The notes under the pieces: generated by a model | The model's database searches: none | The model's input: only the letters and a program-made list of their open reading frames with translations | Told to the model about the DNA's origin: nothing | Origin: a virus | Strand: one strand, 5' to 3' | IMG/VR virus record: IMGVR_UViG_3300033148_004880 | Coordinates: 1 to 48,970 of that record | DNA length: 48,970 nt | Program-made: the position numbers and the translations under genes | Shown here: positions 1-48,970 of the stretch, one piece after another | Layout of the letters: each line of letters opens with the position of its first letter | Numbering within the stretch: the first letter of the stretch is position 1

Positions 1-1866
1 ACCTTCTATATGCACGTTGTCATCTCCCGGATCAGCACTACCCCCCACATGAAGGCCGCCATTGATGGCTACTTTTGCTGCCGGAGTTGTAAATCCGAAA
101 CCAGTAGCAAGAGCAGTTATTTCTAAATAGTCATTAGCATTATCAAACACTATCTGGGGACTACCATCACTAACCCCAATTGAGCCATCAGCAGGTAAAA
201 CAACATTACCTGTCGTTGTAACGGTTCCACACCCTATCGTTCCCACACTCGTCAAATTCTGGGAATTAAAATCAACTGCTCCCGAAGCTGCTGCAAGAGC
301 TGCCTGGACATTAGCAAAGTCAGTAACATCAGCCCCGGATTCGATACCGTCTAACTTCCCAGCATAGGCCGATGTCATGTAACCATCTAGGGCATCTGTT
401 GCCGCCTGAGTCGCTATCGTATGTTGAGCAGAAGTAAGATGATAGTACTCACTCGTAGTCCCGCCCTGAATGCTCGACAAATCGTTGTGGTCGATAACTG
501 GAGAAGGAATAAGCGGCGTCTGGTTAATCATCTCGATTCGACGAAATGCTGTCGTACCACCGTCGATAATAATTCTTCCGATCAACGCACCAAACGTATC
601 CACGAGATCGGGAAGGGAGGGAACCGTGGAATCCTCGATGTTCCCAACGTTATCGTCGTCCTGGCCATAGACCACAAAAACGTGTCCATCATCAGGATGT
701 ACAAATACCCAATCGCACTTATATCTGTTGCAGGTTTTGAGTCCGTCAACAGCATCAGTTACATCGTTGTAGTTGTCCACATCTATGTACTGTTGATCGG
801 CAATGTAATGCCAGGCACCATCGTAATAAAGTGCATAAGTAAATCGGTCTGTTCCTGAGCTATCCCAGGTAGAAAAACTTGTCTTATTAATTCCCCTAAA
901 GAAGTGTCCTGAACTAATAACAAAGGTTTTATCTCCATTATCACTAATGTTTATCTCAGAACACATTTCCCATTCCCTGAGATGCCCTGCTCTGTGGTGC
1001 AGTCTTGCTACGCCATTAAAAAGCCTATACCCACCATTAGTGTAATGAAACGTATCATCCGATTCTTTCAACACTTTACCAATGTTGATATCCGTCTGAC
1101 CATTAGCAGAAGAAGCAGAAACGGCAGCAATAGGAGAGCCGCTATTCCACTGAATCTGCACAAAGTAGGAAGTGTCTGCACTGGCAAGTGCTATATTGTC
1201 CGTTTCACTGACAGAATACTTCCGAAGCACACCAGAATCAGAGGCAGTAGTTCTAAGCAGAACCGTACCAGCAGTTACCTTCGCAGTGCCTGCATTCGTT
1301 CCAGCAGAAATAGTACAACCAGACAGAACTTGTGGCGAGAGCGGGCCATCCACGTAAGCAGGGTTATTCGCAATAGCAGTGTCTTCGACCGTGAGGGTTT
1401 TAGAGGCAGCAGAGAAAGTGAGTGTGCCACTATGACCATCACCAATAGTAAAACCTTCGTTCAATGTCAGCTGATTAGCTTGACCAAGAGCCTGAAGCGT
1501 GACGTCATAACCATCAGCGACTGTGAGATTCTCATTTAATGTCAAAGAGCGTGTTCCACCACCAACGAGAAGGTTGAGAACATAATCTGCCGAAGCATCC
1601 TCGTTCCACTTAAGCTGCAAAGTATTAGAAGCATCAGCGTCGTCCAACTTCAACGAGCCGACAGTTATAGCCCCAGTAATGTCTGCGTCACCAGTAACGT
1701 CGAGGTCTCCACCAACGCTAAGGTTGCCCTCGATGTCTGCAGCACCATCTGTTGTCAGGGCCTGCTGAGTCTTACCACTGAAGTCACCATCAGCGTCATC
1801 AATGTCATCAGTATCATCGTACAACGCAGGTCCGTAGGAACCAACGTAAATCTTCTTTAGCGCCAT
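1..1866 (-). CDS. Tail fibre / receptor-binding-like structural protein, N-terminal 622 residues (gene continues at 48963-47839)
   Basis: Minus-strand frame open from an ATG at 1866 to the edge of the window; it continues in frame at 48963 once the terminal 7-bp overlap is merged, giving about 996 residues. The N-terminus is short and acidic. Near residues 48-70 there are VGGDLDVTGDADITGA-like repeats, typical of beta-structured trimeric phage fibres. A central Trp/Tyr-rich part is followed by an EYYHLTSAQ segment, a motif common in tail proteins of uncultured phages. The segment GSIGVSDGSPQI recurs as a near-copy in the second half (about 48440-48480), supporting one gene. The start abuts the stop of the upstream 105-residue gene. 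Role inferred: host recognition or virion decoration. Exact binding partner unknown. Confidence 0.75.
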   Translation of the reverse strand, partial: MALKKIYVGSYGPALYDDTDDIDDADGDFSGKTQQALTTDGAADIEGNLSVGGDLDVTGDADITGAITVGSLKLDDADASNTLQLKWNEDASADYVLNLLVGGGTRSLTLNENLTVADGYDVTLQALGQANQLTLNEGFTIGDGHSGTLTFSAASKTLTVEDTAIANNPAYVDGPLSPQVLSGCTISAGTNAGTAKVTAGTVLLRTTASDSGVLRKYSVSETDNIALASADTSYFVQIQWNSGSPIAAVSASSANGQTDINIGKVLKESDDTFHYTNGGYRLFNGVARLHHRAGHLREWEMCSEINISDNGDKTFVISSGHFFRGINKTSFSTWDSSGTDRFTYALYYDGAWHYIADQQYIDVDNYNDVTDAVDGLKTCNRYKCDWVFVHPDDGHVFVVYGQDDDNVGNIEDSTVPSLPDLVDTFGALIGRIIIDGGTTAFRRIEMINQTPLIPSPVIDHNDLSSIQGGTTSEYYHLTSAQHTIATQAATDALDGYMTSAYAGKLDGIESGADVTDFANVQAALAAASGAVDFNSQNLTSVGTIGCGTVTTTGNVVLPADGSIGVSDGSPQIVFDNANDYLEITALATGFGFTTPAAKVAINGGLHVGGSADPGDDNVHIEG

Positions 1867-2184
1867 CTAACGCTCCGGGGTTATCTTCAAGCCCTTTTTC
1901 GTCTTAGGACTTATGAACTTCTCTCCATATCGTTGAAGCAAAGGCTTCTTTTTCTTCTTTGGTATCGCCTCTATAGGCAAATCAGAAGGAAAGCCGACTT
2001 CAGGGCTAGCCATTCTATTCACTACCTTTGTAGCAAAGGGCTCTCCGGCCTTCTCCCTCTCCATATAGACCTTCTCCAAAGAACCTGCCTTCTTGACTTC
2101 CCTTCTCGTTATCGGTCTCGAAGGGCCTTGATTGTGAACAAGGCTTGCCTTGCTCTTCTCATACATCTTAACAACCCTAGGCAT
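1867..2184 (-). CDS. Small basic protein of unknown function between terminase and fibre
   Basis: This 105-residue protein is lysine/arginine rich, with a KKKKK run around residues 77-81, and has no membrane segment or recognisable fold. Its ATG (2184) overlaps the end of terL by 8 bp, with GGAG just upstream, and its stop is immediately followed by the ATG of the fibre gene. It is therefore translationally coupled on both sides and almost certainly a real late gene. Basic proteins here could be DNA-binding or packaging-associated, but nothing in the sequence proves that. Confidence 0.7.
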   Translation of the reverse strand: MPRVVKMYEKSKASLVHNQGPSRPITRREVKKAGSLEKVYMEREKAGEPFATKVVNRMASPEVGFPSDLPIEAIPKKKKKPLLQRYGEKFISPKTKKGLKITPER

Positions 2185-3697
2185 ATCTCCAACCCTCGAC
2201 TATAGGTTCAGCTTCCTCATAAAGCTCCTTATACTCATCTTCAGGATCCTCAAAATCAGGAGGCTCAAAATACCTACCTCCAAGCTCGAGCATCTCAACA
2301 ATGTAAGCCACTGCATCCATGATGTCCCAGAGCTTGGAGCGTGGAAAGCTCAGCAATTGTGCTTCAAGTCCAGCACAACACGTCTCGTTGTGATAAACGT
2401 AGCCTTGACGATAATAAGGAACCAACGCCGCGACACGCTTCTCTTTGCCTTCACCCTTAGTGCCCTTAACTCCGCCGCGTGCCTTGAGCTCGATGAGCTC
2501 CATCACTGAAGATCCACCGCGTTTCATCATCTCGTTTCTGATCGGCTGAGTGACGAACTCATTAAGCGATGTGACTTCAACGCCGAACACACGAACCTTA
2601 AAACGAGCACACATCTGGAACATCTCGTTGTAAAGCTCGTCAGGATACATCCTCCTTGACACGATGTCCCGAACATAAAGCCTGGCACTCTGACGGTCAA
2701 TCCCGATACAAACGACAGCACTTTCGGCCGAGTGCAGCTTGACCGTCTTAGCTGGATCAACGATCACCACATTCTCAAGTTGGTGTTTGATCTTAGAAAA
2801 TTCCGTATCCGTTTCCGAATACGATTTAAAATACTCTTGCTTAAAAGTCGCATCCTCAGTAGATACGGGTAGGTTGCGATACTCACGGTAAAAGACATCG
2901 AGCTGACTGCGTCTCTTATGTGATTCATAAAGCTTACGGACTTTAGCATCCGACATAAAGCCTGGCCAATTAGATCTAAGATTGTCGTCACAAAGTTCAA
3001 GCCGAACGCTATACCAATCAGGATCGTCAAGCAAGTTCTGGAGTAAGCTGTCCTCGTGGAGTATAGTCCCGACGACAACAATCTTCCAATCTTTCCTGGC
3101 ACGGTTAATCGAATTACAAACATCTGAAAACCACCACTCCTTGAGGTTTGCTCGAAGCTCTTCGTTTCGCACGGCCTCAGGGTCTTCGATATCATCCCCG
3201 ATGATTAAGTCAGGCCGATACTTGTCAAACAAGATCCCACGAATCTGCTGGCCTGCACCACGTGGCATGACCATTGTACCAGATTGTGTTATCCATTGTT
3301 CCTTAGAGAACGAGTCGCTCTTTACCGGGCCAAATAGTTCTTTAACAACCAAATTGGTCGCAAGCTCTCGCTTGAGGTTCTCACCATCCATTACTGCCTT
3401 AGTCGCTGTTGCACTAATAGGAACGATGAACTTCTTCTCCCGGAACAGAATCCGTTTAGCAGGATGTGCAATCGTGTCAATCGTGGTCTTTCCAAAGCCA
3501 CGCGGCGCAGCGATAGCAGCTTGTTGGATCGAGTCATCGTCCAGAACTTTGAAAATCTCTTCATGTAAATCAGAAAACGGAAGCCAGAAGCGTCCAGGGA
3601 ACAGCACCCTAGCACTGATGCGAGTACTTGCGTAGCACTGCGCCATGATGTCCTTGATTTCTGGATCGTCTTTCAGCCTAACATCTGTTTCCATCAT
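2177..3697 (-). CDS. terL: Terminase large subunit (DNA packaging ATPase and nuclease)
   Basis: This is the packaging motor of 506 residues. The ATPase domain shows Walker A APRGFGKTT at 64-72, Walker B DLIIGDD at 163-169 and a coupling-type segment VVVGTILHEDS at 207-217. The RNase H-like nuclease domain shows its acidic residues at D314 (VIVDPAK), E374 (FGVEVTS) and D458/D461 (DIMDAVAYI). The length is normal for the family. The start is the double ATG at 3697/3694, inside the end of the upstream 82-residue gene. It cuts and pumps concatemeric DNA into procapsids through the portal, working with the small subunit at 5172-5852. Unusually, holin and endolysin genes lie between the two terminase subunits. 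Identification is firm; the packaging mode (pac or cos) cannot be read from it. Confidence 0.95.
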   Translation of the reverse strand: MMETDVRLKDDPEIKDIMAQCYASTRISARVLFPGRFWLPFSDLHEEIFKVLDDDSIQQAAIAAPRGFGKTTIDTIAHPAKRILFREKKFIVPISATATKAVMDGENLKRELATNLVVKELFGPVKSDSFSKEQWITQSGTMVMPRGAGQQIRGILFDKYRPDLIIGDDIEDPEAVRNEELRANLKEWWFSDVCNSINRARKDWKIVVVGTILHEDSLLQNLLDDPDWYSVRLELCDDNLRSNWPGFMSDAKVRKLYESHKRRSQLDVFYREYRNLPVSTEDATFKQEYFKSYSETDTEFSKIKHQLENVVIVDPAKTVKLHSAESAVVCIGIDRQSARLYVRDIVSRRMYPDELYNEMFQMCARFKVRVFGVEVTSLNEFVTQPIRNEMMKRGGSSVMELIELKARGGVKGTKGEGKEKRVAALVPYYRQGYVYHNETCCAGLEAQLLSFPRSKLWDIMDAVAYIVEMLELGGRYFEPPDFEDPEDEYKELYEEAEPIVEGWRYA

Positions 3698-3926
3698 CGA
3701 TCTTCCGTTCGATCCTCCTGAAACCTTCTTGCATCGTTTCTTTTACAGCCTTCATGCTGGTTTTAACTTCGCCGATTTCCCTATTCTGAGCGTCCAGTTT
3801 GTCAAATATCTTACCAGATGTCTCACTAGCCTTGTCTTCGGTTCGCGTGATGCGGCCGTTAAGAAACCTGAACGCTGTCGCTCCGATAGTAATCATGGCT
3901 GCAGCTCCTCCTATCTCCGTCCACAT
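3678..3926 (-). CDS. Small membrane-anchored coiled-coil protein, possible lysis accessory
   Basis: This protein of 82 residues has one hydrophobic segment at about residues 4-22, followed by a polar heptad-like helix (about 30-78) rich in Glu, Lys and Ile. The single N-terminal anchor plus coiled coil resembles small phage lysis or pinholin-type proteins. The location, a few hundred bases downstream of the holin and endolysin, fits. It overlaps terL by 20 bp. A regulatory role for the holin or a structural role are both possible; no signature residues decide it. Confidence 0.7.
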   Translation of the reverse strand: MWTEIGGAAAMITIGATAFRFLNGRITRTEDKASETSGKIFDKLDAQNREIGEVKTSMKAVKETMQEGFRRIERKIDDGNRC

Positions 3927-3938
3927 AACGGCCTCGAA

Positions 3939-4295
3939 TTAACTCCTGATCTTGCGAAGCAACATAGTTACGTCGACATCGCCACCAGAAGAGCCACTCA
4001 AACTCGGTCGAACATAACGTGGCAGATACGTACAAGGCTTGCCTCCAGCGGAGGTCAAGGTAAGCGCGGTGGTTCCATCTGGTGCTACCAACGAGAAATA
4101 GTTCGTCCCATCGTTCGAGCCTTGGAACGTAAGCGTCGCCGAGTTGAAAGTACCTGTCGCCTGAAAGATTACTTGGCTTACCCAATCAGCGATCTCGAAA
4201 GGCTCTCCAGTGTCCCCGCAGGTGATAGTCTCCCACAAGACCTTCACCAACTGCCGCCCGGTTATGTGCGTGATTGCACTACTGATTACTGACAT
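3939..4295 (-). CDS. Small beta-rich phage protein with GSNDGTNYF motif
   Basis: A 118-residue protein with alternating polar/hydrophobic strands. It contains FQGSNDGTNYFSL (about 57-69), a Thr-rich strand, then YVRPSLSG. This pattern recurs in short phage structural proteins with a jelly-roll-like look, whose function is not established. The ATG at 4295 has GGAGGTG just upstream, and that site directly abuts a copy of the dispersed 25-bp palindrome (4305-4329). It is in the lysis/packaging cluster but is more likely a virion or capsid-surface protein than a lysis protein. Confidence 0.75.
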   Translation of the reverse strand: MSVISSAITHITGRQLVKVLWETITCGDTGEPFEIADWVSQVIFQATGTFNSATLTFQGSNDGTNYFSLVAPDGTTALTLTSAGGKPCTYLPRYVRPSLSGSSGGDVDVTMLLRKIRS

Positions 4296-4304
4296 ATCAC
4301 CTCC

Positions 4305-4329
4305 ACTTCGTTCATTAAATGAACATAGT
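4305..4329. repeat. Dispersed 25-bp palindrome, copy 1
   Basis: Left arm ACTTCGTTCA and right arm TGAACATAGT surround TTAAA. It lies between the holin stop codon (which uses the last base) and the ribosome binding site of the minus-strand gene starting at 4295. Confidence 0.9.
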
Positions 4330-4727
4330 TAACTTGTCAGATTGTTTTTCTTCTCATAAGTCCTTGTCGCTGCCAGCCCAAGCAATGCCATCACAAGCGA
4401 GATCGCTTGACCGACTTCGATCGCAGGCATTTCGCGACCAGGAAAGAAGAACTCCAACGTCGGACCAACGATCCATCCCCACGCTAACGCCATCGCACAA
4501 ATCCATCCGATTGCAGGACGCCAGCCAGCAACGAACAACGTGCGGTGACCGGCCTCAATCTCGTTGATTTTTGCCTGCCACTCGTCAGGTTTCTGCTGGA
4601 TCTTCATACGAAGAATCCCAGCAGCCTGCTTTTCCTCCGGTGTCTCGACAAATCGATCGACTGCGTCTGCAATGCCAGTAGCAGCAGAACTAATGCCACC
4701 GCCAAGTAACCAGCTTAAGATTCCCAT
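4329..4727 (-). CDS. Holin of the 3TM / GTA-holin type
   Basis: A 132-residue protein. An N-terminal amphipathic/glycine-rich segment (1-20) is followed by a charged helix, then the WRPAIGWICA signature (69-78) that starts a long hydrophobic segment (about 72-95). A second membrane segment (about 105-121) precedes a basic tail. This matches the 3TM holin family first described for gene-transfer-agent release. It would permeabilise the inner membrane so that the endolysin, whose gene ends 10 bp upstream, reaches the cell wall. AAGGAG lies 6 bp before the ATG. A good assignment based on the WRP motif and context. Confidence 0.85.
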   Translation of the reverse strand: MGILSWLLGGGISSAATGIADAVDRFVETPEEKQAAGILRMKIQQKPDEWQAKINEIEAGHRTLFVAGWRPAIGWICAMALAWGWIVGPTLEFFFPGREMPAIEVGQAISLVMALLGLAATRTYEKKNNLTS

Positions 4728-4737
4728 TTTGGTCTCC

Positions 4738-5175
4738 TTATGGATAAACGATCAAAAGTCCGCGGTAGTTTCTGCAATCTATATGAAGCCAGGTGATTTT
4801 CTTTCTGTGGCTGGACTTCTCAATGCAAGTAATCCAATGAAAATCCTCTCCGGCCTCAATATCTGCCCAGATCTCCTCGACAGTGCACTCAATAGGAACT
4901 AAGTCCAGTGCACGCCCGAAACGGTGCTGAGATCGCTTTGCTCCAACGGCGCACCAAGTAGGTCGCCAGCCACGGAACTGATGATCACCGCCCCACCACC
5001 AAGTATTAGCAACCATCTTGCCATAACGCTCTCTTATTAAGTCCCCAGCTTTCAAAATTCTAGGATCAAAGAGCCACCAGATTTGGTCGAGCTTCTCATT
5101 TCTTTCATAGAGCTTGTAAGTTGCTTTTGGCACTAGTTCGTAAGGCTCGAACCAATTAGGCGTGTAGTCCATCAC
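4738..5175 (-). CDS. Endolysin, peptidase M15 / D-Ala-D-Ala carboxypeptidase-like
   Basis: This 145-residue protein contains SQHRFGRALDL (82-92), the metallopeptidase M15 signature with zinc ligands His84 and Asp91. A second ligand pair follows in WLHID (His131), and E119 is a candidate catalytic acid. There is no signal peptide, so export depends on the neighbouring holin. M15 enzymes cut peptide bonds in peptidoglycan stems (VanY-like or L-Ala-D-Glu peptidase). The start overlaps the terminase small-subunit stop as ATGA, showing translational coupling. Confidence 0.88.
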   Translation of the reverse strand: MMDYTPNWFEPYELVPKATYKLYERNEKLDQIWWLFDPRILKAGDLIRERYGKMVANTWWWGGDHQFRGWRPTWCAVGAKRSQHRFGRALDLVPIECTVEEIWADIEAGEDFHWITCIEKSSHRKKITWLHIDCRNYRGLLIVYP

Positions 5176-5852
5176 TCGGCTTCCACCTCCGTGACCTCAC
5201 CTTCAACAACGAGGCCTGACTTCAATCCATCCTCAACAGCACGTCGCTTGATCTCATCGATTTCGTCGCTCGTGTAATGTCCATGAACGATCGCTCCCTT
5301 GATATTCTGAACTGGGCCGAATCCGGAACGAGCAAGCATAGTATTGGCCTCTTTCGCCCTTAGCCCAATTCCGATAGGGACTCCATCGACCTCACCGCTA
5401 ATTATGTCCTCAAGTAGCTTTAACGACTGCGGAGCGTTCTCACGAATACGTTTGGCCAGGTCGAGTGTCTCGGCGTCACGTGCACCCTTCATGATCTCGA
5501 GCTTCTCACGCACGATCGGAGAGTTACGAGTGTAAGAAACGGTCGCCTCGCTTATGTTGAGATCCTTGGCAATGTTAACTACCTTCTGCCCGATCAAAAG
5601 TCTTCGAACGATCTCATGATGGATCTCCCACATTTGGCTAACCTCAAACGTGCGCTTTTTGTCAGGTGCAACCCTACGCCCATCCGGACCGCGATTGCCG
5701 TTGTAGTACTTCTCCTTCGGTGGCTTTGGCGCGTGGATAAGTTTGGGCTCGTGCCTGGGATTGGACACAAGCTTGGGCTTGAACTCGGGATTCTCGCCAA
5801 GCAAGTTCAGCATCTCATCCATCAGAGCTTTAGTTTCTGTCTCTTGAGCCAC
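5172..5852 (-). CDS. terS: Terminase small subunit-like DNA-binding protein
   Basis: A 226-residue protein starting at GTG 5852, with GGGGAGC upstream. The N-terminus is Pro/Lys rich. Residues about 75-112 hold a helix-turn-helix (IHHEIVRRLL, VVNIAKDLNISEATVSY), followed by a helical segment with REKLEIMKGARDAETLDLAKRI, a layout typical of phage small terminase subunits. The acidic C-terminal tail (EGEVTEVEAE) may contact the large subunit. It would recognise the packaging site and load TerL. Being separated from terL by four genes is unusual but does not weaken the motif evidence. Confidence 0.75.
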   Translation of the reverse strand: MAQETETKALMDEMLNLLGENPEFKPKLVSNPRHEPKLIHAPKPPKEKYYNGNRGPDGRRVAPDKKRTFEVSQMWEIHHEIVRRLLIGQKVVNIAKDLNISEATVSYTRNSPIVREKLEIMKGARDAETLDLAKRIRENAPQSLKLLEDIISGEVDGVPIGIGLRAKEANTMLARSGFGPVQNIKGAIVHGHYTSDEIDEIKRRAVEDGLKSGLVVEGEVTEVEAE

Positions 5853-5864
5853 TTTTGCTCCCCT

Positions 5865-6068
5865 TTAAACCTTCTCCTCGTCAATCTTATGCTCTCCACA
5901 CCAATCGTCAGAGAACAACACTGGCCAGCCCTTCATTGTCGGAGCATGCCGCCTGCAGCGACCAATAATGTGTCCTTCCCACTGCGGAGATCTTGTAAGC
6001 TTCTCGACGAAGTACATACACGTCCCACATCTCATCTTCGTACTTCTATGCTTCCAGTTGTCTTCCAT
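5865..6068 (-). CDS. Small cysteine-rich zinc-binding protein
   Basis: A 67-residue protein with CGTC at residues 14-17 and further Cys/His at GRCRRH and DWCGEH, giving four cysteines placed to bind one zinc. The fold looks like a compact treble-clef or ribbon. It sits just upstream of terS in the first part of the late operon, with GGGAG ahead of the ATG. Function unknown; a nucleic-acid or protein adaptor is a reasonable guess. Confidence 0.75.
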   Translation of the reverse strand: MEDNWKHRSTKMRCGTCMYFVEKLTRSPQWEGHIIGRCRRHAPTMKGWPVLFSDDWCGEHKIDEEKV

Positions 6069-6080
6069 AGTCCGTCTCCC

Positions 6081-6353
6081 TTAATAAATCTTAAAATCGT
6101 TTCGCGCATCATATCGCTTTCCATCTGCTGTCACGAAGGAGTGACAGTCGAGGCCCCTTAACACTTTAACCCTTCTCCAGATCTCACGATTCCTAGTGTT
6201 GACCGCCTTCTCACACAAGACTATGTCCTTCACTGTCACTGGCATGTCAGGCCAAGTTCTTATTGCCTGAAACTCTCCTCCTTCATCCAAGGTAAACGAA
6301 GCAACCTCAGTATTCAAGAGCAGAAACGCTCTTCTTGACATCTTCCACGCCAT
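6081..6353 (-). CDS. First gene of the leftward unit, unknown function
   Basis: This 90-residue protein has mixed alpha/beta character, ending in DGKRYDARNDFKIY, with no known motif. Its ATG at 6353 is preceded by AAAGGGAGA. It is the first gene downstream of a leftward promoter (6380-6424), so it opens the late transcription unit. Early position could mean a regulator, but no DNA-binding motif is visible. Confidence 0.7.
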   Translation of the reverse strand: MAWKMSRRAFLLLNTEVASFTLDEGGEFQAIRTWPDMPVTVKDIVLCEKAVNTRNREIWRRVKVLRGLDCHSFVTADGKRYDARNDFKIY

Positions 6354-6379
6354 AATCTGTCTCCCTTTAAACCTTTCTC

Positions 6380-6424
6380 ATTATACCATGCTTCACTATA
6401 CCACAATCACACGCCAGTTGTCAA
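6380..6424 (-). promoter_or_regulatory. Leftward sigma70-like promoter for the late unit
   Basis: On the minus strand TTGACA (6424-6419) is followed after 18 bp by TATAGT (6400-6395); a second, perfect TATAAT lies at 6385-6380. The first leftward ATG is at 6353. Confidence 0.65.
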
Positions 6425-6517
6425 GTTATTTTTGGGTGGAAACTGGTCTAGATCTTCATTACCATTCATTTGTGGAGGCGCCACACGCCTCGCAAACTAT
6501 CGCCAACCCTGGCCTCT

Positions 6518-6542
6518 TCTTCGTTCATTTTATGAACACAGT
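6518..6542. repeat. Dispersed 25-bp palindrome, copy 2
   Basis: Arms TCTTCGTTCA and TGAACACAGT around TTTTA, midway between the two divergent promoters. The position suits control of both directions. Confidence 0.85.
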
Positions 6543-6685
6543 TAACCATTGCCACCGTGAGTATGGCTCACAATTTTGTGGGATTAATATACCTCACACA
6601 TTTTCTGTAGAAGCCTTCGCGCGCGCTTCCAGGCCTATTTTCCCCTTTGGATTTCTCATGATGCGTATGACAATGAATTATTTCC

Positions 6686-6713
6686 TTGACATTTGGACAC
6701 AGTACGGTATGAT
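6686..6713 (+). promoter_or_regulatory. Rightward early promoter
   Basis: TTGACA (6686-6691), 16-bp spacer, TATGAT (6708-6713). First likely rightward gene at 6808. Confidence 0.75.
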
Positions 6714-6720
6714 GGAATTG

Positions 6721-6739
6721 ACAATGCAAGAGGCATTGT
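6721..6739. promoter_or_regulatory. Operator-like inverted repeat at the early start site
   Basis: Arms ACAATGC (6721-6727) and GCATTGT (6733-6739) with a 5-bp centre, beginning 8 bp after the -10 box. Could be a repressor site or a 5' hairpin in the transcript. Confidence 0.5.
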
Positions 6740-6807
6740 TAACGTTCTTTGATAATTGAATATCGCTCGATCGTGTCTTGTGTGTCATGCAGGAAGGAAG
6801 GTGAAGC

Positions 6808-6993
6808 ATGGTAGACAAGAAAAGCATAACAAAGGTTTACATAGTAATGGAACACGATGTAGATTCCTATGCAGGGAGTTATCTCGTGGCCGTGTACGAC
6901 ACTAGACAGAAGGCCGTTGATTACATTGACGGCCGCCGCAATGAAGACGACGAATGGGAACGTTGGTATATCGTTGAAACAGAACTCCAATAA
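6808..6993 (+). CDS. First early protein, small alpha/beta, unknown
   Basis: A 61-residue protein beginning with a VYIVMEHD strand and containing YDTRQKAVDYIDGRR, a strand-helix pattern seen in many tiny phage proteins with no known function. The ATG follows GGAAGGAAGGTG and lies about 95 bp from the early promoter, so it is the first product of the rightward unit. Early products of this size often modify host enzymes, but that is inference from position only. Confidence 0.75.
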   Translation: MVDKKSITKVYIVMEHDVDSYAGSYLVAVYDTRQKAVDYIDGRRNEDDEWERWYIVETELQ

Positions 6994-7034
6994 CATTCAA
7001 ATTGCATGGCACGTGAGGCACGATCGAATTGGTA

Positions 7035-7047
7035 GGTTAGGGTTGCC
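7035..7047. repeat. Left arm of a 13-bp perfect inverted repeat bracketing a gene
   Basis: GGTTAGGGTTGCC, complementary to 7427-7439. The overlapping 10-mer GGTTGCCTCC (7041-7050) is also perfectly complementary to GGAGGCAACC (7107-7116), inside the gene start. Confidence 0.75.
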
Positions 7048-7076
7048 TCCAAACAACGAAGGGAGGATTAATTAAC

Positions 7077-7418
7077 ATGAAAAAATCCAAGGTTTGTAAG
7101 GTATCCGGAGGCAACCTGCCGGACGGATACGAGGCAAAGATTGACGTCACGATCGATTACAGTGATGTCAGTGAGGAAGTTATCCTTGACTGGGCGACCT
7201 CCCACGTAATCATAAACGTACAACGCGTACTCCGTGGCAAGAGCACAACAGAACTAAACCAGTTGGCGAAGGACGGATACGAAGTTAAGGCTAGTGCTGC
7301 AGGACGTACGACGGTTGACCCTGTCACGGCATACAAAGCTAAATTTAGTGGAATGACCAAGGAAGAGAAACTAGCACAGATCGCCGAACTAGAGGCGATT
7401 GCCGAGCTTGAAGACTAA
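7077..7418 (+). CDS. Early protein with conserved KAKF-GM-EE C-terminal domain (paralogue A)
   Basis: A 113-residue protein. The C-terminal part (VDPVTAYKAKFSGMTKEEKL) matches the second protein encoded at 12556-12933 (SDPVAAFKAKFAAMSPEEQI), and N-terminal strands EAKIDVTIDY and EATIYVDF also align, so they are paralogues. No catalytic motif. It is highly charged and probably a small nucleic-acid- or protein-binding factor; function unknown. The ATG follows GGGAGG. The gene is bracketed by a 13-bp inverted repeat, and its start lies inside a shorter inverted repeat that could mask the ribosome binding site. Confidence 0.8.
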   Translation: MKKSKVCKVSGGNLPDGYEAKIDVTIDYSDVSEEVILDWATSHVIINVQRVLRGKSTTELNQLAKDGYEVKASAAGRTTVDPVTAYKAKFSGMTKEEKLAQIAELEAIAELED

Positions 7419-7426
7419 CACTAATC

Positions 7427-7439
7427 GGCAACCCTAACC
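7427..7439. repeat. Right arm of the 13-bp inverted repeat
   Basis: GGCAACCCTAACC, the exact reverse complement of 7035-7047, beginning 9 bp after the stop codon of the 113-residue gene. Confidence 0.75.
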
Positions 7440-7480
7440 AAAAACTAACAAGAACTATAAGGAAGGGAGGTGAAAAGATT

Positions 7481-7687
7481 ATGGTGCGAGTGACAAAAGA
7501 CGGCAGGACGGTAGAATGCTTGGGAGTGTGGGCAAGCCCGAAAGGGCGAGCCTTCAGGGCCCTAGACAGGCCTTCCACTGCATGGGGATACGAAGACGAG
7601 CCCTTCGTTCCCACAAACCGGCAACTTAAGGACCCGACCTTCGTCAAACTAAGACTCAACGAAGGTTGGAAGGTAACAGGAAGATAA
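7481..7687 (+). CDS. Small early protein, unknown
   Basis: A 68-residue, mostly beta protein (VRVTKDGRTVECLGVWASPKG) with no known motif. An excellent ribosome binding site (AAGGGAGGTG) precedes the ATG. It lies in a run of one-gene modules each separated by short hairpin-bearing gaps. Confidence 0.75.
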   Translation: MVRVTKDGRTVECLGVWASPKGRAFRALDRPSTAWGYEDEPFVPTNRQLKDPTFVKLRLNEGWKVTGR

Positions 7688-7693
7688 AATTAA

Positions 7694-7728
7694 CCTTGGG
7701 CGGGCCTGAGTGCTCGCCCTCAACAAGG
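7694..7728 (+). terminator. Intergenic hairpin
   Basis: Outer arms CCTTG/CAAGG and inner arms GGCGGGC/GCTCGCC can pair between two early genes. There is no U-run, so attenuation or mRNA protection is as likely as termination. Confidence 0.4.
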
Positions 7729-7744
7729 AAGGGAGGTGAAGAAC

Positions 7745-7900
7745 ATGAGAACGTTTTGGATAGTCAGCTTCGGCATCACGCCGGAGATCATCAGTGTTCC
7801 AGGACCGTGGGTAACGCGGCAGCACCTACCAAAGTCAGCCGTAGGACCGTTTTGGTCTTACAGGGAGGCGTTGTCAATGCTATACTTCTGGGCGAAGTAG
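7745..7900 (+). CDS. 51-residue early protein, unknown
   Basis: A short frame MRTFWIVSFG...LSMLYFWAK preceded by GGAAGGGAGGTG at ideal spacing. It is preferred over a longer overlapping frame (7666-8004) whose start lies inside the preceding gene and which has no ribosome binding site. Aromatic-rich; no motif. Last gene before the origin-like non-coding block. Confidence 0.7.
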   Translation: MRTFWIVSFGITPEIISVPGPWVTRQHLPKSAVGPFWSYREALSMLYFWAK

Positions 7901-7930
7901 CAAGTGCAAGCAAGGCTTGCAAGAAAAAGG

Positions 7931-7956
7931 GCCTAGGTGGTAAGAACTGCCTAGGC
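7931..7956 (+). terminator. Terminator-like stem-loop
   Basis: GCCTAGG (7931-7937) pairs with CCTAGGC (7950-7956), followed by TTTCGT and a T-rich tract, 30 bp after the stop of the 51-residue gene. Confidence 0.5.
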
Positions 7957-7971
7957 TTTCGTGCGTTTGGA

Positions 7972-7998
7972 CTGTTTGTATTGTTTGCATTGTTTGCA
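7972..7998. repeat. Three tandem 9-mers (iteron-like)
   Basis: CTGTTTGTA, TTGTTTGCA, TTGTTTGCA in direct succession. Exact 9-bp periodicity with two mismatches in the first unit. Confidence 0.75.
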
Positions 7999-8168
7999 AC
8001 GTAACCCTCTCAGCCCTGCCTTCCCATTTTTGGCAAATCCATAGTTCAACTAGTAGTTAGTCTGAACAACTGTGGTCAGATCTAAGGCTTAGGGCCTTAA
8101 ATCCACAAAAAAAAATATTTAAAGGAAGAAGGGAAAAGAAAGAGAACTGTTCTCCCCCTCTTCTCGTT

Positions 8169-8193
8169 ACTTCGTTCATAAAATGAACATAGT
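8169..8193. repeat. Dispersed 25-bp palindrome, copy 3
   Basis: Arms ACTTCGTTCA and TGAACATAGT around TAAAA; matches the consensus exactly. Lies between the A-run and the G-quadruplex motif. Confidence 0.9.
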
Positions 8194-8224
8194 TGAGCAG
8201 GCCTGACACTACGCGGTTGTTAAT

Positions 8225-8247
8225 GGAGGGAGGGAGGGGAGGGAGGG
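8225..8247 (+). other. G-quadruplex motif
   Basis: Five tracts of three or four G separated by single A residues (8228-8247), preceded by a GG. Single-base loops favour a very stable parallel quadruplex in DNA or RNA. Confidence 0.8.
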
Positions 8248-8332
8248 TTACATCGCAATCAATACATACAAACACACACACAACACCACAAGTCAACTCA
8301 ATACACTCACCCAATTTCCACCAAATATTAGC

Positions 8333-8361
8333 TTGAAAACTACGTTCCAATATGATATGAT
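8333..8361 (+). promoter_or_regulatory. Rightward promoter ahead of the 175-residue gene
   Basis: TTGAAA (8333-8338), 17-bp spacer, TATGAT (8356-8361). The ATG at 8390 is 28 bp downstream. Confidence 0.75.
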
Positions 8362-8389
8362 AGTCTAAACAATGAGAAGGGGGTGTATC

Positions 8390-8917
8390 ATGTATCGACA
8401 AGAAGCAAACGACGCAATGGTTCAGACAAGGGTAAAGAGCACCACGCTGGCCACAGTAGCACGATTCTTCGCTCTGAAGGGCGTGATAATAATGAGCAAG
8501 AGCTTCCTCATGCGCCTGGTCTTGGAGCAGTTCGAAGGGATGCTGATCAAAAATGGGCTGACAGAGCGCGTGACGGATATCGTAGACGCACGTAGAATCT
8601 TGACAAAGCTCGGGCTTGAGAATCTGAATCCTGCCGGACGTCTAGGCAGGAACTTTATGGAAGAACAGCAGCGTGCAGTTTACGACTTTGAAGGTTGGGA
8701 TCCTTCGGAGCTGACCGCGCATACAACTAAGGCGAACATAAACAAAGAGGCTGAAGAGATGGAAGAGCTAGCAAAAGATCCAGCGAGACTACTGCAACGC
8801 ATGGAGGAGCACCTAGCTCCACGCGTCGACAAACAGGCCGCACGCTCGAAGGCCGAGCACGACGAGCTTGGCAACGTCAGCGACGTCCCGGTAATAGAAA
8901 AGCCTGAAACTTCCTGA
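8390..8917 (+). CDS. Possible ribbon-helix-helix-like DNA-binding protein
   Basis: A 175-residue protein. The start at 8390 is chosen because GAAGGGGG lies 6 bp upstream and a promoter just before it. Residues about 10-50 (VQTRVKSTTLATVARFFALKG, then SKSFLMRLVLEQF) read as a strand followed by two helices, a pattern seen in ribbon-helix-helix or related small DNA binders; the rest is a long charged helical tail rich in Glu and Lys. It is placed directly beside the origin-like block, so an origin-binding or regulatory role is attractive, but the motif is weak. Confidence 0.75.
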   Translation: MYRQEANDAMVQTRVKSTTLATVARFFALKGVIIMSKSFLMRLVLEQFEGMLIKNGLTERVTDIVDARRILTKLGLENLNPAGRLGRNFMEEQQRAVYDFEGWDPSELTAHTTKANINKEAEEMEELAKDPARLLQRMEEHLAPRVDKQAARSKAEHDELGNVSDVPVIEKPETS

Positions 8918-8947
8918 CCTCAATATTGTGTAGAACGAAAAAAACAT

Positions 8948-8976
8948 TTGACATCTGCATTTGATTATGGTATACT
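8948..8976 (+). promoter_or_regulatory. Near-consensus promoter
   Basis: TTGACA (8948-8953), 17-bp spacer, TATACT (8971-8976), 30 bp before the ATG at 9007. Confidence 0.85.
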
Positions 8977-9006
8977 GAGTCAAACAATCAAGAATGGAGG
9001 AAAGTC

Positions 9007-9216
9007 ATGATAAAAGTTCAAAAGCACTGGCAGGGAGAACTTCCCTCCAAGTGCGATGTATGCGGCGGGTCGCTTACGCAAGGATTCGTCGATGGTAGGA
9101 CCGTTTACGGTCCTTGGGCTATTATGTGTCCCAGATGTCACTTTGAAGTAGGCCAAGGGGTCGGGCTCGGCAAAGGCCAGCAGTACAGTGCTGAGGGCGT
9201 TAAGGTCGCAGGATAG
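9007..9216 (+). CDS. Small zinc-ribbon protein
   Basis: A 69-residue protein with CDVCGG (16-21) and CPRCHF (41-46), two Cys-x2-Cys knuckles about 23 residues apart, typical of a zinc ribbon. The C-terminal GLGKGQQY is common in tiny phage zinc proteins. Driven by the strong promoter at 8948-8976. Function unknown; such ribbons bind nucleic acid or polymerase. Confidence 0.8.
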   Translation: MIKVQKHWQGELPSKCDVCGGSLTQGFVDGRTVYGPWAIMCPRCHFEVGQGVGLGKGQQYSAEGVKVAG

Positions 9217-9243
9217 TCGTCAACATTTAGGAAGGAGGTGCTA

Positions 9244-9690
9244 GTGGGAAAGACGAAGTACAAGGGAATGCGTATAAACTACCAGCCTGGCCAGAAGGTC
9301 AAGGTCATGCTTGGCCACGACTGGTACGACGCTGAGGTAGTGAAGAGCAATAAGAAAACTGTGGTAGTGAGAACATTGTTCTCGAAGACAAAGTATCGAC
9401 GGGTTCCGGCCGCAGAGAAACTGGTCGAGAACGGCGGTGTTATGGAAGACATCGCCCTAGGCCACCCGAAGGCCGTGCTTGAATCTTATACCGTCAGTGG
9501 AACAAAAGTCGTCAAGCTGCCACGGACAAGAGTCAAACCGACAAGTGAACCAGAGCCTTCTCCAACGCCAGCACCACAGGAGACGGTTGATGAGGAGGCT
9601 CTGGCTCTGATCGTTGAGGAACAAAAGGCCGAAACCAAGTCTGAAACGGCCGCTGATGTTCTGGCCGAGTTGGAGAAGATGTTAGAATGA
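9244..9690 (+). CDS. SH3-like basic domain with acidic tail, unknown
   Basis: A 148-residue protein. The GTG at 9244 is chosen because AAGGAGG (9232-9238) sits 5 bp before it. The N-terminal 60 residues (GQKVKVMLGHDWYDAEVVKSN) resemble a small beta-barrel with a GxxVxV...WYDAEVV pattern; residues about 100-115 are Pro/Thr rich, then an acidic helix closes the protein. It could bind nucleic acid with the barrel. Stop and next start overlap as ATGA. Confidence 0.7.
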   Translation: MGKTKYKGMRINYQPGQKVKVMLGHDWYDAEVVKSNKKTVVVRTLFSKTKYRRVPAAEKLVENGGVMEDIALGHPKAVLESYTVSGTKVVKLPRTRVKPTSEPEPSPTPAPQETVDEEALALIVEEQKAETKSETAADVLAELEKMLE

Positions 9691-9857
9691 AAACAAAGCC
9701 AGCTCAAATAAAGTGTCGGTTCTGCGACTGGAGCACGAACAAATGGAGGACAACGAAGCGAGGCAAGCGCGTGGAAGGATACACCAAACTGCGTCAGCAT
9801 GTAGAATTTCACCATTCGGAGAAGCTTAAGGAGATCAACAGTCGATTGGAGACCTAG
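9687..9857 (+). CDS. 56-residue C2H2-type zinc finger protein
   Basis: A short frame coupled by ATGA to the preceding gene. CRFCDW (10-15) and LRQHVEFHH (about 36-44) give a Cys-x2-Cys plus two or three His residues, a classical C2H2-like arrangement, with many Lys/Arg. A small DNA- or RNA-binding protein is likely; the target is unknown. Confidence 0.75.
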   Translation: MKTKPAQIKCRFCDWSTNKWRTTKRGKRVEGYTKLRQHVEFHHSEKLKEINSRLET

Positions 9858-9866
9858 TGTTGAAGG

Positions 9867-9910
9867 GGCGTCCGGGAACTTTTATTGACTCTTTCCTCCG
9901 CCCGGGCGTT
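9867..9910 (+). terminator. Possible attenuator stem
   Basis: GGCGTCCGGG (9867-9876) and CCCGGGCGTT (9901-9910) can pair with wobble positions, loop 24 nt. A second small hairpin TGAGCA/TGCTCA follows (9914-9927), just before a ribosome binding site. Confidence 0.45.
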
Positions 9911-9945
9911 CTTTGAGCATTTGCTCAAGGAAGGAGGTGAATAAT

Positions 9946-10146
9946 ATGGAAGGATACATAGTCCAGTGGTACGACCCTGCAACAAAGGCCTGGAGAAATC
10001 ATGGCAAGTACACGACCGACCAACTTAAAGCGAGAGGATGGGCTAACGCACTATTTAAGCTCAAGGTTGGCGGAATGGCCGTCAGGGTTAGACACGAAGA
10101 AACTATCTACAACATCAAAAGTGTGAAGGAGGATCAACATGGCTAA
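9946..10146 (+). CDS. Small early protein, unknown
   Basis: A 66-residue protein (MEGYIVQWYDPATKAWRNHG) starting at 9946, since GGAAGGAGGTG is 6 bp upstream; a longer upstream start (9913) would bury that site. Strand-helix-strand pattern with many aromatic residues, resembling other tiny strand-rich products of this cluster. Overlaps the next gene by 8 bp. Confidence 0.75.
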   Translation: MEGYIVQWYDPATKAWRNHGKYTTDQLKARGWANALFKLKVGGMAVRVRHEETIYNIKSVKEDQHG

Positions 10147-10369
10147 AACTAAACTACGACGTCGCCGTCGAACGCCGCGCAAGCCTAAGTTTCCAATCTC
10201 CAACATAACCGGCTTCCCTGCGGGAATGAGCCACGCGGACCTGCGCAGGAAGTTTCCTATTCTCAGGGCCTCGATTGCCGAGCACATTTTAGCTGACCGC
10301 AGGAAGATCCGCAACCTGATAGTATGCTTCCACTATCTGCCGTTCAAGGTCAGATACGATGGATTTTAA
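10139..10369 (+). CDS. Small highly basic protein
   Basis: A 76-residue protein opening with MAKTKLRRRRRTPRKPK, so the first 17 residues are largely Lys/Arg. The rest has a SHADLRRKFPILRASIAEHI helix and a hydrophobic end. AAGGAGG precedes the ATG. Very basic N-termini suggest nucleic-acid binding; nothing else is recognisable. Confidence 0.7.
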   Translation: MAKTKLRRRRRTPRKPKFPISNITGFPAGMSHADLRRKFPILRASIAEHILADRRKIRNLIVCFHYLPFKVRYDGF

Positions 10370-10372
10370 TCA

Positions 10373-10397
10373 ACTTCGTTCATAAAATGAACATAGT
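10373..10397. repeat. Dispersed 25-bp palindrome, copy 4
   Basis: Exact consensus arms around TAAAA. The right arm runs straight into GGGAGG, the ribosome binding site of the gene at 10409. Confidence 0.9.
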
Positions 10398-10408
10398 GGG
10401 AGGAAGAT

Positions 10409-10591
10409 ATGTTCGTGTATATCGTCGTAGACTCCGGAGCATGTTTCATTGTAAAAGTCTTTAAACATAGAATTCACGCTGAGGAATGTTGCGAGGATCT
10501 TGACCCAAACTGGGGACAGGATTCCCTCGTCAGCAACTACCAAATCATCACAGGAGTGTTGGAAGAGAACACGCCGCGGAGGGAAATATGA
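10409..10591 (+). CDS. Small early protein, unknown
   Basis: A 60-residue protein (MFVYIVVDSGACFIVKVFKH) with two strands and a Cys pair (ECCED). The ATG follows GGGAGG, which abuts a palindrome copy. It resembles the 6808 gene product in layout (strand-rich start, then a helix), but sequence identity is low. Overlaps the next gene by 4 bp. Confidence 0.7.
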   Translation: MFVYIVVDSGACFIVKVFKHRIHAEECCEDLDPNWGQDSLVSNYQIITGVLEENTPRREI

Positions 10592-10791
10592 AAGCATCAG
10601 AAGTCATAGCAGTCCTAAAGCAGTTCCCAGGATGTGAGGTCGTAACCCAAAGTCCAGATGAATACGACGAAGATGGAGAAATAACTAACTACTTAGACAA
10701 CAGTGTGCTAAAATCGAAGGCGTGCTTCGAGTCGGAGGGAGTAGTGTTTATCATCTTTGACAATGAGGAGGTAGAAGTGTACGATGTCTAA
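10588..10791 (+). CDS. Small acidic protein, unknown
   Basis: A 67-residue, strongly acidic protein (DEYDEDGEITNYLD; ends FDNEEVEVYDV). An ATGA overlap with the upstream gene and an 8-bp overlap downstream show tight coupling. Acidic early phage proteins can be DNA mimics or inhibitors, but this is only composition-based speculation. Confidence 0.7.
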   Translation: MKASEVIAVLKQFPGCEVVTQSPDEYDEDGEITNYLDNSVLKSKACFESEGVVFIIFDNEEVEVYDV

Positions 10792-11083
10792 CATGAGCTG
10801 GCATCAACGAGCTATGGACTGCCAACGGCGTCACGCAGTGATCTACCCTGAGTTCGTCAAGGCACGGAAGCGATATGAACGACTTGATCGCTGCTGTACT
10901 TATTGGGCAAATCGCGCACTGGAGGCAGACCGTAGGGCAAAGGAAGAGGAAGGGAACGTCACGTTCGTTCCGGCGGACGAGACGAAAGAAAGTATAAGGA
11001 GGGCCAAGGAAAGGTTCCAGCAAATGTTCGCGAAAATGTCGAAAGACCAGCAAGAAAAGCTGATCGCGGACCTTATGAAATGA
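10784..11083 (+). CDS. Small helical protein, unknown
   Basis: A 99-residue, mostly alpha-helical protein with many Arg, Lys and Glu (ARKRYERLDRCC; ESIRRAKERFQQMF). Starts 8 bp inside the preceding gene, after GAGGTAG. The C-terminal half could form a coiled coil. No known family recognised. Confidence 0.7.
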   Translation: MSNMSWHQRAMDCQRRHAVIYPEFVKARKRYERLDRCCTYWANRALEADRRAKEEEGNVTFVPADETKESIRRAKERFQQMFAKMSKDQQEKLIADLMK

Positions 11084-11095
11084 AAGGAGAACAAC

Positions 11096-11290
11096 ATGAA
11101 ACTAACTCGCAAGTTCACACTTGAACGGCCGGCGCGCAAAGCCGGTGGAGACAGGTACGCAGAGGAAGAACATCAAGGCGTTCAGCCGATGATGGGCATT
11201 GCGTACGTGAATCAAGGCGTGTCACGAACGGGAGGCATACCTGCACCAACCTTATGGATTACGGTCGACACCGAGCAGCCTAGTTATTAG
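11096..11290 (+). CDS. Small early protein, unknown
   Basis: A 64-residue protein with a basic first third (MKLTRKFTLERPARKAGG) and a neutral remainder. AAAGGAG lies 7 bp before the ATG. No motif. Confidence 0.65.
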   Translation: MKLTRKFTLERPARKAGGDRYAEEEHQGVQPMMGIAYVNQGVSRTGGIPAPTLWITVDTEQPSY

Positions 11291-11300
11291 CACTAGGCCG

Positions 11301-11356
11301 TTTCCGTAGTATTACGATTGGCCATTCTTCGGAGTGGCCTCTCGCAATAAAACGGA
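11301..11356 (+). promoter_or_regulatory. 5' leader hairpin touching a ribosome binding site
   Basis: A tight stem GGCCATTC/GAGTGGCC with a TTCG loop (11320-11339) is enclosed by TTTCCGT (11301-11307) and ACGGAAA (11350-11356). The right outer arm runs into AAAGGAGGTG of the gene at 11371, so folding could restrict ribosome access. Confidence 0.55.
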
Positions 11357-11370
11357 AAGGAGGTGATAAG

Positions 11371-11592
11371 ATGGAAATAATAAACTTCAGAGGCGCAAAG
11401 GCGCCAGCTTCGTATCTGGGAGACGGTGTTTATGCTATCTTCGATGGCTTCGGCATCTGGCTCCACATCAACGATCACGAAGCGCCAACGGACAGAGTGT
11501 ACCTCGAGCCTAAGGTGTTTCGAGCACTGCTGGAGTTCGAGAAGGTCTCCAGAAGCGAGGAAGTGCTGGAACGTTGTCAACAAGAAACCTAG
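11371..11592 (+). CDS. Small early protein, unknown
   Basis: A 73-residue beta-rich protein (FRGAKAPASYLGDGVYAIFD) ending in a charged helix. An ideal AAAGGAGGTG site precedes the ATG, within a leader that can form a double hairpin (11301-11356). Many small phage proteins share the GDGVYAxFDG-like turn; function unknown. Confidence 0.75.
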   Translation: MEIINFRGAKAPASYLGDGVYAIFDGFGIWLHINDHEAPTDRVYLEPKVFRALLEFEKVSRSEEVLERCQQET

Positions 11593-11610
11593 ACAAAGGG
11601 AGGTGACAAG

Positions 11611-11781
11611 ATGGAAATAATTGCGGACTTAATAGAGTGCCCTAAGTGTGGCAACCGCGCCGTGGAGCTCAAGGGCTATTTGAAGGACAAGTGGCTCGAG
11701 ACCTGTGGCATAGAAGCGTATTGCGACAAGTGTGAGTATTGCTTCTACCCTGACGAAGACACAGAGGACGAAGCCACTTAA
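11611..11781 (+). CDS. 56-residue zinc-binding protein
   Basis: A short frame with CPKCG (10-14) and CDKCEYC (about 38-44), giving two Cys pairs that can hold one zinc, then an acidic tail (YPDEDTEDEAT). GGGAGGTG lies upstream of the ATG. Likely a zinc ribbon; partner unknown. Confidence 0.75.
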   Translation: MEIIADLIECPKCGNRAVELKGYLKDKWLETCGIEAYCDKCEYCFYPDEDTEDEAT

Positions 11782-11824
11782 CTTTCACATTCGCTGCACT
11801 TACCTACAAGAAAGGAGAAGGAAG

Positions 11825-12334
11825 ATGGCAAAGGATCATGAAGTAGAGAAAGTTTGGGAATCAAAGGAGGGACTTACTTGCGTGGTGATAATGACGCGCT
11901 TTGGACATAGATGTGGTTACGTCGGCGTCCCGACCAAGCACCCACTATATGGTAAGGCCTACGACAAGAGCTGCCGTTGCCTAGTGAAGCAGCTGGAACA
12001 GCTCAAGCAAGGACCTATTGGGAAGAGGGGAATCATCCCTGTGGTCTGTTGGGACGGGAAGAAAGCCACACCAGAGATCGTCTTCGACGTTCACGGTGGA
12101 CTCACGTATTCCAGCCGTAAGAAGGGTGATGATCACCCCATTTCGCAACGAGGCACTTGGTGGTTCGGCTACGACTGCGCCCACGCGGGGGACGCCAAGG
12201 ATCTCAGCGTCGCCGATGAAACAATCAGGGAGTTAGAGGCGAGGTTCCCTACTGGTGGAGTGATCAGGACACTCGAGTACTGCGTGGCCGAGTGTGAGAG
12301 TCTGTCCGAGCAGCTTGCAGCTGTTAAGAAATGA
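11825..12334 (+). CDS. Phage protein with GYVGVPxxHPLYG and VHGGLTYS motifs
   Basis: A 169-residue protein. The start at 11825 is taken because AAAGGAGAAGG lies just before it; a longer upstream frame has no site and overlaps the previous gene. Motifs GYVGVPTKHPLYGKAY, DVHGGLTYS and WWFGYDCAHAGDA, then EYCVAECESLSEQL at the end. This pattern is shared by a widespread phage and bacterial family of unknown function. Conserved His, Cys and Asp residues could form a metal or active site. Confidence 0.8.
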   Translation: MAKDHEVEKVWESKEGLTCVVIMTRFGHRCGYVGVPTKHPLYGKAYDKSCRCLVKQLEQLKQGPIGKRGIIPVVCWDGKKATPEIVFDVHGGLTYSSRKKGDDHPISQRGTWWFGYDCAHAGDAKDLSVADETIRELEARFPTGGVIRTLEYCVAECESLSEQLAAVKK

Positions 12335-12340
12335 ACATCA

Positions 12341-12365
12341 ACTTCGTTCATTTTTTGAACAAAGA
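12341..12365. repeat. Dispersed 25-bp palindrome, copy 5
   Basis: Arms ACTTCGTTCA and TGAACAAAGA around TTTTT. The upstream ATGAAC at the stop codon of the preceding gene can also pair with GTTCAT, followed by a T-run, so this copy may double as a terminator. Confidence 0.85.
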
Positions 12366-12415
12366 AACATTAAACTAAGTCTGCATTAGGATATGTATTT
12401 CCACCAATTATTACA

Positions 12416-12444
12416 TTGACAACTAACTAACATTGTGATATGAT
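12416..12444 (+). promoter_or_regulatory. Near-consensus promoter
   Basis: TTGACA (12416-12421), 17-bp spacer, TATGAT (12439-12444). Drives the 125-residue gene at 12556 through a leader of about 100 nt. Confidence 0.85.
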
Positions 12445-12458
12445 GCCTTTGTCATATC
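12437..12458. promoter_or_regulatory. Operator-like palindrome over the -10 box
   Basis: GATATGA (12437-12443) and TCATATC (12452-12458), 8-bp centre. The left arm overlaps the -10 hexamer, a classical repressor placement. Confidence 0.6.
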
Positions 12459-12477
12459 ATGAGAAAGGAGGCAAGAC

Positions 12478-12486
12478 ATGAACTAA
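12478..12486 (+). other. Two-codon minigene ATG-AAC-TAA
   Basis: A perfect AAAGGAGG (12464-12471) lies 6 bp before an ATG followed by one codon and a stop, in the leader of the 12556 gene. It is the only use visible for this very strong ribosome binding site. Confidence 0.5.
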
Positions 12487-12555
12487 TCTAATCTAACTGT
12501 TCCTTCCAAAAAAACTAAAACCTATCAACAAGAACCTTAACAAGGAGAACAAATC

Positions 12556-12933
12556 ATGACAGATACAGAGGTTAAAGCCAAGAAGAAGGTTGGCAACGAA
12601 GACAGAGAAGCTACAATTTATGTAGACTTCGGTGAGGATCTGGAAGACGCCATCACCAAGTTCGGCGAGGGCGTTGTGTTTTCAAACTTCAAAGCCAGTG
12701 CGAAGATCACGGCTCAGGCCGCGATACGGCGCTATCTTGAGGCAGGCAAAACGGCTGAGGAGATTGTCAAACTTATGGCCGCCTGGAAGCCAGGTGTCGC
12801 TATCGAGCGCGTAAGCGATCCAGTCGCCGCCTTCAAGGCCAAATTTGCAGCAATGAGTCCGGAGGAGCAGATTGCTGCTCTGGCAGACTTGAAGAAGGAC
12901 ATCAAGGCTGCCGGAGGTGGAACGGCAGACTAA
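12556..12933 (+). CDS. Early protein with KAKF-AM-EE domain (paralogue B)
   Basis: A 125-residue paralogue of the protein at 7077-7418: shared SDPVAAFKAKFAAMSPEEQI region and an N-terminal strand EATIYVDF. An extra helix segment (IRRYLEAGKTAEEIVKLMA) and an Ala/Gly-rich end are specific to this copy. Both genes stand alone with their own elaborate leaders, suggesting high, regulated expression. Family is common in related uncultured phages but function is unknown. Confidence 0.8.
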   Translation: MTDTEVKAKKKVGNEDREATIYVDFGEDLEDAITKFGEGVVFSNFKASAKITAQAAIRRYLEAGKTAEEIVKLMAAWKPGVAIERVSDPVAAFKAKFAAMSPEEQIAALADLKKDIKAAGGGTAD

Positions 12934-12946
12934 GGCTCGCTCAACT

Positions 12947-12993
12947 GACAATGAAAAGGGTGAGGGGTAACTCCCTTGCCCTTTTAAATTGTC
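12947..12993 (+). terminator. Strong terminator-like stem-loop
   Basis: GACAAT...AAAAGGG on the left pairs with CCCTTTT...ATTGTC on the right, with an inner GGG/CCC. The 3' side contains CCCTTTTAAATTG, 14 bp after the stop of the 125-residue gene. Confidence 0.7.
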
Positions 12994-13031
12994 TCTAATT
13001 CCCACAACAAAATAAATAAGGGAGAAGAAAG

Positions 13032-13274
13032 ATGAAAAAGGTGAAGAACATACGACAAGCATTCAGTATTATGAAGAAAAGATTTCCTGATGGCTACGTA
13101 GCAGCTAGAATGGAGCTGCGTGCGTATCCTGGATTGAAGGACGGAACCGACAGACGAGTGTATACCGAGTCGCCAAAGGAGGAAGGAAAAGACTACGGAA
13201 TCGCAGGAAGCGGCGAGACTTGGGACGAGGCCTTCGCTGAGCTTGACGCAAAACTGGGGACTTTCGATGAATAG
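13032..13274 (+). CDS. Small early protein, unknown
   Basis: An 80-residue protein with a basic start (MKKVKNIRQAFSIMKKRF) and a final GETWDEAFAELDAKLG helix. The pattern of a strand followed by GxTWdeAfaeL is frequent in small phage proteins of unknown role. GGGAGAAG precedes the ATG. It overlaps the ligase start by 8 bp. Confidence 0.75.
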   Translation: MKKVKNIRQAFSIMKKRFPDGYVAARMELRAYPGLKDGTDRRVYTESPKEEGKDYGIAGSGETWDEAFAELDAKLGTFDE

Positions 13275-14133
13275 CCACCAATGGACTAGACGCTCCGGAA
13301 TAATGCTATGTTATCCGTTCGAGGAGAAGCGCCTCGCTCGATGGAATCCGCCCTACTTAGTCCAACCGAAGTTCGATGGCGAACGGTGTAGGGCAGTCCG
13401 CGTGGGTGGAGCGTACCTTCTACTGTCAAGTGAGGAAAATGTGATCGTATCCGTGCCTCACATCAACGAGGCAGCAGACAAGCTACTAACTTCCCATGAG
13501 CTTGATGGTGAGCTCTACGTTCATGGCTGGTCGTTCGAGGAAATCCACTCTGTCGTCAGCCGCACCAAGAACCTCCATCCTGACTATCAGGCAATAAACT
13601 TTCATGTATTCGATGTAGTCGTCGGCGGTCCGCAATACGTACGTTCAAAGGTAGTCCCGGAACTGAACCTAAAGCCGCCGCTGTTCTCAGTGCCAACCGT
13701 TCCGTGTTGGACACTCGACGACATCATGAAAACCTACGACCAACTGATCGAGCAGGGCTACGAGGGCATCGTTGTACGACACATCGACAACGAGTACATC
13801 CGCCGTCGCTCACCATTAGTGATGAAGTTCAAACCTAAGAAGGATAACTTCTATGAGATCATTGACTACAAAGAAGAGATTGACAAGGAAGGCCATCCTA
13901 AAGGAAGGCTTGGCGCTCTCGTTTGTCGCGGTTCCGACGAAACGATCTTCAGTGTTGGAAGTGGACTTACAGACGAGGATCGTGAGACCATCTGGAGCAC
14001 CAGGGAAGAGCTTGCTGGAAAGCTCTGCCACGTCCAGTACCAACATCTTACACCAGGAAAGGGCGTCCCGCGCTTCCCAGTGTTCATAAGTGTAGTTAAC
14101 AAGCCAACAGAAAACAGGGAGATGCCGCTATGA
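13267..14133 (+). CDS. ATP-dependent DNA ligase
   Basis: A 288-residue protein. Nucleotidyltransferase motifs in order: I QPKFDGER with lysine nucleophile K35, III LDGELYVHG (E82), IIIa NFHVFDV (111-117), IV GYEGIVVRH (E166) and V VMKFKP (K187, K189), followed by an OB-fold-like C-terminus. A minimal ligase of this size seals nicks during replication and repair. The ATG at 13267 sits inside the preceding gene; upstream TGGGGA is only a fair ribosome site, so coupling is likely. Overlaps the next gene by ATGA. Confidence 0.92.
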   Translation: MNSHQWTRRSGIMLCYPFEEKRLARWNPPYLVQPKFDGERCRAVRVGGAYLLLSSEENVIVSVPHINEAADKLLTSHELDGELYVHGWSFEEIHSVVSRTKNLHPDYQAINFHVFDVVVGGPQYVRSKVVPELNLKPPLFSVPTVPCWTLDDIMKTYDQLIEQGYEGIVVRHIDNEYIRRRSPLVMKFKPKKDNFYEIIDYKEEIDKEGHPKGRLGALVCRGSDETIFSVGSGLTDEDRETIWSTREELAGKLCHVQYQHLTPGKGVPRFPVFISVVNKPTENREMPL

Positions 14134-14339
14134 GAGGAGCTTACCACCCACGCGCCACGGAGGAACAAACCGCGCGGATTCTAAAGCTTAAAAAGCAGGG
14201 CCTGAGCACTGCCATCGTTTCTCGCCGACTTGGCCTTTCGGTGTGGACGATTAACTCTGTGGTAAGGAAAGAAAAGGAGAAGAAAGATGAGAAAGGTATT
14301 CGTAGTCAACCGCGGATGTCACGATCACTCGGACGCTGA
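14130..14339 (+). CDS. Small helix-turn-helix protein
   Basis: A 69-residue protein. Residues about 10-48 (TEEQTARILKLKKQG, LSTAIVSRRLGLSVWTINSVV) form a clear resolvase/sigma-type helix-turn-helix, followed by a basic tail. It is the clearest small DNA-binding regulator candidate in the early unit and could be the ligand of one of the operators seen here. Coupled to the ligase by ATGA and overlapping the next gene by 53 bp. Confidence 0.75.
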   Translation: MRGAYHPRATEEQTARILKLKKQGLSTAIVSRRLGLSVWTINSVVRKEKEKKDEKGIRSQPRMSRSLGR

Positions 14340-14628
14340 ACGCTTTGGAGAACTCGTGTTTCTCTCCGAAGGCGCGATTAACCGCTACGCAGTAGCCAAC
14401 ATGTATCGAGAGTTCGTTCAACAACTGCGGAATTCTCAGGAGGAAGATTTCCTTCTAATTACTGGGCTTTCCGTCATGTCTTCGCTGGCTTGCTCGATCT
14501 TCGCCCGAATGCATGGAAGGATCAACTTGCTTCTTTACAAAGCGTCCAGAACACCAGACGTGGAGGGACACTACATTGAACGAACAGTTATGCTTGATGA
14601 ACTTCTAGGAAAGGGGGTGAGGGAATGA
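14287..14628 (+). CDS. Phage protein with HDHSDAERFGELVFLSEG motif
   Basis: A 113-residue protein. The opening VFVVNRGCHDHSDAERFGEL and following FLITGLSVMSSLACSIF are characteristic of a common small phage family of unknown function with an alpha/beta, Rossmann-like look. AAGGAGAAG lies ahead of the ATG even though it is inside the upstream gene. Overlaps the next gene by 4 bp. Confidence 0.8.
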   Translation: MRKVFVVNRGCHDHSDAERFGELVFLSEGAINRYAVANMYREFVQQLRNSQEEDFLLITGLSVMSSLACSIFARMHGRINLLLYKASRTPDVEGHYIERTVMLDELLGKGVRE

Positions 14629-14879
14629 GGGACGTCATCGACTCCATAATCGCGGTCATCTTCTTCGCGATGGTCGTCGTTGTTGTCTGGTTGAGTTTTT
14701 CCACTGTAGGCCTTAGGGGTCGGATTACTAAGTTGGAGTGTCAAGTCAACAGCCTTCAAAAACTGCAACAAGAAAAGCTAAACGCCTTCTCCAAGGACGT
14801 TCATAACATGACCGGTGTTATGGAACTATTGGAGACACAAGCAGAAATCTTACAAGAAGTAGAAAGGAGAACAAGATGA
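14625..14879 (+). CDS. Single-pass membrane protein with coiled coil
   Basis: An 84-residue protein. Hydrophobic segment at about 5-27 (IIAVIFFAMVVVVVWLSF), then a long heptad-rich helix (about 33-82). The topology resembles an o-spanin/i-spanin or a small inner-membrane organiser. It lies in the early unit, so a role in membrane-tethering replication or in superinfection exclusion is as likely as lysis. GGGGGTGAGG upstream. Confidence 0.75.
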   Translation: MRDVIDSIIAVIFFAMVVVVVWLSFSTVGLRGRITKLECQVNSLQKLQQEKLNAFSKDVHNMTGVMELLETQAEILQEVERRTR

Positions 14880-15070
14880 CGCCCGAACAAGCAGCGGCAT
14901 ATGTCCATGCTCAAGCAGCCTGCGCAATGGCGGAGCTATTCTCTATGCTCGCGGCCAACACGGAGCGGCAGAGGCAGGGGCTCTCACCTACCTATGATGA
15001 AGAAGCGTTCATAGCACTTCAGAATAGGTACTGTATAAGCCACAACGCCGTATTAGGTCTCTTTCAATAA
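14876..15070 (+). CDS. Small helical phage protein, unknown
   Basis: A 64-residue, Ala-rich helix pair (MTPEQAAAYVHAQAACAMAE), with YDEEAF and YCISHNAVLGLF near the end. This type is common in uncultured phages and unnamed. An ATGA overlap links it to the membrane protein gene upstream. Confidence 0.75.
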   Translation: MTPEQAAAYVHAQAACAMAELFSMLAANTERQRQGLSPTYDEEAFIALQNRYCISHNAVLGLFQ

Positions 15071-15090
15071 ACTTACATAAGGAGAACAAG

Positions 15091-15291
15091 ATGAAACTAA
15101 ATCAACAAAACAAGCAATACATTGACAATCTATCATATGGCCAGCTACTATCACGTTGGAGGTTCTCACCTATAGGAGATCCGTGGTTTCAAGGTGAAAC
15201 TGGAAAGTATTGGTCTGAGAGGATGGCGGAACTACAGGCACAAGGCGCTGACCACGTGGGAACATCAAAGGCCTTAGGTTGGACAACATGA
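15091..15291 (+). CDS. Small phage protein with RWRFSPIGDPWFQGETG motif
   Basis: A 66-residue protein. The core LLSRWRFSPIGDPWFQGE and the following YWSERMAEL are shared by small phage proteins of unknown function, often next to the one encoded just downstream. AAGGAG precedes the ATG. Aromatic-rich, probably a protein-binding module. Confidence 0.75.
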   Translation: MKLNQQNKQYIDNLSYGQLLSRWRFSPIGDPWFQGETGKYWSERMAELQAQGADHVGTSKALGWTT

Positions 15292-15467
15292 GGAAGCACG
15301 AGATGATCTACCTAGATAATAAGAATTTCAAAGATGTCATAGTCGATCACTTTGAGCACACGACGAAGACAGGATGGGGCAAGAAGGAAATAGTAAGGGA
15401 AATCAAGGACCTATGGACACGATTCCTTGAACAAGCATTAGAAAATTTAGAAGGAGACACAAGATGA
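15288..15467 (+). CDS. Small helical protein, unknown
   Basis: A 59-residue helical, charged protein (MRKHEMIYLDNKNFKDVIVD). The ATG at 15288 overlaps the upstream stop as ATGA and is preferred to a TTG nine bases earlier. Its own end overlaps the nuclease start by 4 bp. Confidence 0.7.
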   Translation: MRKHEMIYLDNKNFKDVIVDHFEHTTKTGWGKKEIVREIKDLWTRFLEQALENLEGDTR

Positions 15468-16468
15468 ACAACTACCCAATACCTACACACCCTACGTGGA
15501 ACGTTGTAGATCCTAGTAAGCTAAACGACTACCTCGAGTGTCCTCGAAAGTATTTCTTCGAGTACATGCTCGGGTGGAGACCGGAGGCCCCGAACAACCA
15601 CCTGGTCTTCGGCCAGGCCTGGCATATCGCGATGGAGCACTTGCTTCTTCACGGTTACAGTGCTGAGTCGATCCGCGATGCACAGGAACTACTGCGTGTC
15701 CATTATCGTAAAGAATTCCCGGAGGAAACGGATGAACTCTTCGCACCTAAAACTCCAGATCGAGCGATGCTCGCCCTCGCTGAATACTCGGTTAAATATG
15801 AACGAGACCTTGACGAGTTCGAAGTACTATACACTGAGATTGCTGGAACTGTACCAATCACCGATACTAAGATTATGTTCTTCCGTATGGACGACATCCT
15901 CAGACACAAAACCAAGCACTATTACTTTTCACTCGAACACAAGACTGGAACCAACTTCACTAACCAATGGCAGATCCAATGGCCGTTGAGCATTCAGATC
16001 GGCACCTACATTCACTCGCTTTACTGCTTGTATCCACAGAGCGAGGTCCGTGGTGTTAAGGTGAACGGAGCGTTTTTCAAACGAACCAAGGCGCCGTTGT
16101 TCGACTTCGAGCGCCTGGCGGTCTGGAAACTTCCTCACCAAATGAGAGCATGGTATCAGACCGCGCGGCACTATATATCCGAGCTTGAGGAGGACACCAC
16201 GCTTCTCAGTTACGAGACTGACTCTGACCCTGTGATGCAGTCGTTCCCTATGCGACCAACAAGTTGCAGCAACTGGTTTGGCTGTCCTTATCATGACTTT
16301 TGTCTCACCTGGCCGAACCCACTTCAACACTGCGACGAGCCTCCATTAGGATTCAAGATTGATTTCTGGGATCCGAGGTCGGAAGAGATGCGGCATCAGA
16401 TGGAGTTCAAGCCTTTGCGGATGATTGAAGAGATGTTGGAAGAATTGGAGAAGAACGATGAACAATAA
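15464..16468 (+). CDS. Cas4/RecB-like PD-(D/E)XK exonuclease with four-cysteine cluster
   Basis: A 334-residue protein. SKLNDYLECPRKYFFEY (18-34) is the opening signature of Cas4/AddB-type nucleases. H54 in FGQAWHIAMEHLL, D143/D144, then E158 and K160 (SLEHK) complete the catalytic set; Q170-Q178 follow. C26 with C268, C274 and C280 (CSNWFGCPYHDFC) form the usual iron-sulfur cluster ligands. Such enzymes resect DNA ends. It lies directly before a Sak4-like ATPase, so it probably supplies single-stranded ends for phage recombination. There are no cas1/cas2 genes or CRISPR array in the window, so a CRISPR role is not supported. Confidence 0.88.
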   Translation: MNNYPIPTHPTWNVVDPSKLNDYLECPRKYFFEYMLGWRPEAPNNHLVFGQAWHIAMEHLLLHGYSAESIRDAQELLRVHYRKEFPEETDELFAPKTPDRAMLALAEYSVKYERDLDEFEVLYTEIAGTVPITDTKIMFFRMDDILRHKTKHYYFSLEHKTGTNFTNQWQIQWPLSIQIGTYIHSLYCLYPQSEVRGVKVNGAFFKRTKAPLFDFERLAVWKLPHQMRAWYQTARHYISELEEDTTLLSYETDSDPVMQSFPMRPTSCSNWFGCPYHDFCLTWPNPLQHCDEPPLGFKIDFWDPRSEEMRHQMEFKPLRMIEEMLEELEKNDEQ

Positions 16469-16604
16469 ACTAGAGCAAGCAATAGAACTACTAAGAAGAT
16501 GGGACGACGCGGATGTCCCGGACACATTCTGGAATAGTCCCGGGGCGGACTTCAGTTTGCCACTGGACACTAATGCATTCCTAGTGGAGGTGGACGATGA
16601 CTGA
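16458..16604 (+). CDS. 48-residue acidic protein, unknown
   Basis: A short frame (MNNKLEQAIELLRRWDDADV ... VEVDDD) overlapping the nuclease by 11 bp and the next gene by 8 bp. The overlaps on both sides and a Leu-rich N-terminal helix support coding. Acidic, no motif. Confidence 0.6.
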   Translation: MNNKLEQAIELLRRWDDADVPDTFWNSPGADFSLPLDTNAFLVEVDDD

Positions 16605-17391
16605 TGAGCAAATTCTGGCCGAGGCCAGACACATACGTGAAATGTATAATAATGATGCTAAACAAAAGTCCTTCAATGCATTAATCCTTGGTGAACTTGG
16701 CTCGGGGAAGACGTTCATACTCCGTACCGCTCGAAAGCCTGTTCACATCGACTCATTTGATCATGGAGGTACCAAGTGTCTGCAGGAGTACATCGACAAA
16801 GGAGAAATCGTTGTTGACACTCGCTTCGAATCCGAGGATCGACTTGAGCCTTCCATGTACCAACTGTGGAAGACTGAGTTTGAGAGACGACGCACAATGG
16901 GTTACTTCGACAACATCGGTACTTACGCGATCGATTCATCGACGTCGTGGGCCGAGGCGATTATGAACCGAATCCTGCAAAAGGCTGGCATCGCCGGCCA
17001 AGCGCCACGTTTCACCAAGGATTATACACCTCAGAAAACTGAGATCTTCAATATGTTGTCGAGATGTCTTGACCTCTCATGTGACTTCATTCTCACTGGT
17101 CACCTTGAGCAGTACGAGGACGCAGTTGATAAGACCATTCGTTATCGCTTCATGGTAACAGGTAAGGGGACTATTATCATCCCTACAAAGTTCGACGAGA
17201 TCTACGTCCTCGTTCCGAAGGAAACTAGTGAAGACGTCAACTATCGTCTGTTAACCAAGAATACAGGCACTTATACGGCCCGATCTCGACTGTCAAAGGG
17301 AGGCCTGCTGAAGACATATGAAAAGCCTGACATCAAAGAAATCCTGCGTAAGGCGGGAATGAGTACAGAAGACAAGCCACTGCTAGCTTGA
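16597..17391 (+). CDS. Sak4-like RecA-fold ATPase (single-strand annealing / recombination)
   Basis: A 264-residue protein. Walker A GELGSGKT at 32-39, Walker B-like YAIDSS (D113), and SCDFILTGHL (161-170) in the sensor position. Size and motif order match the phage Sak4/AAA_24 family, RecA-core proteins that help annealing or strand invasion together with phage SSB. Neighbours fit: Cas4-like nuclease upstream, DUF669-like protein downstream. GTGGAGGTGG precedes the ATG. Confidence 0.85.
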   Translation: MTDEQILAEARHIREMYNNDAKQKSFNALILGELGSGKTFILRTARKPVHIDSFDHGGTKCLQEYIDKGEIVVDTRFESEDRLEPSMYQLWKTEFERRRTMGYFDNIGTYAIDSSTSWAEAIMNRILQKAGIAGQAPRFTKDYTPQKTEIFNMLSRCLDLSCDFILTGHLEQYEDAVDKTIRYRFMVTGKGTIIIPTKFDEIYVLVPKETSEDVNYRLLTKNTGTYTARSRLSKGGLLKTYEKPDIKEILRKAGMSTEDKPLLA

Positions 17392-17508
17392 GGAGAACCG
17401 TTATGAAAGGAGGTGAGCAATCAGAAGGCTAAAGGAATCCTGTATAAAAGCAGGAACAGAGGCAAGTGACAAATTACTATTAACACTAAAAATTAAGGAG
17501 AACTAACT

Positions 17509-17910
17509 ATGGGATCTTTGTTAGACATTGGCGAGGGCGTCGATGGCGCTCCCGAGCCAAAAGCGGTTCCAGCAGACGAGGAGTACAAGCTTAGGATTAT
17601 CGCCGTGACTCACGACATGGACAAGAACCAACATCCTTACCTTCTACCTCGTTTCGATATCGTAGACCAGCCGCTTTCAAAGGACTTCACGAAGTTCATT
17701 GGACTGCAGCACGACGATATGAGTGAGAAGGAACGCGTAAGGGCTCGATCAAGCCTGCGGGTCTTCCTCGAGTGCTTTGGCCTTCCAACTTCGGGCCAGC
17801 TCGACGTAGAAGACATGGTCGGCAAGACCGGATGGGCTATTCTTGGCCTTGAGGACAACAAGCAATACGGTGAGCAGAATTACGTGAAGAAGTTTATAGC
17901 TCCCAAATAA
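17509..17910 (+). CDS. DUF669-like, probable single-strand DNA-binding partner
   Basis: A 133-residue protein. It opens with a short acidic stretch (DIGEGVDGAPEPK) followed by strands (EYKLRIIAVTHDMDKN, YLLPRFDIVD), helix SLRVFLECFGLP and GKTGWAILGLEDN, ending QNYVKKFIAPK. This is the shape of DUF669-type phage proteins that accompany Sak4 ATPases and behave like SSBs. Assignment rests on pattern and neighbourhood. AAGGAG lies 9 bp before the ATG. Confidence 0.75.
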   Translation: MGSLLDIGEGVDGAPEPKAVPADEEYKLRIIAVTHDMDKNQHPYLLPRFDIVDQPLSKDFTKFIGLQHDDMSEKERVRARSSLRVFLECFGLPTSGQLDVEDMVGKTGWAILGLEDNKQYGEQNYVKKFIAPK

Positions 17911-17918
17911 ACAGGAAA

Positions 17919-18150
17919 TCAGGCCTCCGACCGGGAGGTGGATGAAAGGAGCCACAACGATGGGAGCCGCGCGGCCCGACACTACGGAATACGGGAACGT
18001 CCCATTTTAGTTGGAGGCCTGAGATCACAAGTAGCAGAACGAGTGGGCGGCCAGGTGCTCCTAAATGGCTAGTCGCTACCAAACCTTATTTAAGAGGGAT
18101 GGAGGTCTAGAGGAGTGAATATTGCGACCGGTCTCCCTACCGCCGCCCAC
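17919..18150 (+). ncRNA. Candidate structured RNA, upstream domain
   Basis: No gene in this segment. TCAGGCCTCC (17919-17928) is perfectly complementary to GGAGGCCTGA (18013-18022) and, in competition, its CCTCC to GGAGG (17934-17938). GGGA-ACG-TCCC (17994-18004) followed by ATTTTAG looks like a small terminator. GTGGGCGGC (18043-18051) matches GCCGCCCAC (18142-18150) exactly. Several helices exclude each other, as in attenuators or riboswitch-like elements. Transcription is inferred from the surrounding operon. Confidence 0.55.
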
Positions 18151-18173
18151 TTCGTTCATTTTATGAACATAGT
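18149..18173. repeat. Dispersed 25-bp palindrome, copy 6
   Basis: Exact arms around TTTTA; extended outward by CCC and GGG (18146-18176). The CCCAC arm also pairs with 18043-18047. Confidence 0.9.
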
Positions 18174-18323
18174 GGGTAAGGAAGCCAGTTTTGGACTTCG
18201 GCTGGGGTCAAGGTGGCGAGGGCCAGACGGGAACGTAACAGTACCGTGATACACGAAAGTGCGCTTGGCCGAATCGAATTCCTGAGAGAGCCTCTCGCCA
18301 GGCTAATCTCTTGCCTTACCCAC
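18172..18323 (+). ncRNA. Candidate structured RNA, downstream domain
   Basis: A closing stem of 10 perfect pairs, GTGGGTAAGG (18172-18181) with CCTTACCCAC (18314-18323). Nested inside are TGGCGAG (18214-18220) with CTCGCCA (18294-18300), GGCCA (18221-18225) with TGGCC (18266-18270) and a CAC-GAAA-GTG hairpin (18252-18261). The stems are nested, as in a folded RNA of about 150 nt. Both ends overlap palindrome copies. No resemblance to tRNA, tmRNA or RNase P that I can defend. Confidence 0.55.
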
Positions 18324-18346
18324 TTCATTCATTTTATGAACAAAGA
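18322..18346. repeat. Dispersed 25-bp palindrome, copy 7
   Basis: Arms ACTTCATTCA and TGAACAAAGA around TTTTA, directly before ATGGAGGG, the ribosome binding site of the 18361 gene. Confidence 0.85.
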
Positions 18347-18360
18347 TGGAGGGACCTCGA

Positions 18361-18600
18361 ATGGAAACTGAAAAACCTTACCGGCCTCGTCTTTCTATCG
18401 AAATCACAGAGGAACAGAACGCAGACCTCAGGGCTTTAATCCCTTGGGGAGTCAAGAACGCTTTGTTCTCAATTATCATTGACGACGTGATCAAGAAGCT
18501 CAAGACACATGGAACGATGTTCATTAGCGTTGTGTTACAGCGGAAGATCGAACTCGATGACTATGTGGAATTCGAGGTTAAAGAAAATGGCCACGATTGA
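18361..18600 (+). CDS. Small possible ribbon-helix-helix protein
   Basis: A 79-residue protein. RLSIEITEEQNADLRALIPWGVKN reads as a strand plus helix followed by a second helix (FSIIIDDVIKKLKTHG), the size and order of small phage ribbon-helix-helix-like proteins. The ATG at 18361 is used because GGAGGG lies 9 bp upstream; ATG 18346 would overlap the palindrome. A possible regulator acting on its own upstream region. Confidence 0.75.
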   Translation: METEKPYRPRLSIEITEEQNADLRALIPWGVKNALFSIIIDDVIKKLKTHGTMFISVVLQRKIELDDYVEFEVKENGHD

Positions 18601-18802
18601 CAATCTAGGTCTGTCGGTCTCCGAAATGACCGACGAACAGCTCCTTGAGCGCTTGAAAGAAATGCGACACTCACGACGCACACACAAGGCTCCTATCAAG
18701 AGAGCTACAAAGGCCTCAAAACCAGCAGAGCTAAGGGTCAGCAGCCTCACGGGAGACCAGGCACAGAACCTGATAGCTGAACTGGAGGAGATGATGAAAT
18801 GA
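18587..18802 (+). CDS. Small basic protein, unknown
   Basis: A 71-residue protein (MATIDNLGLSVSEMTDEQLL) with a basic middle (RHSRRTHKAPIKRATKASK) and an acidic terminal helix. Overlaps the previous gene by 14 bp and the next by 4. The EMTDEQLLERLKEMR helix recurs in small phage proteins; function unknown. Confidence 0.7.
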   Translation: MATIDNLGLSVSEMTDEQLLERLKEMRHSRRTHKAPIKRATKASKPAELRVSSLTGDQAQNLIAELEEMMK

Positions 18803-19014
18803 AGGTTTACTGCAAGAAGTGCAAATACATCCTCGGACCTCCTCACATGAAGAAGGACGAGTCCTTGTGTTGCGCCACGGAAACACCAATGACACTTGAT
18901 GAATCTGACTGGTATGAAGAAAAACTTATGATCCTTGCTGAAAACAGGGTTTTATGTTCTCAAAGAAACATGCTTAACAACTGTGTATATTATGAGGAGC
19001 AAGATGAGAGTTGA
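18799..19014 (+). CDS. Cysteine-rich small protein
   Basis: A 71-residue protein with CKKC at 5-8, then CC (24-25), and later single cysteines. The first knuckle suggests a zinc ribbon, perhaps using CC as second pair. Overlaps both neighbours. Function unknown. Confidence 0.7.
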   Translation: MKVYCKKCKYILGPPHMKKDESLCCATETPMTLDESDWYEEKLMILAENRVLCSQRNMLNNCVYYEEQDES

Positions 19015-20338
19015 AATTGTAAACATCGATCGCATAACCGTCGCCGATCGACATCGAAAAGACTTAGGAGACCTACATGAACTCGCACGATCAATCAAAG
19101 AAAAAGGGCTTATCCAACCGATCGCGGTCGAAGACACCAGGGACGGAACGTACGCTCTCCTCGCGGGAGGTCGCCGCCTTGAGGCGTGCCGTTTGGCAGA
19201 GATCAGTACAGTCCCTGTTAGAGTCTACGAACCTGGTCTTTCCGACCTGGAACGAAAATCGATTGAACTCGAGGAAAATATTAGGCGCAAGGACCTTGCT
19301 TACCAGGAGGAGGTCAACCTTAAGAGAGATATTCATAATCTCCAAGTTCAGATACAAGGCAAGAAGTATGGTGGCGACCGCACCGACCTCGAGCATGCGC
19401 TGGTTAGTGAAGGTCACTCTATTCGAGATACTGCAGACCTTCTGGGCGAGGCTGTCGGCACCACTTCACAAGACATCAAACTTGCTGAGGCGATGGCGCA
19501 GATGCCTGAGCTCGGCTTGGATAAATGTAAGAACAAGTCGGAGGCATTAAAGCTGCTTAACCGCGTTGAGGAAGTCGCTATCCGTGCTGAACTCGCCTCG
19601 CGGATGGTAGCTGCCACGAAGCGCAAAGACACCAAGCTCGCCGATCTTTATCTAGTTGGAGACTTTTTTGACTTAGTTCAGAAGGTGCCTTCTGGTGTTA
19701 TGGACATCGTGGAAGTTGATCCACCTTACGGTATTGACTTGCCATCCATCAAGGACAACGTCGAGATGAGGCTTGACACTAGCTACACGGAGATTCCCGA
19801 GACGGAATATGTGTCGTTCTTGGAGCGTGTCATCGAAGAGTGTTGGCGGATAATGAACGACCACTCGTGGTTGATCTTCTGGTTCGGGCCTGAGCCGTGG
19901 TTCGAAGTGGTATTTACTATCATCCACCGTCAAGGCTTCAACGTACGCCGCATGCCCGGCATTTGGCTCAAGTCCGGCGTCGGTGGTCAAACTCGCCAGC
20001 CCGATGTTCATCTCGGTAGCGTCTACGAAATGTTTTTCTATGCTTACAAAGGCGACGCAACGATCAATATCAACAAACGTGGCAGATCGAACGCGTTCGA
20101 ATATTCCGTGGTTCCTCCACAATACAAGATTCATAACACGGAACGACCGATTCCATTAATGGAGGATATCTTGTCTACTTTTGCTTATGAGGGCGCACGA
20201 CTTTACGTGCCCTTTTGTGGAAGCGGTAACACGCTTCGTGCAGGATTGAACCTTAACATGTCGCCGATTGGATGCGACATTGGACAGGAGTACAAGGACG
20301 CCTATGTACTTCGGTTGGCAGAGGAGGGGCTGGTATGA
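19004..20338 (+). CDS. ParB/Srx-like domain fused to N6/N4-type DNA methyltransferase
   Basis: A 444-residue protein starting at ATG 19004 behind GAGGAG. Residues 1-110: ParB-like nuclease fold with LAGGRRLEACR (53-63) and ENIRRKDLAYQEE (91-103). Residues 139-160: helix-turn-helix-like segment. C-terminal half: methyltransferase with catalytic DPPYGID (239-245) before the SAM-binding VPFCGSGNT (402-410), the beta-class order. It probably methylates adenine or N4-cytosine at a specific site, protecting phage DNA or marking it. No partner restriction enzyme is present. Such fusions are known in phages; the target is unknown. Confidence 0.88.
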   Translation: MRVEIVNIDRITVADRHRKDLGDLHELARSIKEKGLIQPIAVEDTRDGTYALLAGGRRLEACRLAEISTVPVRVYEPGLSDLERKSIELEENIRRKDLAYQEEVNLKRDIHNLQVQIQGKKYGGDRTDLEHALVSEGHSIRDTADLLGEAVGTTSQDIKLAEAMAQMPELGLDKCKNKSEALKLLNRVEEVAIRAELASRMVAATKRKDTKLADLYLVGDFFDLVQKVPSGVMDIVEVDPPYGIDLPSIKDNVEMRLDTSYTEIPETEYVSFLERVIEECWRIMNDHSWLIFWFGPEPWFEVVFTIIHRQGFNVRRMPGIWLKSGVGGQTRQPDVHLGSVYEMFFYAYKGDATININKRGRSNAFEYSVVPPQYKIHNTERPIPLMEDILSTFAYEGARLYVPFCGSGNTLRAGLNLNMSPIGCDIGQEYKDAYVLRLAEEGLV

Positions 20339-20586
20339 CCACAGTAGAATTAGTACCAGACGGGCCCGTGGACAGCGCCACCGGCGTATACATCGACATA
20401 AACATAGATCCAACGTTGGAGCAGACGATCAGGAACATCAGTGAGCTCGATGCGGAGGTCAAATCAGACGTCGCGGTCAGCTTCAGGGGCCGCGTGAAGA
20501 GGTATACCCTCCAAGAGTTTCTACAAAAACTCGGTTTTGGGGAGAAACCCGATGCACTTACAAAAAGCACTGAAGCAGAGCAATAG
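20335..20586 (+). CDS. Small acidic protein, unknown
   Basis: An 83-residue protein coupled to the methyltransferase gene by ATGA. Acidic, with a VAVSFRGRVKRYTLQEFLQKLG segment that may be a small strand-helix. No family recognised. Confidence 0.7.
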   Translation: MTTVELVPDGPVDSATGVYIDINIDPTLEQTIRNISELDAEVKSDVAVSFRGRVKRYTLQEFLQKLGFGEKPDALTKSTEAEQ

Positions 20587-20752
20587 ACGCTTGGCAATTA
20601 GAACGGACAAGGAAATATTTGGTCGACCTGAGCGAACGTTTATCTGCGATCTGTTCCAAAGAGCTATAATCCTTCAGCTTCGTGAACCTGCACGTGAGGC
20701 CCGTCCGGAAGAGTTCGAGGGGTTCTCGGACTGGAAACCTTTAAACGACTAG
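20552..20752 (+). CDS. Small phage protein, unknown
   Basis: A 66-residue protein. The start at 20552 has GGGGAG 7 bp upstream. It contains TFICDLFQRAIILQLREPAR, a long helix, and ends in FSDWKPLND. Overlaps the preceding gene by 35 bp. Confidence 0.65.
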   Translation: MHLQKALKQSNRRLAIRTDKEIFGRPERTFICDLFQRAIILQLREPAREARPEEFEGFSDWKPLND

Positions 20753-20811
20753 GCGTCTGTGGGAAATTGTGGAAATACGTTTCTTGCCGCCGCCAGAAAA
20801 GGAGACTTCAA

Positions 20812-21417
20812 ATGAAACCTTGGGACGAATATTTTCTAGGCATCTGCAATCAGGTTGCAGCAAACTCTAAATGTCTGTCACAACGACGCGGCGCGATACT
20901 CGTTCGTGATCGTATCATCATTGCTACAGGCTACAACGGGCCGCCAAGAGGTTTTCGTAGGTGTTCGGACCGTTGGCTGGATTCTTTAGATCCTCTATAC
21001 AACGAGGCAGAAGCACTGCCAAAAGGCAAGATTGCATCGCCCGTCACCTGCCCTCGTCACGCTCTCGGCTTCAAGTCTGGTGAACGCCTTGACCTCTGTC
21101 CTGCCGTACATGCCGAGGTCAATTGCTTAGCTGCTGCAGCCAGGGTGGGAGTGAACGTTCACCATGCTATTATGTACATGAACTGTCAGATTCCTTGCAA
21201 GTGGTGCATGGGCCTTATCATCAACGCTGGCATCGGTACTCTCGTAGTGAGTTCGCTTGAACCCTACGACAAGCTAACGTTGACCTTGGTAAGGGAAACC
21301 AGTGGAAGCCTGACCGTAAGAGATTACGATGGAAACTTCCTGCTCAATCTTAGCACTCCCTTACATCCGGCCGCACATCCACGATACCCAACGACGCATG
21401 AAGGAGACATAGAATGA
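20812..21417 (+). CDS. dCMP deaminase-like zinc enzyme
   Basis: A 201-residue protein. Zinc and catalytic motif HAEVN (H100, E102) and PCKWC (C129, C132), with GYNGPPRGF (40-48) in the usual upstream position. This is the dCMP/ComE deaminase family, making dUMP for dTMP synthesis. An insert (about 50-95) holds extra Cys/His (C51, C80, H83, C96) and may bind a second metal. The C-terminal about 40 residues go beyond the core fold. AAAGGAG upstream. Overlaps the polymerase gene by 4 bp, linking dU metabolism with a polymerase carrying a uracil glycosylase domain. Confidence 0.85.
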   Translation: MKPWDEYFLGICNQVAANSKCLSQRRGAILVRDRIIIATGYNGPPRGFRRCSDRWLDSLDPLYNEAEALPKGKIASPVTCPRHALGFKSGERLDLCPAVHAEVNCLAAAARVGVNVHHAIMYMNCQIPCKWCMGLIINAGIGTLVVSSLEPYDKLTLTLVRETSGSLTVRDYDGNFLLNLSTPLHPAAHPRYPTTHEGDIE

Positions 21418-23876
21418 TCCGAAAGCCTGAAAACGTGCGGACGTGGGTAGGTCCTGCTGGCAGCCTCGATGCAAAGATCGCCATCGTCGGTGAACAGCCC
21501 GGCAAGCAGGAGATCTTCCACCGTCCACTGCCAACGCCATTCGTCGGGCCAGCGGGACGAGAACTTGACAAGTGCCTAGACTCAGCCAAGATCCCACGGC
21601 GGTCATGCTACTTAACAAACGTGATCAAGGATCTCGACCACCCACTGCACTACTATATGAATATCTCGGGGAGGAGCCCTGTCATTACTGAGGCAGGGCA
21701 AGTGTACATCCAGATGCTAAAGGAGGAGCTGACAGAATGCAAGTCGAATGTGGTAGTGGCTACGGGGAACATTCCACTGTTCGCCTTGTGCAATCGGACG
21801 GGAATAACGAAATGGAGAGGATCGGTGCTGGAGTCTACTTTAATTCCTGGCCTCAAAGTCGTGCCGACGTTACACCCTGCTACTATCATTCCTCCGAAGA
21901 ATGTATACTTAAACAAGAATCTCATCACCCTCGACTTGCAGCGAGCCAAGGAAGAATCTGCCTACCCTGAAATCCGTCGCAAGGAACGCAAGCTACGCAT
22001 CCGCCCGTCGTTTGGTGATGCTATGTATTTCCTTGAACGATGCCTTCAGGTAAGTAAGAAAGGAGGAATAATTGACTATGACATCGAGATTTACAATGAG
22101 GAGGTGTCTTGCATTAGTTTTGCAATCGGTCCTGCGGAAGCTATGTCGATTCCGCTCGTGGACGCATCAGGAGATTACTTCTCCATCGAGCAAGAGGCTG
22201 ATATTTGGAGAGCCATCGCTGTTCTACTCGAGGATAGAAACCTATGGAAACGAGGTCAGAACATTGCATTTGATTCCCACTTTCTCCTTCGTAGACCTGG
22301 AATCAAGGTGCACTCCCTCCACGACACAATGGTCGCACAAAAGACGTTGTTTCCTGATTATCCTATGGGACTTGACTTCATTTGCACGATGTATACTGAT
22401 ATACCGCACTACAAAAATGAAGGAAAAAAGTGGTTCAAATCTGGCGGTGCATGGGAAACGTTATGGCAGTATAATGCTACTGACTCCATCGTCTGTGCGG
22501 AAGCTCATCCTAAACAAGTACACGACCTTGAACGACAAGGTAACTTGGCAACTTACGAGCGTCAAAGAAAGATCATCGAGCCATTGGTCTACATGATGGA
22601 ACGTGGCATTCGCGTGGATATCGAGGGAATGAAGAAACTGGGAGAAGAATACGAAAGAAAAATCGAAACAGCGACGGAAGAACTTAGAAGAATTGTAGGT
22701 TTCGACATCAACCCAAATTCACCAAAACAACTTGCAAACTATTTCTACGGTACGAGAGGCCTTCCTGCTTACCGCAAGCGGGGTGGTGGAGTTACGACTG
22801 ATAATGACGCGCTTAAGCGACTTGCTAGAAAAGGAGTTCGCGAGGCCTCCCTTATTGGGGAGATCAGGAAATATACAAAAGCTAGAGGAAATTATCTCAA
22901 TATTGAAAAGGTCGACCGAGATGCTAGAATCCGCTGCAGCTATAATCCAGCCGGCACTCGATTCTCAAGAATCTCATCGTCTAAGAACATCTTCGGAACA
23001 GGAATGAACATGCAGAACTGGCCTCATGATCTGCTACGTTTCCTGTTAGCCGACGAAGGCTATGTACTTTACACTGTTGACCTCTCCCAGGCTGAGAATC
23101 GCATCGTAGCATATGTCGGGAACGTTACTCCAATGATCGAGGCGTTCGAGGCTGGAAAGGATGTGCATCGACTTACTGCGTCATTGCTTCTGGGCAAGCC
23201 AGTAGACGAGATCAGCGACGTGGACGGGTCCTCGCCACTTGGCAATGGAGAACAATCGGAACGCTACTGGGGCAAGAAGGCTAACCACGAACTCAACTAT
23301 GATCTCGGCTACAAGAGGTTTTCCTTACAGTTCGAACTGCCGGAAGCTCAAGGCAAGTGGCTTGTCGAACGCTACCACCTTGTTTATCCTGGCGTTCGAC
23401 AGAACTACCACGCAATGGTGAAAGCCCAACTAGCCAAGAACCGTACGATCACGAACCTCATGGGACGCAAGACGCTGTTCCTCGACGAGTGGGGAGACAA
23501 AACCTGGAAGGCAGGGTACTCCTGCATACCTCAAGGCACGGTTGGTGACGTGATCAACGAGCGAGGACTGAATTACATCTATTATGACCAAACGAGATTC
23601 AAGTCCGTCGAGTTGCTGACCCAAGTACACGACTCAATTACCTTCCAGATTCCACTGGCCACCCGATGGCAGGAGCATGCCTACATGCTCGATCGGATTA
23701 AGCACTCACTCGAAACTCCACTCGTGTGGAACGAGCGCGAGTTTGTAATACCTGTTGATATCGTGATGGGACTTAACTTCCGCAAGGAGGAGGGAGTTAA
23801 GATTAAGACCGTCAACGCAAGAACATTGGAGGAGGCTTATGACAAGCTTAGTATCAAGACTCGCGAAAGCGGTTAG
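21414..23876 (+). CDS. Uracil-DNA glycosylase / 3'-5' exonuclease / family A DNA polymerase fusion
   Basis: An 820-residue protein. Residues 1-185: family 4-like uracil-DNA glycosylase with VGEQPG (25-30), PFVGPAG (42-48) and PTLHPA (151-156). Residues about 215-370: DEDDy exonuclease with D223/E225, N283/D287 and Y353-D357. Residues about 380-800: family A polymerase with motif A D556 (TVDLSQAENR), motif B R617, K621 and Y629 (GKKANHELNYDLGY) and motif C H739/D740 (QVHDS). There is no 5'-3' exonuclease. It is the replicative polymerase; the glycosylase may excise or sense uracil ahead of synthesis. ATGA coupling with the deaminase gene. Confidence 0.92.
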   Translation: MIRKPENVRTWVGPAGSLDAKIAIVGEQPGKQEIFHRPLPTPFVGPAGRELDKCLDSAKIPRRSCYLTNVIKDLDHPLHYYMNISGRSPVITEAGQVYIQMLKEELTECKSNVVVATGNIPLFALCNRTGITKWRGSVLESTLIPGLKVVPTLHPATIIPPKNVYLNKNLITLDLQRAKEESAYPEIRRKERKLRIRPSFGDAMYFLERCLQVSKKGGIIDYDIEIYNEEVSCISFAIGPAEAMSIPLVDASGDYFSIEQEADIWRAIAVLLEDRNLWKRGQNIAFDSHFLLRRPGIKVHSLHDTMVAQKTLFPDYPMGLDFICTMYTDIPHYKNEGKKWFKSGGAWETLWQYNATDSIVCAEAHPKQVHDLERQGNLATYERQRKIIEPLVYMMERGIRVDIEGMKKLGEEYERKIETATEELRRIVGFDINPNSPKQLANYFYGTRGLPAYRKRGGGVTTDNDALKRLARKGVREASLIGEIRKYTKARGNYLNIEKVDRDARIRCSYNPAGTRFSRISSSKNIFGTGMNMQNWPHDLLRFLLADEGYVLYTVDLSQAENRIVAYVGNVTPMIEAFEAGKDVHRLTASLLLGKPVDEISDVDGSSPLGNGEQSERYWGKKANHELNYDLGYKRFSLQFELPEAQGKWLVERYHLVYPGVRQNYHAMVKAQLAKNRTITNLMGRKTLFLDEWGDKTWKAGYSCIPQGTVGDVINERGLNYIYYDQTRFKSVELLTQVHDSITFQIPLATRWQEHAYMLDRIKHSLETPLVWNEREFVIPVDIVMGLNFRKEEGVKIKTVNARTLEEAYDKLSIKTRESG

Positions 23877-24072
23877 GAAAGAGATAGCCATTTGGTCTAT
23901 AACACAACAGGACATGAAGAGAATAAATGAAGCTATAATGAGTCTACCTTTGGAAGGTGTGGAACCACGCGTAGCAGTATATAACATGCATCTACAAGAC
24001 GTGCTCTGGACCTTCTGGTTCGGAGAACCTTTACACAAAGAGGAGGCATGCTATGATTCTAGGAATACCTAG
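23839..24072 (+). CDS. Small helical protein overlapping the polymerase end
   Basis: A 77-residue protein. Its ATG lies 38 bp inside the polymerase gene behind GAGGAGG, so internal initiation is likely. Basic amphipathic start (SLVSRLAKAVRKEIA), aromatic later part (VLWTFWFGEP). No motif. Confidence 0.65.
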   Translation: MTSLVSRLAKAVRKEIAIWSITQQDMKRINEAIMSLPLEGVEPRVAVYNMHLQDVLWTFWFGEPLHKEEACYDSRNT

Positions 24073-24118
24073 CGTTCCCGGATTCTGGTCGGATCATTAT
24101 GCTTATTCGGACAGCTAA
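24053..24118 (+). CDS. 21-residue candidate micropeptide
   Basis: ATG at 24053 with GAGGAGG upstream; encodes MILGIPSVPGFWSDHYAYSD plus one residue. The same leader, AGGAGG then a short gap, TGCT and ATGATTCTAGGAA, recurs before the 24348 start, so this looks like a duplicated start region. It may be a tiny real protein or a remnant. Confidence 0.4.
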   Translation: MILGIPSVPGFWSDHYAYSDS

Positions 24119-24124
24119 GAGGCC

Positions 24125-24276
24125 ATGCCAGAAACTGTTATACGTATGATAAAGCATAGTGCTACTGACTTCCCGACAACTACTCCATGTGACATCGTAA
24201 TAAAAAGGAAGATAGCTTGGTTCATATTCATCCAATGGTGTTAGACGAAGACGGAAACAGACATGATTTTAGTTAA
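24125..24276 (+). pseudogene. Small gene split by a -1 frameshift at an A-run
   Basis: The first frame (ATG 24125) gives MPETVIRMIKHSATDFPTTT..., then at AAAAAGG (24202-24208) it enters an unlikely tail with a stop at 24242. Shifting back one base at AAA gives KKEDSLVHIHPMVLDEDGNR and a stop at 24276, a natural-looking 50-residue product. The A-run allows tRNA-Lys slippage, a sequencing error or a real mutation. Confidence 0.45.
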
Positions 24277-24299
24277 GCAATATTAGGAAAGGAAGGCTT

Positions 24300-24575
24300 A
24301 TGGGAGACTTGTCACAACTACGAAACCTTTATAGAGGAGGATCTGCTATGATTCTAGGAAACAAAACGCTGATGTGTCCCAACTGTAAGGACGACCCTAT
24401 CATAATCTCGACGAGACTTGGTTGGAATAGTCGAGGTCCCACTATCAGAATCAATCTGACGTGTCCGAACTGTGAGTGGAAAGCTAATAAGGAGATATCA
24501 CTGCTACGAATGATGGAGCGAACCTCACTATGTCCAGCGAACGACACCTCGGAGATTGGATCGAAGGATTTCTAA
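24300..24575 (+). CDS. Small zinc-ribbon protein
   Basis: A 91-residue protein (or 75 from ATG 24348). CPNCKDDPI (from ATG 24300: 25-33) and CPNCEW (about 54-59) give two Cys-x2-Cys pairs. Two starts each have a good site: AGGAAAGGAAGG before 24300 and GAGGAGG before 24348; the latter start shares its leader with the micropeptide at 24053. Overlaps the helicase gene by 46 bp. Confidence 0.75.
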   Translation: MGDLSQLRNLYRGGSAMILGNKTLMCPNCKDDPIIISTRLGWNSRGPTIRINLTCPNCEWKANKEISLLRMMERTSLCPANDTSEIGSKDF

Positions 24576-25810
24576 GATTTACGAACAACACCGAACCCCC
24601 AAGGATGTTCCGTTTGTGGACGGCGATAAGTGTTGTTGCTGCTTGCCTCCAGCGCAAGTGTGTTCTGCACTGGGGCTCACTCGACTTTTATCCTAATATG
24701 TACGTAGTGCTTGTTGCGCCATCTGGCAAGGCTCGCAAGGGAACTGCTATGATACCTGGCCTCAAACTACTGCGTGAGATGGGCGTGAAACTGGCATCAA
24801 ACTCCGTGACACGCCAAGCGTTGATAAGAGACTTGAAGACATCAAATGAGACGGAGGTCGATCCTACCACTGGAACGATGGACATTCACGCGTCGCTAAC
24901 TATATTCAGCAAGGAGCTGACAGTCTTCCTTGGCTATCAAAACAACGAGCTCATGACTGATTTAACAGATTGGTATGACTGCGACGACGATTGGGTCTAT
25001 CGAACTAAGCACGAAGGGGTGGACGACATTAGGGGAGTGTGGGTCAACTTAATTGGAGCGACTACTCCTGATCTTATTCAGTCTGCCATGCCACTGAATG
25101 CTATAGGTGGCGGCCTGACAAGTCGAATGATATTTGTCTACGAGCAACGGAAAGGCAAAATAGTCCACACTCCCTTTTACACACCGGAAGAACTCAAGCT
25201 CCAGGAATTGCTGATGGTTGACTTAGAGCGGATAAGAATGCTCAAAGGGGAGTTCAAGGTGACGCAGCGATTCCTGGAAACTTGGGTCGACTGGTACTCA
25301 GAAGCAGACGCAAGTCCACCGTTCGAAGATCCACGGTTCGCTGGATACTTCGAGCGCCGCCCGACGCACATAATGAAACTGTCAATGATCGTGAACGCCT
25401 CACGTAGTGACTCGATGATGTTGGACAAAGAGGACATCGACAGAGCGATAGAAATCTTGAGGCAGACGGAGGTCAAGATGCGCTATACGTTCAGTGGCGT
25501 CGGCAAATCGTCACTGGCCAACACGCTGTCGCAAGTTATGGCGGAGATCTCGACCAAGAAGGAAATTAAATACGACGAGTTGTTATCACGATTTTATAAT
25601 GACGTTGATAAGTGGGGAATGGATAAGATCATTGAAACGATGAGTGCCATGAACTACATCGACGACATTCCAGTAGCACCAGGCGGGAGGACTATAAGAT
25701 TTAGGGAAGGTGGAGCTAATCCACTTTACATAGAGAGCGAAATGGATAACTTCGTTCAAAAAATGAACATAGTTGGGGAGGAGAAAGACGATGGACAAGA
25801 CGGAGAGTGA
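24530..25810 (+). CDS. DUF3987-type phage helicase / primase-helicase ATPase
   Basis: A 426-residue protein. WTAISVVAACLQRK (30-43) then APSGKARKGTA (63-73) as a P-loop variant, and SNSVTRQALIRDL downstream. This matches DUF3987 proteins, RecA-fold helicases that serve as phage replicative helicases and are sometimes fused to primases. No AEP or TOPRIM primase domain is present here. Positioned next to the polymerase, it is the best replicative helicase candidate. A palindrome copy (25749-25773) lies inside its last codons, encoding NFVQKMNIV. Overlaps the next gene by 20 bp. Confidence 0.85.
   Translation: MSSERHLGDWIEGFLRFTNNTEPPRMFRLWTAISVVAACLQRKCVLHWGSLDFYPNMYVVLVAPSGKARKGTAMIPGLKLLREMGVKLASNSVTRQALIRDLKTSNETEVDPTTGTMDIHASLTIFSKELTVFLGYQNNELMTDLTDWYDCDDDWVYRTKHEGVDDIRGVWVNLIGATTPDLIQSAMPLNAIGGGLTSRMIFVYEQRKGKIVHTPFYTPEELKLQELLMVDLERIRMLKGEFKVTQRFLETWVDWYSEADASPPFEDPRFAGYFERRPTHIMKLSMIVNASRSDSMMLDKEDIDRAIEILRQTEVKMRYTFSGVGKSSLANTLSQVMAEISTKKEIKYDELLSRFYNDVDKWGMDKIIETMSAMNYIDDIPVAPGGRTIRFREGGANPLYIESEMDNFVQKMNIVGEEKDDGQDGE
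25749..25773. repeat. Dispersed 25-bp palindrome, copy 8 (inside coding sequence)
   Basis: Arms ACTTCGTTCA and TGAACATAGT around AAAAA, within the last 20 codons of the helicase gene and directly before GGGGAGGAG of the next gene. Confidence 0.9.
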
Positions 25811-26021
25811 CAGTATACTTGCCTCGGAAGGTGAGATCACTGACTTCGAATTCTATCCAAGGGGCTGGAAGCTGTTGCAGCTTACCTTCTTGGAAAGGCC
25901 CAAAGGGATACGCCAGTGGACTACTGTTCTATGGGGCTTCGATATATTCTTATGGCGCCTTCCCCTTTTGAAAACGATTCTGGCCACCAACACCCTAATG
26001 TGGATTGTCTTTGTATTCTAA
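25791..26021 (+). CDS. Small protein with hydrophobic C-terminus
   Basis: A 76-residue protein starting at 25791, 7-8 bp after GGGGAGGAG. Soluble start, then FLWRLPLLKTILATNTLMWI and FVF at the end, a plausible membrane or membrane-associated helix. May tether the adjacent replication proteins to the membrane. Unknown family. Confidence 0.65.
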   Translation: MDKTESDSILASEGEITDFEFYPRGWKLLQLTFLERPKGIRQWTTVLWGFDIFLWRLPLLKTILATNTLMWIVFVF

Positions 26022-26034
26022 AGGAGGAACAACC

Positions 26035-26448
26035 ATGAGTGAAGACATATTGAAGGAACTAATAAGAACTGGGCAAGTAACCCAGGAAGCAGTCGATCGG
26101 ACGAGAATGAAGGTCGACAAGACTCTTCAGGCCTGTGCGTTCACACTTCATACGCTAATGTGTAACAAGGAGCATGAGGAGGACCCTGAGATGCTACTTC
26201 AACCTGGCTCAGGCAAGTGCAGATGGTACGTGGAAGAGCACTTGGACACCACGTGGAGTACTCCAGAGCATGTCCGTTGGCTGGACAAGACAGTGAAGGT
26301 AATGAGGGAGTTAGAGATATCTGAATCAGATGACATGAGAGAATTTCTACGGAAGCTTACTGAAGTCTCGGCTGCAGTCAACGATCTGATCACCCAATAC
26401 CCAAAGTCTTTCAAGCTGCTGGAAGAGATAGCTAAGGCCAAAGCATAA
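26035..26448 (+). CDS. Last early gene, helical protein of unknown function
   Basis: A 137-residue protein starting at ATG 26035 behind AAAGGAGGAAC. Helical and charged, with CNKEHEEDPEMLLQPGSGKC near residues 43-62 and a long terminal helix. Last gene of the rightward unit before the bidirectional terminator. Confidence 0.75.
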   Translation: MSEDILKELIRTGQVTQEAVDRTRMKVDKTLQACAFTLHTLMCNKEHEEDPEMLLQPGSGKCRWYVEEHLDTTWSTPEHVRWLDKTVKVMRELEISESDDMREFLRKLTEVSAAVNDLITQYPKSFKLLEEIAKAKA

Positions 26449-26454
26449 TTGAGA

Positions 26455-26508
26455 GACTGGGCAGACAAAAGGAGACTACGCACCTTCGGCCTTATCATCT
26501 GCCCGGTC
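26455..26508. terminator. Bidirectional terminator between converging units
   Basis: GACTGGGCAGA (26455-26465) pairs with TCTGCCCGGTC (26498-26508), 11 pairs with one wobble. Inner AAGG/CCTT extends the stem. CTTTCCTT follows on the plus strand. Only 65 bp separate the two stop codons. Confidence 0.75.
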
Positions 26509-26513
26509 TTTCC

Positions 26514-27923
26514 TTAGGGCATCGTTTCTAATGTCTCCAGTCCCTTGAGCTCTTTCATCTTCGGCTCAGGCGGTGTGTACGTTCCCACGATCTGACCGTA
26601 AAGACTCTCACCACGCTTTCGAGCCCTGACCACCTTCCCCGTCTGTGCTGTACCAGGAACGCCTAGCCACTTGCCGCCTAGCTCCCACCACTCTCGAGCC
26701 ATAGGATCCTTTCTGATGAACTCCACTGACTCCTGAAGCAGCTCTCCGCCTGGGCCGAAGGGACCTTTGCCGTACCTGGCGGCTCCAATGACTGGAATAG
26801 GCTCGATGAACTCTTTACCAACGTTCCAAGTCAAGGAAGGAATGTCGTCTCCGTTTTCCAGTGACTCCCTAAACGCTCTAATTGGAGTGGGGAACGGAGA
26901 CTGAATCTTTAGCACGTCTTCCATAAGTATATTGAACAACGTCGTGGCTGCCACGAAGCGCATAGCGTTTTTAAATGCAGGCTTGCTAAACGGCCCCTCC
27001 CTCCCGGTTCTCATGACGTCTTTGACTAGAAAGTTCCAATCGTTGATCGTAAAGGTCTGAAACAGTGTTAGAAACTTCCCTGCCACAGCTCTCTGAATCG
27101 GTGCTACGTCACCGGGCATAGCCGAGGCTTGCGTCCTGGTCACAACGTCGTCGGCATACGTTCTCGCTCTGCTTTCGCTGAACTTCATCGGCCCTTTGGC
27201 GTACTCGTAAGCTCCTTGCCAACAAGCTTTAGCAGTCTCCAGATCGAGAATCTGAAGTGGCTTCAGTGCTGCCTTCGCTGTTACTTTCTGAACCTCGCCG
27301 ACGGCTCCGGCCCTGATGCCTCGTATGGCGTCCTCCACAGTGATGTCATAAGTCCTTTGGAGCAGGACCTTTGATTTCCTCATGGCGAAGTTGCGCCTCT
27401 TCGGACTGAGCAAGCTTAGCACTCCTCTCATAGCGTACTCAAAGCCTATCTCGGCTACAGTATTTCGCAGTGCTGAGACCTGAATCATGGCTGATCGTAC
27501 ATTAGCTCCAAGGACTGAGGCAGCTAAGTTGCTGTTGATCCTCATCATCAAGCTTTCAACTCCTGGAGGAAGCTTGAATGTTGGAGACTTCATCCCCGCG
27601 ATGTGGTTGTTCCACGAGTGTAGAGCTGCAGCCAGAACTGGATTCTCGTTCCTTAACAAGAACGGCTTCCCCGACACCGGATCAGTAATGGAAAGCTGCA
27701 ATTCTCTCATCTGAGCAATCAAAGGTGATAGTTGGATGTGCCGGATAGCTGTATCCTCGTAAATCTCCAGCACGTGAAAAGGATCCATCTCCAACCGATA
27801 GCGAGCATTAGAACGTGGCTTGGCGAAGCGAAACGGTGTCGCGCCCATCTTAATAAAGTGGGCGTTCAGGATGTCAACAGGCATGTCAAGCGGCCTGGCC
27901 TCAATTCTTTCCAACCACGACAA
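26514..27923 (-). CDS. C-terminal part of a large internal virion / polyvalent protein (split by a +1 frameshift)
   Basis: A 469-residue reading from a TTG. There is no ribosome binding site, and the frame continues upstream as PYTENYFTFIRDLSWLERIE, joining naturally to the end of the 27949-31131 frame (RVRKV) if one base is skipped. Hydrophobic helices (about 330-345) and long amphipathic regions fit an ejection or injection protein. ATPFRFAKPR near residue 30 resembles large polyvalent phage proteins. Treated as the C-terminal third of a protein of about 1,540 residues. Confidence 0.75.
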   Translation of the reverse strand: MSWLERIEARPLDMPVDILNAHFIKMGATPFRFAKPRSNARYRLEMDPFHVLEIYEDTAIRHIQLSPLIAQMRELQLSITDPVSGKPFLLRNENPVLAAALHSWNNHIAGMKSPTFKLPPGVESLMMRINSNLAASVLGANVRSAMIQVSALRNTVAEIGFEYAMRGVLSLLSPKRRNFAMRKSKVLLQRTYDITVEDAIRGIRAGAVGEVQKVTAKAALKPLQILDLETAKACWQGAYEYAKGPMKFSESRARTYADDVVTRTQASAMPGDVAPIQRAVAGKFLTLFQTFTINDWNFLVKDVMRTGREGPFSKPAFKNAMRFVAATTLFNILMEDVLKIQSPFPTPIRAFRESLENGDDIPSLTWNVGKEFIEPIPVIGAARYGKGPFGPGGELLQESVEFIRKDPMAREWWELGGKWLGVPGTAQTGKVVRARKRGESLYGQIVGTYTPPEPKMKELKGLETLETMP

Positions 27924-27948
27924 ATCACGAATGAAAGTGAAATAGTTT

Positions 27949-30900
27949 TCAGTGTAAGGAAACCTTGCGTACCCTGTTGAGTCGTGTGTACCACGCCTCG
28001 TAACGAGCTCTCAAAGCGTCGTAAGCAGCCCGCTCCTTGGGAGACAACTTCGGAAGGTCCGCTTCTTTATATCCCATATGCTTCAGCTTGACCATTCCGC
28101 CTTTTTCACTGGCCACAGCGTGAATCATGATCCGTTCACGTTCCTTGCGCTTTAGCCCTTTGCTGATCTCTTTCCGATCCCTTCGGAACTTTCTGATCAT
28201 CTTCGCGATGGCAAACTCACGTGCGTGATACTCATGAACGGTCAAGTCCAGGAACGCTTGGCCGCCGGCATCCTCAAATGTCCGAATTGGATTCTCGAAC
28301 CCACGGTGAAACGTCGTTTGGTCGAGCTTTCTGCATCCCTTTAGAATTTCGAGCTGTGCTTCGTAAACAGGAGGATAAATTCTTCCTTTTACCTTCCGTT
28401 GCTTGATAATTCTGCCCTTGTCAAGAACTTCTCTGACCTCAGGAGTGAGCTTCTCACCAGCACGTCGTTTGAGTCTGCCTGCCAAAGCTTCATACATCGC
28501 CTGGAAGCCTCCGATCTCGAGTGCTACACCGGATCTAGGAGGACTTGTATGAGCGAAAAACGTGTGCATTTCCTCCTTAGTGTATACTCTCAAAGGGTCG
28601 CCTTTGACGTCATATATATCCATAAGCATTTCGCCAGGTTCTTCGGAAAGCTTCCTCAGCCTATCTCTTTGCCATTCCGAGAGTCTAGTATAAGCTCGCA
28701 CATTTATAGGCCCCCCCTTTTCGTACCGGAAGGCCTCTAGCATACCCGTCTCTCGAGCTACCTGGCCAGGAATCGCGGTGTCTCCGAATACGTGTCGATC
28801 CACTCCCCAATGAGTGCCTCCTTCCGGCCTTCTTAAGTATTCTCCAGACCTAGTTATGTAAGCGGCCTCATCAAAGGTCTTCGCCTTCCCGAACTCTCGA
28901 ACGAGCCTCTCTTCTAGTCTCCTGCCCGCTTCAGATATCATTTTATAGAACGCTTGCATCCCTCCCATTTCGAGCGTTACTTCAGGTCTGGCCCTGAACA
29001 CGAACTGCCCCGGAGCGTTGGGATTCTCAACAACTTCTCCAACCTCAGGGTTGAGCTTTCTATAGGTCTCCGCGACCTTTGCCGAACTGAACCCGCCTTT
29101 GTCAGTCGGGTCGATGAAGGTCTCACGAACGCCTTCCTTGGTTACCATGCTTATCGGAGCTTCAGGGTCTGGTTCTGGAACGAGATCTGCCTTCCGTCGT
29201 GTGTCAATGATCTTGCCCATGAGCTCGTCGCCCCACTCGCGGTAGCGATTGAGCTCGAAGCTGTCAGCAAAACCTGCGTCGAGATTCTCCTCATAACGCG
29301 AGGTCAATTCCTGCATCCTAGTGTAAACCTCATTCAGGTCTTTAGAGTCTTTCAGGATCTTCTTGGCCTCAGCTTCTACCTCCTTCATCGTGACAGTCTT
29401 CCTGCCTTTGGAAAGCTTCATCTCAGTAAGAGCCATTGCCACAACTTCCTCGGACATCTTCACATCCTTGGCAATCTCAGAAGCGTCCTTGCCTTCATTG
29501 AAAAGTGTACGGATTTGATCAGAGATTTTGGGTGGCTTAGGAGCAGGTGGTGGAGCAACTTCAGGAGCGACCTCAGGTGGAGGGGTAACCTCGGGCCTCA
29601 TATAGCCCTTCCATTTATTTAGAAGAGCCTGGGCCTCTGCTCGATCAGTAGCCGTGTCTATCCACCGCCATTTCCCAGTCTTCGGGTTGTATCCCTCTAT
29701 TAACCAGTTCGCCTGAATAACTTGCTTGCCCTTCATCGTTCGCCACACACCGACAGGGATGTACTTTCCATACTTGAGCAGGTCGGTTCCCTTTAGCAGG
29801 GTTACATCTATCTCGTGAGGTCCAGGACCTTCTTTAATTCTGAAGTCAGTTAGGACCTCGCCGGTCGCAGGATCATACACCTTCTCTCTTAGCTTGACAA
29901 CCTTTGGAGCAACAAGCCCTTCCTCCGAGCTCTTAACCACTCCGCTGACCGGCTCGACCTTTGGCGGAGTCGGCTCGGCAGCCACTTCGGGCTCTGTCGG
30001 CTTGAGCTTGCCTCGTACCAAGTCACCCGTCGAAGCGTCTATTGCCTCCTTCAAGTACTGTGCAGCCATAGCGTGTGGCCAAGCCTCGTCAGCCTTATCT
30101 TCCGCACGAAGCTTCTCGGACTTCTTAATATGATCTCTTCTTAGCCTCTCCATTCGCTTTACCTGCTCTGGAGTAGCCTTCGAGCCAAAGTCTATGGCCT
30201 CTTCTGGGGATTTGAATCTGGGAATCCTTGACACCTTCTTAATAGGTGCCTTAGGCTTGGGAGTAATTCTCTCAAGAATCGAGTCAGCCGTGCCATACTC
30301 CCTCAGCTCGGCAAGTTCCTCGGCAGTAGGAGCAATCTCAGGAGCTTTTTCTTCTTTGAGTCTCTTAGCTCTGATCTCTGCCTCAGAAGGAAACTTTGAC
30401 TCCACTTCCTCGGCGACCTTCTTAAGATCCTCAACGGTCGGCTTGGCACCTTTCTTAGGAACAACCTTACGAATGACCTCCCCAATAACCTTGAACATCC
30501 CGAGCTCTAAAGCAGTTCCCAAAACCGTTTTAGCCCACAGATCGAGCTTCTCAGCAGTGTCACTGGAGATGTTAAACAACGGCTCGTCAGCCTTCTCGTC
30601 CTCCGTGATAAATCCTAGGAACATCCTATCAGCAGTAGTCCTGGGCTCGGTAAGAACATTGATTATGTCTTGCGGCGCCCTGAATATCGGTTCCAGTGCT
30701 TCTCCGATACTCCTCGCAACAGTAGTCTCGGGCCCCGGACCTAACCAGGCTCCAGCTTTCGCAGCTTCAGCCTTGAGTTCTTCAGGTGACAAGCCTGCAG
30801 CAGTGCCTACAGCCAGACGCTCGAATTGTTCAGCCTTAGAAGGGATGTATCCAAGCGCTCCCTTTCCAAGGTGAGCTATTGCCTCAGCTATGTCGACTGG

Positions 30901-31131
30901 AACGGCAGCAGGGCCAGTTACTGGCTTGGTGATAAATGGAGAAGGAGTTATCGGCTTTCCGACAGGGATTCCCAGCAGCTCCCTGGTCTTCATCTCCTCG
31001 GGGGTCGGCCTGGGAAGTAAAGGAGACGAAACCTTCCCAGGCACCTTCTCTTCTAAGCCCAACTGACTTAAAAGAGACCCTCGTGCTTCTTTTCGGGGAC
31101 CGAGATTTAGTTGTTCCAACAAGTCTGGCAT
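27949..31131 (-). CDS. Large internal virion / ejection protein, N-terminal part
   Basis: A 1060-residue protein. Flexible Pro/Lys/Glu-rich N-terminus, hydrophobic helical stretch about 80-215 (AEAIAHLGKGALGY; KTVLGTALELGMFKVIGE), then charged linkers with PEVAPPPAPKPP, a DASEIAKDVKMSEEVVAMAL helix-turn-helix-like piece, and two related LEMGGMQAFYKM / LEIGGFQAMYEA segments. The length and position after tail genes match podovirus internal or ejection proteins. The last residues are cut by a probable frameshift (see 26514-27923). GGAGAAG upstream of the ATG. Confidence 0.8.
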   Translation of the reverse strand: MPDLLEQLNLGPRKEARGSLLSQLGLEEKVPGKVSSPLLPRPTPEEMKTRELLGIPVGKPITPSPFITKPVTGPAAVPVDIAEAIAHLGKGALGYIPSKAEQFERLAVGTAAGLSPEELKAEAAKAGAWLGPGPETTVARSIGEALEPIFRAPQDIINVLTEPRTTADRMFLGFITEDEKADEPLFNISSDTAEKLDLWAKTVLGTALELGMFKVIGEVIRKVVPKKGAKPTVEDLKKVAEEVESKFPSEAEIRAKRLKEEKAPEIAPTAEELAELREYGTADSILERITPKPKAPIKKVSRIPRFKSPEEAIDFGSKATPEQVKRMERLRRDHIKKSEKLRAEDKADEAWPHAMAAQYLKEAIDASTGDLVRGKLKPTEPEVAAEPTPPKVEPVSGVVKSSEEGLVAPKVVKLREKVYDPATGEVLTDFRIKEGPGPHEIDVTLLKGTDLLKYGKYIPVGVWRTMKGKQVIQANWLIEGYNPKTGKWRWIDTATDRAEAQALLNKWKGYMRPEVTPPPEVAPEVAPPPAPKPPKISDQIRTLFNEGKDASEIAKDVKMSEEVVAMALTEMKLSKGRKTVTMKEVEAEAKKILKDSKDLNEVYTRMQELTSRYEENLDAGFADSFELNRYREWGDELMGKIIDTRRKADLVPEPDPEAPISMVTKEGVRETFIDPTDKGGFSSAKVAETYRKLNPEVGEVVENPNAPGQFVFRARPEVTLEMGGMQAFYKMISEAGRRLEERLVREFGKAKTFDEAAYITRSGEYLRRPEGGTHWGVDRHVFGDTAIPGQVARETGMLEAFRYEKGGPINVRAYTRLSEWQRDRLRKLSEEPGEMLMDIYDVKGDPLRVYTKEEMHTFFAHTSPPRSGVALEIGGFQAMYEALAGRLKRRAGEKLTPEVREVLDKGRIIKQRKVKGRIYPPVYEAQLEILKGCRKLDQTTFHRGFENPIRTFEDAGGQAFLDLTVHEYHAREFAIAKMIRKFRRDRKEISKGLKRKERERIMIHAVASEKGGMVKLKHMGYKEADLPKLSPKERAAYDALRARYEAWYTRLNRVRKVSLH

Positions 31132-31134
31132 TGA

Positions 31135-31890
31135 TTACTTCTCCAGTTCGTAAATCTGTCTCAGCACTTCCTCAATCGACGCCTCGTTATCCGTGGCAAC
31201 CCTCCGTACGTCAGCCATCGTGAGCTGCTTGCCGTTTTTGTCTAGCGGCAGTCTCACCTCAACAGTTTCCTTCTTATCAGGCCAGAACTTCCTCGCTGTT
31301 TCCATCCAGACGAACCCAACATTTCCTTCAGAGTTACGGTTAACGAAGTCCACAAGTCCCTTAACACCTTCATTCTTAGGGTTCATCCTGATCTTCGCGA
31401 TGTAGTCTGCTACAGTTCTCCCTTTAGTGAACTCGAATCTCCTCTCAGGAAGATCACTGACCTGGACTTCTCTACTGGGCACTCTCTCCGTGTAGCCTGC
31501 AGGTGGCTTGGTTCCCGCAGCGACCGGAAGGATGTCTTCGGTCTCTGGGTTCCTAAACCAATCCCCTTTGAAGGTGTCAACGGGAATTCTCTTAAGTTCT
31601 TTCCTTTGCTCGAACGTTAACGGTGGGGCAGGAAGAGGCCCGCTTACTTGCTCCATCTTGCCTGTCATGAGGTTCGTCCGAAATACTCTGCCGAACTCAT
31701 CCGGCCCGGAGACTCGCCATTGCTCACCAGGTTCTGCAGCCCCAAGCAGCTCAGTTTCCCGCCTTAACTTCTCAGCCGCCGCCTGACGATAGAGCATATC
31801 ATAAGCCTGACCGATAGTCGCGGCCTTCATTCTCTCGACGTCGGCTTGCTGACCCATAAGAGAATTAATCTGTTCAGGCGTCAATCCCAC
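31135..31890 (-). CDS. Internal virion-associated protein, unknown
   Basis: A 251-residue protein starting at GTG 31890, overlapping the upstream stop by 10 bp (coupled). Helical N-terminus (MGLTPEQINSLMGQQADVER), then beta segment GEQWRVSGPDEFGRVF and a charged C-terminal half. It sits between other presumed ejection proteins; no recognisable enzyme motif. Confidence 0.75.
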   Translation of the reverse strand: MGLTPEQINSLMGQQADVERMKAATIGQAYDMLYRQAAAEKLRRETELLGAAEPGEQWRVSGPDEFGRVFRTNLMTGKMEQVSGPLPAPPLTFEQRKELKRIPVDTFKGDWFRNPETEDILPVAAGTKPPAGYTERVPSREVQVSDLPERRFEFTKGRTVADYIAKIRMNPKNEGVKGLVDFVNRNSEGNVGFVWMETARKFWPDKKETVEVRLPLDKNGKQLTMADVRRVATDNEASIEEVLRQIYELEK

Positions 31891-32447
31891 CAGGTCGGCG
31901 GTAGTAAGTCTGTTGGCCTCGGTTGGGTAAAAGGGATGTTGGCACTTCGCCCGCCAGGCCCTCCGATTCCCAAGGATGGCTCTCTAGGCTGCGTCAGTGG
32001 TTCCCTGGTCTGTAGCGATTCTGGCGCTCCACCTGCAGCTTCCATACCTCCTATAGCCAAAGGTCCAAGTTCCCAAAAGTCCCTATCCGGAGTAACGTCA
32101 AAGGTAACCTTATCCTTGCCAATCTTCATTCCTAGGAGACCTGGCACTTTCTCCGGAGTTGGGCCGCCACGCATCAGGTCGATCATGGCTTGTGTAAGAG
32201 CACTTCGTCCAGCTTGGGCCTTCGTCGCGGCCTGAGCATACTTACGTGACTGACCAAGTCCGCTAGCTAGCCCACCAAGTTGGTGCTGCCAAGAAGTAGG
32301 ATCGGCAGCCGAGAAAGCCTGCGCTCCTTGACCCAACATCATTGAGATCAGGTTCCAATCTACACCTTCACCACCAGGCGTTACTTGTGGAGCAGGCCCC
32401 ATTGCCTGACCTCCCATAAGATTCATCAAGTCATAGTTAACTGGCAT
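31881..32447 (-). CDS. Small Gly/Ala/Gln-rich internal virion protein
   Basis: A 188-residue protein. Rich in Gly, Ala, Gln and Pro (GQGAQAFSAADPTSWQHQLG), disordered at both ends. AAGGAGG precedes the ATG. Proteins of this composition lie before ejection proteins in many podoviruses; role inferred only from context. Confidence 0.7.
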   Translation of the reverse strand: MPVNYDLMNLMGGQAMGPAPQVTPGGEGVDWNLISMMLGQGAQAFSAADPTSWQHQLGGLASGLGQSRKYAQAATKAQAGRSALTQAMIDLMRGGPTPEKVPGLLGMKIGKDKVTFDVTPDRDFWELGPLAIGGMEAAGGAPESLQTREPLTQPREPSLGIGGPGGRSANIPFTQPRPTDLLPPTWWD

Positions 32448-32457
32448 TTAAACCTCC

Positions 32458-33441
32458 TTAAAATAGTCCGCCTGCAATACCGAGGACGGCACCTATACCT
32501 GCACCGAGAGCAGGATTGCCAAAGGCCATTCCGGCCTGCGCTCCCATGGCCGCACCTGATAGAGCACCACTGAGAACAGATTGTGTCTTGCTCATCTTAC
32601 CAGTGTCCCTTGAAACGACCCCACCTCCAATGCTCGCTAACATCGCGGCACCATAGTTAGTCATCTCAAGGTCCCACTTGGCATCCATCTCGTCATACTC
32701 ATAGTTCTCACGAGTCTCTTCACCCTTGGCAACGATCTTAATTCGCTTAGTGTCAGCTACCAATCGGGCCACGTCGCCTTCGTATCCTACGCGTTGTAGA
32801 TGAGATTGAAACACGAGACTGACACCTGAAGTAATCATCTCGTTACGCTGACGCTCCGTCTCAATATACAACCGCTTGCCAAATTCGGTGAGATCACGCT
32901 CCTTCTTCGCATACAAATCCGCCTGACCGATGACGAACGAACTAGTCATTGCGGCACCGATATCTCGCATGCCGCTCTGTAGCTTCGTGACCATATCGTC
33001 GTAATCAGCGTCAAGTACGTCAGCATAAGCAGCAATATCGGCGTCGATTTTTGTAGTGCTAATAACATTGTCGTCGACTTGGTTCTTAACTGCTGTGGAG
33101 TATGACGCATAATCGGTTGCAACACTGATTGCATCGACAACTGTGTTGAAGGCTGTGACTGCCGCCTCCATCGCGGTAATGTCAGCGTCAGGATCGTAGG
33201 CAACTGCAGTAGTGTAAGGTGAGTTTCCAATCGCTGCGTCCATGTAGCTATCAGTGTCATCAAGCCACGTGGAGTGCTTGGTTTCCATGTAGGCAGGGTA
33301 GCTAACCTTACCACTTCCACCACCGCCACCACTTCCACCACCGCCTTTACACTCGGTGACAGGACCGACGTAGTCGAACGACTCTTCATCAGTCACCTCA
33401 AGCGTCCGTATGTTAATAACGACTTTAGTATAAACTCTCAT
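32458..33441 (-). CDS. Internal virion protein with Gly-rich linker and hydrophobic C-terminus
   Basis: A 327-residue protein. MRVYTKVVINIRTLEVTDEE start, GGGGSGGGGGSG linker (33-44), long helical middle with repeated TTK/DAD segments, and C-terminal SGALSGAAMGAQAGMAFG-type glycine-zipper helices that could insert in membranes. This layout is frequent in podovirus internal proteins that form the ejection channel. GAGGAACC upstream; a palindrome copy (33450-33474) lies directly before it. Confidence 0.75.
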   Translation of the reverse strand: MRVYTKVVINIRTLEVTDEESFDYVGPVTECKGGGGSGGGGGSGKVSYPAYMETKHSTWLDDTDSYMDAAIGNSPYTTAVAYDPDADITAMEAAVTAFNTVVDAISVATDYASYSTAVKNQVDDNVISTTKIDADIAAYADVLDADYDDMVTKLQSGMRDIGAAMTSSFVIGQADLYAKKERDLTEFGKRLYIETERQRNEMITSGVSLVFQSHLQRVGYEGDVARLVADTKRIKIVAKGEETRENYEYDEMDAKWDLEMTNYGAAMLASIGGGVVSRDTGKMSKTQSVLSGALSGAAMGAQAGMAFGNPALGAGIGAVLGIAGGLF

Positions 33442-33449
33442 TTGGTTCC

Positions 33450-33474
33450 TCTACGTTCATTTTATGAACAAAGT
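33450..33474. repeat. Dispersed 25-bp palindrome, copy 9
   Basis: Arms TCTACGTTCA and TGAACAAAGT around TTTTA. On the minus strand it is followed by GAGGAACC and the ATG at 33441. Confidence 0.85.
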
Positions 33475-33477
33475 TGA

Positions 33478-33906
33478 TTAAATTGGCCAGGTCAGAAACA
33501 CGTACCGAGCCTCGCCGTTCATTAGCTTCGTCAGGCCTACAATCATAGGCACGTCAGAGTAGGCAATGGCTCTATTGCATCCCTTACCTCTACCATAGTC
33601 CAGCAACGCTTTCAGGCCTTCTGTCCATGTGCTCTCATGGGTCTCACCTATCGCCCACAGACAATAAATAAGCAGGTCACGCGTGCCATCGATATCGTCC
33701 TCGACTATTCTTGTAAGAACAGCTCCATCTACAACAGTCTTGTCTCCACGTCGGTAACTAACCCACGCTTGCACTCTACCACTGAGAAGCCCGGCCAGAA
33801 TTCTTTGCGACCTGCCTGGTATTCCTAACGGCAGTGTGCTTTCGATCCCTTCCTTGATGTCCTCCCAATATCGAGGAACCTGGTCAGGCATAAGCAACAG
33901 TAACAT
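33478..33906 (-). CDS. GNAT-fold-like phage protein
   Basis: A 142-residue protein. Pattern of strand (AWVSYRRGD), strand (GAVLTRIVEDD), helix (WTEGLKALLDYGRGKGCNR) and strand (AIAYSDVP), ending RYVFLTWPI, reads like a degenerate GNAT acetyltransferase fold without a convincing acetyl-CoA loop. Such proteins accompany tail/internal genes in podoviruses. Probably structural or an assembly factor. Confidence 0.65.
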   Translation of the reverse strand: MLLLLMPDQVPRYWEDIKEGIESTLPLGIPGRSQRILAGLLSGRVQAWVSYRRGDKTVVDGAVLTRIVEDDIDGTRDLLIYCLWAIGETHESTWTEGLKALLDYGRGKGCNRAIAYSDVPMIVGLTKLMNGEARYVFLTWPI

Positions 33907-33915
33907 AACGTCTCC

Positions 33916-35259
33916 TTATGTTGTACCATACACTCCTCTAATCGTCTGCTTGTCGACAAGCTTGACTCGCATCTTGATGTAGTCGATGTTTGCCGTGCTG
34001 TCAACGTAGGTTGCTCCCTTCAGTTTCACTCTAAACTCCGTGGCCGTGACGATTGGCGAAACAGTTCCCTTCGGGCTCAGCTGTGCATAGTCCAACGAGT
34101 TGAATGAGTCACGATCGGATTGGTAGTCAGAACGCCAATCCACTTTGGCCTGAAGAATGTCTCCAGCAGCGTTGTAGTAGTTAGCTCCGAACTCCAAGGT
34201 TTCAAGAGTCTTCAAACTGCGCTGCCCAAAGTCCAAGGTATCTGTGGTAAGCCTGATCTCCTTGTCGCCTCCGTCCTTGAAGAACCCTGCCAAGGTTCCC
34301 CTATAAGTACCGACGGAAGTACAGTATTGGTCAGTAGAATAAAGCCCGTACTCCGTGAGCACATAACCGGCGGAACCATCGGAGATATACAATCGCTTGC
34401 GGTCTGCACAGTACGACAACTTAACGATCCCACTTAAGTCCTCCAAGAATTCCTTGTAGCCTAGCTTCGTTGGCTTATAATCAGTGCTACACATCCAGAG
34501 CTGGTCGCGAGTGTCTATCCAGAAATGAATATTATCACTTCCATCCATCATCGAGCCTTGCCCGATACCTTGTCCACTAATGTGACGCATCGCGTAGGTC
34601 GACACTGGCTGCGACTTCGGCTCGAGCAAGGCTATCCCACCGTCTCCATAAGCCATGACTCCACCGCCGAGTTTCCGCACACGAAACACTTGACCTTGTC
34701 CCCACTCACCCCAAGGCATATGTCGATAGCCTGAAGTTCTGTTGAATCTCTTTGGTCCTCCGGGCGTAACCGCAACTTCACCCATACGGAAGTCGAACTT
34801 CCCAATCTCACTCCAGGCAACGGTATTGTAGGCCATGTTTGCGAAGCTTGCGTCGTCCCCGTGCTTAATGCCTCCAACGACTAGTTGCCCATTGAAGTTC
34901 GTGGCGCACGCATAAACCGGCGAGTTGGTACTCGGCAACGCACTCACCGTGTCCGTGCCAACAGTCTTTTCCCAAGCGTCCACAGTGATAACGTTGCCCG
35001 AACGAGCATACGTAGTAACCACATAAAACATGTTGAAATCTGCGACCGTGATGAACTTAATATTAGCCACAGCGCCAAGACTTTGAACTTCAGCAGTCTG
35101 CCAAACATTGTCAGTATCACAATAAGCCTCGTAAAGATAAAGGTTAGTCGTTCCATCCTTGATCGCAAAGATCAGGGTGTAGTATTCGAGAAAGAAAACT
35201 TGTGGCCAGGGCCACGTTGTGACACTCCAAACTCCAGTTCCTTGTATTGCATCTGCCAT
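33916..35259 (-). CDS. Beta-propeller tail protein (nozzle or hub-like)
   Basis: A 447-residue protein, almost entirely beta, with regularly spaced aromatic/Gly motifs (NGQLVVGGIKHGDD; GGGVMAYGDGGIALL; NIHFWIDTRDQLWMC; KRLYISDGSAGYVL), typical of a beta propeller. Podovirus tail nozzle or tubular proteins have this form. GGTGAAC precedes the ATG. It directly follows the 681-residue Ig-propeller gene in the operon. Tail role is inferred from fold and context. Confidence 0.75.
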   Translation of the reverse strand: MADAIQGTGVWSVTTWPWPQVFFLEYYTLIFAIKDGTTNLYLYEAYCDTDNVWQTAEVQSLGAVANIKFITVADFNMFYVVTTYARSGNVITVDAWEKTVGTDTVSALPSTNSPVYACATNFNGQLVVGGIKHGDDASFANMAYNTVAWSEIGKFDFRMGEVAVTPGGPKRFNRTSGYRHMPWGEWGQGQVFRVRKLGGGVMAYGDGGIALLEPKSQPVSTYAMRHISGQGIGQGSMMDGSDNIHFWIDTRDQLWMCSTDYKPTKLGYKEFLEDLSGIVKLSYCADRKRLYISDGSAGYVLTEYGLYSTDQYCTSVGTYRGTLAGFFKDGGDKEIRLTTDTLDFGQRSLKTLETLEFGANYYNAAGDILQAKVDWRSDYQSDRDSFNSLDYAQLSPKGTVSPIVTATEFRVKLKGATYVDSTANIDYIKMRVKLVDKQTIRGVYGTT

Positions 35260-35266
35260 TGTTCAC

Positions 35267-37312
35267 CTAATAGGTATTACAATAAAATCTCTGTGAATAA
35301 ACGCCGAAGTCGTAGCTCCCTCCAACGTAGTAGAAGCCACACACGGCGGCAGCCACCGAATCGGAGCAACGAACGACCTGTAAGTCCGATCCGTAGGGAC
35401 GCCTATTGGATCGTCGATAGGTCATATTACGTATGGCGTAATCACCCCAAGTGTCAATCAGAACCGTATGAAAGTTATAATGAATAGAGTAAGGATAAAC
35501 GATGAAGAAGCAATCTTCTTGCATATTCACAATCGAAGGATGAGCAAAGTAAGAAGTCATTGCCCGAGTAGCTTCAAGAGTTAAAGTGCCATTGTCTTCG
35601 TCCCGAGAATAAACCTGTAAGTATCCCCCATTCAAAATAGCTTCCCATGCAAGAACGTAACCTATATTATCGTAAGATATCTTAACGACGTCTGCCGCCA
35701 TTGCTCCATCGGCAGAGAAGGTCACAGAGTCTACCAAGGTCGCGGAGGTATGGACAGTCCACGTTTGAATCTTTCCCTCATGAGAGTCGTAACCTACGAA
35801 CGCCAACGCCGTGTCATGAGCGTAATCACCTCCCACGTAGCACATAGAGATGCTACGCAATCTAGTATCATGAAACTGCTCCGTAAACGAGTTGCCGTCT
35901 TCGAAGTTGGTATCGATCGCTCCGGCAGCGTCCACACTGGCGCCAGTAAGATAACCGGAATCAGCTCGTGAATAAGCGACGCAATAAAGGCCTCCACCTA
36001 CAGAGATGAAGTCCAAGGTCTTAACTTCAGCGTTGTAAAACTGTGCACTCTCAACCTGCGCCCCAATCGCGCCGGTGCCGGTTTGTATTGAGTGTGTCAC
36101 TATACGTCCGTCACCACCACCGAAAGCTATCGCAACCATACCACCGAAGACGTGAACGATCCTAGGAGAGACGACCGTGGCGCCACCCGCGAAGGTAGCG
36201 CTATCAATAACATCGCTTATCTCACCCGTCGTCAAGTTAATAGTAAACGTCCGCAGCACTCCTCCATAGCCGTGAACTGAAGCGAATAGATCGTCAGAGA
36301 TTTGGCATATATCAGAACCGTAGCTTGCCACGTAAGTGCCATGAGTAGCCAAACTTTGGCCCCCGTAAATGGGATCACATGAAAGCATGAAGTCCTTCGA
36401 CACTTCATTACCACAAGCATCCGTGGCCTTTACCGTAACTATTTCATCCTCCGATGTATAAGGAGGACTAAGCACAGTGTCAAGGTCAGACGTCGGTGAC
36501 GTTTGGATCGTCCAGCCTGTAGCACTGCCAACGAATTCCCACACGATGTCAGGCACACCTTTCTCCACTGTCAGGTCCATCGACGACGCTATCTTTGTAT
36601 GCTGCTCCGCGATGTAGCTGAAGTCCGGAGACCAGCACCAACTAACAGAGGCTGCACATAGATCCTCCACAGTAACCGCTCCACACGACACTCCAGAGGC
36701 TCCATGCAGTCGATTTCTGCGGCTGTTAGTAGCAACGTAGTCCAAAGTGAGACCAGTTCCGCTGACAGTCCAATCGAACGGTGGACAACCACCATCAATA
36801 AAGAGCACAACTTCGCCTGGCCAAGGGTAGTCCCTTATCTCTGCTAGGGCCGTTTGTATAGCGAGTGCCAGAGGAACATCTTCACAGCACGTCGCAGCAC
36901 CGTTCCAAGGAACGTCAATCGTAACCTCAAGCCCGTTAGCATCAGTCACAGTAACGACCGTATCCTGACCTTCGTCGGCACCTGACTCAAGAGTGTTATA
37001 ACGTGCGCTGGTCGTAGCACTACTGAACGTAGCCCAAGCATTGTCCGATGTCCAAGTAAAATCCGGACAACCACCTTCGACATAAAGCACGACCGCGCCA
37101 CTGCGACCAATTGAGTAAACGTTTAGTGGGCTGCTGATGAAGTAGTGCCCGGTCTCCTCACCACAAGGGTAGTCCTGAATCATTTCCTCATTCTGAGGTT
37201 CGCCAGAGCCATCCCTCGTCATAGCGGAAGGGGTATTAGTCCGCGGAACCGGATCGGTTTCACTACCTCCAACAGGAAACATAGCAGTAGGTATTCTGGT
37301 TCTACTAACCAT
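35267..37312 (-). CDS. Tail protein with Ig-like repeats and C-terminal propeller
   Basis: A 681-residue protein. Residues about 65-330 hold three Ig-like/BID-type repeats, each with GGCPDFTWT- or GGCPPFDWT-like openings, paired cysteines and VTVTDANGLEVTI or VTVKATDACGNEVS. The C-terminal 330 residues are strand repeats with Gly-aromatic turns (propeller-like). This combination suggests a surface-exposed, glycan-binding adhesin or tail spike-like protein. Start overlaps the upstream stop by one base (TGATG). Confidence 0.75.
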   Translation of the reverse strand: MVSRTRIPTAMFPVGGSETDPVPRTNTPSAMTRDGSGEPQNEEMIQDYPCGEETGHYFISSPLNVYSIGRSGAVVLYVEGGCPDFTWTSDNAWATFSSATTSARYNTLESGADEGQDTVVTVTDANGLEVTIDVPWNGAATCCEDVPLALAIQTALAEIRDYPWPGEVVLFIDGGCPPFDWTVSGTGLTLDYVATNSRRNRLHGASGVSCGAVTVEDLCAASVSWCWSPDFSYIAEQHTKIASSMDLTVEKGVPDIVWEFVGSATGWTIQTSPTSDLDTVLSPPYTSEDEIVTVKATDACGNEVSKDFMLSCDPIYGGQSLATHGTYVASYGSDICQISDDLFASVHGYGGVLRTFTINLTTGEISDVIDSATFAGGATVVSPRIVHVFGGMVAIAFGGGDGRIVTHSIQTGTGAIGAQVESAQFYNAEVKTLDFISVGGGLYCVAYSRADSGYLTGASVDAAGAIDTNFEDGNSFTEQFHDTRLRSISMCYVGGDYAHDTALAFVGYDSHEGKIQTWTVHTSATLVDSVTFSADGAMAADVVKISYDNIGYVLAWEAILNGGYLQVYSRDEDNGTLTLEATRAMTSYFAHPSIVNMQEDCFFIVYPYSIHYNFHTVLIDTWGDYAIRNMTYRRSNRRPYGSDLQVVRCSDSVAAAVCGFYYVGGSYDFGVYSQRFYCNTY

Positions 37313-37737
37313 CAGGTCACCACAATGTAATCATTAAGAAGTGTATCAGCATCCGAATCTAAGTAGCCTGTCTTCGTAAGCTTAAGTGTGTGCCCACCGA
37401 CAGCCACATCATCGACATCAAGCTCACCGTTAGCGTCAGTCGTGCCCTTGTTTACACCGTCAATCCAAACAGTAACAGTCTGAAGCTCGGAAGCGTCGAT
37501 GTAATCAGTAACATGAATAGTAATATCTCGTGTCGCGCCAGCAGCCGCCCACTTACCAAGCCCGCCCCATGAGTACGAGGTATTCAGATCGTTGACCGCC
37601 TTGTGAACCTCGAGTCCAGCCTCCGTCGGCATTAGATTATGGCACTCCACAAGGGCTTGCTCGTTGCGTGAATTGGAAAAGTGCTTACGCAGCCCACTGC
37701 GGAGGCCTCTGTCGAATGTGAACTCGAATTCCTTCAC
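37312..37737 (-). CDS. Tail-associated protein with PEGA/carboxypeptidase-regulatory-like domain
   Basis: A 141-residue protein starting at GTG 37737. The N-terminal half (MKEFEFTFDRGLRSGLRKHF) resembles tail-component N-termini; the C-terminal VTVWIDGVNKGTTDANGELD to GGHTLKLTKTGY is a PEGA-like beta-sandwich, often a carbohydrate or protein-binding display module. Coupled to the following gene. Confidence 0.75.
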   Translation of the reverse strand: MKEFEFTFDRGLRSGLRKHFSNSRNEQALVECHNLMPTEAGLEVHKAVNDLNTSYSWGGLGKWAAAGATRDITIHVTDYIDASELQTVTVWIDGVNKGTTDANGELDVDDVAVGGHTLKLTKTGYLDSDADTLLNDYIVVT

Positions 37738-37739
37738 AG

Positions 37740-37907
37740 TTAACCTCTCCGCTTATCAGCCCACTCACCGAGGCCAGTCGGTTCCGGTTTCTTCCTCGGA
37801 CACGGCTCGCCCGCCTGCTGTCGTCGACCAACGCTTACGTTCTGCTTCTGGAACGATCCCTTGTAAGGGCCCGTCCCATCACGTTTACCTCGTCTGTTCT
37901 GTCCCAT
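37740..37907 (-). CDS. 55-residue basic phage protein (shares GE-W/F-KR end)
   Basis: A short frame: MGQNRRGKRDGTGPYKGSFQ, then GRRQQAGEPCPRKKPEPTGL and a final GEWADKRRG. The DGTGPYKGSF and RRQxAGEPCP pieces recur in small phage proteins. The ATG overlaps the upstream stop (TAATG). The end resembles the GEFxEKR tails of the two genes upstream. Confidence 0.8.
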   Translation of the reverse strand: MGQNRRGKRDGTGPYKGSFQKQNVSVGRRQQAGEPCPRKKPEPTGLGEWADKRRG

Positions 37908-38125
37908 TACAGTTTGCTCCTTTTCTCCCAGAACTCACCCATTGGTGCTGAGTGATGGAATCCTCTAAGTGTTTGAGCCAACCTAGCTCGCTTGCCCAAC
38001 TTCCCTTTAGCTTTAGCAGCCTTCGCCAATTTCTTGGCCGGAATCTTCTCACCTTGCGGGACGCCAAGCTGCCTATGCAATGCTCCAGGATGCTTGATTG
38101 CTCCTGCGATCCATTTTTTAGCCAT
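37907..38125 (-). CDS. 72-residue basic phage protein with HHSAPMGEFWEKR tail
   Basis: The ATG at 38125 is chosen because GGAGGAG lies 7 bp before it. MAKKWIAGAIKHPGALHRQL and GKLGKRARLAQTLRG are typical of a widespread small phage protein. It ends with HHSAPMGEFWEKRSKL, almost the same tail as its neighbour (HHSAPLGEFIEKRRSL). Very basic; likely DNA- or capsid-associated. Start overlaps the upstream stop. Confidence 0.85.
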   Translation of the reverse strand: MAKKWIAGAIKHPGALHRQLGVPQGEKIPAKKLAKAAKAKGKLGKRARLAQTLRGFHHSAPMGEFWEKRSKL

Positions 38126-38382
38126 TACAAACTCCTCCGCTTCTCGATAAATTCTCCTAACGGTGCCGAGTGATGCTCGGCAGGTCTCCAATGAGACTTC
38201 TTGACTGCCTTGTCCCTTCCTAGCCGCCCCATAGCAATCTCGTAACACCTACTCATAGAATAACTGGGATTGTCTCGCTTTATCGAGGTAGCCACATCGT
38301 GGAACTTCTCAGTATGAATCCCCTTCCCGTCCGGCGGTGTCACTCCCTTCCTCCTGTAGATCTCCCTAATCCTCTTCGACAT
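38125..38382 (-). CDS. 85-residue basic phage protein with HHSAPLGEFIEKR tail
   Basis: The start at ATG 38382 (MSKRIREIYRRKGVTPPDGK) is preferred to an upstream TTG because GAGGGAGG lies just before it. GIHTEKFHDVATSIKRDN and CYEIAMGRLG are hallmarks of a common small phage family. The C-terminal tail HHSAPLGEFIEKRRSL is shared with the next gene. Overlaps the upstream gene by 17 bp. Confidence 0.85.
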   Translation of the reverse strand: MSKRIREIYRRKGVTPPDGKGIHTEKFHDVATSIKRDNPSYSMSRCYEIAMGRLGRDKAVKKSHWRPAEHHSAPLGEFIEKRRSL

Positions 38383-38875
38383 CCCTACCTCCCTCAATCA
38401 ACGCTTCGAATTGATCAACTAGAAACTTGGTGCTGGCCAAATCCTTCGTCCCAATCTGATAAAGAAGGCCTACCTTAACACCAAGCGAGCCCTTTTCACT
38501 ATCGTCGATCACTCGAACATCAAGTGAATCACCTTCTAAGACAGGAAAGTCAATCTTCTGAACTGACGCCCGTGGTCGAAGCCGAAAGCTCTTGGTAACC
38601 TTGTCGTCACCAGAAGTCAGTTCGGCAATCATGCGAGCATCCTTACCACATCTGTTAGCCTTTAGGGCGGCGTGTGTTATAACACCCTCCACAGGGAAAA
38701 TAGCTCTCAAGACATTAGGATCTTCCTTTGAGTCACTACAATAGCCGAAGATCGGCGAGGCCGGGATTAGCCCAATAATAGTCTTATGAAGCCTGCGACT
38801 GAAGCGCTGAAGAATACGCTCGACATGCTTGAATTTCTGCTCGACAGTGTCACCCTTGATAGTAATTAAGCTCAT
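38366..38875 (-). CDS. Structural protein, unknown
   Basis: A 169-residue protein. Helical start (EQKFKHVERILQRFSRRLHK), then beta-rich body with VEGVITHAALKANRCGK and LEGDSLDVRVIDD, an acidic terminus. Located between a putative adaptor and the small basic genes, so probably a tail or head-completion protein. Confidence 0.7.
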   Translation of the reverse strand: MSLITIKGDTVEQKFKHVERILQRFSRRLHKTIIGLIPASPIFGYCSDSKEDPNVLRAIFPVEGVITHAALKANRCGKDARMIAELTSGDDKVTKSFRLRPRASVQKIDFPVLEGDSLDVRVIDDSEKGSLGVKVGLLYQIGTKDLASTKFLVDQFEALIEGGRDVEED

Positions 38876-38877
38876 GA

Positions 38878-39609
38878 TTATCCCTTCATTTGGTTTACTC
38901 CAGAAGCCTGCTGCTCAACGAAGTCCCTACCAAGTTCACCAAGCTGCATGTCAATAGCAGCCAGCCAGTCCTTGGCGCCTTCAGTGTTGCGGTACGAAAC
39001 TTCGAGCTTGTAACTTGCAGCTGCAAGAAGAGCCTCTGGATGATTCACGCTCCAATAGTTTTTGTCAGCGTCGTCGGCCAGCGCCTTGGAATACCACAGG
39101 CCCTGAACCTCGACGATTATTGCTTCGTCTGTCGGAGGCATCCACATGATACCGTTGTACTCGTAGTCATACTTGCTGGACTCAGAGTATGTAGTGTCAA
39201 CGAATTTCTCTAGATAAATGGTATTGCTTTGTGGATGTGTTCGAATCAGTGCTGGACAGTAATAGGTCGGCACGCCACTGTCAGTGCTTCCAGCTGGCTC
39301 ATTGTAATACGCACGAAATGAGTCGACGTCGCGGAGCTCCAATTTCTTACGATATTCATCGTTAGCCACCCAAACGTCAAGGACAGCCCTACATTCCTGA
39401 AAGACCTTGTACCATGTATCAGTCGTGGCATCCTCGTAATGCTTAGCCTTTGAGAACTCGTGCGTCTCACGTCGATCAAGCATTCTAGAGCCAGCCAGAA
39501 TGTAGGCGTCAGCGCCGTTGTCTGCCCAGTCGGTGGTATCAACGACGAGGTCATAGCGACCAGTACGCTTAACGAAGAGCGTTCTTATGTCCTTTAGTGT
39601 GCCTGCCAT
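38878..39609 (-). CDS. Putative head-tail adaptor
   Basis: A 243-residue protein. The opening KDIRTLFVKRTGRYDLVV and DNGADAYILAGSRMLDRRE, followed by long helices and EALLAAASYKLEVSYRN, match a phage protein family typically coded just after the major capsid gene and regarded as adaptor/connector. GAGGAG lies before the ATG. A strong terminator and a palindrome copy separate it from the capsid gene upstream. Confidence 0.75.
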   Translation of the reverse strand: MAGTLKDIRTLFVKRTGRYDLVVDTTDWADNGADAYILAGSRMLDRRETHEFSKAKHYEDATTDTWYKVFQECRAVLDVWVANDEYRKKLELRDVDSFRAYYNEPAGSTDSGVPTYYCPALIRTHPQSNTIYLEKFVDTTYSESSKYDYEYNGIMWMPPTDEAIIVEVQGLWYSKALADDADKNYWSVNHPEALLAAASYKLEVSYRNTEGAKDWLAAIDMQLGELGRDFVEQQASGVNQMKG

Positions 39610-39639
39610 TATGAACTCCTCTTGTGTTCCCTTCCTTCC

Positions 39640-39664
39640 TCTTTGTTCAAAAAATGAACGAAGT
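39640..39664. repeat. Dispersed 25-bp palindrome, copy 10 (reversed orientation)
   Basis: Arms TCTTTGTTCA and TGAACGAAGT around AAAAA; the only copy whose better-conserved arm is on the right. Overlaps the terminator after the capsid gene. Confidence 0.85.
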
Positions 39665-39686
39665 GGGTTTTACCCCACCTCGTTCA
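39649..39686 (-). terminator. Intrinsic terminator after the capsid gene
   Basis: On the minus strand TGAACGAGGTGGG pairs with CCCACTTCGTTCA (13 pairs, one G-U), loop GTAAAA, then six T. The 3' arm is also one arm of the palindrome at 39640-39664, so the terminator and the palindrome hairpin exclude each other. Confidence 0.8.
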
Positions 39687-39693
39687 GTTAAGG

Positions 39694-41016
39694 TTAAACC
39701 GCGTTATCCTCGCCGACGCCGTTCAAGTAGCCCCACCCATTCGGGTGATGATACTCTAACCCGGCCTCAGTGAGGTACTCCTCGTCCGTTCCATCGCGCC
39801 GTGTCCAGCCAGTGTTCTGCTGATCTGATTTCTCAGAGTAGAACGTGGTATCGGTGATGTACCGATATCTTAGGCCTGAAGGCTCGAAGATCACCATGCT
39901 GTGGCGGTTAGTAGCCTCAAAGGAAAACAGCGGATGAGTAACCATGTTGATCACTCCAAATGGAGTAATCCATTCGTTCACGGCTAAGCCATAAGCCTTC
40001 GTCCGCGGGTTGATCTGAATGGTTCCATAAGTCTCAGCCAACTGGTTAATCCCAAGCAACGCACCGCTTCCGACGAACGCCAGCTTCTCGCCCTTGCCAT
40101 ACCGAAACATCTGCTCTAAGTAGTAATCCAACCAGTCCTTACCACTTTGCAGCCAGGTATCGCCAGAGTAGGTCGAGTTGACTTTGAAACTGTCACATAC
40201 ACCAACGTTGTTTGTACCGTCAGAGCCATACTGCAAGGCCCTGATCAGACCCATCGTAGTCCGCCTGGGCTTGCCGTTGTCACCCGTTCCAGACGACTTG
40301 ATTCCCCACAAGAAGGCCTTCTCCATTTCAATGGAGTGAAGCTCCAAGCACTCGCGCTTGGCCTCACGATAAGCATCACCAGTTCTCAACCTGGTCAACC
40401 GTGCGGTTCGTGAGATGCTCAGGGGCGTCCGGAAGATCTCAGTGTAGTTCGACCACTCAACCGGATCGTAGCTGATCGCGTCGGGCATGTTAGCACTCTC
40501 AGCATTAGCGTTACCGACGACAAGCAGACGGTCAACGCTGTTCGCACCATAAGAAGAACTATCACTTGCGTTGTCATCAGCTTCAAGTAACTTCACACCA
40601 ACGTTAAGCTGTGAAGTATTCACCGATGTAACCAGGCCGTTGAAGTCTACGTCGTACTGATCAGAGTCTCTACAAAGGACCTGATGTCCCACCCTGAAGT
40701 GAGTTAAGTCACTCGCGCTCATTACGAAGTAGATGGTAGTACCAGCAGCGTTTGCACCACTGGTAACAGTGCCAGTATTGTTCACGTTTAGCCAACGTGC
40801 CGTAACTGTACCAGCTTGCGATGGCAATAACTTAGTCCACCAATGAAAGACAGGATCATCTACCTTCTCCTCTCGCAGTTTCGAGAGGATTGCAGTTAAT
40901 GGGGCACTACCATTAGGATAAAGGTAGAGGATCATTTCGCGCCAGTTCTCGGGACGCTGATTCGTAGCCCAGTCCCCAGTACCGCGCATTCCTAGAAATC
41001 CAGGATTTCCAGCCAT
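39694..41016 (-). CDS. Major capsid protein, SU10/DUF5309-like
   Basis: A 440-residue protein. TNQRPENWREMILYLYPNG and the following PLTAILSKLREEKVDDPVFH are hallmark N-terminal sequence of SU10-type (DUF5309) capsid proteins with the HK97 fold; VGHQVLC, EWSNYTEIFRTPLSISRTAR and NPRTKAYGLAVNEWITPFG follow in the usual order. It forms the icosahedral shell around the scaffold. GGAGGTG before the ATG, terminator right after the stop, consistent with high expression. Confidence 0.88.
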   Translation of the reverse strand: MAGNPGFLGMRGTGDWATNQRPENWREMILYLYPNGSAPLTAILSKLREEKVDDPVFHWWTKLLPSQAGTVTARWLNVNNTGTVTSGANAAGTTIYFVMSASDLTHFRVGHQVLCRDSDQYDVDFNGLVTSVNTSQLNVGVKLLEADDNASDSSSYGANSVDRLLVVGNANAESANMPDAISYDPVEWSNYTEIFRTPLSISRTARLTRLRTGDAYREAKRECLELHSIEMEKAFLWGIKSSGTGDNGKPRRTTMGLIRALQYGSDGTNNVGVCDSFKVNSTYSGDTWLQSGKDWLDYYLEQMFRYGKGEKLAFVGSGALLGINQLAETYGTIQINPRTKAYGLAVNEWITPFGVINMVTHPLFSFEATNRHSMVIFEPSGLRYRYITDTTFYSEKSDQQNTGWTRRDGTDEEYLTEAGLEYHHPNGWGYLNGVGEDNAV

Positions 41017-41038
41017 TTCTACGCACCTCCAATAAAAG

Positions 41039-41251
41039 TTAATTTAGACTCGTTTCCGGTACTCCATAAGGTTTAGCAACGACAGTAATTCCAACAGACA
41101 TCGTCATACCACTGAGCCTAAAGTCAGGAACTATGTTGCAGTTCTCTTCCTCAAGAACCTCAATGATTCTGCTCATACACCGCTCGGCCCGCGCCTTATT
41201 ACTCCCCTCGTCTACCTTAAGTCCAGGAAACAAGTCGTGCACTTCTCCCAT
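41039..41251 (-). CDS. Small protein upstream of capsid, unknown
   Basis: A 70-residue protein with a helical start and two strands at the end (MTMSVGITVVAKPYG). GAGGAG precedes the ATG. Context suggests a head-assembly factor; no motif. Confidence 0.7.
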   Translation of the reverse strand: MGEVHDLFPGLKVDEGSNKARAERCMSRIIEVLEEENCNIVPDFRLSGMTMSVGITVVAKPYGVPETSLN

Positions 41252-41254
41252 TGC

Positions 41255-41623
41255 CTACTCCTCCCGATCGACGACGAACTTCTCATAGAGTGAGAAGTGC
41301 TCGTCCATCAACTTCTTTTCGTCGTTCAGCTTCTTAAGCGCGTCATGGATTATGTCAGATTGCTTCTCACCGATCTGGATTCGCTTGTTCGACAGCGCCT
41401 CCTGATTCCATCGAACCTGGCCGCCGTCCTGGACGAAGTTAAGTTTCTTATGCTCGTCCTCATCAAAACTCAGGTTCTCTCGTAGCTTGCGCAAAAGTTT
41501 GATTGTGGTGAAGTCACCCTCCTTCGGAAGGATATTCAGTAAAACCAACCGTTCCATCACGGTCAGTTCAATTCCTAGTTGAGCAGGCTGTGCCTGCATT
41601 TGCTCCTTGTTCTCGTTTTCCAT
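41255..41623 (-). CDS. Helical head-gene-cluster protein
   Basis: A 122-residue, mostly helical protein with LTVMERLVLLNILPKEGDFT, a segment seen in a recurrent phage protein family near capsid genes, and a C-terminal charged helix. AAAGGAG precedes the ATG. Function unknown, possibly assembly chaperone. Confidence 0.75.
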   Translation of the reverse strand: MENENKEQMQAQPAQLGIELTVMERLVLLNILPKEGDFTTIKLLRKLRENLSFDEDEHKKLNFVQDGGQVRWNQEALSNKRIQIGEKQSDIIHDALKKLNDEKKLMDEHFSLYEKFVVDREE

Positions 41624-41651
41624 TGAAAAAATCTCCTTTGGTTAAGGTTGA

Positions 41652-41777
41652 TTACTTGGCCTTCTTAGGCCTCTTGTACTCAGTGCCACACTTCGGACAA
41701 GCAACTCCGAATTGTTCTCCCCACGTCCTGAAGTAGCACTTCGAACACTCTTTGTATGGTTTAGCTTTCTTAGCCAC
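41652..41777 (-). CDS. 41-residue zinc-ribbon protein
   Basis: A short frame from GTG 41777 with AGGAGGTGAAC directly before it. CSKCYF (11-16) and CPKCG (28-32) form a zinc ribbon in a lysine-rich chain. Short-spaced genes on both sides support expression. Role unknown. Confidence 0.75.
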   Translation of the reverse strand: MAKKAKPYKECSKCYFRTWGEQFGVACPKCGTEYKRPKKAK

Positions 41778-41804
41778 GTTCACCTCCTGTTGAGGTTTTA
41801 GTTA

Positions 41805-41822
41805 GGGAGCCCGAAGGCTCCC
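41805..41822 (-). terminator. Stable hairpin with TTCG loop
   Basis: GGGAGCC and GGCTCCC flank TTCG on the minus strand just after the 656-residue gene; followed by TAACTAAAAC, no U-run. Likely attenuator or mRNA 3' protection. Confidence 0.6.
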
Positions 41823-41831
41823 GTTAGAGGC

Positions 41832-43802
41832 TTACGACCAAGTTTCAGCAGCCAAGATATACAGTGTCGGAGTGACACCCTTGACCTTTACAGGAATCTT
41901 GACATACTCGTCGGCCTGCGTAACCGCACCATCACCACTTGTCCAACCGTCACTCACTGTACCCTCGAAATCAAATGCATAAGTAACTGTGCCATCAAGA
42001 TCCATAACAAGGGCAGTAGTCGCTGTACAAGCAGACTGATTCTTTAACTCCACAATCGCATCAGTATCCGACGCCGTGCCAGCGTTCGCTATGTACGCTA
42101 CAATGGAGTCCCCGGTAACCGTTCCACCTGCCCCTTCTATCATTGCCTGCAGCGCACATACTCTATCAGACGTGATCGTTGCACCACTGGCGAGGTTAAC
42201 GTAAGCAGAAACGGAAATCGCTTCAGTCGCTATAGAGTTGGTACCTGACAGGGTTGTATGACACTGAATACCATAGACTGCATCAAGACTCGACCCAATC
42301 ACCATTCTAATAGCATCACCAGCAACGCTGGTCTGCGTAGTCGTCCCAGAAGTCGTTATCTTAGTGTAATATGCCTGATACCAATAAGCCACATTAGTGG
42401 TCATTGTGACGTTGTGCATCACGCCGAACATATTGGCTGTGGTCGGTGCAACAGCTATGCCAGTATTATAATCACCGATGTTGATAAACGAGTTAGTAAC
42501 ATCACCAGCTACTGGGTCCTCAGTAAACACTATTCCATGATCGTAGGTTCCACCGATACTGATTCCAGCTCCGTTTGTACCACCTAGTTTGAGGCCAGTG
42601 CCGAACGTCCCAGTACCTGTCTGAATGGCACTATCAGTGCAACTCCCAGTAATCTCAATTCCATTATCAGAAGCGCTACCAGCAAGCACGATCATATCAG
42701 CACCACTGAAGTCAGATGTAACTTCAAGCGCAGTTGTACCATCAGCAGCGATTGAGACGCCAGTTGTAAACGCAGTGTCGAGAACTAAAGCTCCCGAAAT
42801 ATCAACATCCCCGTCTAAGTTGATCTTGGTGCTCCCAGCTAACGTAATCGTAGGCTCAGTAATAGTCATAACGTTTGCAGAAGCGTTAGCAATGGTAGCA
42901 CCGTTTCGCATTGTGATGTCGCCTGTACCATTGAGAGTTAACGCTCCAGTAAGATCAACATCACCGTCCAAGTTGATTTTAGTACTCCCGGCCAACGTAA
43001 TTGTGTCTTGAGTTATAGTTAGAACGTTAGAAGCATCAGTGATGGTTCCATCATCATCTAGCGTAATCGCACCATCCAGAGTAATCCCAGAACTCGCAAC
43101 CAGCTTGATCGTTTCATCTGTGAGTGTCATAACGTTGGAAGCGTCGGTAATCGTCCCACCATCCGAGAATGTGACACTATCCATCACCATCGCGCCAAGA
43201 TCATCCTCGGTGTCACTGAGGTAGAGATACTTATCAGTACCCCCGATATTGACCCTCAGTGTTCTAGAATTAGCAGAAAGCACATGGCCGGCTCCAGCGG
43301 TCAGTCCGTCAGCATGAAAAACGTAACCCTCATCATCAAACTGACCCTTCGCACCACCCCATAAACCAAACTTCAAAAAGGCGATTGGATAGGTCGCTCT
43401 ATCGCCGGCTACGAAGCTAGTAGGACAATTGAACTCACAATCAAGTGAGTAACAAGGTCCACCAATCGACGCGTAGCTCTTTGCAGGCATATTCATCTCA
43501 GCACAGATCGCAGCAGCCATACCACCTCTAGCATCGCCCGCATCACCGTAGTCAATCCGGCCTACGATAGCATTCGACCAATCGCCCGTATAATATTCAG
43601 ACTCCAAGCTGACCCGAAGTGTCTCGTTAATAAGAGACATCGAGTTCGCCTGAACTGTATGAACTATATTAGCAGATCGAATAGTACCGGAGGTTTCCGA
43701 CGATGCAGTGGCGATGTCAAGTCGGCCATCGTTCTTATAAACGGTCACGATCTTGCCATCAGAATCTATGCCTGCCTTCAACAGTTGTCCGCGAAAAGAC
43801 AT
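41832..43802 (-). CDS. Large repetitive beta structural (head fibre/decoration-like) protein
   Basis: A 656-residue protein. The N-terminal 200 residues are compact with two or three Cys; the middle (about 200-330) has tandem repeats such as TITDASNVMTLTDETIKL and TITLAGSTKINLDGDVD, typical of beta-helical or trimeric fibre shafts; the rest is Thr/Gly-rich. Position between scaffold and capsid genes suggests a head decoration or head fibre rather than a tail fibre. GGAGGTG precedes the ATG. Confidence 0.75.
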   Translation of the reverse strand: MSFRGQLLKAGIDSDGKIVTVYKNDGRLDIATASSETSGTIRSANIVHTVQANSMSLINETLRVSLESEYYTGDWSNAIVGRIDYGDAGDARGGMAAAICAEMNMPAKSYASIGGPCYSLDCEFNCPTSFVAGDRATYPIAFLKFGLWGGAKGQFDDEGYVFHADGLTAGAGHVLSANSRTLRVNIGGTDKYLYLSDTEDDLGAMVMDSVTFSDGGTITDASNVMTLTDETIKLVASSGITLDGAITLDDDGTITDASNVLTITQDTITLAGSTKINLDGDVDLTGALTLNGTGDITMRNGATIANASANVMTITEPTITLAGSTKINLDGDVDISGALVLDTAFTTGVSIAADGTTALEVTSDFSGADMIVLAGSASDNGIEITGSCTDSAIQTGTGTFGTGLKLGGTNGAGISIGGTYDHGIVFTEDPVAGDVTNSFINIGDYNTGIAVAPTTANMFGVMHNVTMTTNVAYWYQAYYTKITTSGTTTQTSVAGDAIRMVIGSSLDAVYGIQCHTTLSGTNSIATEAISVSAYVNLASGATITSDRVCALQAMIEGAGGTVTGDSIVAYIANAGTASDTDAIVELKNQSACTATTALVMDLDGTVTYAFDFEGTVSDGWTSGDGAVTQADEYVKIPVKVKGVTPTLYILAAETWS

Positions 43803-43834
43803 AAGTTTCGCACCTCCTAAAAGTTAGTTGTTAA

Positions 43835-44194
43835 TTACGTAGAATTATCTACCACTAGCCACCACTTCAAACCATCACTGAAAAGCAGCACTCCATCGTC
43901 ATCGGCCGTCAGGGTTTGGTTACTCCAGTCATAGGAATCATCCTGATCCTGGACGGTAACGTTACCACCATCGTCGATTAGATGGACAGCATAGAACTTA
44001 CCAGCTGCTTCTGCAACAGGAGGAAGTGTAACTGTGAACGTGCCATCAGCAGTGTCAGTGTCTACCAGAACCACCTGCTCAAATACTTCCATGGTGTCGG
44101 AAGTATAAGAGGCGGATCTAACCCACTTAGTTACCGAAGTGTCACGTTTCACGAGACCAGCATTCAAGCCAGCCTGTTCCCTTTCGATACTCAT
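43835..44194 (-). CDS. Small decoration-like protein
   Basis: A 119-residue protein. Helical start, then TADGTFTVTLPPVAEAAGKF and GNVTVQDQDDSYDW strands, like capsid cement or tip proteins. GGAGGTG precedes the ATG. Placed between scaffold and the 656-residue structural gene. Confidence 0.7.
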   Translation of the reverse strand: MSIEREQAGLNAGLVKRDTSVTKWVRSASYTSDTMEVFEQVVLVDTDTADGTFTVTLPPVAEAAGKFYAVHLIDDGGNVTVQDQDDSYDWSNQTLTADDDGVLLFSDGLKWWLVVDNST

Positions 44195-44232
44195 ATGAGC
44201 ACCTCCAAATTAAGGTTAACGGTTAATTAAGC

Positions 44233-45225
44233 CTAGTCTCTAGGCATCAAGTCATCAATTTCTTTAGCCATCCCCGTGAGCTTCGCTCTTGCTGGCCCGC
44301 GCCGACGGGAACCTGTAGGATTTGCGAAAGCAGGATCAGGCGGTGCTCCTTGTGGAGTAACTACAGGCCTGCTAGGATCGCTTGCAGGCTTTGGCGGAGG
44401 CTCTGGCAATCCAAGAGCCTTGCGTGTGCGCTTTGCAGCCTCGTCAAAAACCTGCTTCGCCGTCCAGTCAGTATGCTCAGAATGAACCTCGTTAGCAATC
44501 ATCCCGACGGTCCGCTGGACGACCCTCAAATCCTCGTTCTCCTTATAAAAGTCATCGACTAATCCCTTCATCGTATTATAGCGTTGCAACTGAGCAACTA
44601 CGACCTGTGGAATAGCCAGTAATGATCGTTCCTGAGCCAGTGGAATGGCCTGCTCAACGGCCTTTAAGTAAACCTGATTAAGCACCCTGTTGAGCTCAGC
44701 AGGGTCCTCAATTATTCGTTCAATGTCCTCCTGCGTCCGACCTTCCAAGAAGTTAATCTCGTCGACCTTGATCTCAGTCGACGGAGTAACAGCAGGCTTC
44801 GGTTCAGCAGGTGTAGGCTCCCCTGGCTTCGGCTCTGTAGCTGGAGGGACAGGCGCTGCCGTCACTGGCTCACCACCAGAAATCTTCTCAATTCGCTCAA
44901 GTAGAAGCTTGTTCTGCTGTCGGAGCAGTTCTAGCTCAGTCGGAGGAGTTTCCGGAGGTGTTTCCTCCGGAGGTTTTTCCTCCGGTGGTGTCTCAACTGG
45001 AGGTTTCTCCTCAGAAGGCTTCTCTTCAGGTGGAGCCTCTACTGGCGGCTTTTCCTCTGGCGGTTTCTCTTCAGGTGGCTTCTCCTCGGGAGGAGTCTCC
45101 ACAGGCGGAGTTTCCGTCGGAGGAGTTTCTGCCGGTGGTGTTTCCGTCGGAGGGGTCTCCTCAGGTGTTTCCAGAAACGAATTGAGCATTTCCTCAACGT
45201 CTTGTTTTACAACTTTCTCTTCCAT
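44233..45225 (-). CDS. Scaffolding-like protein with P/E/K/T repeats
   Basis: A 330-residue protein. Residues about 18-95 are imperfect repeats of PPTET, PPEEK and PPVETPPEE, then a leucine-rich coiled coil (LELLRQQNKLLLERIEK, 97-113), acidic helices and a basic C-terminus (GSRRRGPARAKLTG) typical of capsid-binding tails of scaffolds. It lies between portal and capsid genes. AAAGGAG precedes the ATG. Confidence 0.8.
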   Translation of the reverse strand: MEEKVVKQDVEEMLNSFLETPEETPPTETPPAETPPTETPPVETPPEEKPPEEKPPEEKPPVEAPPEEKPSEEKPPVETPPEEKPPEETPPETPPTELELLRQQNKLLLERIEKISGGEPVTAAPVPPATEPKPGEPTPAEPKPAVTPSTEIKVDEINFLEGRTQEDIERIIEDPAELNRVLNQVYLKAVEQAIPLAQERSLLAIPQVVVAQLQRYNTMKGLVDDFYKENEDLRVVQRTVGMIANEVHSEHTDWTAKQVFDEAAKRTRKALGLPEPPPKPASDPSRPVVTPQGAPPDPAFANPTGSRRRGPARAKLTGMAKEIDDLMPRD

Positions 45226-45244
45226 AATAACTCTCCTTTGTTAA

Positions 45245-45269
45245 ACTTCGTTCATAAAATGAACATAGT
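45245..45269. repeat. Dispersed 25-bp palindrome, copy 11
   Basis: Exact consensus arms around TAAAA, between the 93-residue gene and the ribosome binding site of the scaffold gene. Confidence 0.9.
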
Positions 45270-45273
45270 GACA

Positions 45274-45555
45274 TTAAATATCCCTCACATCATCTTCTAG
45301 GTTAACTAATGTTACGTCAAGCAAGGCCAAAGTATAACGTAGCGCCTCTGCGTTTCCACCTAAACGGTGGAGGGTCTTGTCAAGCAGAATGTTATCAGCA
45401 TCCTCCAAAGCAAGCTGGACGTCCTTAAGCCAGGCCACAAGTTGATTTTTGTAATCCTGACAAGCAGGTGCTTCCAGCCACTCTTTGAACTCCCTTGGGG
45501 AACTGACTAGTTCTACCTGAACTTTGTCAAACAAGGTCTCCTTCTCTTTTCCCAC
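45274..45555 (-). CDS. Small helical protein between portal and scaffold
   Basis: A 93-residue, leucine-rich helical protein (WLKDVQLALEDADNILLD; EALRYTLALLDVTLVNLED) from GTG 45555 behind AGGAGC. Only one base separates it from the portal stop. Possibly a portal or scaffold partner; unknown. Confidence 0.7.
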   Translation of the reverse strand: MGKEKETLFDKVQVELVSSPREFKEWLEAPACQDYKNQLVAWLKDVQLALEDADNILLDKTLHRLGGNAEALRYTLALLDVTLVNLEDDVRDI

Positions 45556-45556
45556 T

Positions 45557-47569
45557 CTATGCTCCTACTGGTACAAGGTTTCCGGCCTCTGCTCCTCTGA
45601 GTGCTACCTCATCAGGAACAACCCTAGCTGGCGGCGTCGTACGTTCGAAGTCACTAACGTTCTTAGCTCCAGCGTTACGAGCAATGTGTTTAAAGATTCG
45701 AACGATATCGAACCGTTTATCAAGCTCCGGATGTTCGGCAAGAACCTCAAACATTCTTATCCAGATGTCTGAAAAGTTGTTGCCTGGAACACTTCCGTCC
45801 CGAACCATCACGTCGTAGTCAACGAGAATGTCAAACGGTGTAACAGCAACCCTCCCACGCTGCATCTTCTCACCATACTCCGCAATCAGCTCAGCCTGCC
45901 AACGGCCAGTACACCTCACGAAGTTATCCATCGAGCTCAACTGCTGAGCATGTGAGGCGAACATATAGCCAAGGTCCTGCATCGCCTGCAGGCCGGTAAG
46001 TCTAGCAATCCGCTCCAACCGACGAATAGCTCCCGTTTGCGTGCCCTGAAACTCCTGACCAGTCAGGCGCTCCGGCCCACCTTGGCGCAACGAACCCATC
46101 ATAGGATCATCAGCTGCCCCGATCTTCTGCATCCACTGAACGATGAATGACGAATCACCGATGTTCTGTCGCGTGATGTCGTTGACCTGAAGTTGCATAA
46201 CGGCATGTTCCACGCCGCGGCCCCATGCAGGACGCCGCATACGAACCAACTTGCCAGGCTTGGGATCTTCCAAATCCTTAGCGTTGACAAGGTAAGGATC
46301 ATAAACGATCATGTCGTTGATGGCCTTACGTACGTTCGCAATATGAGAATTGAACAACCAGTCAAGCGTGCCTTGCAAGCCATTTAGTGTTTCAATCCTT
46401 GAAACTGGAGTCGAGGTGTAACCATCTGCATCTGGTGCAGCAATGACGATCGGATACAGATTGTGAGTTAAGCCAAGTGGCTTGGCACGAATTACCAACG
46501 AATCACTGGCGACGCTGAATAACCACTTCTCAGGATACTCCGACGTTCCAAGACCATTGTCCCCACCGTCATTCCAATCCTTTGGAATCAAGTCGATATA
46601 CATATTAATGACGTCAACAGGATCAGTAGCCTCGTGTCTGCCACCAGCCTCACGAATCGACATTCCCGTTTTCTCAGTACGCTTGGAAGCATCTTCTCCA
46701 TACAACGAGGACTTCTTGTTAATCAATAGCTTCAAATAACGGACGTTGAAAAGGTCTGGGCCTGAGGCTTCTTCGTTCAACAACTTCACATAACTCGTAC
46801 GATCTACCCATCCAGCATACTCGCCGTCTTGCACCTTCTGACACGGAACGTTCGGATCAGGCAGCCACAAGTATGGGTCGACGTTATCGAGCTTGTTGCC
46901 CTCAAACAACAGCTCACGTTCAGTAGTAGTCTTCTCACGCCGTGTGCCGATGAATGCACCAAGTGAGCCCAAGAAACCTTGTGCTCCCTCAACGGTTTTA
47001 GCTCCATAATGCTTGTACCATCCTGGAGCACCAATGCCGATCCCGTAAGCAAGTGAGTCACGGAACATCGTATGTAAGGCCAGAGCAACCTTCGTCTTGT
47101 TGCACTGAAGATTAATCATCAGCTCCAACAGGATTGCTCCGATTACATCGTCAGGTGAAACGCCCTCATAACGAAAGATCGGCTCCTCCAAGAACGCCAA
47201 CACGAGGTACGTAAGTACCGTCTCCAGAATAGCATAAGAATATGGAAATACTATGCTAGTAGGTTTCTTTTTAGTCTCCTTAGCAGCCTTAATGTCAGTC
47301 TCTTCATAAAGCTCTCCGAGCCCACTCGTGTCAGGTTCTATGTAACTTGTGAGACAACGATCGATCTCGTTCCATGAGCTGAAACGGCTCTGCATCACGC
47401 GATGGCTGACGAGTGCACGTTGGAGAACTTCGTTTACAATAAAACGATGAAGGTCAGACTTCGGGTCGAGATTAAGCCCGTTTGGATAATCGTAATCGTA
47501 GCTCTCGTCCGCGTTCGTTATTAGTGTCCTGTTGGTCTTACCAACATCTCCGTAAACAATATTAGGCAT
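45557..47569 (-). CDS. Portal protein
   Basis: A 670-residue protein starting at ATG 47569, 5 bp after AAGGAG. Long helical N-terminus, SIVFPYSYAILETVLTYLVL, FRDSLAYGIGIGAPGWYKHY, PYLWLPDPNVPCQKVQDG, then NGLQGTLDWLFNSHIANVRK and QGTQTGAIRRLERIARLTGL, the usual portal order. It forms the dodecameric ring through which TerL pumps DNA and to which the short tail attaches. Size fits podovirus portals. Next to scaffold and capsid genes as expected. Confidence 0.88.
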   Translation of the reverse strand: MPNIVYGDVGKTNRTLITNADESYDYDYPNGLNLDPKSDLHRFIVNEVLQRALVSHRVMQSRFSSWNEIDRCLTSYIEPDTSGLGELYEETDIKAAKETKKKPTSIVFPYSYAILETVLTYLVLAFLEEPIFRYEGVSPDDVIGAILLELMINLQCNKTKVALALHTMFRDSLAYGIGIGAPGWYKHYGAKTVEGAQGFLGSLGAFIGTRREKTTTERELLFEGNKLDNVDPYLWLPDPNVPCQKVQDGEYAGWVDRTSYVKLLNEEASGPDLFNVRYLKLLINKKSSLYGEDASKRTEKTGMSIREAGGRHEATDPVDVINMYIDLIPKDWNDGGDNGLGTSEYPEKWLFSVASDSLVIRAKPLGLTHNLYPIVIAAPDADGYTSTPVSRIETLNGLQGTLDWLFNSHIANVRKAINDMIVYDPYLVNAKDLEDPKPGKLVRMRRPAWGRGVEHAVMQLQVNDITRQNIGDSSFIVQWMQKIGAADDPMMGSLRQGGPERLTGQEFQGTQTGAIRRLERIARLTGLQAMQDLGYMFASHAQQLSSMDNFVRCTGRWQAELIAEYGEKMQRGRVAVTPFDILVDYDVMVRDGSVPGNNFSDIWIRMFEVLAEHPELDKRFDIVRIFKHIARNAGAKNVSDFERTTPPARVVPDEVALRGAEAGNLVPVGA

Positions 47570-47578
47570 TATCACTCC

Positions 47579-47830
47579 TTAAGGCAGCAACCTCTGTGCC
47601 AGTGCTCTCAGTGCTTTCATATCAACCATAAAGTTTTGTAAGGCACTTATCTGTTGAGATGTTAAGTGTGGTACTAAATCACCCGTTACACGGCGGAATA
47701 TCGATCCATCAGATTGAAGTACCTGGACTTCATATTTTATTTCATCAGGATCACTCCCGTCATGGTCTATTAGCATGACAGCAATGTCTCCGATTGCTGC
47801 AGGCGTCTTTGGTTGTTCTGGTTCAAACAT
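47579..47830 (-). CDS. Small protein between fibre and portal
   Basis: An 83-residue protein. Beta start (AAIGDIAVMLIDHDGSDPDE; YEVQVLQSDGSIFRRVTGD) and a terminal helix (ALQNFMVDMKALRALAQRLL). GGAGGTATT precedes the ATG. May be a fibre or portal accessory. Confidence 0.7.
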   Translation of the reverse strand: MFEPEQPKTPAAIGDIAVMLIDHDGSDPDEIKYEVQVLQSDGSIFRRVTGDLVPHLTSQQISALQNFMVDMKALRALAQRLLP

Positions 47831-47838
47831 AATACCTC

Positions 47839-48970
47839 CTAGGCTATAGTACCGACAGGAATATACCTAGTCAGAGGGCCTGGTAGCGTCACCTTAATGT
47901 AATGCGTCGTCGTTAGTGTCTTCCCATTTGCTGCTTCTATTGCATTACCTTCACCGATAGTAGAAATAAATTCAATCATTTCTTCACTCACGTCTGCTTG
48001 ATCAAGAGTTAAAACCGGGATTGCAGCAGTAGTTGAAGCTTGGTCTACATGGAGCTGAGCCGAAGCTGAAACAGCTCCTCCTCCTACCATAACGCCTGTA
48101 TTATCTATATACATTTGGACATCAGTAGTAACTGAACCTCTTGTGCCCATTGATGCTGCTGCGTGAAAGTAGAGTCGTGTGGCCATATTTTCATTCGAAG
48201 CACCACCACCAAGATGAACCTTGTTGCTTGTACTGTCTCCCTTTCCTACTACCGCAACAAAGCCCTCCGGTTCATCGTCAGATAAGTATTCCCTTGTAAC
48301 TAATTTTAATCTCTTTATAGTCTCATTGCCAAGCTGTCCAGCCATCCATTTTCCGTCAGCAATAGTAGTGTATATATTCCTTGAAAACGTAGCGTGGCCA
48401 GTTACTTCTATCCAGTTGTTGGAGTTGTCAAATTCAATCTGAGGACTACCATCACTAACTCCGATTGAGCCGTTGGCAGGTAAAATAAGACCTTTGTTTA
48501 AAGAAAATTTATCTTCTGACTCATCCCACTTCAGTGTAGGTGTACCAGTAACATCTACGGTGAAAAGGTTAATATCTCTATCTGCAGAATCGGAAGTGAA
48601 TTTAATACACTGTTCACTTACGTCAGCCTGGTCAAGTGTTAAAACTGGAATTGCAGCAGTAGTTGAAGATTGATCTACGTGAAGCTTGGCCGTCGACAAG
48701 GCTGTTCCAATACTAACACTTTTATCAAATAAAAAAGCATCGGCATCCGGATCCCAATCAATCGTACCTGTTCTGTCTACACCACCATCATTCTCACCTC
48801 TAAGCCACAATCTAACATTTGCTCCATGCCTCGCATTATCCCAGGAAATCTGCAATGGGGTGGCAGCATCGGAGGATGAACCACTAAACTTCATTACCTC
48901 ATCTGCTCCACTTGCTACGTAAAGTTGAAAAGGCATTGTAGGTGCTATACCAACACCTAACATACCTTCT
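47839..48970 (-). CDS. Tail fibre / receptor-binding-like structural protein, C-terminal 374 residues (continues from 1)
   Basis: Frame open from the window edge to the stop at 47839. The ATG at 48963 (MLGVGIAPTMPFQLYV) is internal: codons GAA-GGT precede it in the terminal overlap and match the end of the 1-1866 frame (HIEG). Two copies of a segment with LHVDQ-STTAAIPVLTLDQ and ADVSE lie near residues 98-135 and 305-342 of this part. The C-terminus (HYIKVTLPGPLTRYIPVG) is the usual fibre end. Part of one 996-residue protein. Confidence 0.75.
   Translation of the reverse strand, partial: EGMLGVGIAPTMPFQLYVASGADEVMKFSGSSSDAATPLQISWDNARHGANVRLWLRGENDGGVDRTGTIDWDPDADAFLFDKSVSIGTALSTAKLHVDQSSTTAAIPVLTLDQADVSEQCIKFTSDSADRDINLFTVDVTGTPTLKWDESEDKFSLNKGLILPANGSIGVSDGSPQIEFDNSNNWIEVTGHATFSRNIYTTIADGKWMAGQLGNETIKRLKLVTREYLSDDEPEGFVAVVGKGDSTSNKVHLGGGASNENMATRLYFHAAASMGTRGSVTTDVQMYIDNTGVMVGGGAVSASAQLHVDQASTTAAIPVLTLDQADVSEEMIEFISTIGEGNAIEAANGKTLTTTHYIKVTLPGPLTRYIPVGTIA
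48964..48970. other. Terminal 7-bp overlap with positions 1-7
   Basis: ACCTTCT occurs at both window ends. Merging them keeps the fibre frame open across the join, evidence for circular or circularly permuted DNA. Confidence 0.75.

What the first reader, a model, noticed from the sequence alone, without database searches (positions are those of the whole stretch)
4305..45269. A 25-bp palindrome dispersed 11 times, mostly next to ribosome binding sites
Copies start at 4305, 6518, 8169, 10373, 12341, 18149, 18322, 25749, 33450, 39640 and 45245. Arms are ACTTCGTTCA and TGAACATAGT around five A/T bases. Ten copies share the same orientation on the plus strand whichever way the neighbouring gene runs, which favours a double-stranded DNA site over an RNA signal. 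Seven copies directly precede a Shine-Dalgarno; the other four lie in the four long non-coding blocks. The gaps are about 2 kb from 4.3 to 12.3 kb and 5.6-8.0 kb elsewhere, rather regular round the circle. Known parallels: stoperators of mycobacteriophage L5 and the start-associated/ESAS repeats of cluster K phages. The sequence here matches neither.
Basis: partly seen in the sequence, partly recalled or inferred. Interest (0 to 1): 0.82.

Follow-up and report, generated by a model that had tools for sequence, protein, structure and literature searches.

The report
Evenly spaced docking sites, phage ParB-methyltransferase
A bacterial virus carries the same 25-letter palindrome at eleven evenly spread places, and sequence evidence from dozens of relatives suggests these are docking sites for the virus's own fusion of a ParB-type DNA clamp with a DNA-methylating enzyme, a pairing whose DNA targets appear to be unreported.

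Summary
The 11 copies are real (none in 100 shuffles). In relatives the same kind of palindrome is rewritten lineage by lineage: 258 sites in 18 phage contigs, 5-22 each.

The letters follow one residue of one protein: the first recognition-helix residue (151) of the phage's ParB_N-HTH-N6/N4-methyltransferase fusion (window 19004-20338). Over 82 lineages His goes with G at motif position 7 (13 of 15), Arg with G (3 of 3), Gln with A (4 of 4), nearly all others with T. Predictions written beforehand held in 17 of 18 new lineages. By helix-turn-helix register this is ParB R173/Noc Q, known to read G versus A.

The Shine-Dalgarno link is mainly packing: sites fill short intergenic gaps, do not favour starts over stops in long gaps, and occur in 10 of 15 convergent gaps. 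They are spaced more evenly than chance. No ParA or tyrosine integrase passed its cut-off in 21 contigs.

Best reading: parS-like loading stations that spread a ParB-type clamp, with its methyltransferase, over the whole genome. Recognition is well supported; sliding and methylation are inferred.

The parts
4305..4329 (+). 25-bp palindromic site, copy 1
6518..6542 (+). 25-bp palindromic site, copy 2 (2 mismatches)
8169..8193 (+). 25-bp palindromic site, copy 3
10373..10397 (+). 25-bp palindromic site, copy 4
12341..12365 (+). 25-bp palindromic site, copy 5 (2 mismatches), 6 nt after the stop codon of ORF 11732-12334
18149..18173 (+). 25-bp palindromic site, copy 6
18322..18346 (+). 25-bp palindromic site, copy 7 (3 mismatches), 14 nt before the ribbon-helix-helix-like gene
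25749..25773 (+). 25-bp palindromic site, copy 8; the only copy lying wholly inside a called gene (3' end of the primase-like gene 24530-25810)
33450..33474 (.). 25-bp palindromic site, copy 9 (3 mismatches on either strand)
39640..39664 (-). 25-bp palindromic site, copy 10 (2 mismatches)
45245..45269 (+). 25-bp palindromic site, copy 11
19004..20338 (+). gene of the predicted site-binding protein, 444 aa: ParB_N + HTH + N6/N4 DNA methyltransferase
   Evidence: Pfam ParB_N 1.6e-13, N6_N4_Mtase 7.1e-17; model pLDDT 82.9; coupling to the motif
19016..19282 (+). ParB_N domain (residues 5-93) with the NTP-binding motif residues G-x-R-R (55-58) and E-N-x-x-R (91-95)
   Evidence: G55, R57, R58 in 135 of 135 rows, E91 and N92 in 136 of 136, R95 in 133 of 136
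19421..19501 (+). helix-turn-helix (residues 140-166); codon of residue 151, first residue of the recognition helix, at 19454-19456
   Evidence: helices 140-147 and 151-166 in the model; coupling columns 174/175 of the longer ORF = residues 151/152
19703..20302 (+). N6/N4 methyltransferase domain (residues 234-433) with DPPY and F-x-G-S-G
   Evidence: DPPY residues each in 136-138 of 138 rows, G406 and G408 in 135 of 135
18361..18600 (+). ribbon-helix-helix-like small protein, syntenic partner; role unknown
   Evidence: in 106 of 106 lineages, which were defined by this hit; fold assignment is mine, from the sequence
18587..18802 (+). second small syntenic partner protein; role unknown
   Evidence: family found in 106 of 106 lineages; start chosen by comparison with the G001 homologue

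Best explanation
The 25-bp palindromes are parS-like target sites of the phage's own ParB-family protein, a fusion of a ParB nucleotide-binding domain, a helix-turn-helix (HTH) and a beta-class N6-adenine/N4-cytosine DNA methyltransferase (window 19004-20338). The HTH reads the inner half-sites; its first recognition-helix residue faces motif position 7. I infer that, as in ParB, Noc and KorB, nucleotide binding lets the dimer close around DNA at a site and slide away; that the methyltransferase (which replaces the usual ParB C-terminal dimerisation domain) travels with it; and that some 5-22 evenly spaced stations let it cover, and probably methylate, the whole phage genome during lytic growth. 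Supported by comparison: the site family, its lineage-wise rewriting, the protein-DNA code, even spacing, intergenic placement, conserved NTP and methyltransferase motifs. Inferred: dimerisation through the methyltransferase, sliding, methylation as the output. My confidence is about 0.9 that this protein reads the sites, 0.55 for genome coverage by a clamp, 0.45 for methylation as the output.
For: Code: of 2056 columns in 10 protein families, residues 151 and 152 rank 1st and 6th by summed excess mutual information with motif positions 6-9. Fisher tests in 64 lineages: His x G7 p=1.1e-7, Asp x A5A6 p=8e-7, Gln x A7 p=0.003 (not corrected for ancestry). Held-out test: 17 of 18 new lineages agree with predictions written. 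Over 82 lineages: H 13G/2T, R 3G, Q 4A, K 28T/1G, P 13T/1A, V 4T/1A, D 5T, seven others T. On a tree without the HTH columns, independent pairs mostly go 5 same/0 opposite/1 no change (H/R with G) and 4/0/0 (Q with A). Independent knowledge: ParB R173 contacts guanine 1, Noc Q adenine 1 (PMC7383237, passages and one section). Coverage: sites more even than the random mean in 18 of 18 contigs (combined p 5e-12 uniform, 2e-21 intergenic slots), 3e-27 against length-weighted slots, while the longest intergenic regions are not even (p 0.99). 182 of 258 sites intergenic against 23.1 expected; 10 of 15 convergent gaps bear one. Domains and conserved motifs.
Against: No binding, clamp or methylation experiment exists. 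Whole-protein distances do not single this protein out: partial r 0.43 overall and 0.40 in motif group I, but primase has 0.42 and 0.36, p12556 0.47 and 0.44, and in group II it has 0.07 against primase 0.51. In the MI scans columns of other families rank as high or higher in places. Exceptions to the code: His with T (L102, L063), Lys with G (L172), Val with A (G008), Pro with A (L132). The tree pairs are too few for p<0.05. The outer arms (positions 1-5) have no identified reader; L137 and L173 mix types. Not all relatives show the motif: two copies or more in 69 of 106 lineages and 19 of 32 new ones; some without it are loci over 20 kb. Alignment of the HTH with Noc is ambiguous by pairwise score (23 of 82 in register), and the Foldseek matches to ParB/Noc cover both domains only loosely (rmsd 8-15 A). 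Fusions of the ParB fold to bacterial SAM-dependent methyltransferases bound ATP, not CTP (PMC12704722, passages).
Confidence: 0.62

Rival explanations
1. KorB-like global transcription regulator: the same ParB-HTH-methyltransferase binds the sites, but its job is to repress (or activate) about ten phage operons from operators near gene starts, with a partner such as the ribbon-helix-helix-like protein acting like KorA.
For: KorB is a ParB-family CTPase clamp that silences plasmid promoters up to 1.5 kb away with KorA as lock (PMC11790492, abstract); 159 of 258 sites lie within 100 nt of a start against 44.0 expected; a site lies within 250 nt upstream of the ribbon-helix-helix-like gene in 8 of 17 contigs and of the family of window ORF 32458 in 10 of 18.
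Against: Sites are as common in convergent gaps (10 of 15) as in divergent ones (9 of 15), and in long co-directional gaps are no nearer to starts (20 of 67 within 30 nt) than to stops (22 of 67); no -35/-10 element at a fixed offset in 129 oriented sites, though the hosts' promoters are unknown; even spacing. A methyltransferase whose key residues are near-invariant in 135-138 rows would be unexplained.
Confidence: 0.2
2. Genome organisation or segregation: a ParB-type complex that condenses or protects the phage DNA, or passes it to replication or packaging, with the methyltransferase only a dimerisation domain.
For: ParB-type architecture; even spread of sites.
Against: No ParA homologue above the family cut-off in 21 contigs; the DPPY and F-x-G-S-G residues are near-invariant, so catalysis appears to be selected.
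Confidence: 0.1
3. Stoperator-like transcription roadblocks bound by an immunity repressor, as in mycobacteriophage L5 relatives.
For: Dispersed sites distributed across the phage genome, as described for stoperators (abstract); lineage-specific letters (the parallel with cluster A is recalled).
Against: Sites are palindromic, not asymmetric; no tyrosine integrase in any of 21 contigs (serine integrases not searched); the pink-berry phages, among them the related Desulfofustis phage, were predicted strictly lytic (PMC10370329, passages); the letters follow a ParB HTH.
Confidence: 0.04
4. RNA hairpins in 5' leaders controlling translation or mRNA stability.
For: Palindromes next to start codons in seven of eleven window copies.
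Against: Letters, not just pairing, are kept within each genome and change with an HTH residue; in long co-directional gaps 47 of 67 sites are more than 30 nt from the start, and sites lie in convergent gaps.
Confidence: 0.03

Closest known systems
Phage ParB-CTPase-fold fusions with N6_N4 methyltransferase (PF02195 + PF01555), surveyed in PMC12704722
   Same: Same domain pair; the survey says such fusions are frequent in phages (passages)
   Different: The passages I read give no DNA target and suggest perhaps anti-defence; here target sites, a recognition code and their even spacing are proposed
KorB of plasmid RK2
   Same: ParB-family protein with HTH; dispersed palindromic operators (about 12, recalled)
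   Different: 25-bp rather than 13-bp site (recalled); methyltransferase instead of the usual C-terminal domain; sites not clearly promoter-linked; no KorA homologue looked for
ParB-parS and Noc-NBS
   Same: Palindromic site read by an HTH; same helix position decides G versus A
   Different: No ParA found; sites spread evenly over a phage genome; longer site with outer arms
Stoperators of cluster A mycobacteriophages
   Same: Many dispersed sites; lineage-specific letters (recalled)
   Different: Asymmetric site of a monomeric immunity repressor (abstract)
SAS/ESAS repeats of cluster K mycobacteriophages
   Same: Copies near translation starts, 11-19 per genome (passages)
   Different: 13-bp asymmetric repeat, plus 17-bp inverted repeats with a variable 4-13 bp spacer; here a 25-bp palindrome not tied to starts

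Membership tests
Phage ParB_N-N6_N4 methyltransferase fusions | PF02195 and PF01555 in one protein | tested here: met
   window protein 1.6e-13 and 7.1e-17, both over cut-off
ParB/KorB-type CTPase clamp | NTP-binding motifs G-x-R-R and E-N-x-x-R | tested here: met
   135 of 135 and 133-136 of 136 rows
ParB/KorB-type CTPase clamp | central HTH that reads a palindromic site | tested here: met
   HTH in model; residue-base code; indirect, no binding data
ParB/KorB-type CTPase clamp | C-terminal ParB dimerisation domain | tested here: not met
   residues 234-433 are a methyltransferase
ParB/KorB-type CTPase clamp | CTP-dependent closing and sliding | not testable with these tools
   needs biochemistry
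ParABS partition system | ParA ATPase partner | tested here: not met
   AAA_31 over cut-off in 0 of 16 and 0 of 5 contigs; one weak hit below cut-off in G018; contigs may be incomplete
KorB regulon of RK2 | operators that act on promoters | tested here: inconclusive
   convergent gaps 10 of 15, no fixed -35/-10; KorB can act from a distance and host promoters are unknown
KorB regulon of RK2 | KorA clamp-locking partner | not tested
   the ribbon-helix-helix-like neighbour is only a candidate
Stoperators | asymmetric site | tested here: not met
   25-bp palindrome
Stoperators | temperate phage with immunity repressor | tested here: inconclusive
   no tyrosine integrase in 21 contigs; serine integrases and repressors not searched by family
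SAS/ESAS | tied to translation starts | tested here: not met
   in long co-directional gaps 20 of 67 near a start, 22 of 67 near the upstream stop
SAS/ESAS | 13-bp asymmetric repeat, inverted repeats with variable spacer | tested here: not met
   25-bp odd palindrome in the window and in the relatives scanned with both parities, except one locus with an even 24-bp form, L081; from then on the detector looked only for the odd 25-bp form

The most novel reading that the evidence does not exclude
A nucleotide-gated sliding-clamp DNA methyltransferase: it loads only at phage-specific, evenly spaced 25-bp stations, then slides and methylates the whole phage genome, so that a lytic phage marks its own DNA (and not the host's) by where the enzyme is loaded rather than by the methylation motif. 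Each lineage has its own private code.
Probability: 0.4. Interest if true: 0.9.

Novelty: new variant of a known kind. Interest (0 to 1): 0.76.

Why it matters
ParB-methyltransferase fusions are known from phages, but what they do and where on DNA they act is open (PMC12704722, passages; the listings of my searches showed no report of their sites). If right, this gives them targets, a readable one-residue-to-one-base code across dozens of natural lineages, and a testable mechanism linking the ParB clamp to DNA modification. It would extend CTP/NTP-switch clamps from segregation and silencing to an enzyme delivered along DNA, and it is a natural data set on how a DNA-binding protein and all of its sites change letters together.

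Tried and rejected
It is in all 106 lineages, but its strand residues (mostly R-S-E/D; G014 and G008 differ) largely stay the same while the site changes GTTCA to GGGGA, GGTAA and others, and its best column ranks were 45, 11 and 49 at motif positions 7-9 in group I. In group II RHH columns ranked 6th and 7th at position 7. Rejected as reader of the inner letters; a role in the outer arms is not excluded.

The HTH protein at 14130 and the RHH-like protein at 8372: too rare (6 and 20 of 106 lineages).

Whole-protein partial Mantel tests were not decisive. A promoter at a fixed distance from the sites: not found; I take the TATAAT-like counts at offsets 6-14 to be the palindrome itself. Uniform orientation: only in the window and, weakly, G019 (p 0.031); not overall. 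Reader of outer positions 2-3: not found. More distant phages (Vibrio VS-ABTNL-3, Microcystis Mel-JY34, Caulobacter Kuura, ctMlz233) and lambda: no repeated 25-bp palindrome; N15 gave 3 weak copies, about the level of shuffled loci (null). GTDB genome contigs: 15 loci; clear motifs in two (L347 with 2 copies, L351 with 10), both Lys with T7; L344 and L345 gave AT-rich or off-register motifs and were not counted; 11 gave none. Several are 42-50 kb contigs that look like whole phages in metagenome bins, so hosts are uncertain. Folding the N-terminal 205 residues alone gave a poor model (pLDDT 55.8), not used. A profile of the HTH region alone gave only weak hits, best HigA antitoxin, E 0.12. In the structural second look the methyltransferase domain filled the list, so it says nothing on ParB.

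Rows dropped or replaced before counts: L169 and L071 (low-complexity motifs) and L104 and L090 (two copies) before the 65-lineage analysis; there the automatic motif of the window (a Shine-Dalgarno-like repeat) was replaced by the 11 known sites, and the motifs of G001, G005 (with G006), G008, G014 and OP947158 by the site lists. L228 was dropped from the held-out set (same contig as L080), and one row short of residues from the tree (82 of 83). L302 and L305 in the held-out set are close relatives and not independent; L267 and L293 have two copies only; the L251 motif is AT-rich and doubtful. Sites were found by an iterated matrix with a fixed cut-off; G008 (17 sites) was trained on 4 copies, and single sites in G001 (12589) and G005 (14806) lie in coding sequence and are doubtful. 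Shuffles kept base composition in 100-base blocks only, and used 60 of 106 lineages. Genes were called with a home-made script.


Full report
What is there. The 11 copies are at the stated places and are not chance (11 places, expected 0.00 in 100 shuffles). The window is a virus record of 48,970 bases of a tailed phage: terminase, major head protein, primase, DNA polymerase, and a portal protein by likeness to an annotated phage. The polymerase has an N-terminal extension that I read as uracil-DNA-glycosylase-like. There is no tRNA gene.

The site is a family, not a sequence. A near relative (G001, 44 kb) has nine copies of the same motif. A palindrome scan of more distant relatives found the same 25-bp odd architecture with other letters: for example CCTTYGGTAAATWATTTACCRAAGG (9 copies, G014) and GCTATGTCCCAAATTGGGACATAGY (9 copies, Desulfofustis phage LS06-2018-MD01, OP947158). 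Searches with portal, ParB-methyltransferase and DNA polymerase (the last two capped at 80) gave 166 loci, overlapping pieces of the same contigs included. Loci held at that point, grouped by a syntenic small protein, form 106 lineages; 63 showed three or more copies, against 1 of 60 shuffled loci. After refinement 69 of 106 had two or more; 37 had none, many on short pieces but some on loci over 20 kb. Two motif groups differ in the outer arms (nCTWTG and AGWYYG), with a varied inner half-site at positions 7-10. One locus (L081) showed an even, 24-bp form.

Which protein reads it. I first suspected the ribbon-helix-helix-like protein next to the ParB-methyltransferase gene. It is universal in the set, but its strand residues largely do not change with the site. 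I then compared motif letters with the well-filled columns of ten protein families in 65 lineages. The two columns with the strongest joint signal for positions 6-9 were residues 151 and 152 of the ParB-methyltransferase: rank 1 and 6 of 2056 by excess mutual information, rank 3 and 1 after correction. Within motif group I residue 151 ranks 2 of 1168 for position 7; within group II it ranks 1 of 2151 for position 6. Columns of other families also rank high, as expected from shared ancestry, and for some motif positions (7 and 8 in group II) residue 151 ranks poorly (246 and 320), so the rank alone is not proof.

Test on new data. I wrote down predictions: His gives G7, Gln A7, Asp A5A6, others T7. 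Two further searches gave 108 new loci and 32 distinct new lineages, 19 with a motif; one (L228) was dropped as the same contig as an earlier locus. Of the remaining 18, 17 agree (His 3 of 3, Gln 2 of 2, others 12 of 13). The one miss is Arg with G7 (L231), which matches two Arg-G7 cases already in the first set (L105, L193). No Asp lineage remained to test. All 82 lineages together: H 13G/2T, R 3G, Q 4A, K 28T/1G, P 13T/1A, V 4T/1A, D 5T, and seven others (S, I, F, C, G one each, T two) all T. On a tree built without the HTH columns, H/R changed 8 times and G7 9 times; on well supported branches independent pairs were mostly 5 same, 0 opposite, 1 no change; for Gln and A7 mostly 4, 0, 0; for Asp and A5A6 2, 0, 1. 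These are too few pairs for formal significance.

Why that residue. The AlphaFold2 model (mean pLDDT 82.9) has helices 140-147 and 151-166, which I take as the HTH, so residue 151 opens the recognition helix. Foldseek finds Noc and ParB (7nfu, 7ol9, 7bm8; loose over two domains) and, more strongly, beta-class methyltransferases (CcrM 6pbd, MboIIA 1g60); a profile search finds Noc, Spo0J, ParB and, weakly, KorB. In Caulobacter ParB the residues G170, K171, S172 and R173 contact DNA; R173 bonds guanine 1, and Noc has Gln there with adenine 1 (PMC7383237, passages and one section). Counting from the conserved glycine, residue 151 is the same place. This rests on HTH register: automatic pairwise alignment with Noc put them together in only 23 of 82 cases, and the profile alignment did not align the HTHs in register. 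The phage code (Arg or His with G, Gln with A) is nevertheless what that work would predict.

Where the sites are. In 18 phage contigs (834,442 bases) there are 258 sites: 182 intergenic against 23.1 expected, and 159 within 100 nt of a start against 44.0. The peak at 10-19 nt before start codons looks like a translation signal, but one search shows how it arises: in short co-directional gaps (100 sites, median gap 40 nt) the site fills the gap, at medians beginning 1 nt after a stop and ending 14 nt before a start. In long gaps (67 sites) 20 are within 30 nt of the start and 22 within 30 nt of the upstream stop (13.7 expected each). Ten of 15 convergent gaps, where no promoter is expected, carry a site; 9 of 15 divergent ones do. 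No promoter element lies at a fixed distance (129 oriented sites).

Even spacing. In all 18 contigs the sites are more even than the mean of random placement; combined p 5e-12 against uniform and 2e-21 against random intergenic slots, 3e-27 against length-weighted slots. The equally many longest intergenic regions are not even (p 0.99). Single contigs are modest: the window alone gives p 0.04 and 0.033, and G016 is not significant. Positions are only partly shared: at most 10 of 17-18 contigs have a site before the same gene family.

What it most likely does. The protein keeps its NTP-binding motif residues (G55, R57, R58 in 135 of 135 rows; R95 in 133 of 136) and its methyltransferase residues (DPPY each in 136-138 of 138; G406 and G408 in 135 of 135). 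No ParA homologue passes its cut-off and no tyrosine integrase was found in 21 contigs; the phages of the study that includes the Desulfofustis relative were predicted lytic (PMC10370329, passages). A partition or lysogeny role is therefore unlikely. KorB, a ParB relative, loads at operators and slides up to 1.5 kb (PMC11790492, abstract). Evenly spread stations without clear promoter linkage fit a clamp that must cover the whole genome, and the attached enzyme suggests that what it spreads is methylation. Sliding and methylation are inference. KorB-like regulation remains the main rival.

Known and new. The fusion is known from domain surveys; a 2025 survey reports that phage ParB folds are often fused to N6_N4 methyltransferases and suggests perhaps anti-defence (PMC12704722, passages). 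I saw no report of target sites in the listings of my searches (open-access papers only). I rate this a new variant of a known kind.

Noticed in passing
window 7077-7418, 10784-11083, 12556-12933, 18587-18802: Several small proteins share a C-terminal motif like MTxEQxxxLIAELEEM (by eye), which could bind a common partner.
   Followed up: no
window 26514-27923 and 27949-31131 (minus strand): Two ORFs in the window both match one long ORF of G001 (from 6408); the gene is interrupted in the window or its assembly.
   Followed up: no
window 104-203 and 48389-48488: Similar 100-nt stretches (76%) near the two ends; the record may end inside a repeat-rich gene, so it may be a cut or permuted genome.
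   Followed up: no
window 44939-45178: 15-nt tandem repeat array coding a Pro/Glu-rich repeat in the 44233-45225 protein, the gene that follows site 45245.
   Followed up: no
window 8372-8917: A second ribbon-helix-helix-like protein (my reading), found in 20 of 106 lineages, downstream of site 8169.
   Followed up: partly
window 21414-23876: DNA polymerase A with an N-terminal extension that looks like a uracil-DNA glycosylase domain (my reading).
   Followed up: no
window 24684-24708; G001 12589; G005 14806: A degenerate copy (5-6 mismatches) inside the primase-like gene, at matching places in three relatives; probably coding conservation.
   Followed up: partly

Follow-up and report, generated by a model that had tools for sequence, protein, structure and literature searches.

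A hypervariable block of predicted RNA structure behind an SSB-like gene in a group of tailed phages

What role might a 435-nt non-coding block with extensive predicted RNA structure have between two phage genes, and is anything about it kept in related phages? The window analysed here is a whole 48,970-base virus record representing a tailed phage. Among named phages, Desulfofustis phage LS06-2018-MD01 is the closest to it, with 54% identity in Sak4 and 44% in the capsid. The block (17911-18345) sits between the genes p133 and p84, both of which lie on the same strand. A Sak4-type recombinase gene precedes p133 in the window phage, and Sak4 adjoins a p133-type gene in essentially all relatives, an ssb neighbour being usual for sak4 genes (PMC5928155). 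The structure model of p133 displays an OB fold (pLDDT 92.6), and its top PDB fold match is the ssDNA-binding protein PrgE (E 9e-6), with RPA and the bacterial SsbB matching much more weakly. Because it follows Sak4, is modelled as an OB fold and matches PrgE best, p133 is most likely an SSB. The p84 family is conserved (97 matches), and its model has an extended N-terminal stretch followed by helices at 22-31 and 37-55, a layout that fits a ribbon-helix-helix (RHH) regulator; since a PDB fold search with this model returned no match, p84 is treated here as a putative member of that class. PDB sequence profiles gave nothing for either p133 or p84. Further along, the window encodes an N6/N4 DNA methylase with a fused ParB N-terminal domain (18935-20338), which is conserved across the group, and a family A DNA polymerase whose N-terminus is fused to a uracil-DNA-glycosylase-like domain (21414-23876).

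Three predicted modules and a palindromic repeat

The block resolves end to end into three modules, E1, E2 and E3, each closed by a helix of 11-13 bp (Table 1). Its predicted fold has a free energy of -163.2 kcal/mol, whereas 100 shuffles average -140.5 and none of them is as good (z -3.87), and the closing helices have predicted pair probabilities of 0.88-1.0 (0.99-1.0 over 10 bp in E1, 0.93-0.95 in E2 and 0.88-0.95 in E3). Taken singly, E1 folds at -44.3 kcal/mol, a value matched or bettered by 1 of 300 shuffles (z -3.1), E2 attains a z of -2.6 (2 of 300 as good) and E3 one of -2.4. As RNA, the palindromes flanking E3 are predicted to pair mutually, so that the closing helix of E3 would lengthen to about 22 bp with small loops as interruptions, and the interval comprising E3 and the palindromes (18144-18350) reaches a z of -3.9 with 0 of 200 shuffles as good. 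Helices scoring at least 25 within 200 nt number 31 in the 49-kb window and three in the 435-nt block. In a z-scan along the DNA in steps of 110-nt size, the block does not rank among the top 25, since its helices enclose about 100 nt or more; its significance therefore rests on the whole-block shuffles, the per-module shuffles and the helix count.

Table 1. Coordinates of the features discussed; positions are those of the window unless a relative's locus (L number) is given
Feature	Position	Strand	Remarks
p133, SSB-like OB-fold protein	17509..17910	+	directly 3' of Sak4; structure model and fold match
Module E1	17917..18024	+	closing helix 17919-17931 / 18010-18022, 13 bp
Module E2	18041..18152	+	closing helix 18041-18051 / 18142-18152, 11 bp
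Palindromic repeat copy 1	18149..18173	.	ACTTCGTTCATTTTATGAACATAGT; overlaps E2 end and E3 start
Module E3	18171..18324	+	closing helix 18171-18181 / 18314-18324, 11 bp
Palindromic repeat copy 2	18322..18346	.	ACTTCATTCATTTTATGAACAAAGA; just 5' of p84
p84, small beta-alpha-alpha protein	18346..18600	+	layout like ribbon-helix-helix regulators; conserved family, structure model
Palindrome sites	4310, 6523, 8174, 10378, 12346, 18154, 18327, 25754, 33455, 39645, 45250		consensus ACTTCGTTCATWWWATGAACATAGT; mostly intergenic
Unannotated tRNA-Leu-like RNAs	L028:4557-4712, L029:7326-7475, L035:3318-3532, L052:289-397, L058:3220-3327, L060:3426-3638, L086:5245-5448, L103:2210-2331, L140:1492-1675, L143:2029-2189, L168:2347-2571		108-225 nt; no normal anticodon arm

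A preliminary description of this DNA had taken the block for a candidate non-coding structured RNA of a novel kind, and at the level of prediction this is confirmed: the block beats 100 of 100 shuffles, Rfam at the gathering threshold gives no match in the window, and a permissive Rfam search yields chance matches only (best sub-threshold E 0.86). The complementary pairs listed in that description are all exact in the sequence. Of the helices that it nested within E3, 18221-18225/18266-18270 is partly borne out with a probability of about 0.39, the other (18214-18220/18294-18300) receiving only 0.06. An unrecognised gene had been named as the observation that would speak against an RNA; the small ORFs of the block lack a meaningful family match (best E 0.02), and a coding reading was rejected. 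The noted lack of tRNA and tmRNA features also holds, in that ARAGORN finds neither in the window. A search of the block for an acceptor stem with an inward T arm (TTCRANY loop) was likewise without a match, and E1-E3 were rejected as degenerate tRNAs on account of an absent T or D arm.

The two palindrome copies, which had been described as marking the junctions of the block, are real and share 93% identity over 27 nt. They are not specific to the block, being members of a genome-wide repeat: the palindrome of about 25 bp gives 13 hits in the window at up to 2 mismatches, as against 0.12 expected by chance, and about 11 sites are listed in Table 1. It also precedes the orthologous p84 gene in two relatives (L011 and L012). 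The set looks like the operators of a phage regulator, perhaps p84 itself. In other phages of the group, AT-rich palindromes of a different kind adjoin the p84 gene or the RNA module.

Position, strand and sequence turnover in relatives

Relatives were gathered via Sak4 and the ParB-methylase, the SSB gene was located in each, and the interval following it was compared. Of 89 independent relatives, 54 have a closing helix that scores at least 25 and begins 2-43 nt past the stop codon of SSB, as against 2.9% of random sites; these tests were devised after the pattern had been seen in about 55 intervals, which the set of 89 includes, and hence do not constitute a fully independent replication. 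Helices of the same class follow Sak4 in 0 of 59 cases and the ParB-methylase in 2 of 41. The span closed by the post-SSB helices varies from 25 to 205 nt. Further, these helices contain 46 G-U as against 7 A-C oppositions, compared with 110:126 for random helices of the same loci (p = 4e-8), with G-T and A-C mismatches scored alike in the helix search; this G-U excess in the relatives therefore marks the sense strand as the one that folds as RNA.

Additional support comes from homologous modules. In the L092/L121 pair, 2+6 two-sided compensatory changes are seen, and the two modules lie on opposite sides of a palindrome, an arrangement also seen for E2 and E3 in the window. Compensatory changes are also found in L052-L058 (2), L060/L086/L144 (3, with some pairs broken) and L100-L102 (1); in these groups and in L053/L055/L144 a few pairs are broken, and the samples are small. 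The evidence for RNA comes from the same position in relatives, by way of the kept helix site, the G-U bias and the covariation of homologous modules, and not from E1-E3 themselves. Elsewhere in the window, a second structured RNA (11297-11360) lies just 5' of the Shine-Dalgarno sequence of the gene at 11371; its version in L030 shows a compensatory CGA..TCG to CAG..CTG change with a re-paired inner hairpin.

The relatives keep the position and the RNA structure behind SSB while the sequence turns over. No match to the region 17500-18800 was obtained by blastn against phages, the matches of E1-E3 in about 170 fetched loci did not rise above chance (E 1.3 or worse), and exact 21-22-mers from E1 and E3 are absent from IMG/VR. 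The closest relative with the region (L011), whose flanking genes are about 86-88% identical, has an unrelated single 12-bp hairpin in 70 nt; another (L012) has one 115-nt module at the site, and L010/L027 has an HNH endonuclease ORF there instead of an RNA module. Many relatives have a plain short hairpin only, and in most the Shine-Dalgarno sequence and the next ORF come directly after the helix. No conserved core is discernible among the relatives' modules, and their kinship across phages is positional rather than sequence-based. The HNH endonuclease ORF of L027 (about 3746-4070), which is the first one past the SSB-like gene, matches HNH_3 with an E of 1.5e-6.

In several relatives (L028, L029, L064, L091, L103, L116, L164, L168) the RNA behind SSB is tRNA-Leu-like, and similar RNAs occur at other gene junctions (L035, L047, L052, L058, L060, L086). 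They combine an acceptor stem, a D arm (TGGCGGAAT..GGTAGACGC) and a T arm such as GCAGGTTCGAATCCTGC with an expanded or replaced anticodon side or an insertion in the D-loop. The L052 and L058 versions, whose upstream setting is about 90% identical, have an essentially identical scaffold and an unrelated core of about 54 nt between the D and T arms; the same pattern of a kept scaffold and a hypervariable core recurs in L060 and L086. ARAGORN called no tRNA in 60 of the relatives' loci, and Rfam at gathering found none in 15, a permissive search giving weak tRNA/tmRNA matches. The window itself contains no tRNA-Leu-like RNA. L047, which is closely related to the window phage, has two, at about 213-345 and 628-820, in two nearby gene junctions; their acceptor stems match (GGACCGAG..CTCGGTCC), and CCA is encoded. 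In the openly accessible literature, no description of the locus or of variable-core tRNA-like phage RNAs was found.

Possible roles of the element

We tentatively favour the reading that the block is a hypervariable cassette of RNA domains in an operon mRNA, which primarily serves as a processing or 3'-end-protection element for the SSB message. Three independent RNA domains would be transcribed as part of the recombination/replication operon, between its SSB-like and RHH-like genes, the array filling a site where this group of phages usually has some folded RNA. Beginning 8 nt past the SSB stop, the folded domains could block 3'-to-5' exonucleases, and/or their duplexes could be offered to a host endonuclease, namely RNase III or possibly, for the tRNA-like versions, RNase P. 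The SSB message would thereby gain a stable 3' structure, and its expression would be separated from that of the downstream genes. Such a site would accept and swap unrelated folded modules, and complete turnover of sequence with a kept position and strand would arise because modules are exchanged as cassettes. Transcription, processing and the effect on SSB expression are what we infer from this arrangement. The trait common to all versions, i.e., location on the coding strand between the SSB stop and the next gene, favours such an element acting in cis, as do the plain hairpins of many relatives, the next ORF with its Shine-Dalgarno sequence directly behind the helix in most of them, and the absence of a convincing promoter or intrinsic terminator from the block. 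However, a simple hairpin would be enough for 3'-end protection, a need which the 435-nt three-module array and the variable-core tRNA-like scaffolds exceed, and the helices that close E1 and E2, at 11-13 bp, fall short of a good RNase III substrate in length. Moreover, complete replacement between close relatives would likewise be expected of an RNA caught in an arms race.

The last point leads to a possible but more doubtful explanation, under which the modules are excised as trans-acting accessory RNAs that serve as decoys, mimics or inhibitors of a host factor or defence, the site being a hot spot with arms-race turnover. This would accommodate the large size of the window array, the unrelated modules held at one site by otherwise similar phages, and the HNH endonuclease ORF in L027. 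It also fits the tRNA-Leu-like RNAs, here and at other sites, whose acceptor, D and T arms are intact and whose anticodon region is replaced, and particularly the L052/L058 and L060/L086 pairs, which keep the scaffold and differ in the core. Against it stand the many relatives with only a short hairpin and the results for the window phage, where no target was found, E1-E3 have no match of at least 12 nt elsewhere in the phage in sense or antisense, and the block has no convincing promoter or intrinsic terminator. It is rather unlikely that the group maintains a gene-junction site for exchangeable RNAs, a hitherto undescribed class of tRNA-Leu-derived variable-core scaffolds included, and that these RNAs target host factors in trans, for instance as decoys for tRNA-directed defences or for translation or RNase components, with E1-E3 as one state of that site. 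Roles in cis and in trans may both be true.

A transcription terminator or attenuator, whose helices cause partial termination after ssb, is improbable: a hairpin directly behind ssb and the T-rich tails of a few relatives (L053, L072) agree with it, but the + strand of the block is devoid of a terminator-like site (a GC hairpin with a T-run), most relatives have no T-run after the helix and proceed directly to the Shine-Dalgarno sequence and the next gene, and helices closing about 100-190 nt are unlike intrinsic terminators. There is equally little to recommend a DNA element, either hairpins extruded from ssDNA as a replication or recombination signal next to Sak4/SSB or a palindrome-bounded site of cassette recombination. 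Such an element would account for the palindromes that flank E3 and adjoin modules in relatives, and the neighbouring genes do act on ssDNA; nevertheless, the 46:7 asymmetry described above requires a transcribed strand, and the palindrome is present at many places without a module. Finally, the riboswitch or RNA switch of mutually exclusive helices put forward in the preliminary description is most improbable, since the short alternative complements, which do exist, attain pair probabilities of 0.00-0.05 and are negligible in the ensemble beside the 0.88-1.0 of the closing helices, with neither an Rfam match nor a core conserved among relatives.

Comparison with known systems and implications

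The early genes of phage T7 are separated by RNase III processing sites, which resemble the element favoured here in being stem-loops between operon genes that are set by position rather than sequence and furnish protective 3' structures. As against the approximately 20-bp duplex of a T7-type site, E1 offers 13 bp, E2 11 bp, and E3 with the palindromes about 22 bp with interruptions. Unlike those sites, the element can reach 435 nt in three modules, has its fixed place behind SSB, and gives way in relatives to tRNA-like or multi-stem RNAs; cleavage is here a proposal. The REP and other intercistronic hairpins of bacterial operons stabilise their messages and are comparable in providing differential stability within a polycistronic mRNA, whereas the present element is not a dispersed repeat and its sequence is private to each phage. 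Phage tRNAs and tmRNA share with the relatives' versions the acceptor stem, the Leu-type D arm, the T arm and sometimes an encoded CCA (L028, L047), but the window modules are without a T or D arm, and in the relatives' versions the anticodon arm is not a normal one or the D loop contains insertions. The VIPR vrRNAs are similarly phage-encoded non-coding RNAs of variable content, for which tandem YNNGG repeats, at least 9 by the criterion used, are required (PMC13142463); YNNGG runs of even six or more units are absent from the window and from every fetched locus.

Structured RNAs of phages are usually found through sequence conservation, an approach blind to a locus of which only position and strand are kept. 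If the element acts in cis, then the plain hairpin, the tRNA-like RNA and the three-module array would form a natural series performing one job. If it acts in trans, the site would be worth searching for RNA-based counter-defence, and the variable-core tRNA-like RNAs would represent a new class of phage RNA overlooked by standard annotation.
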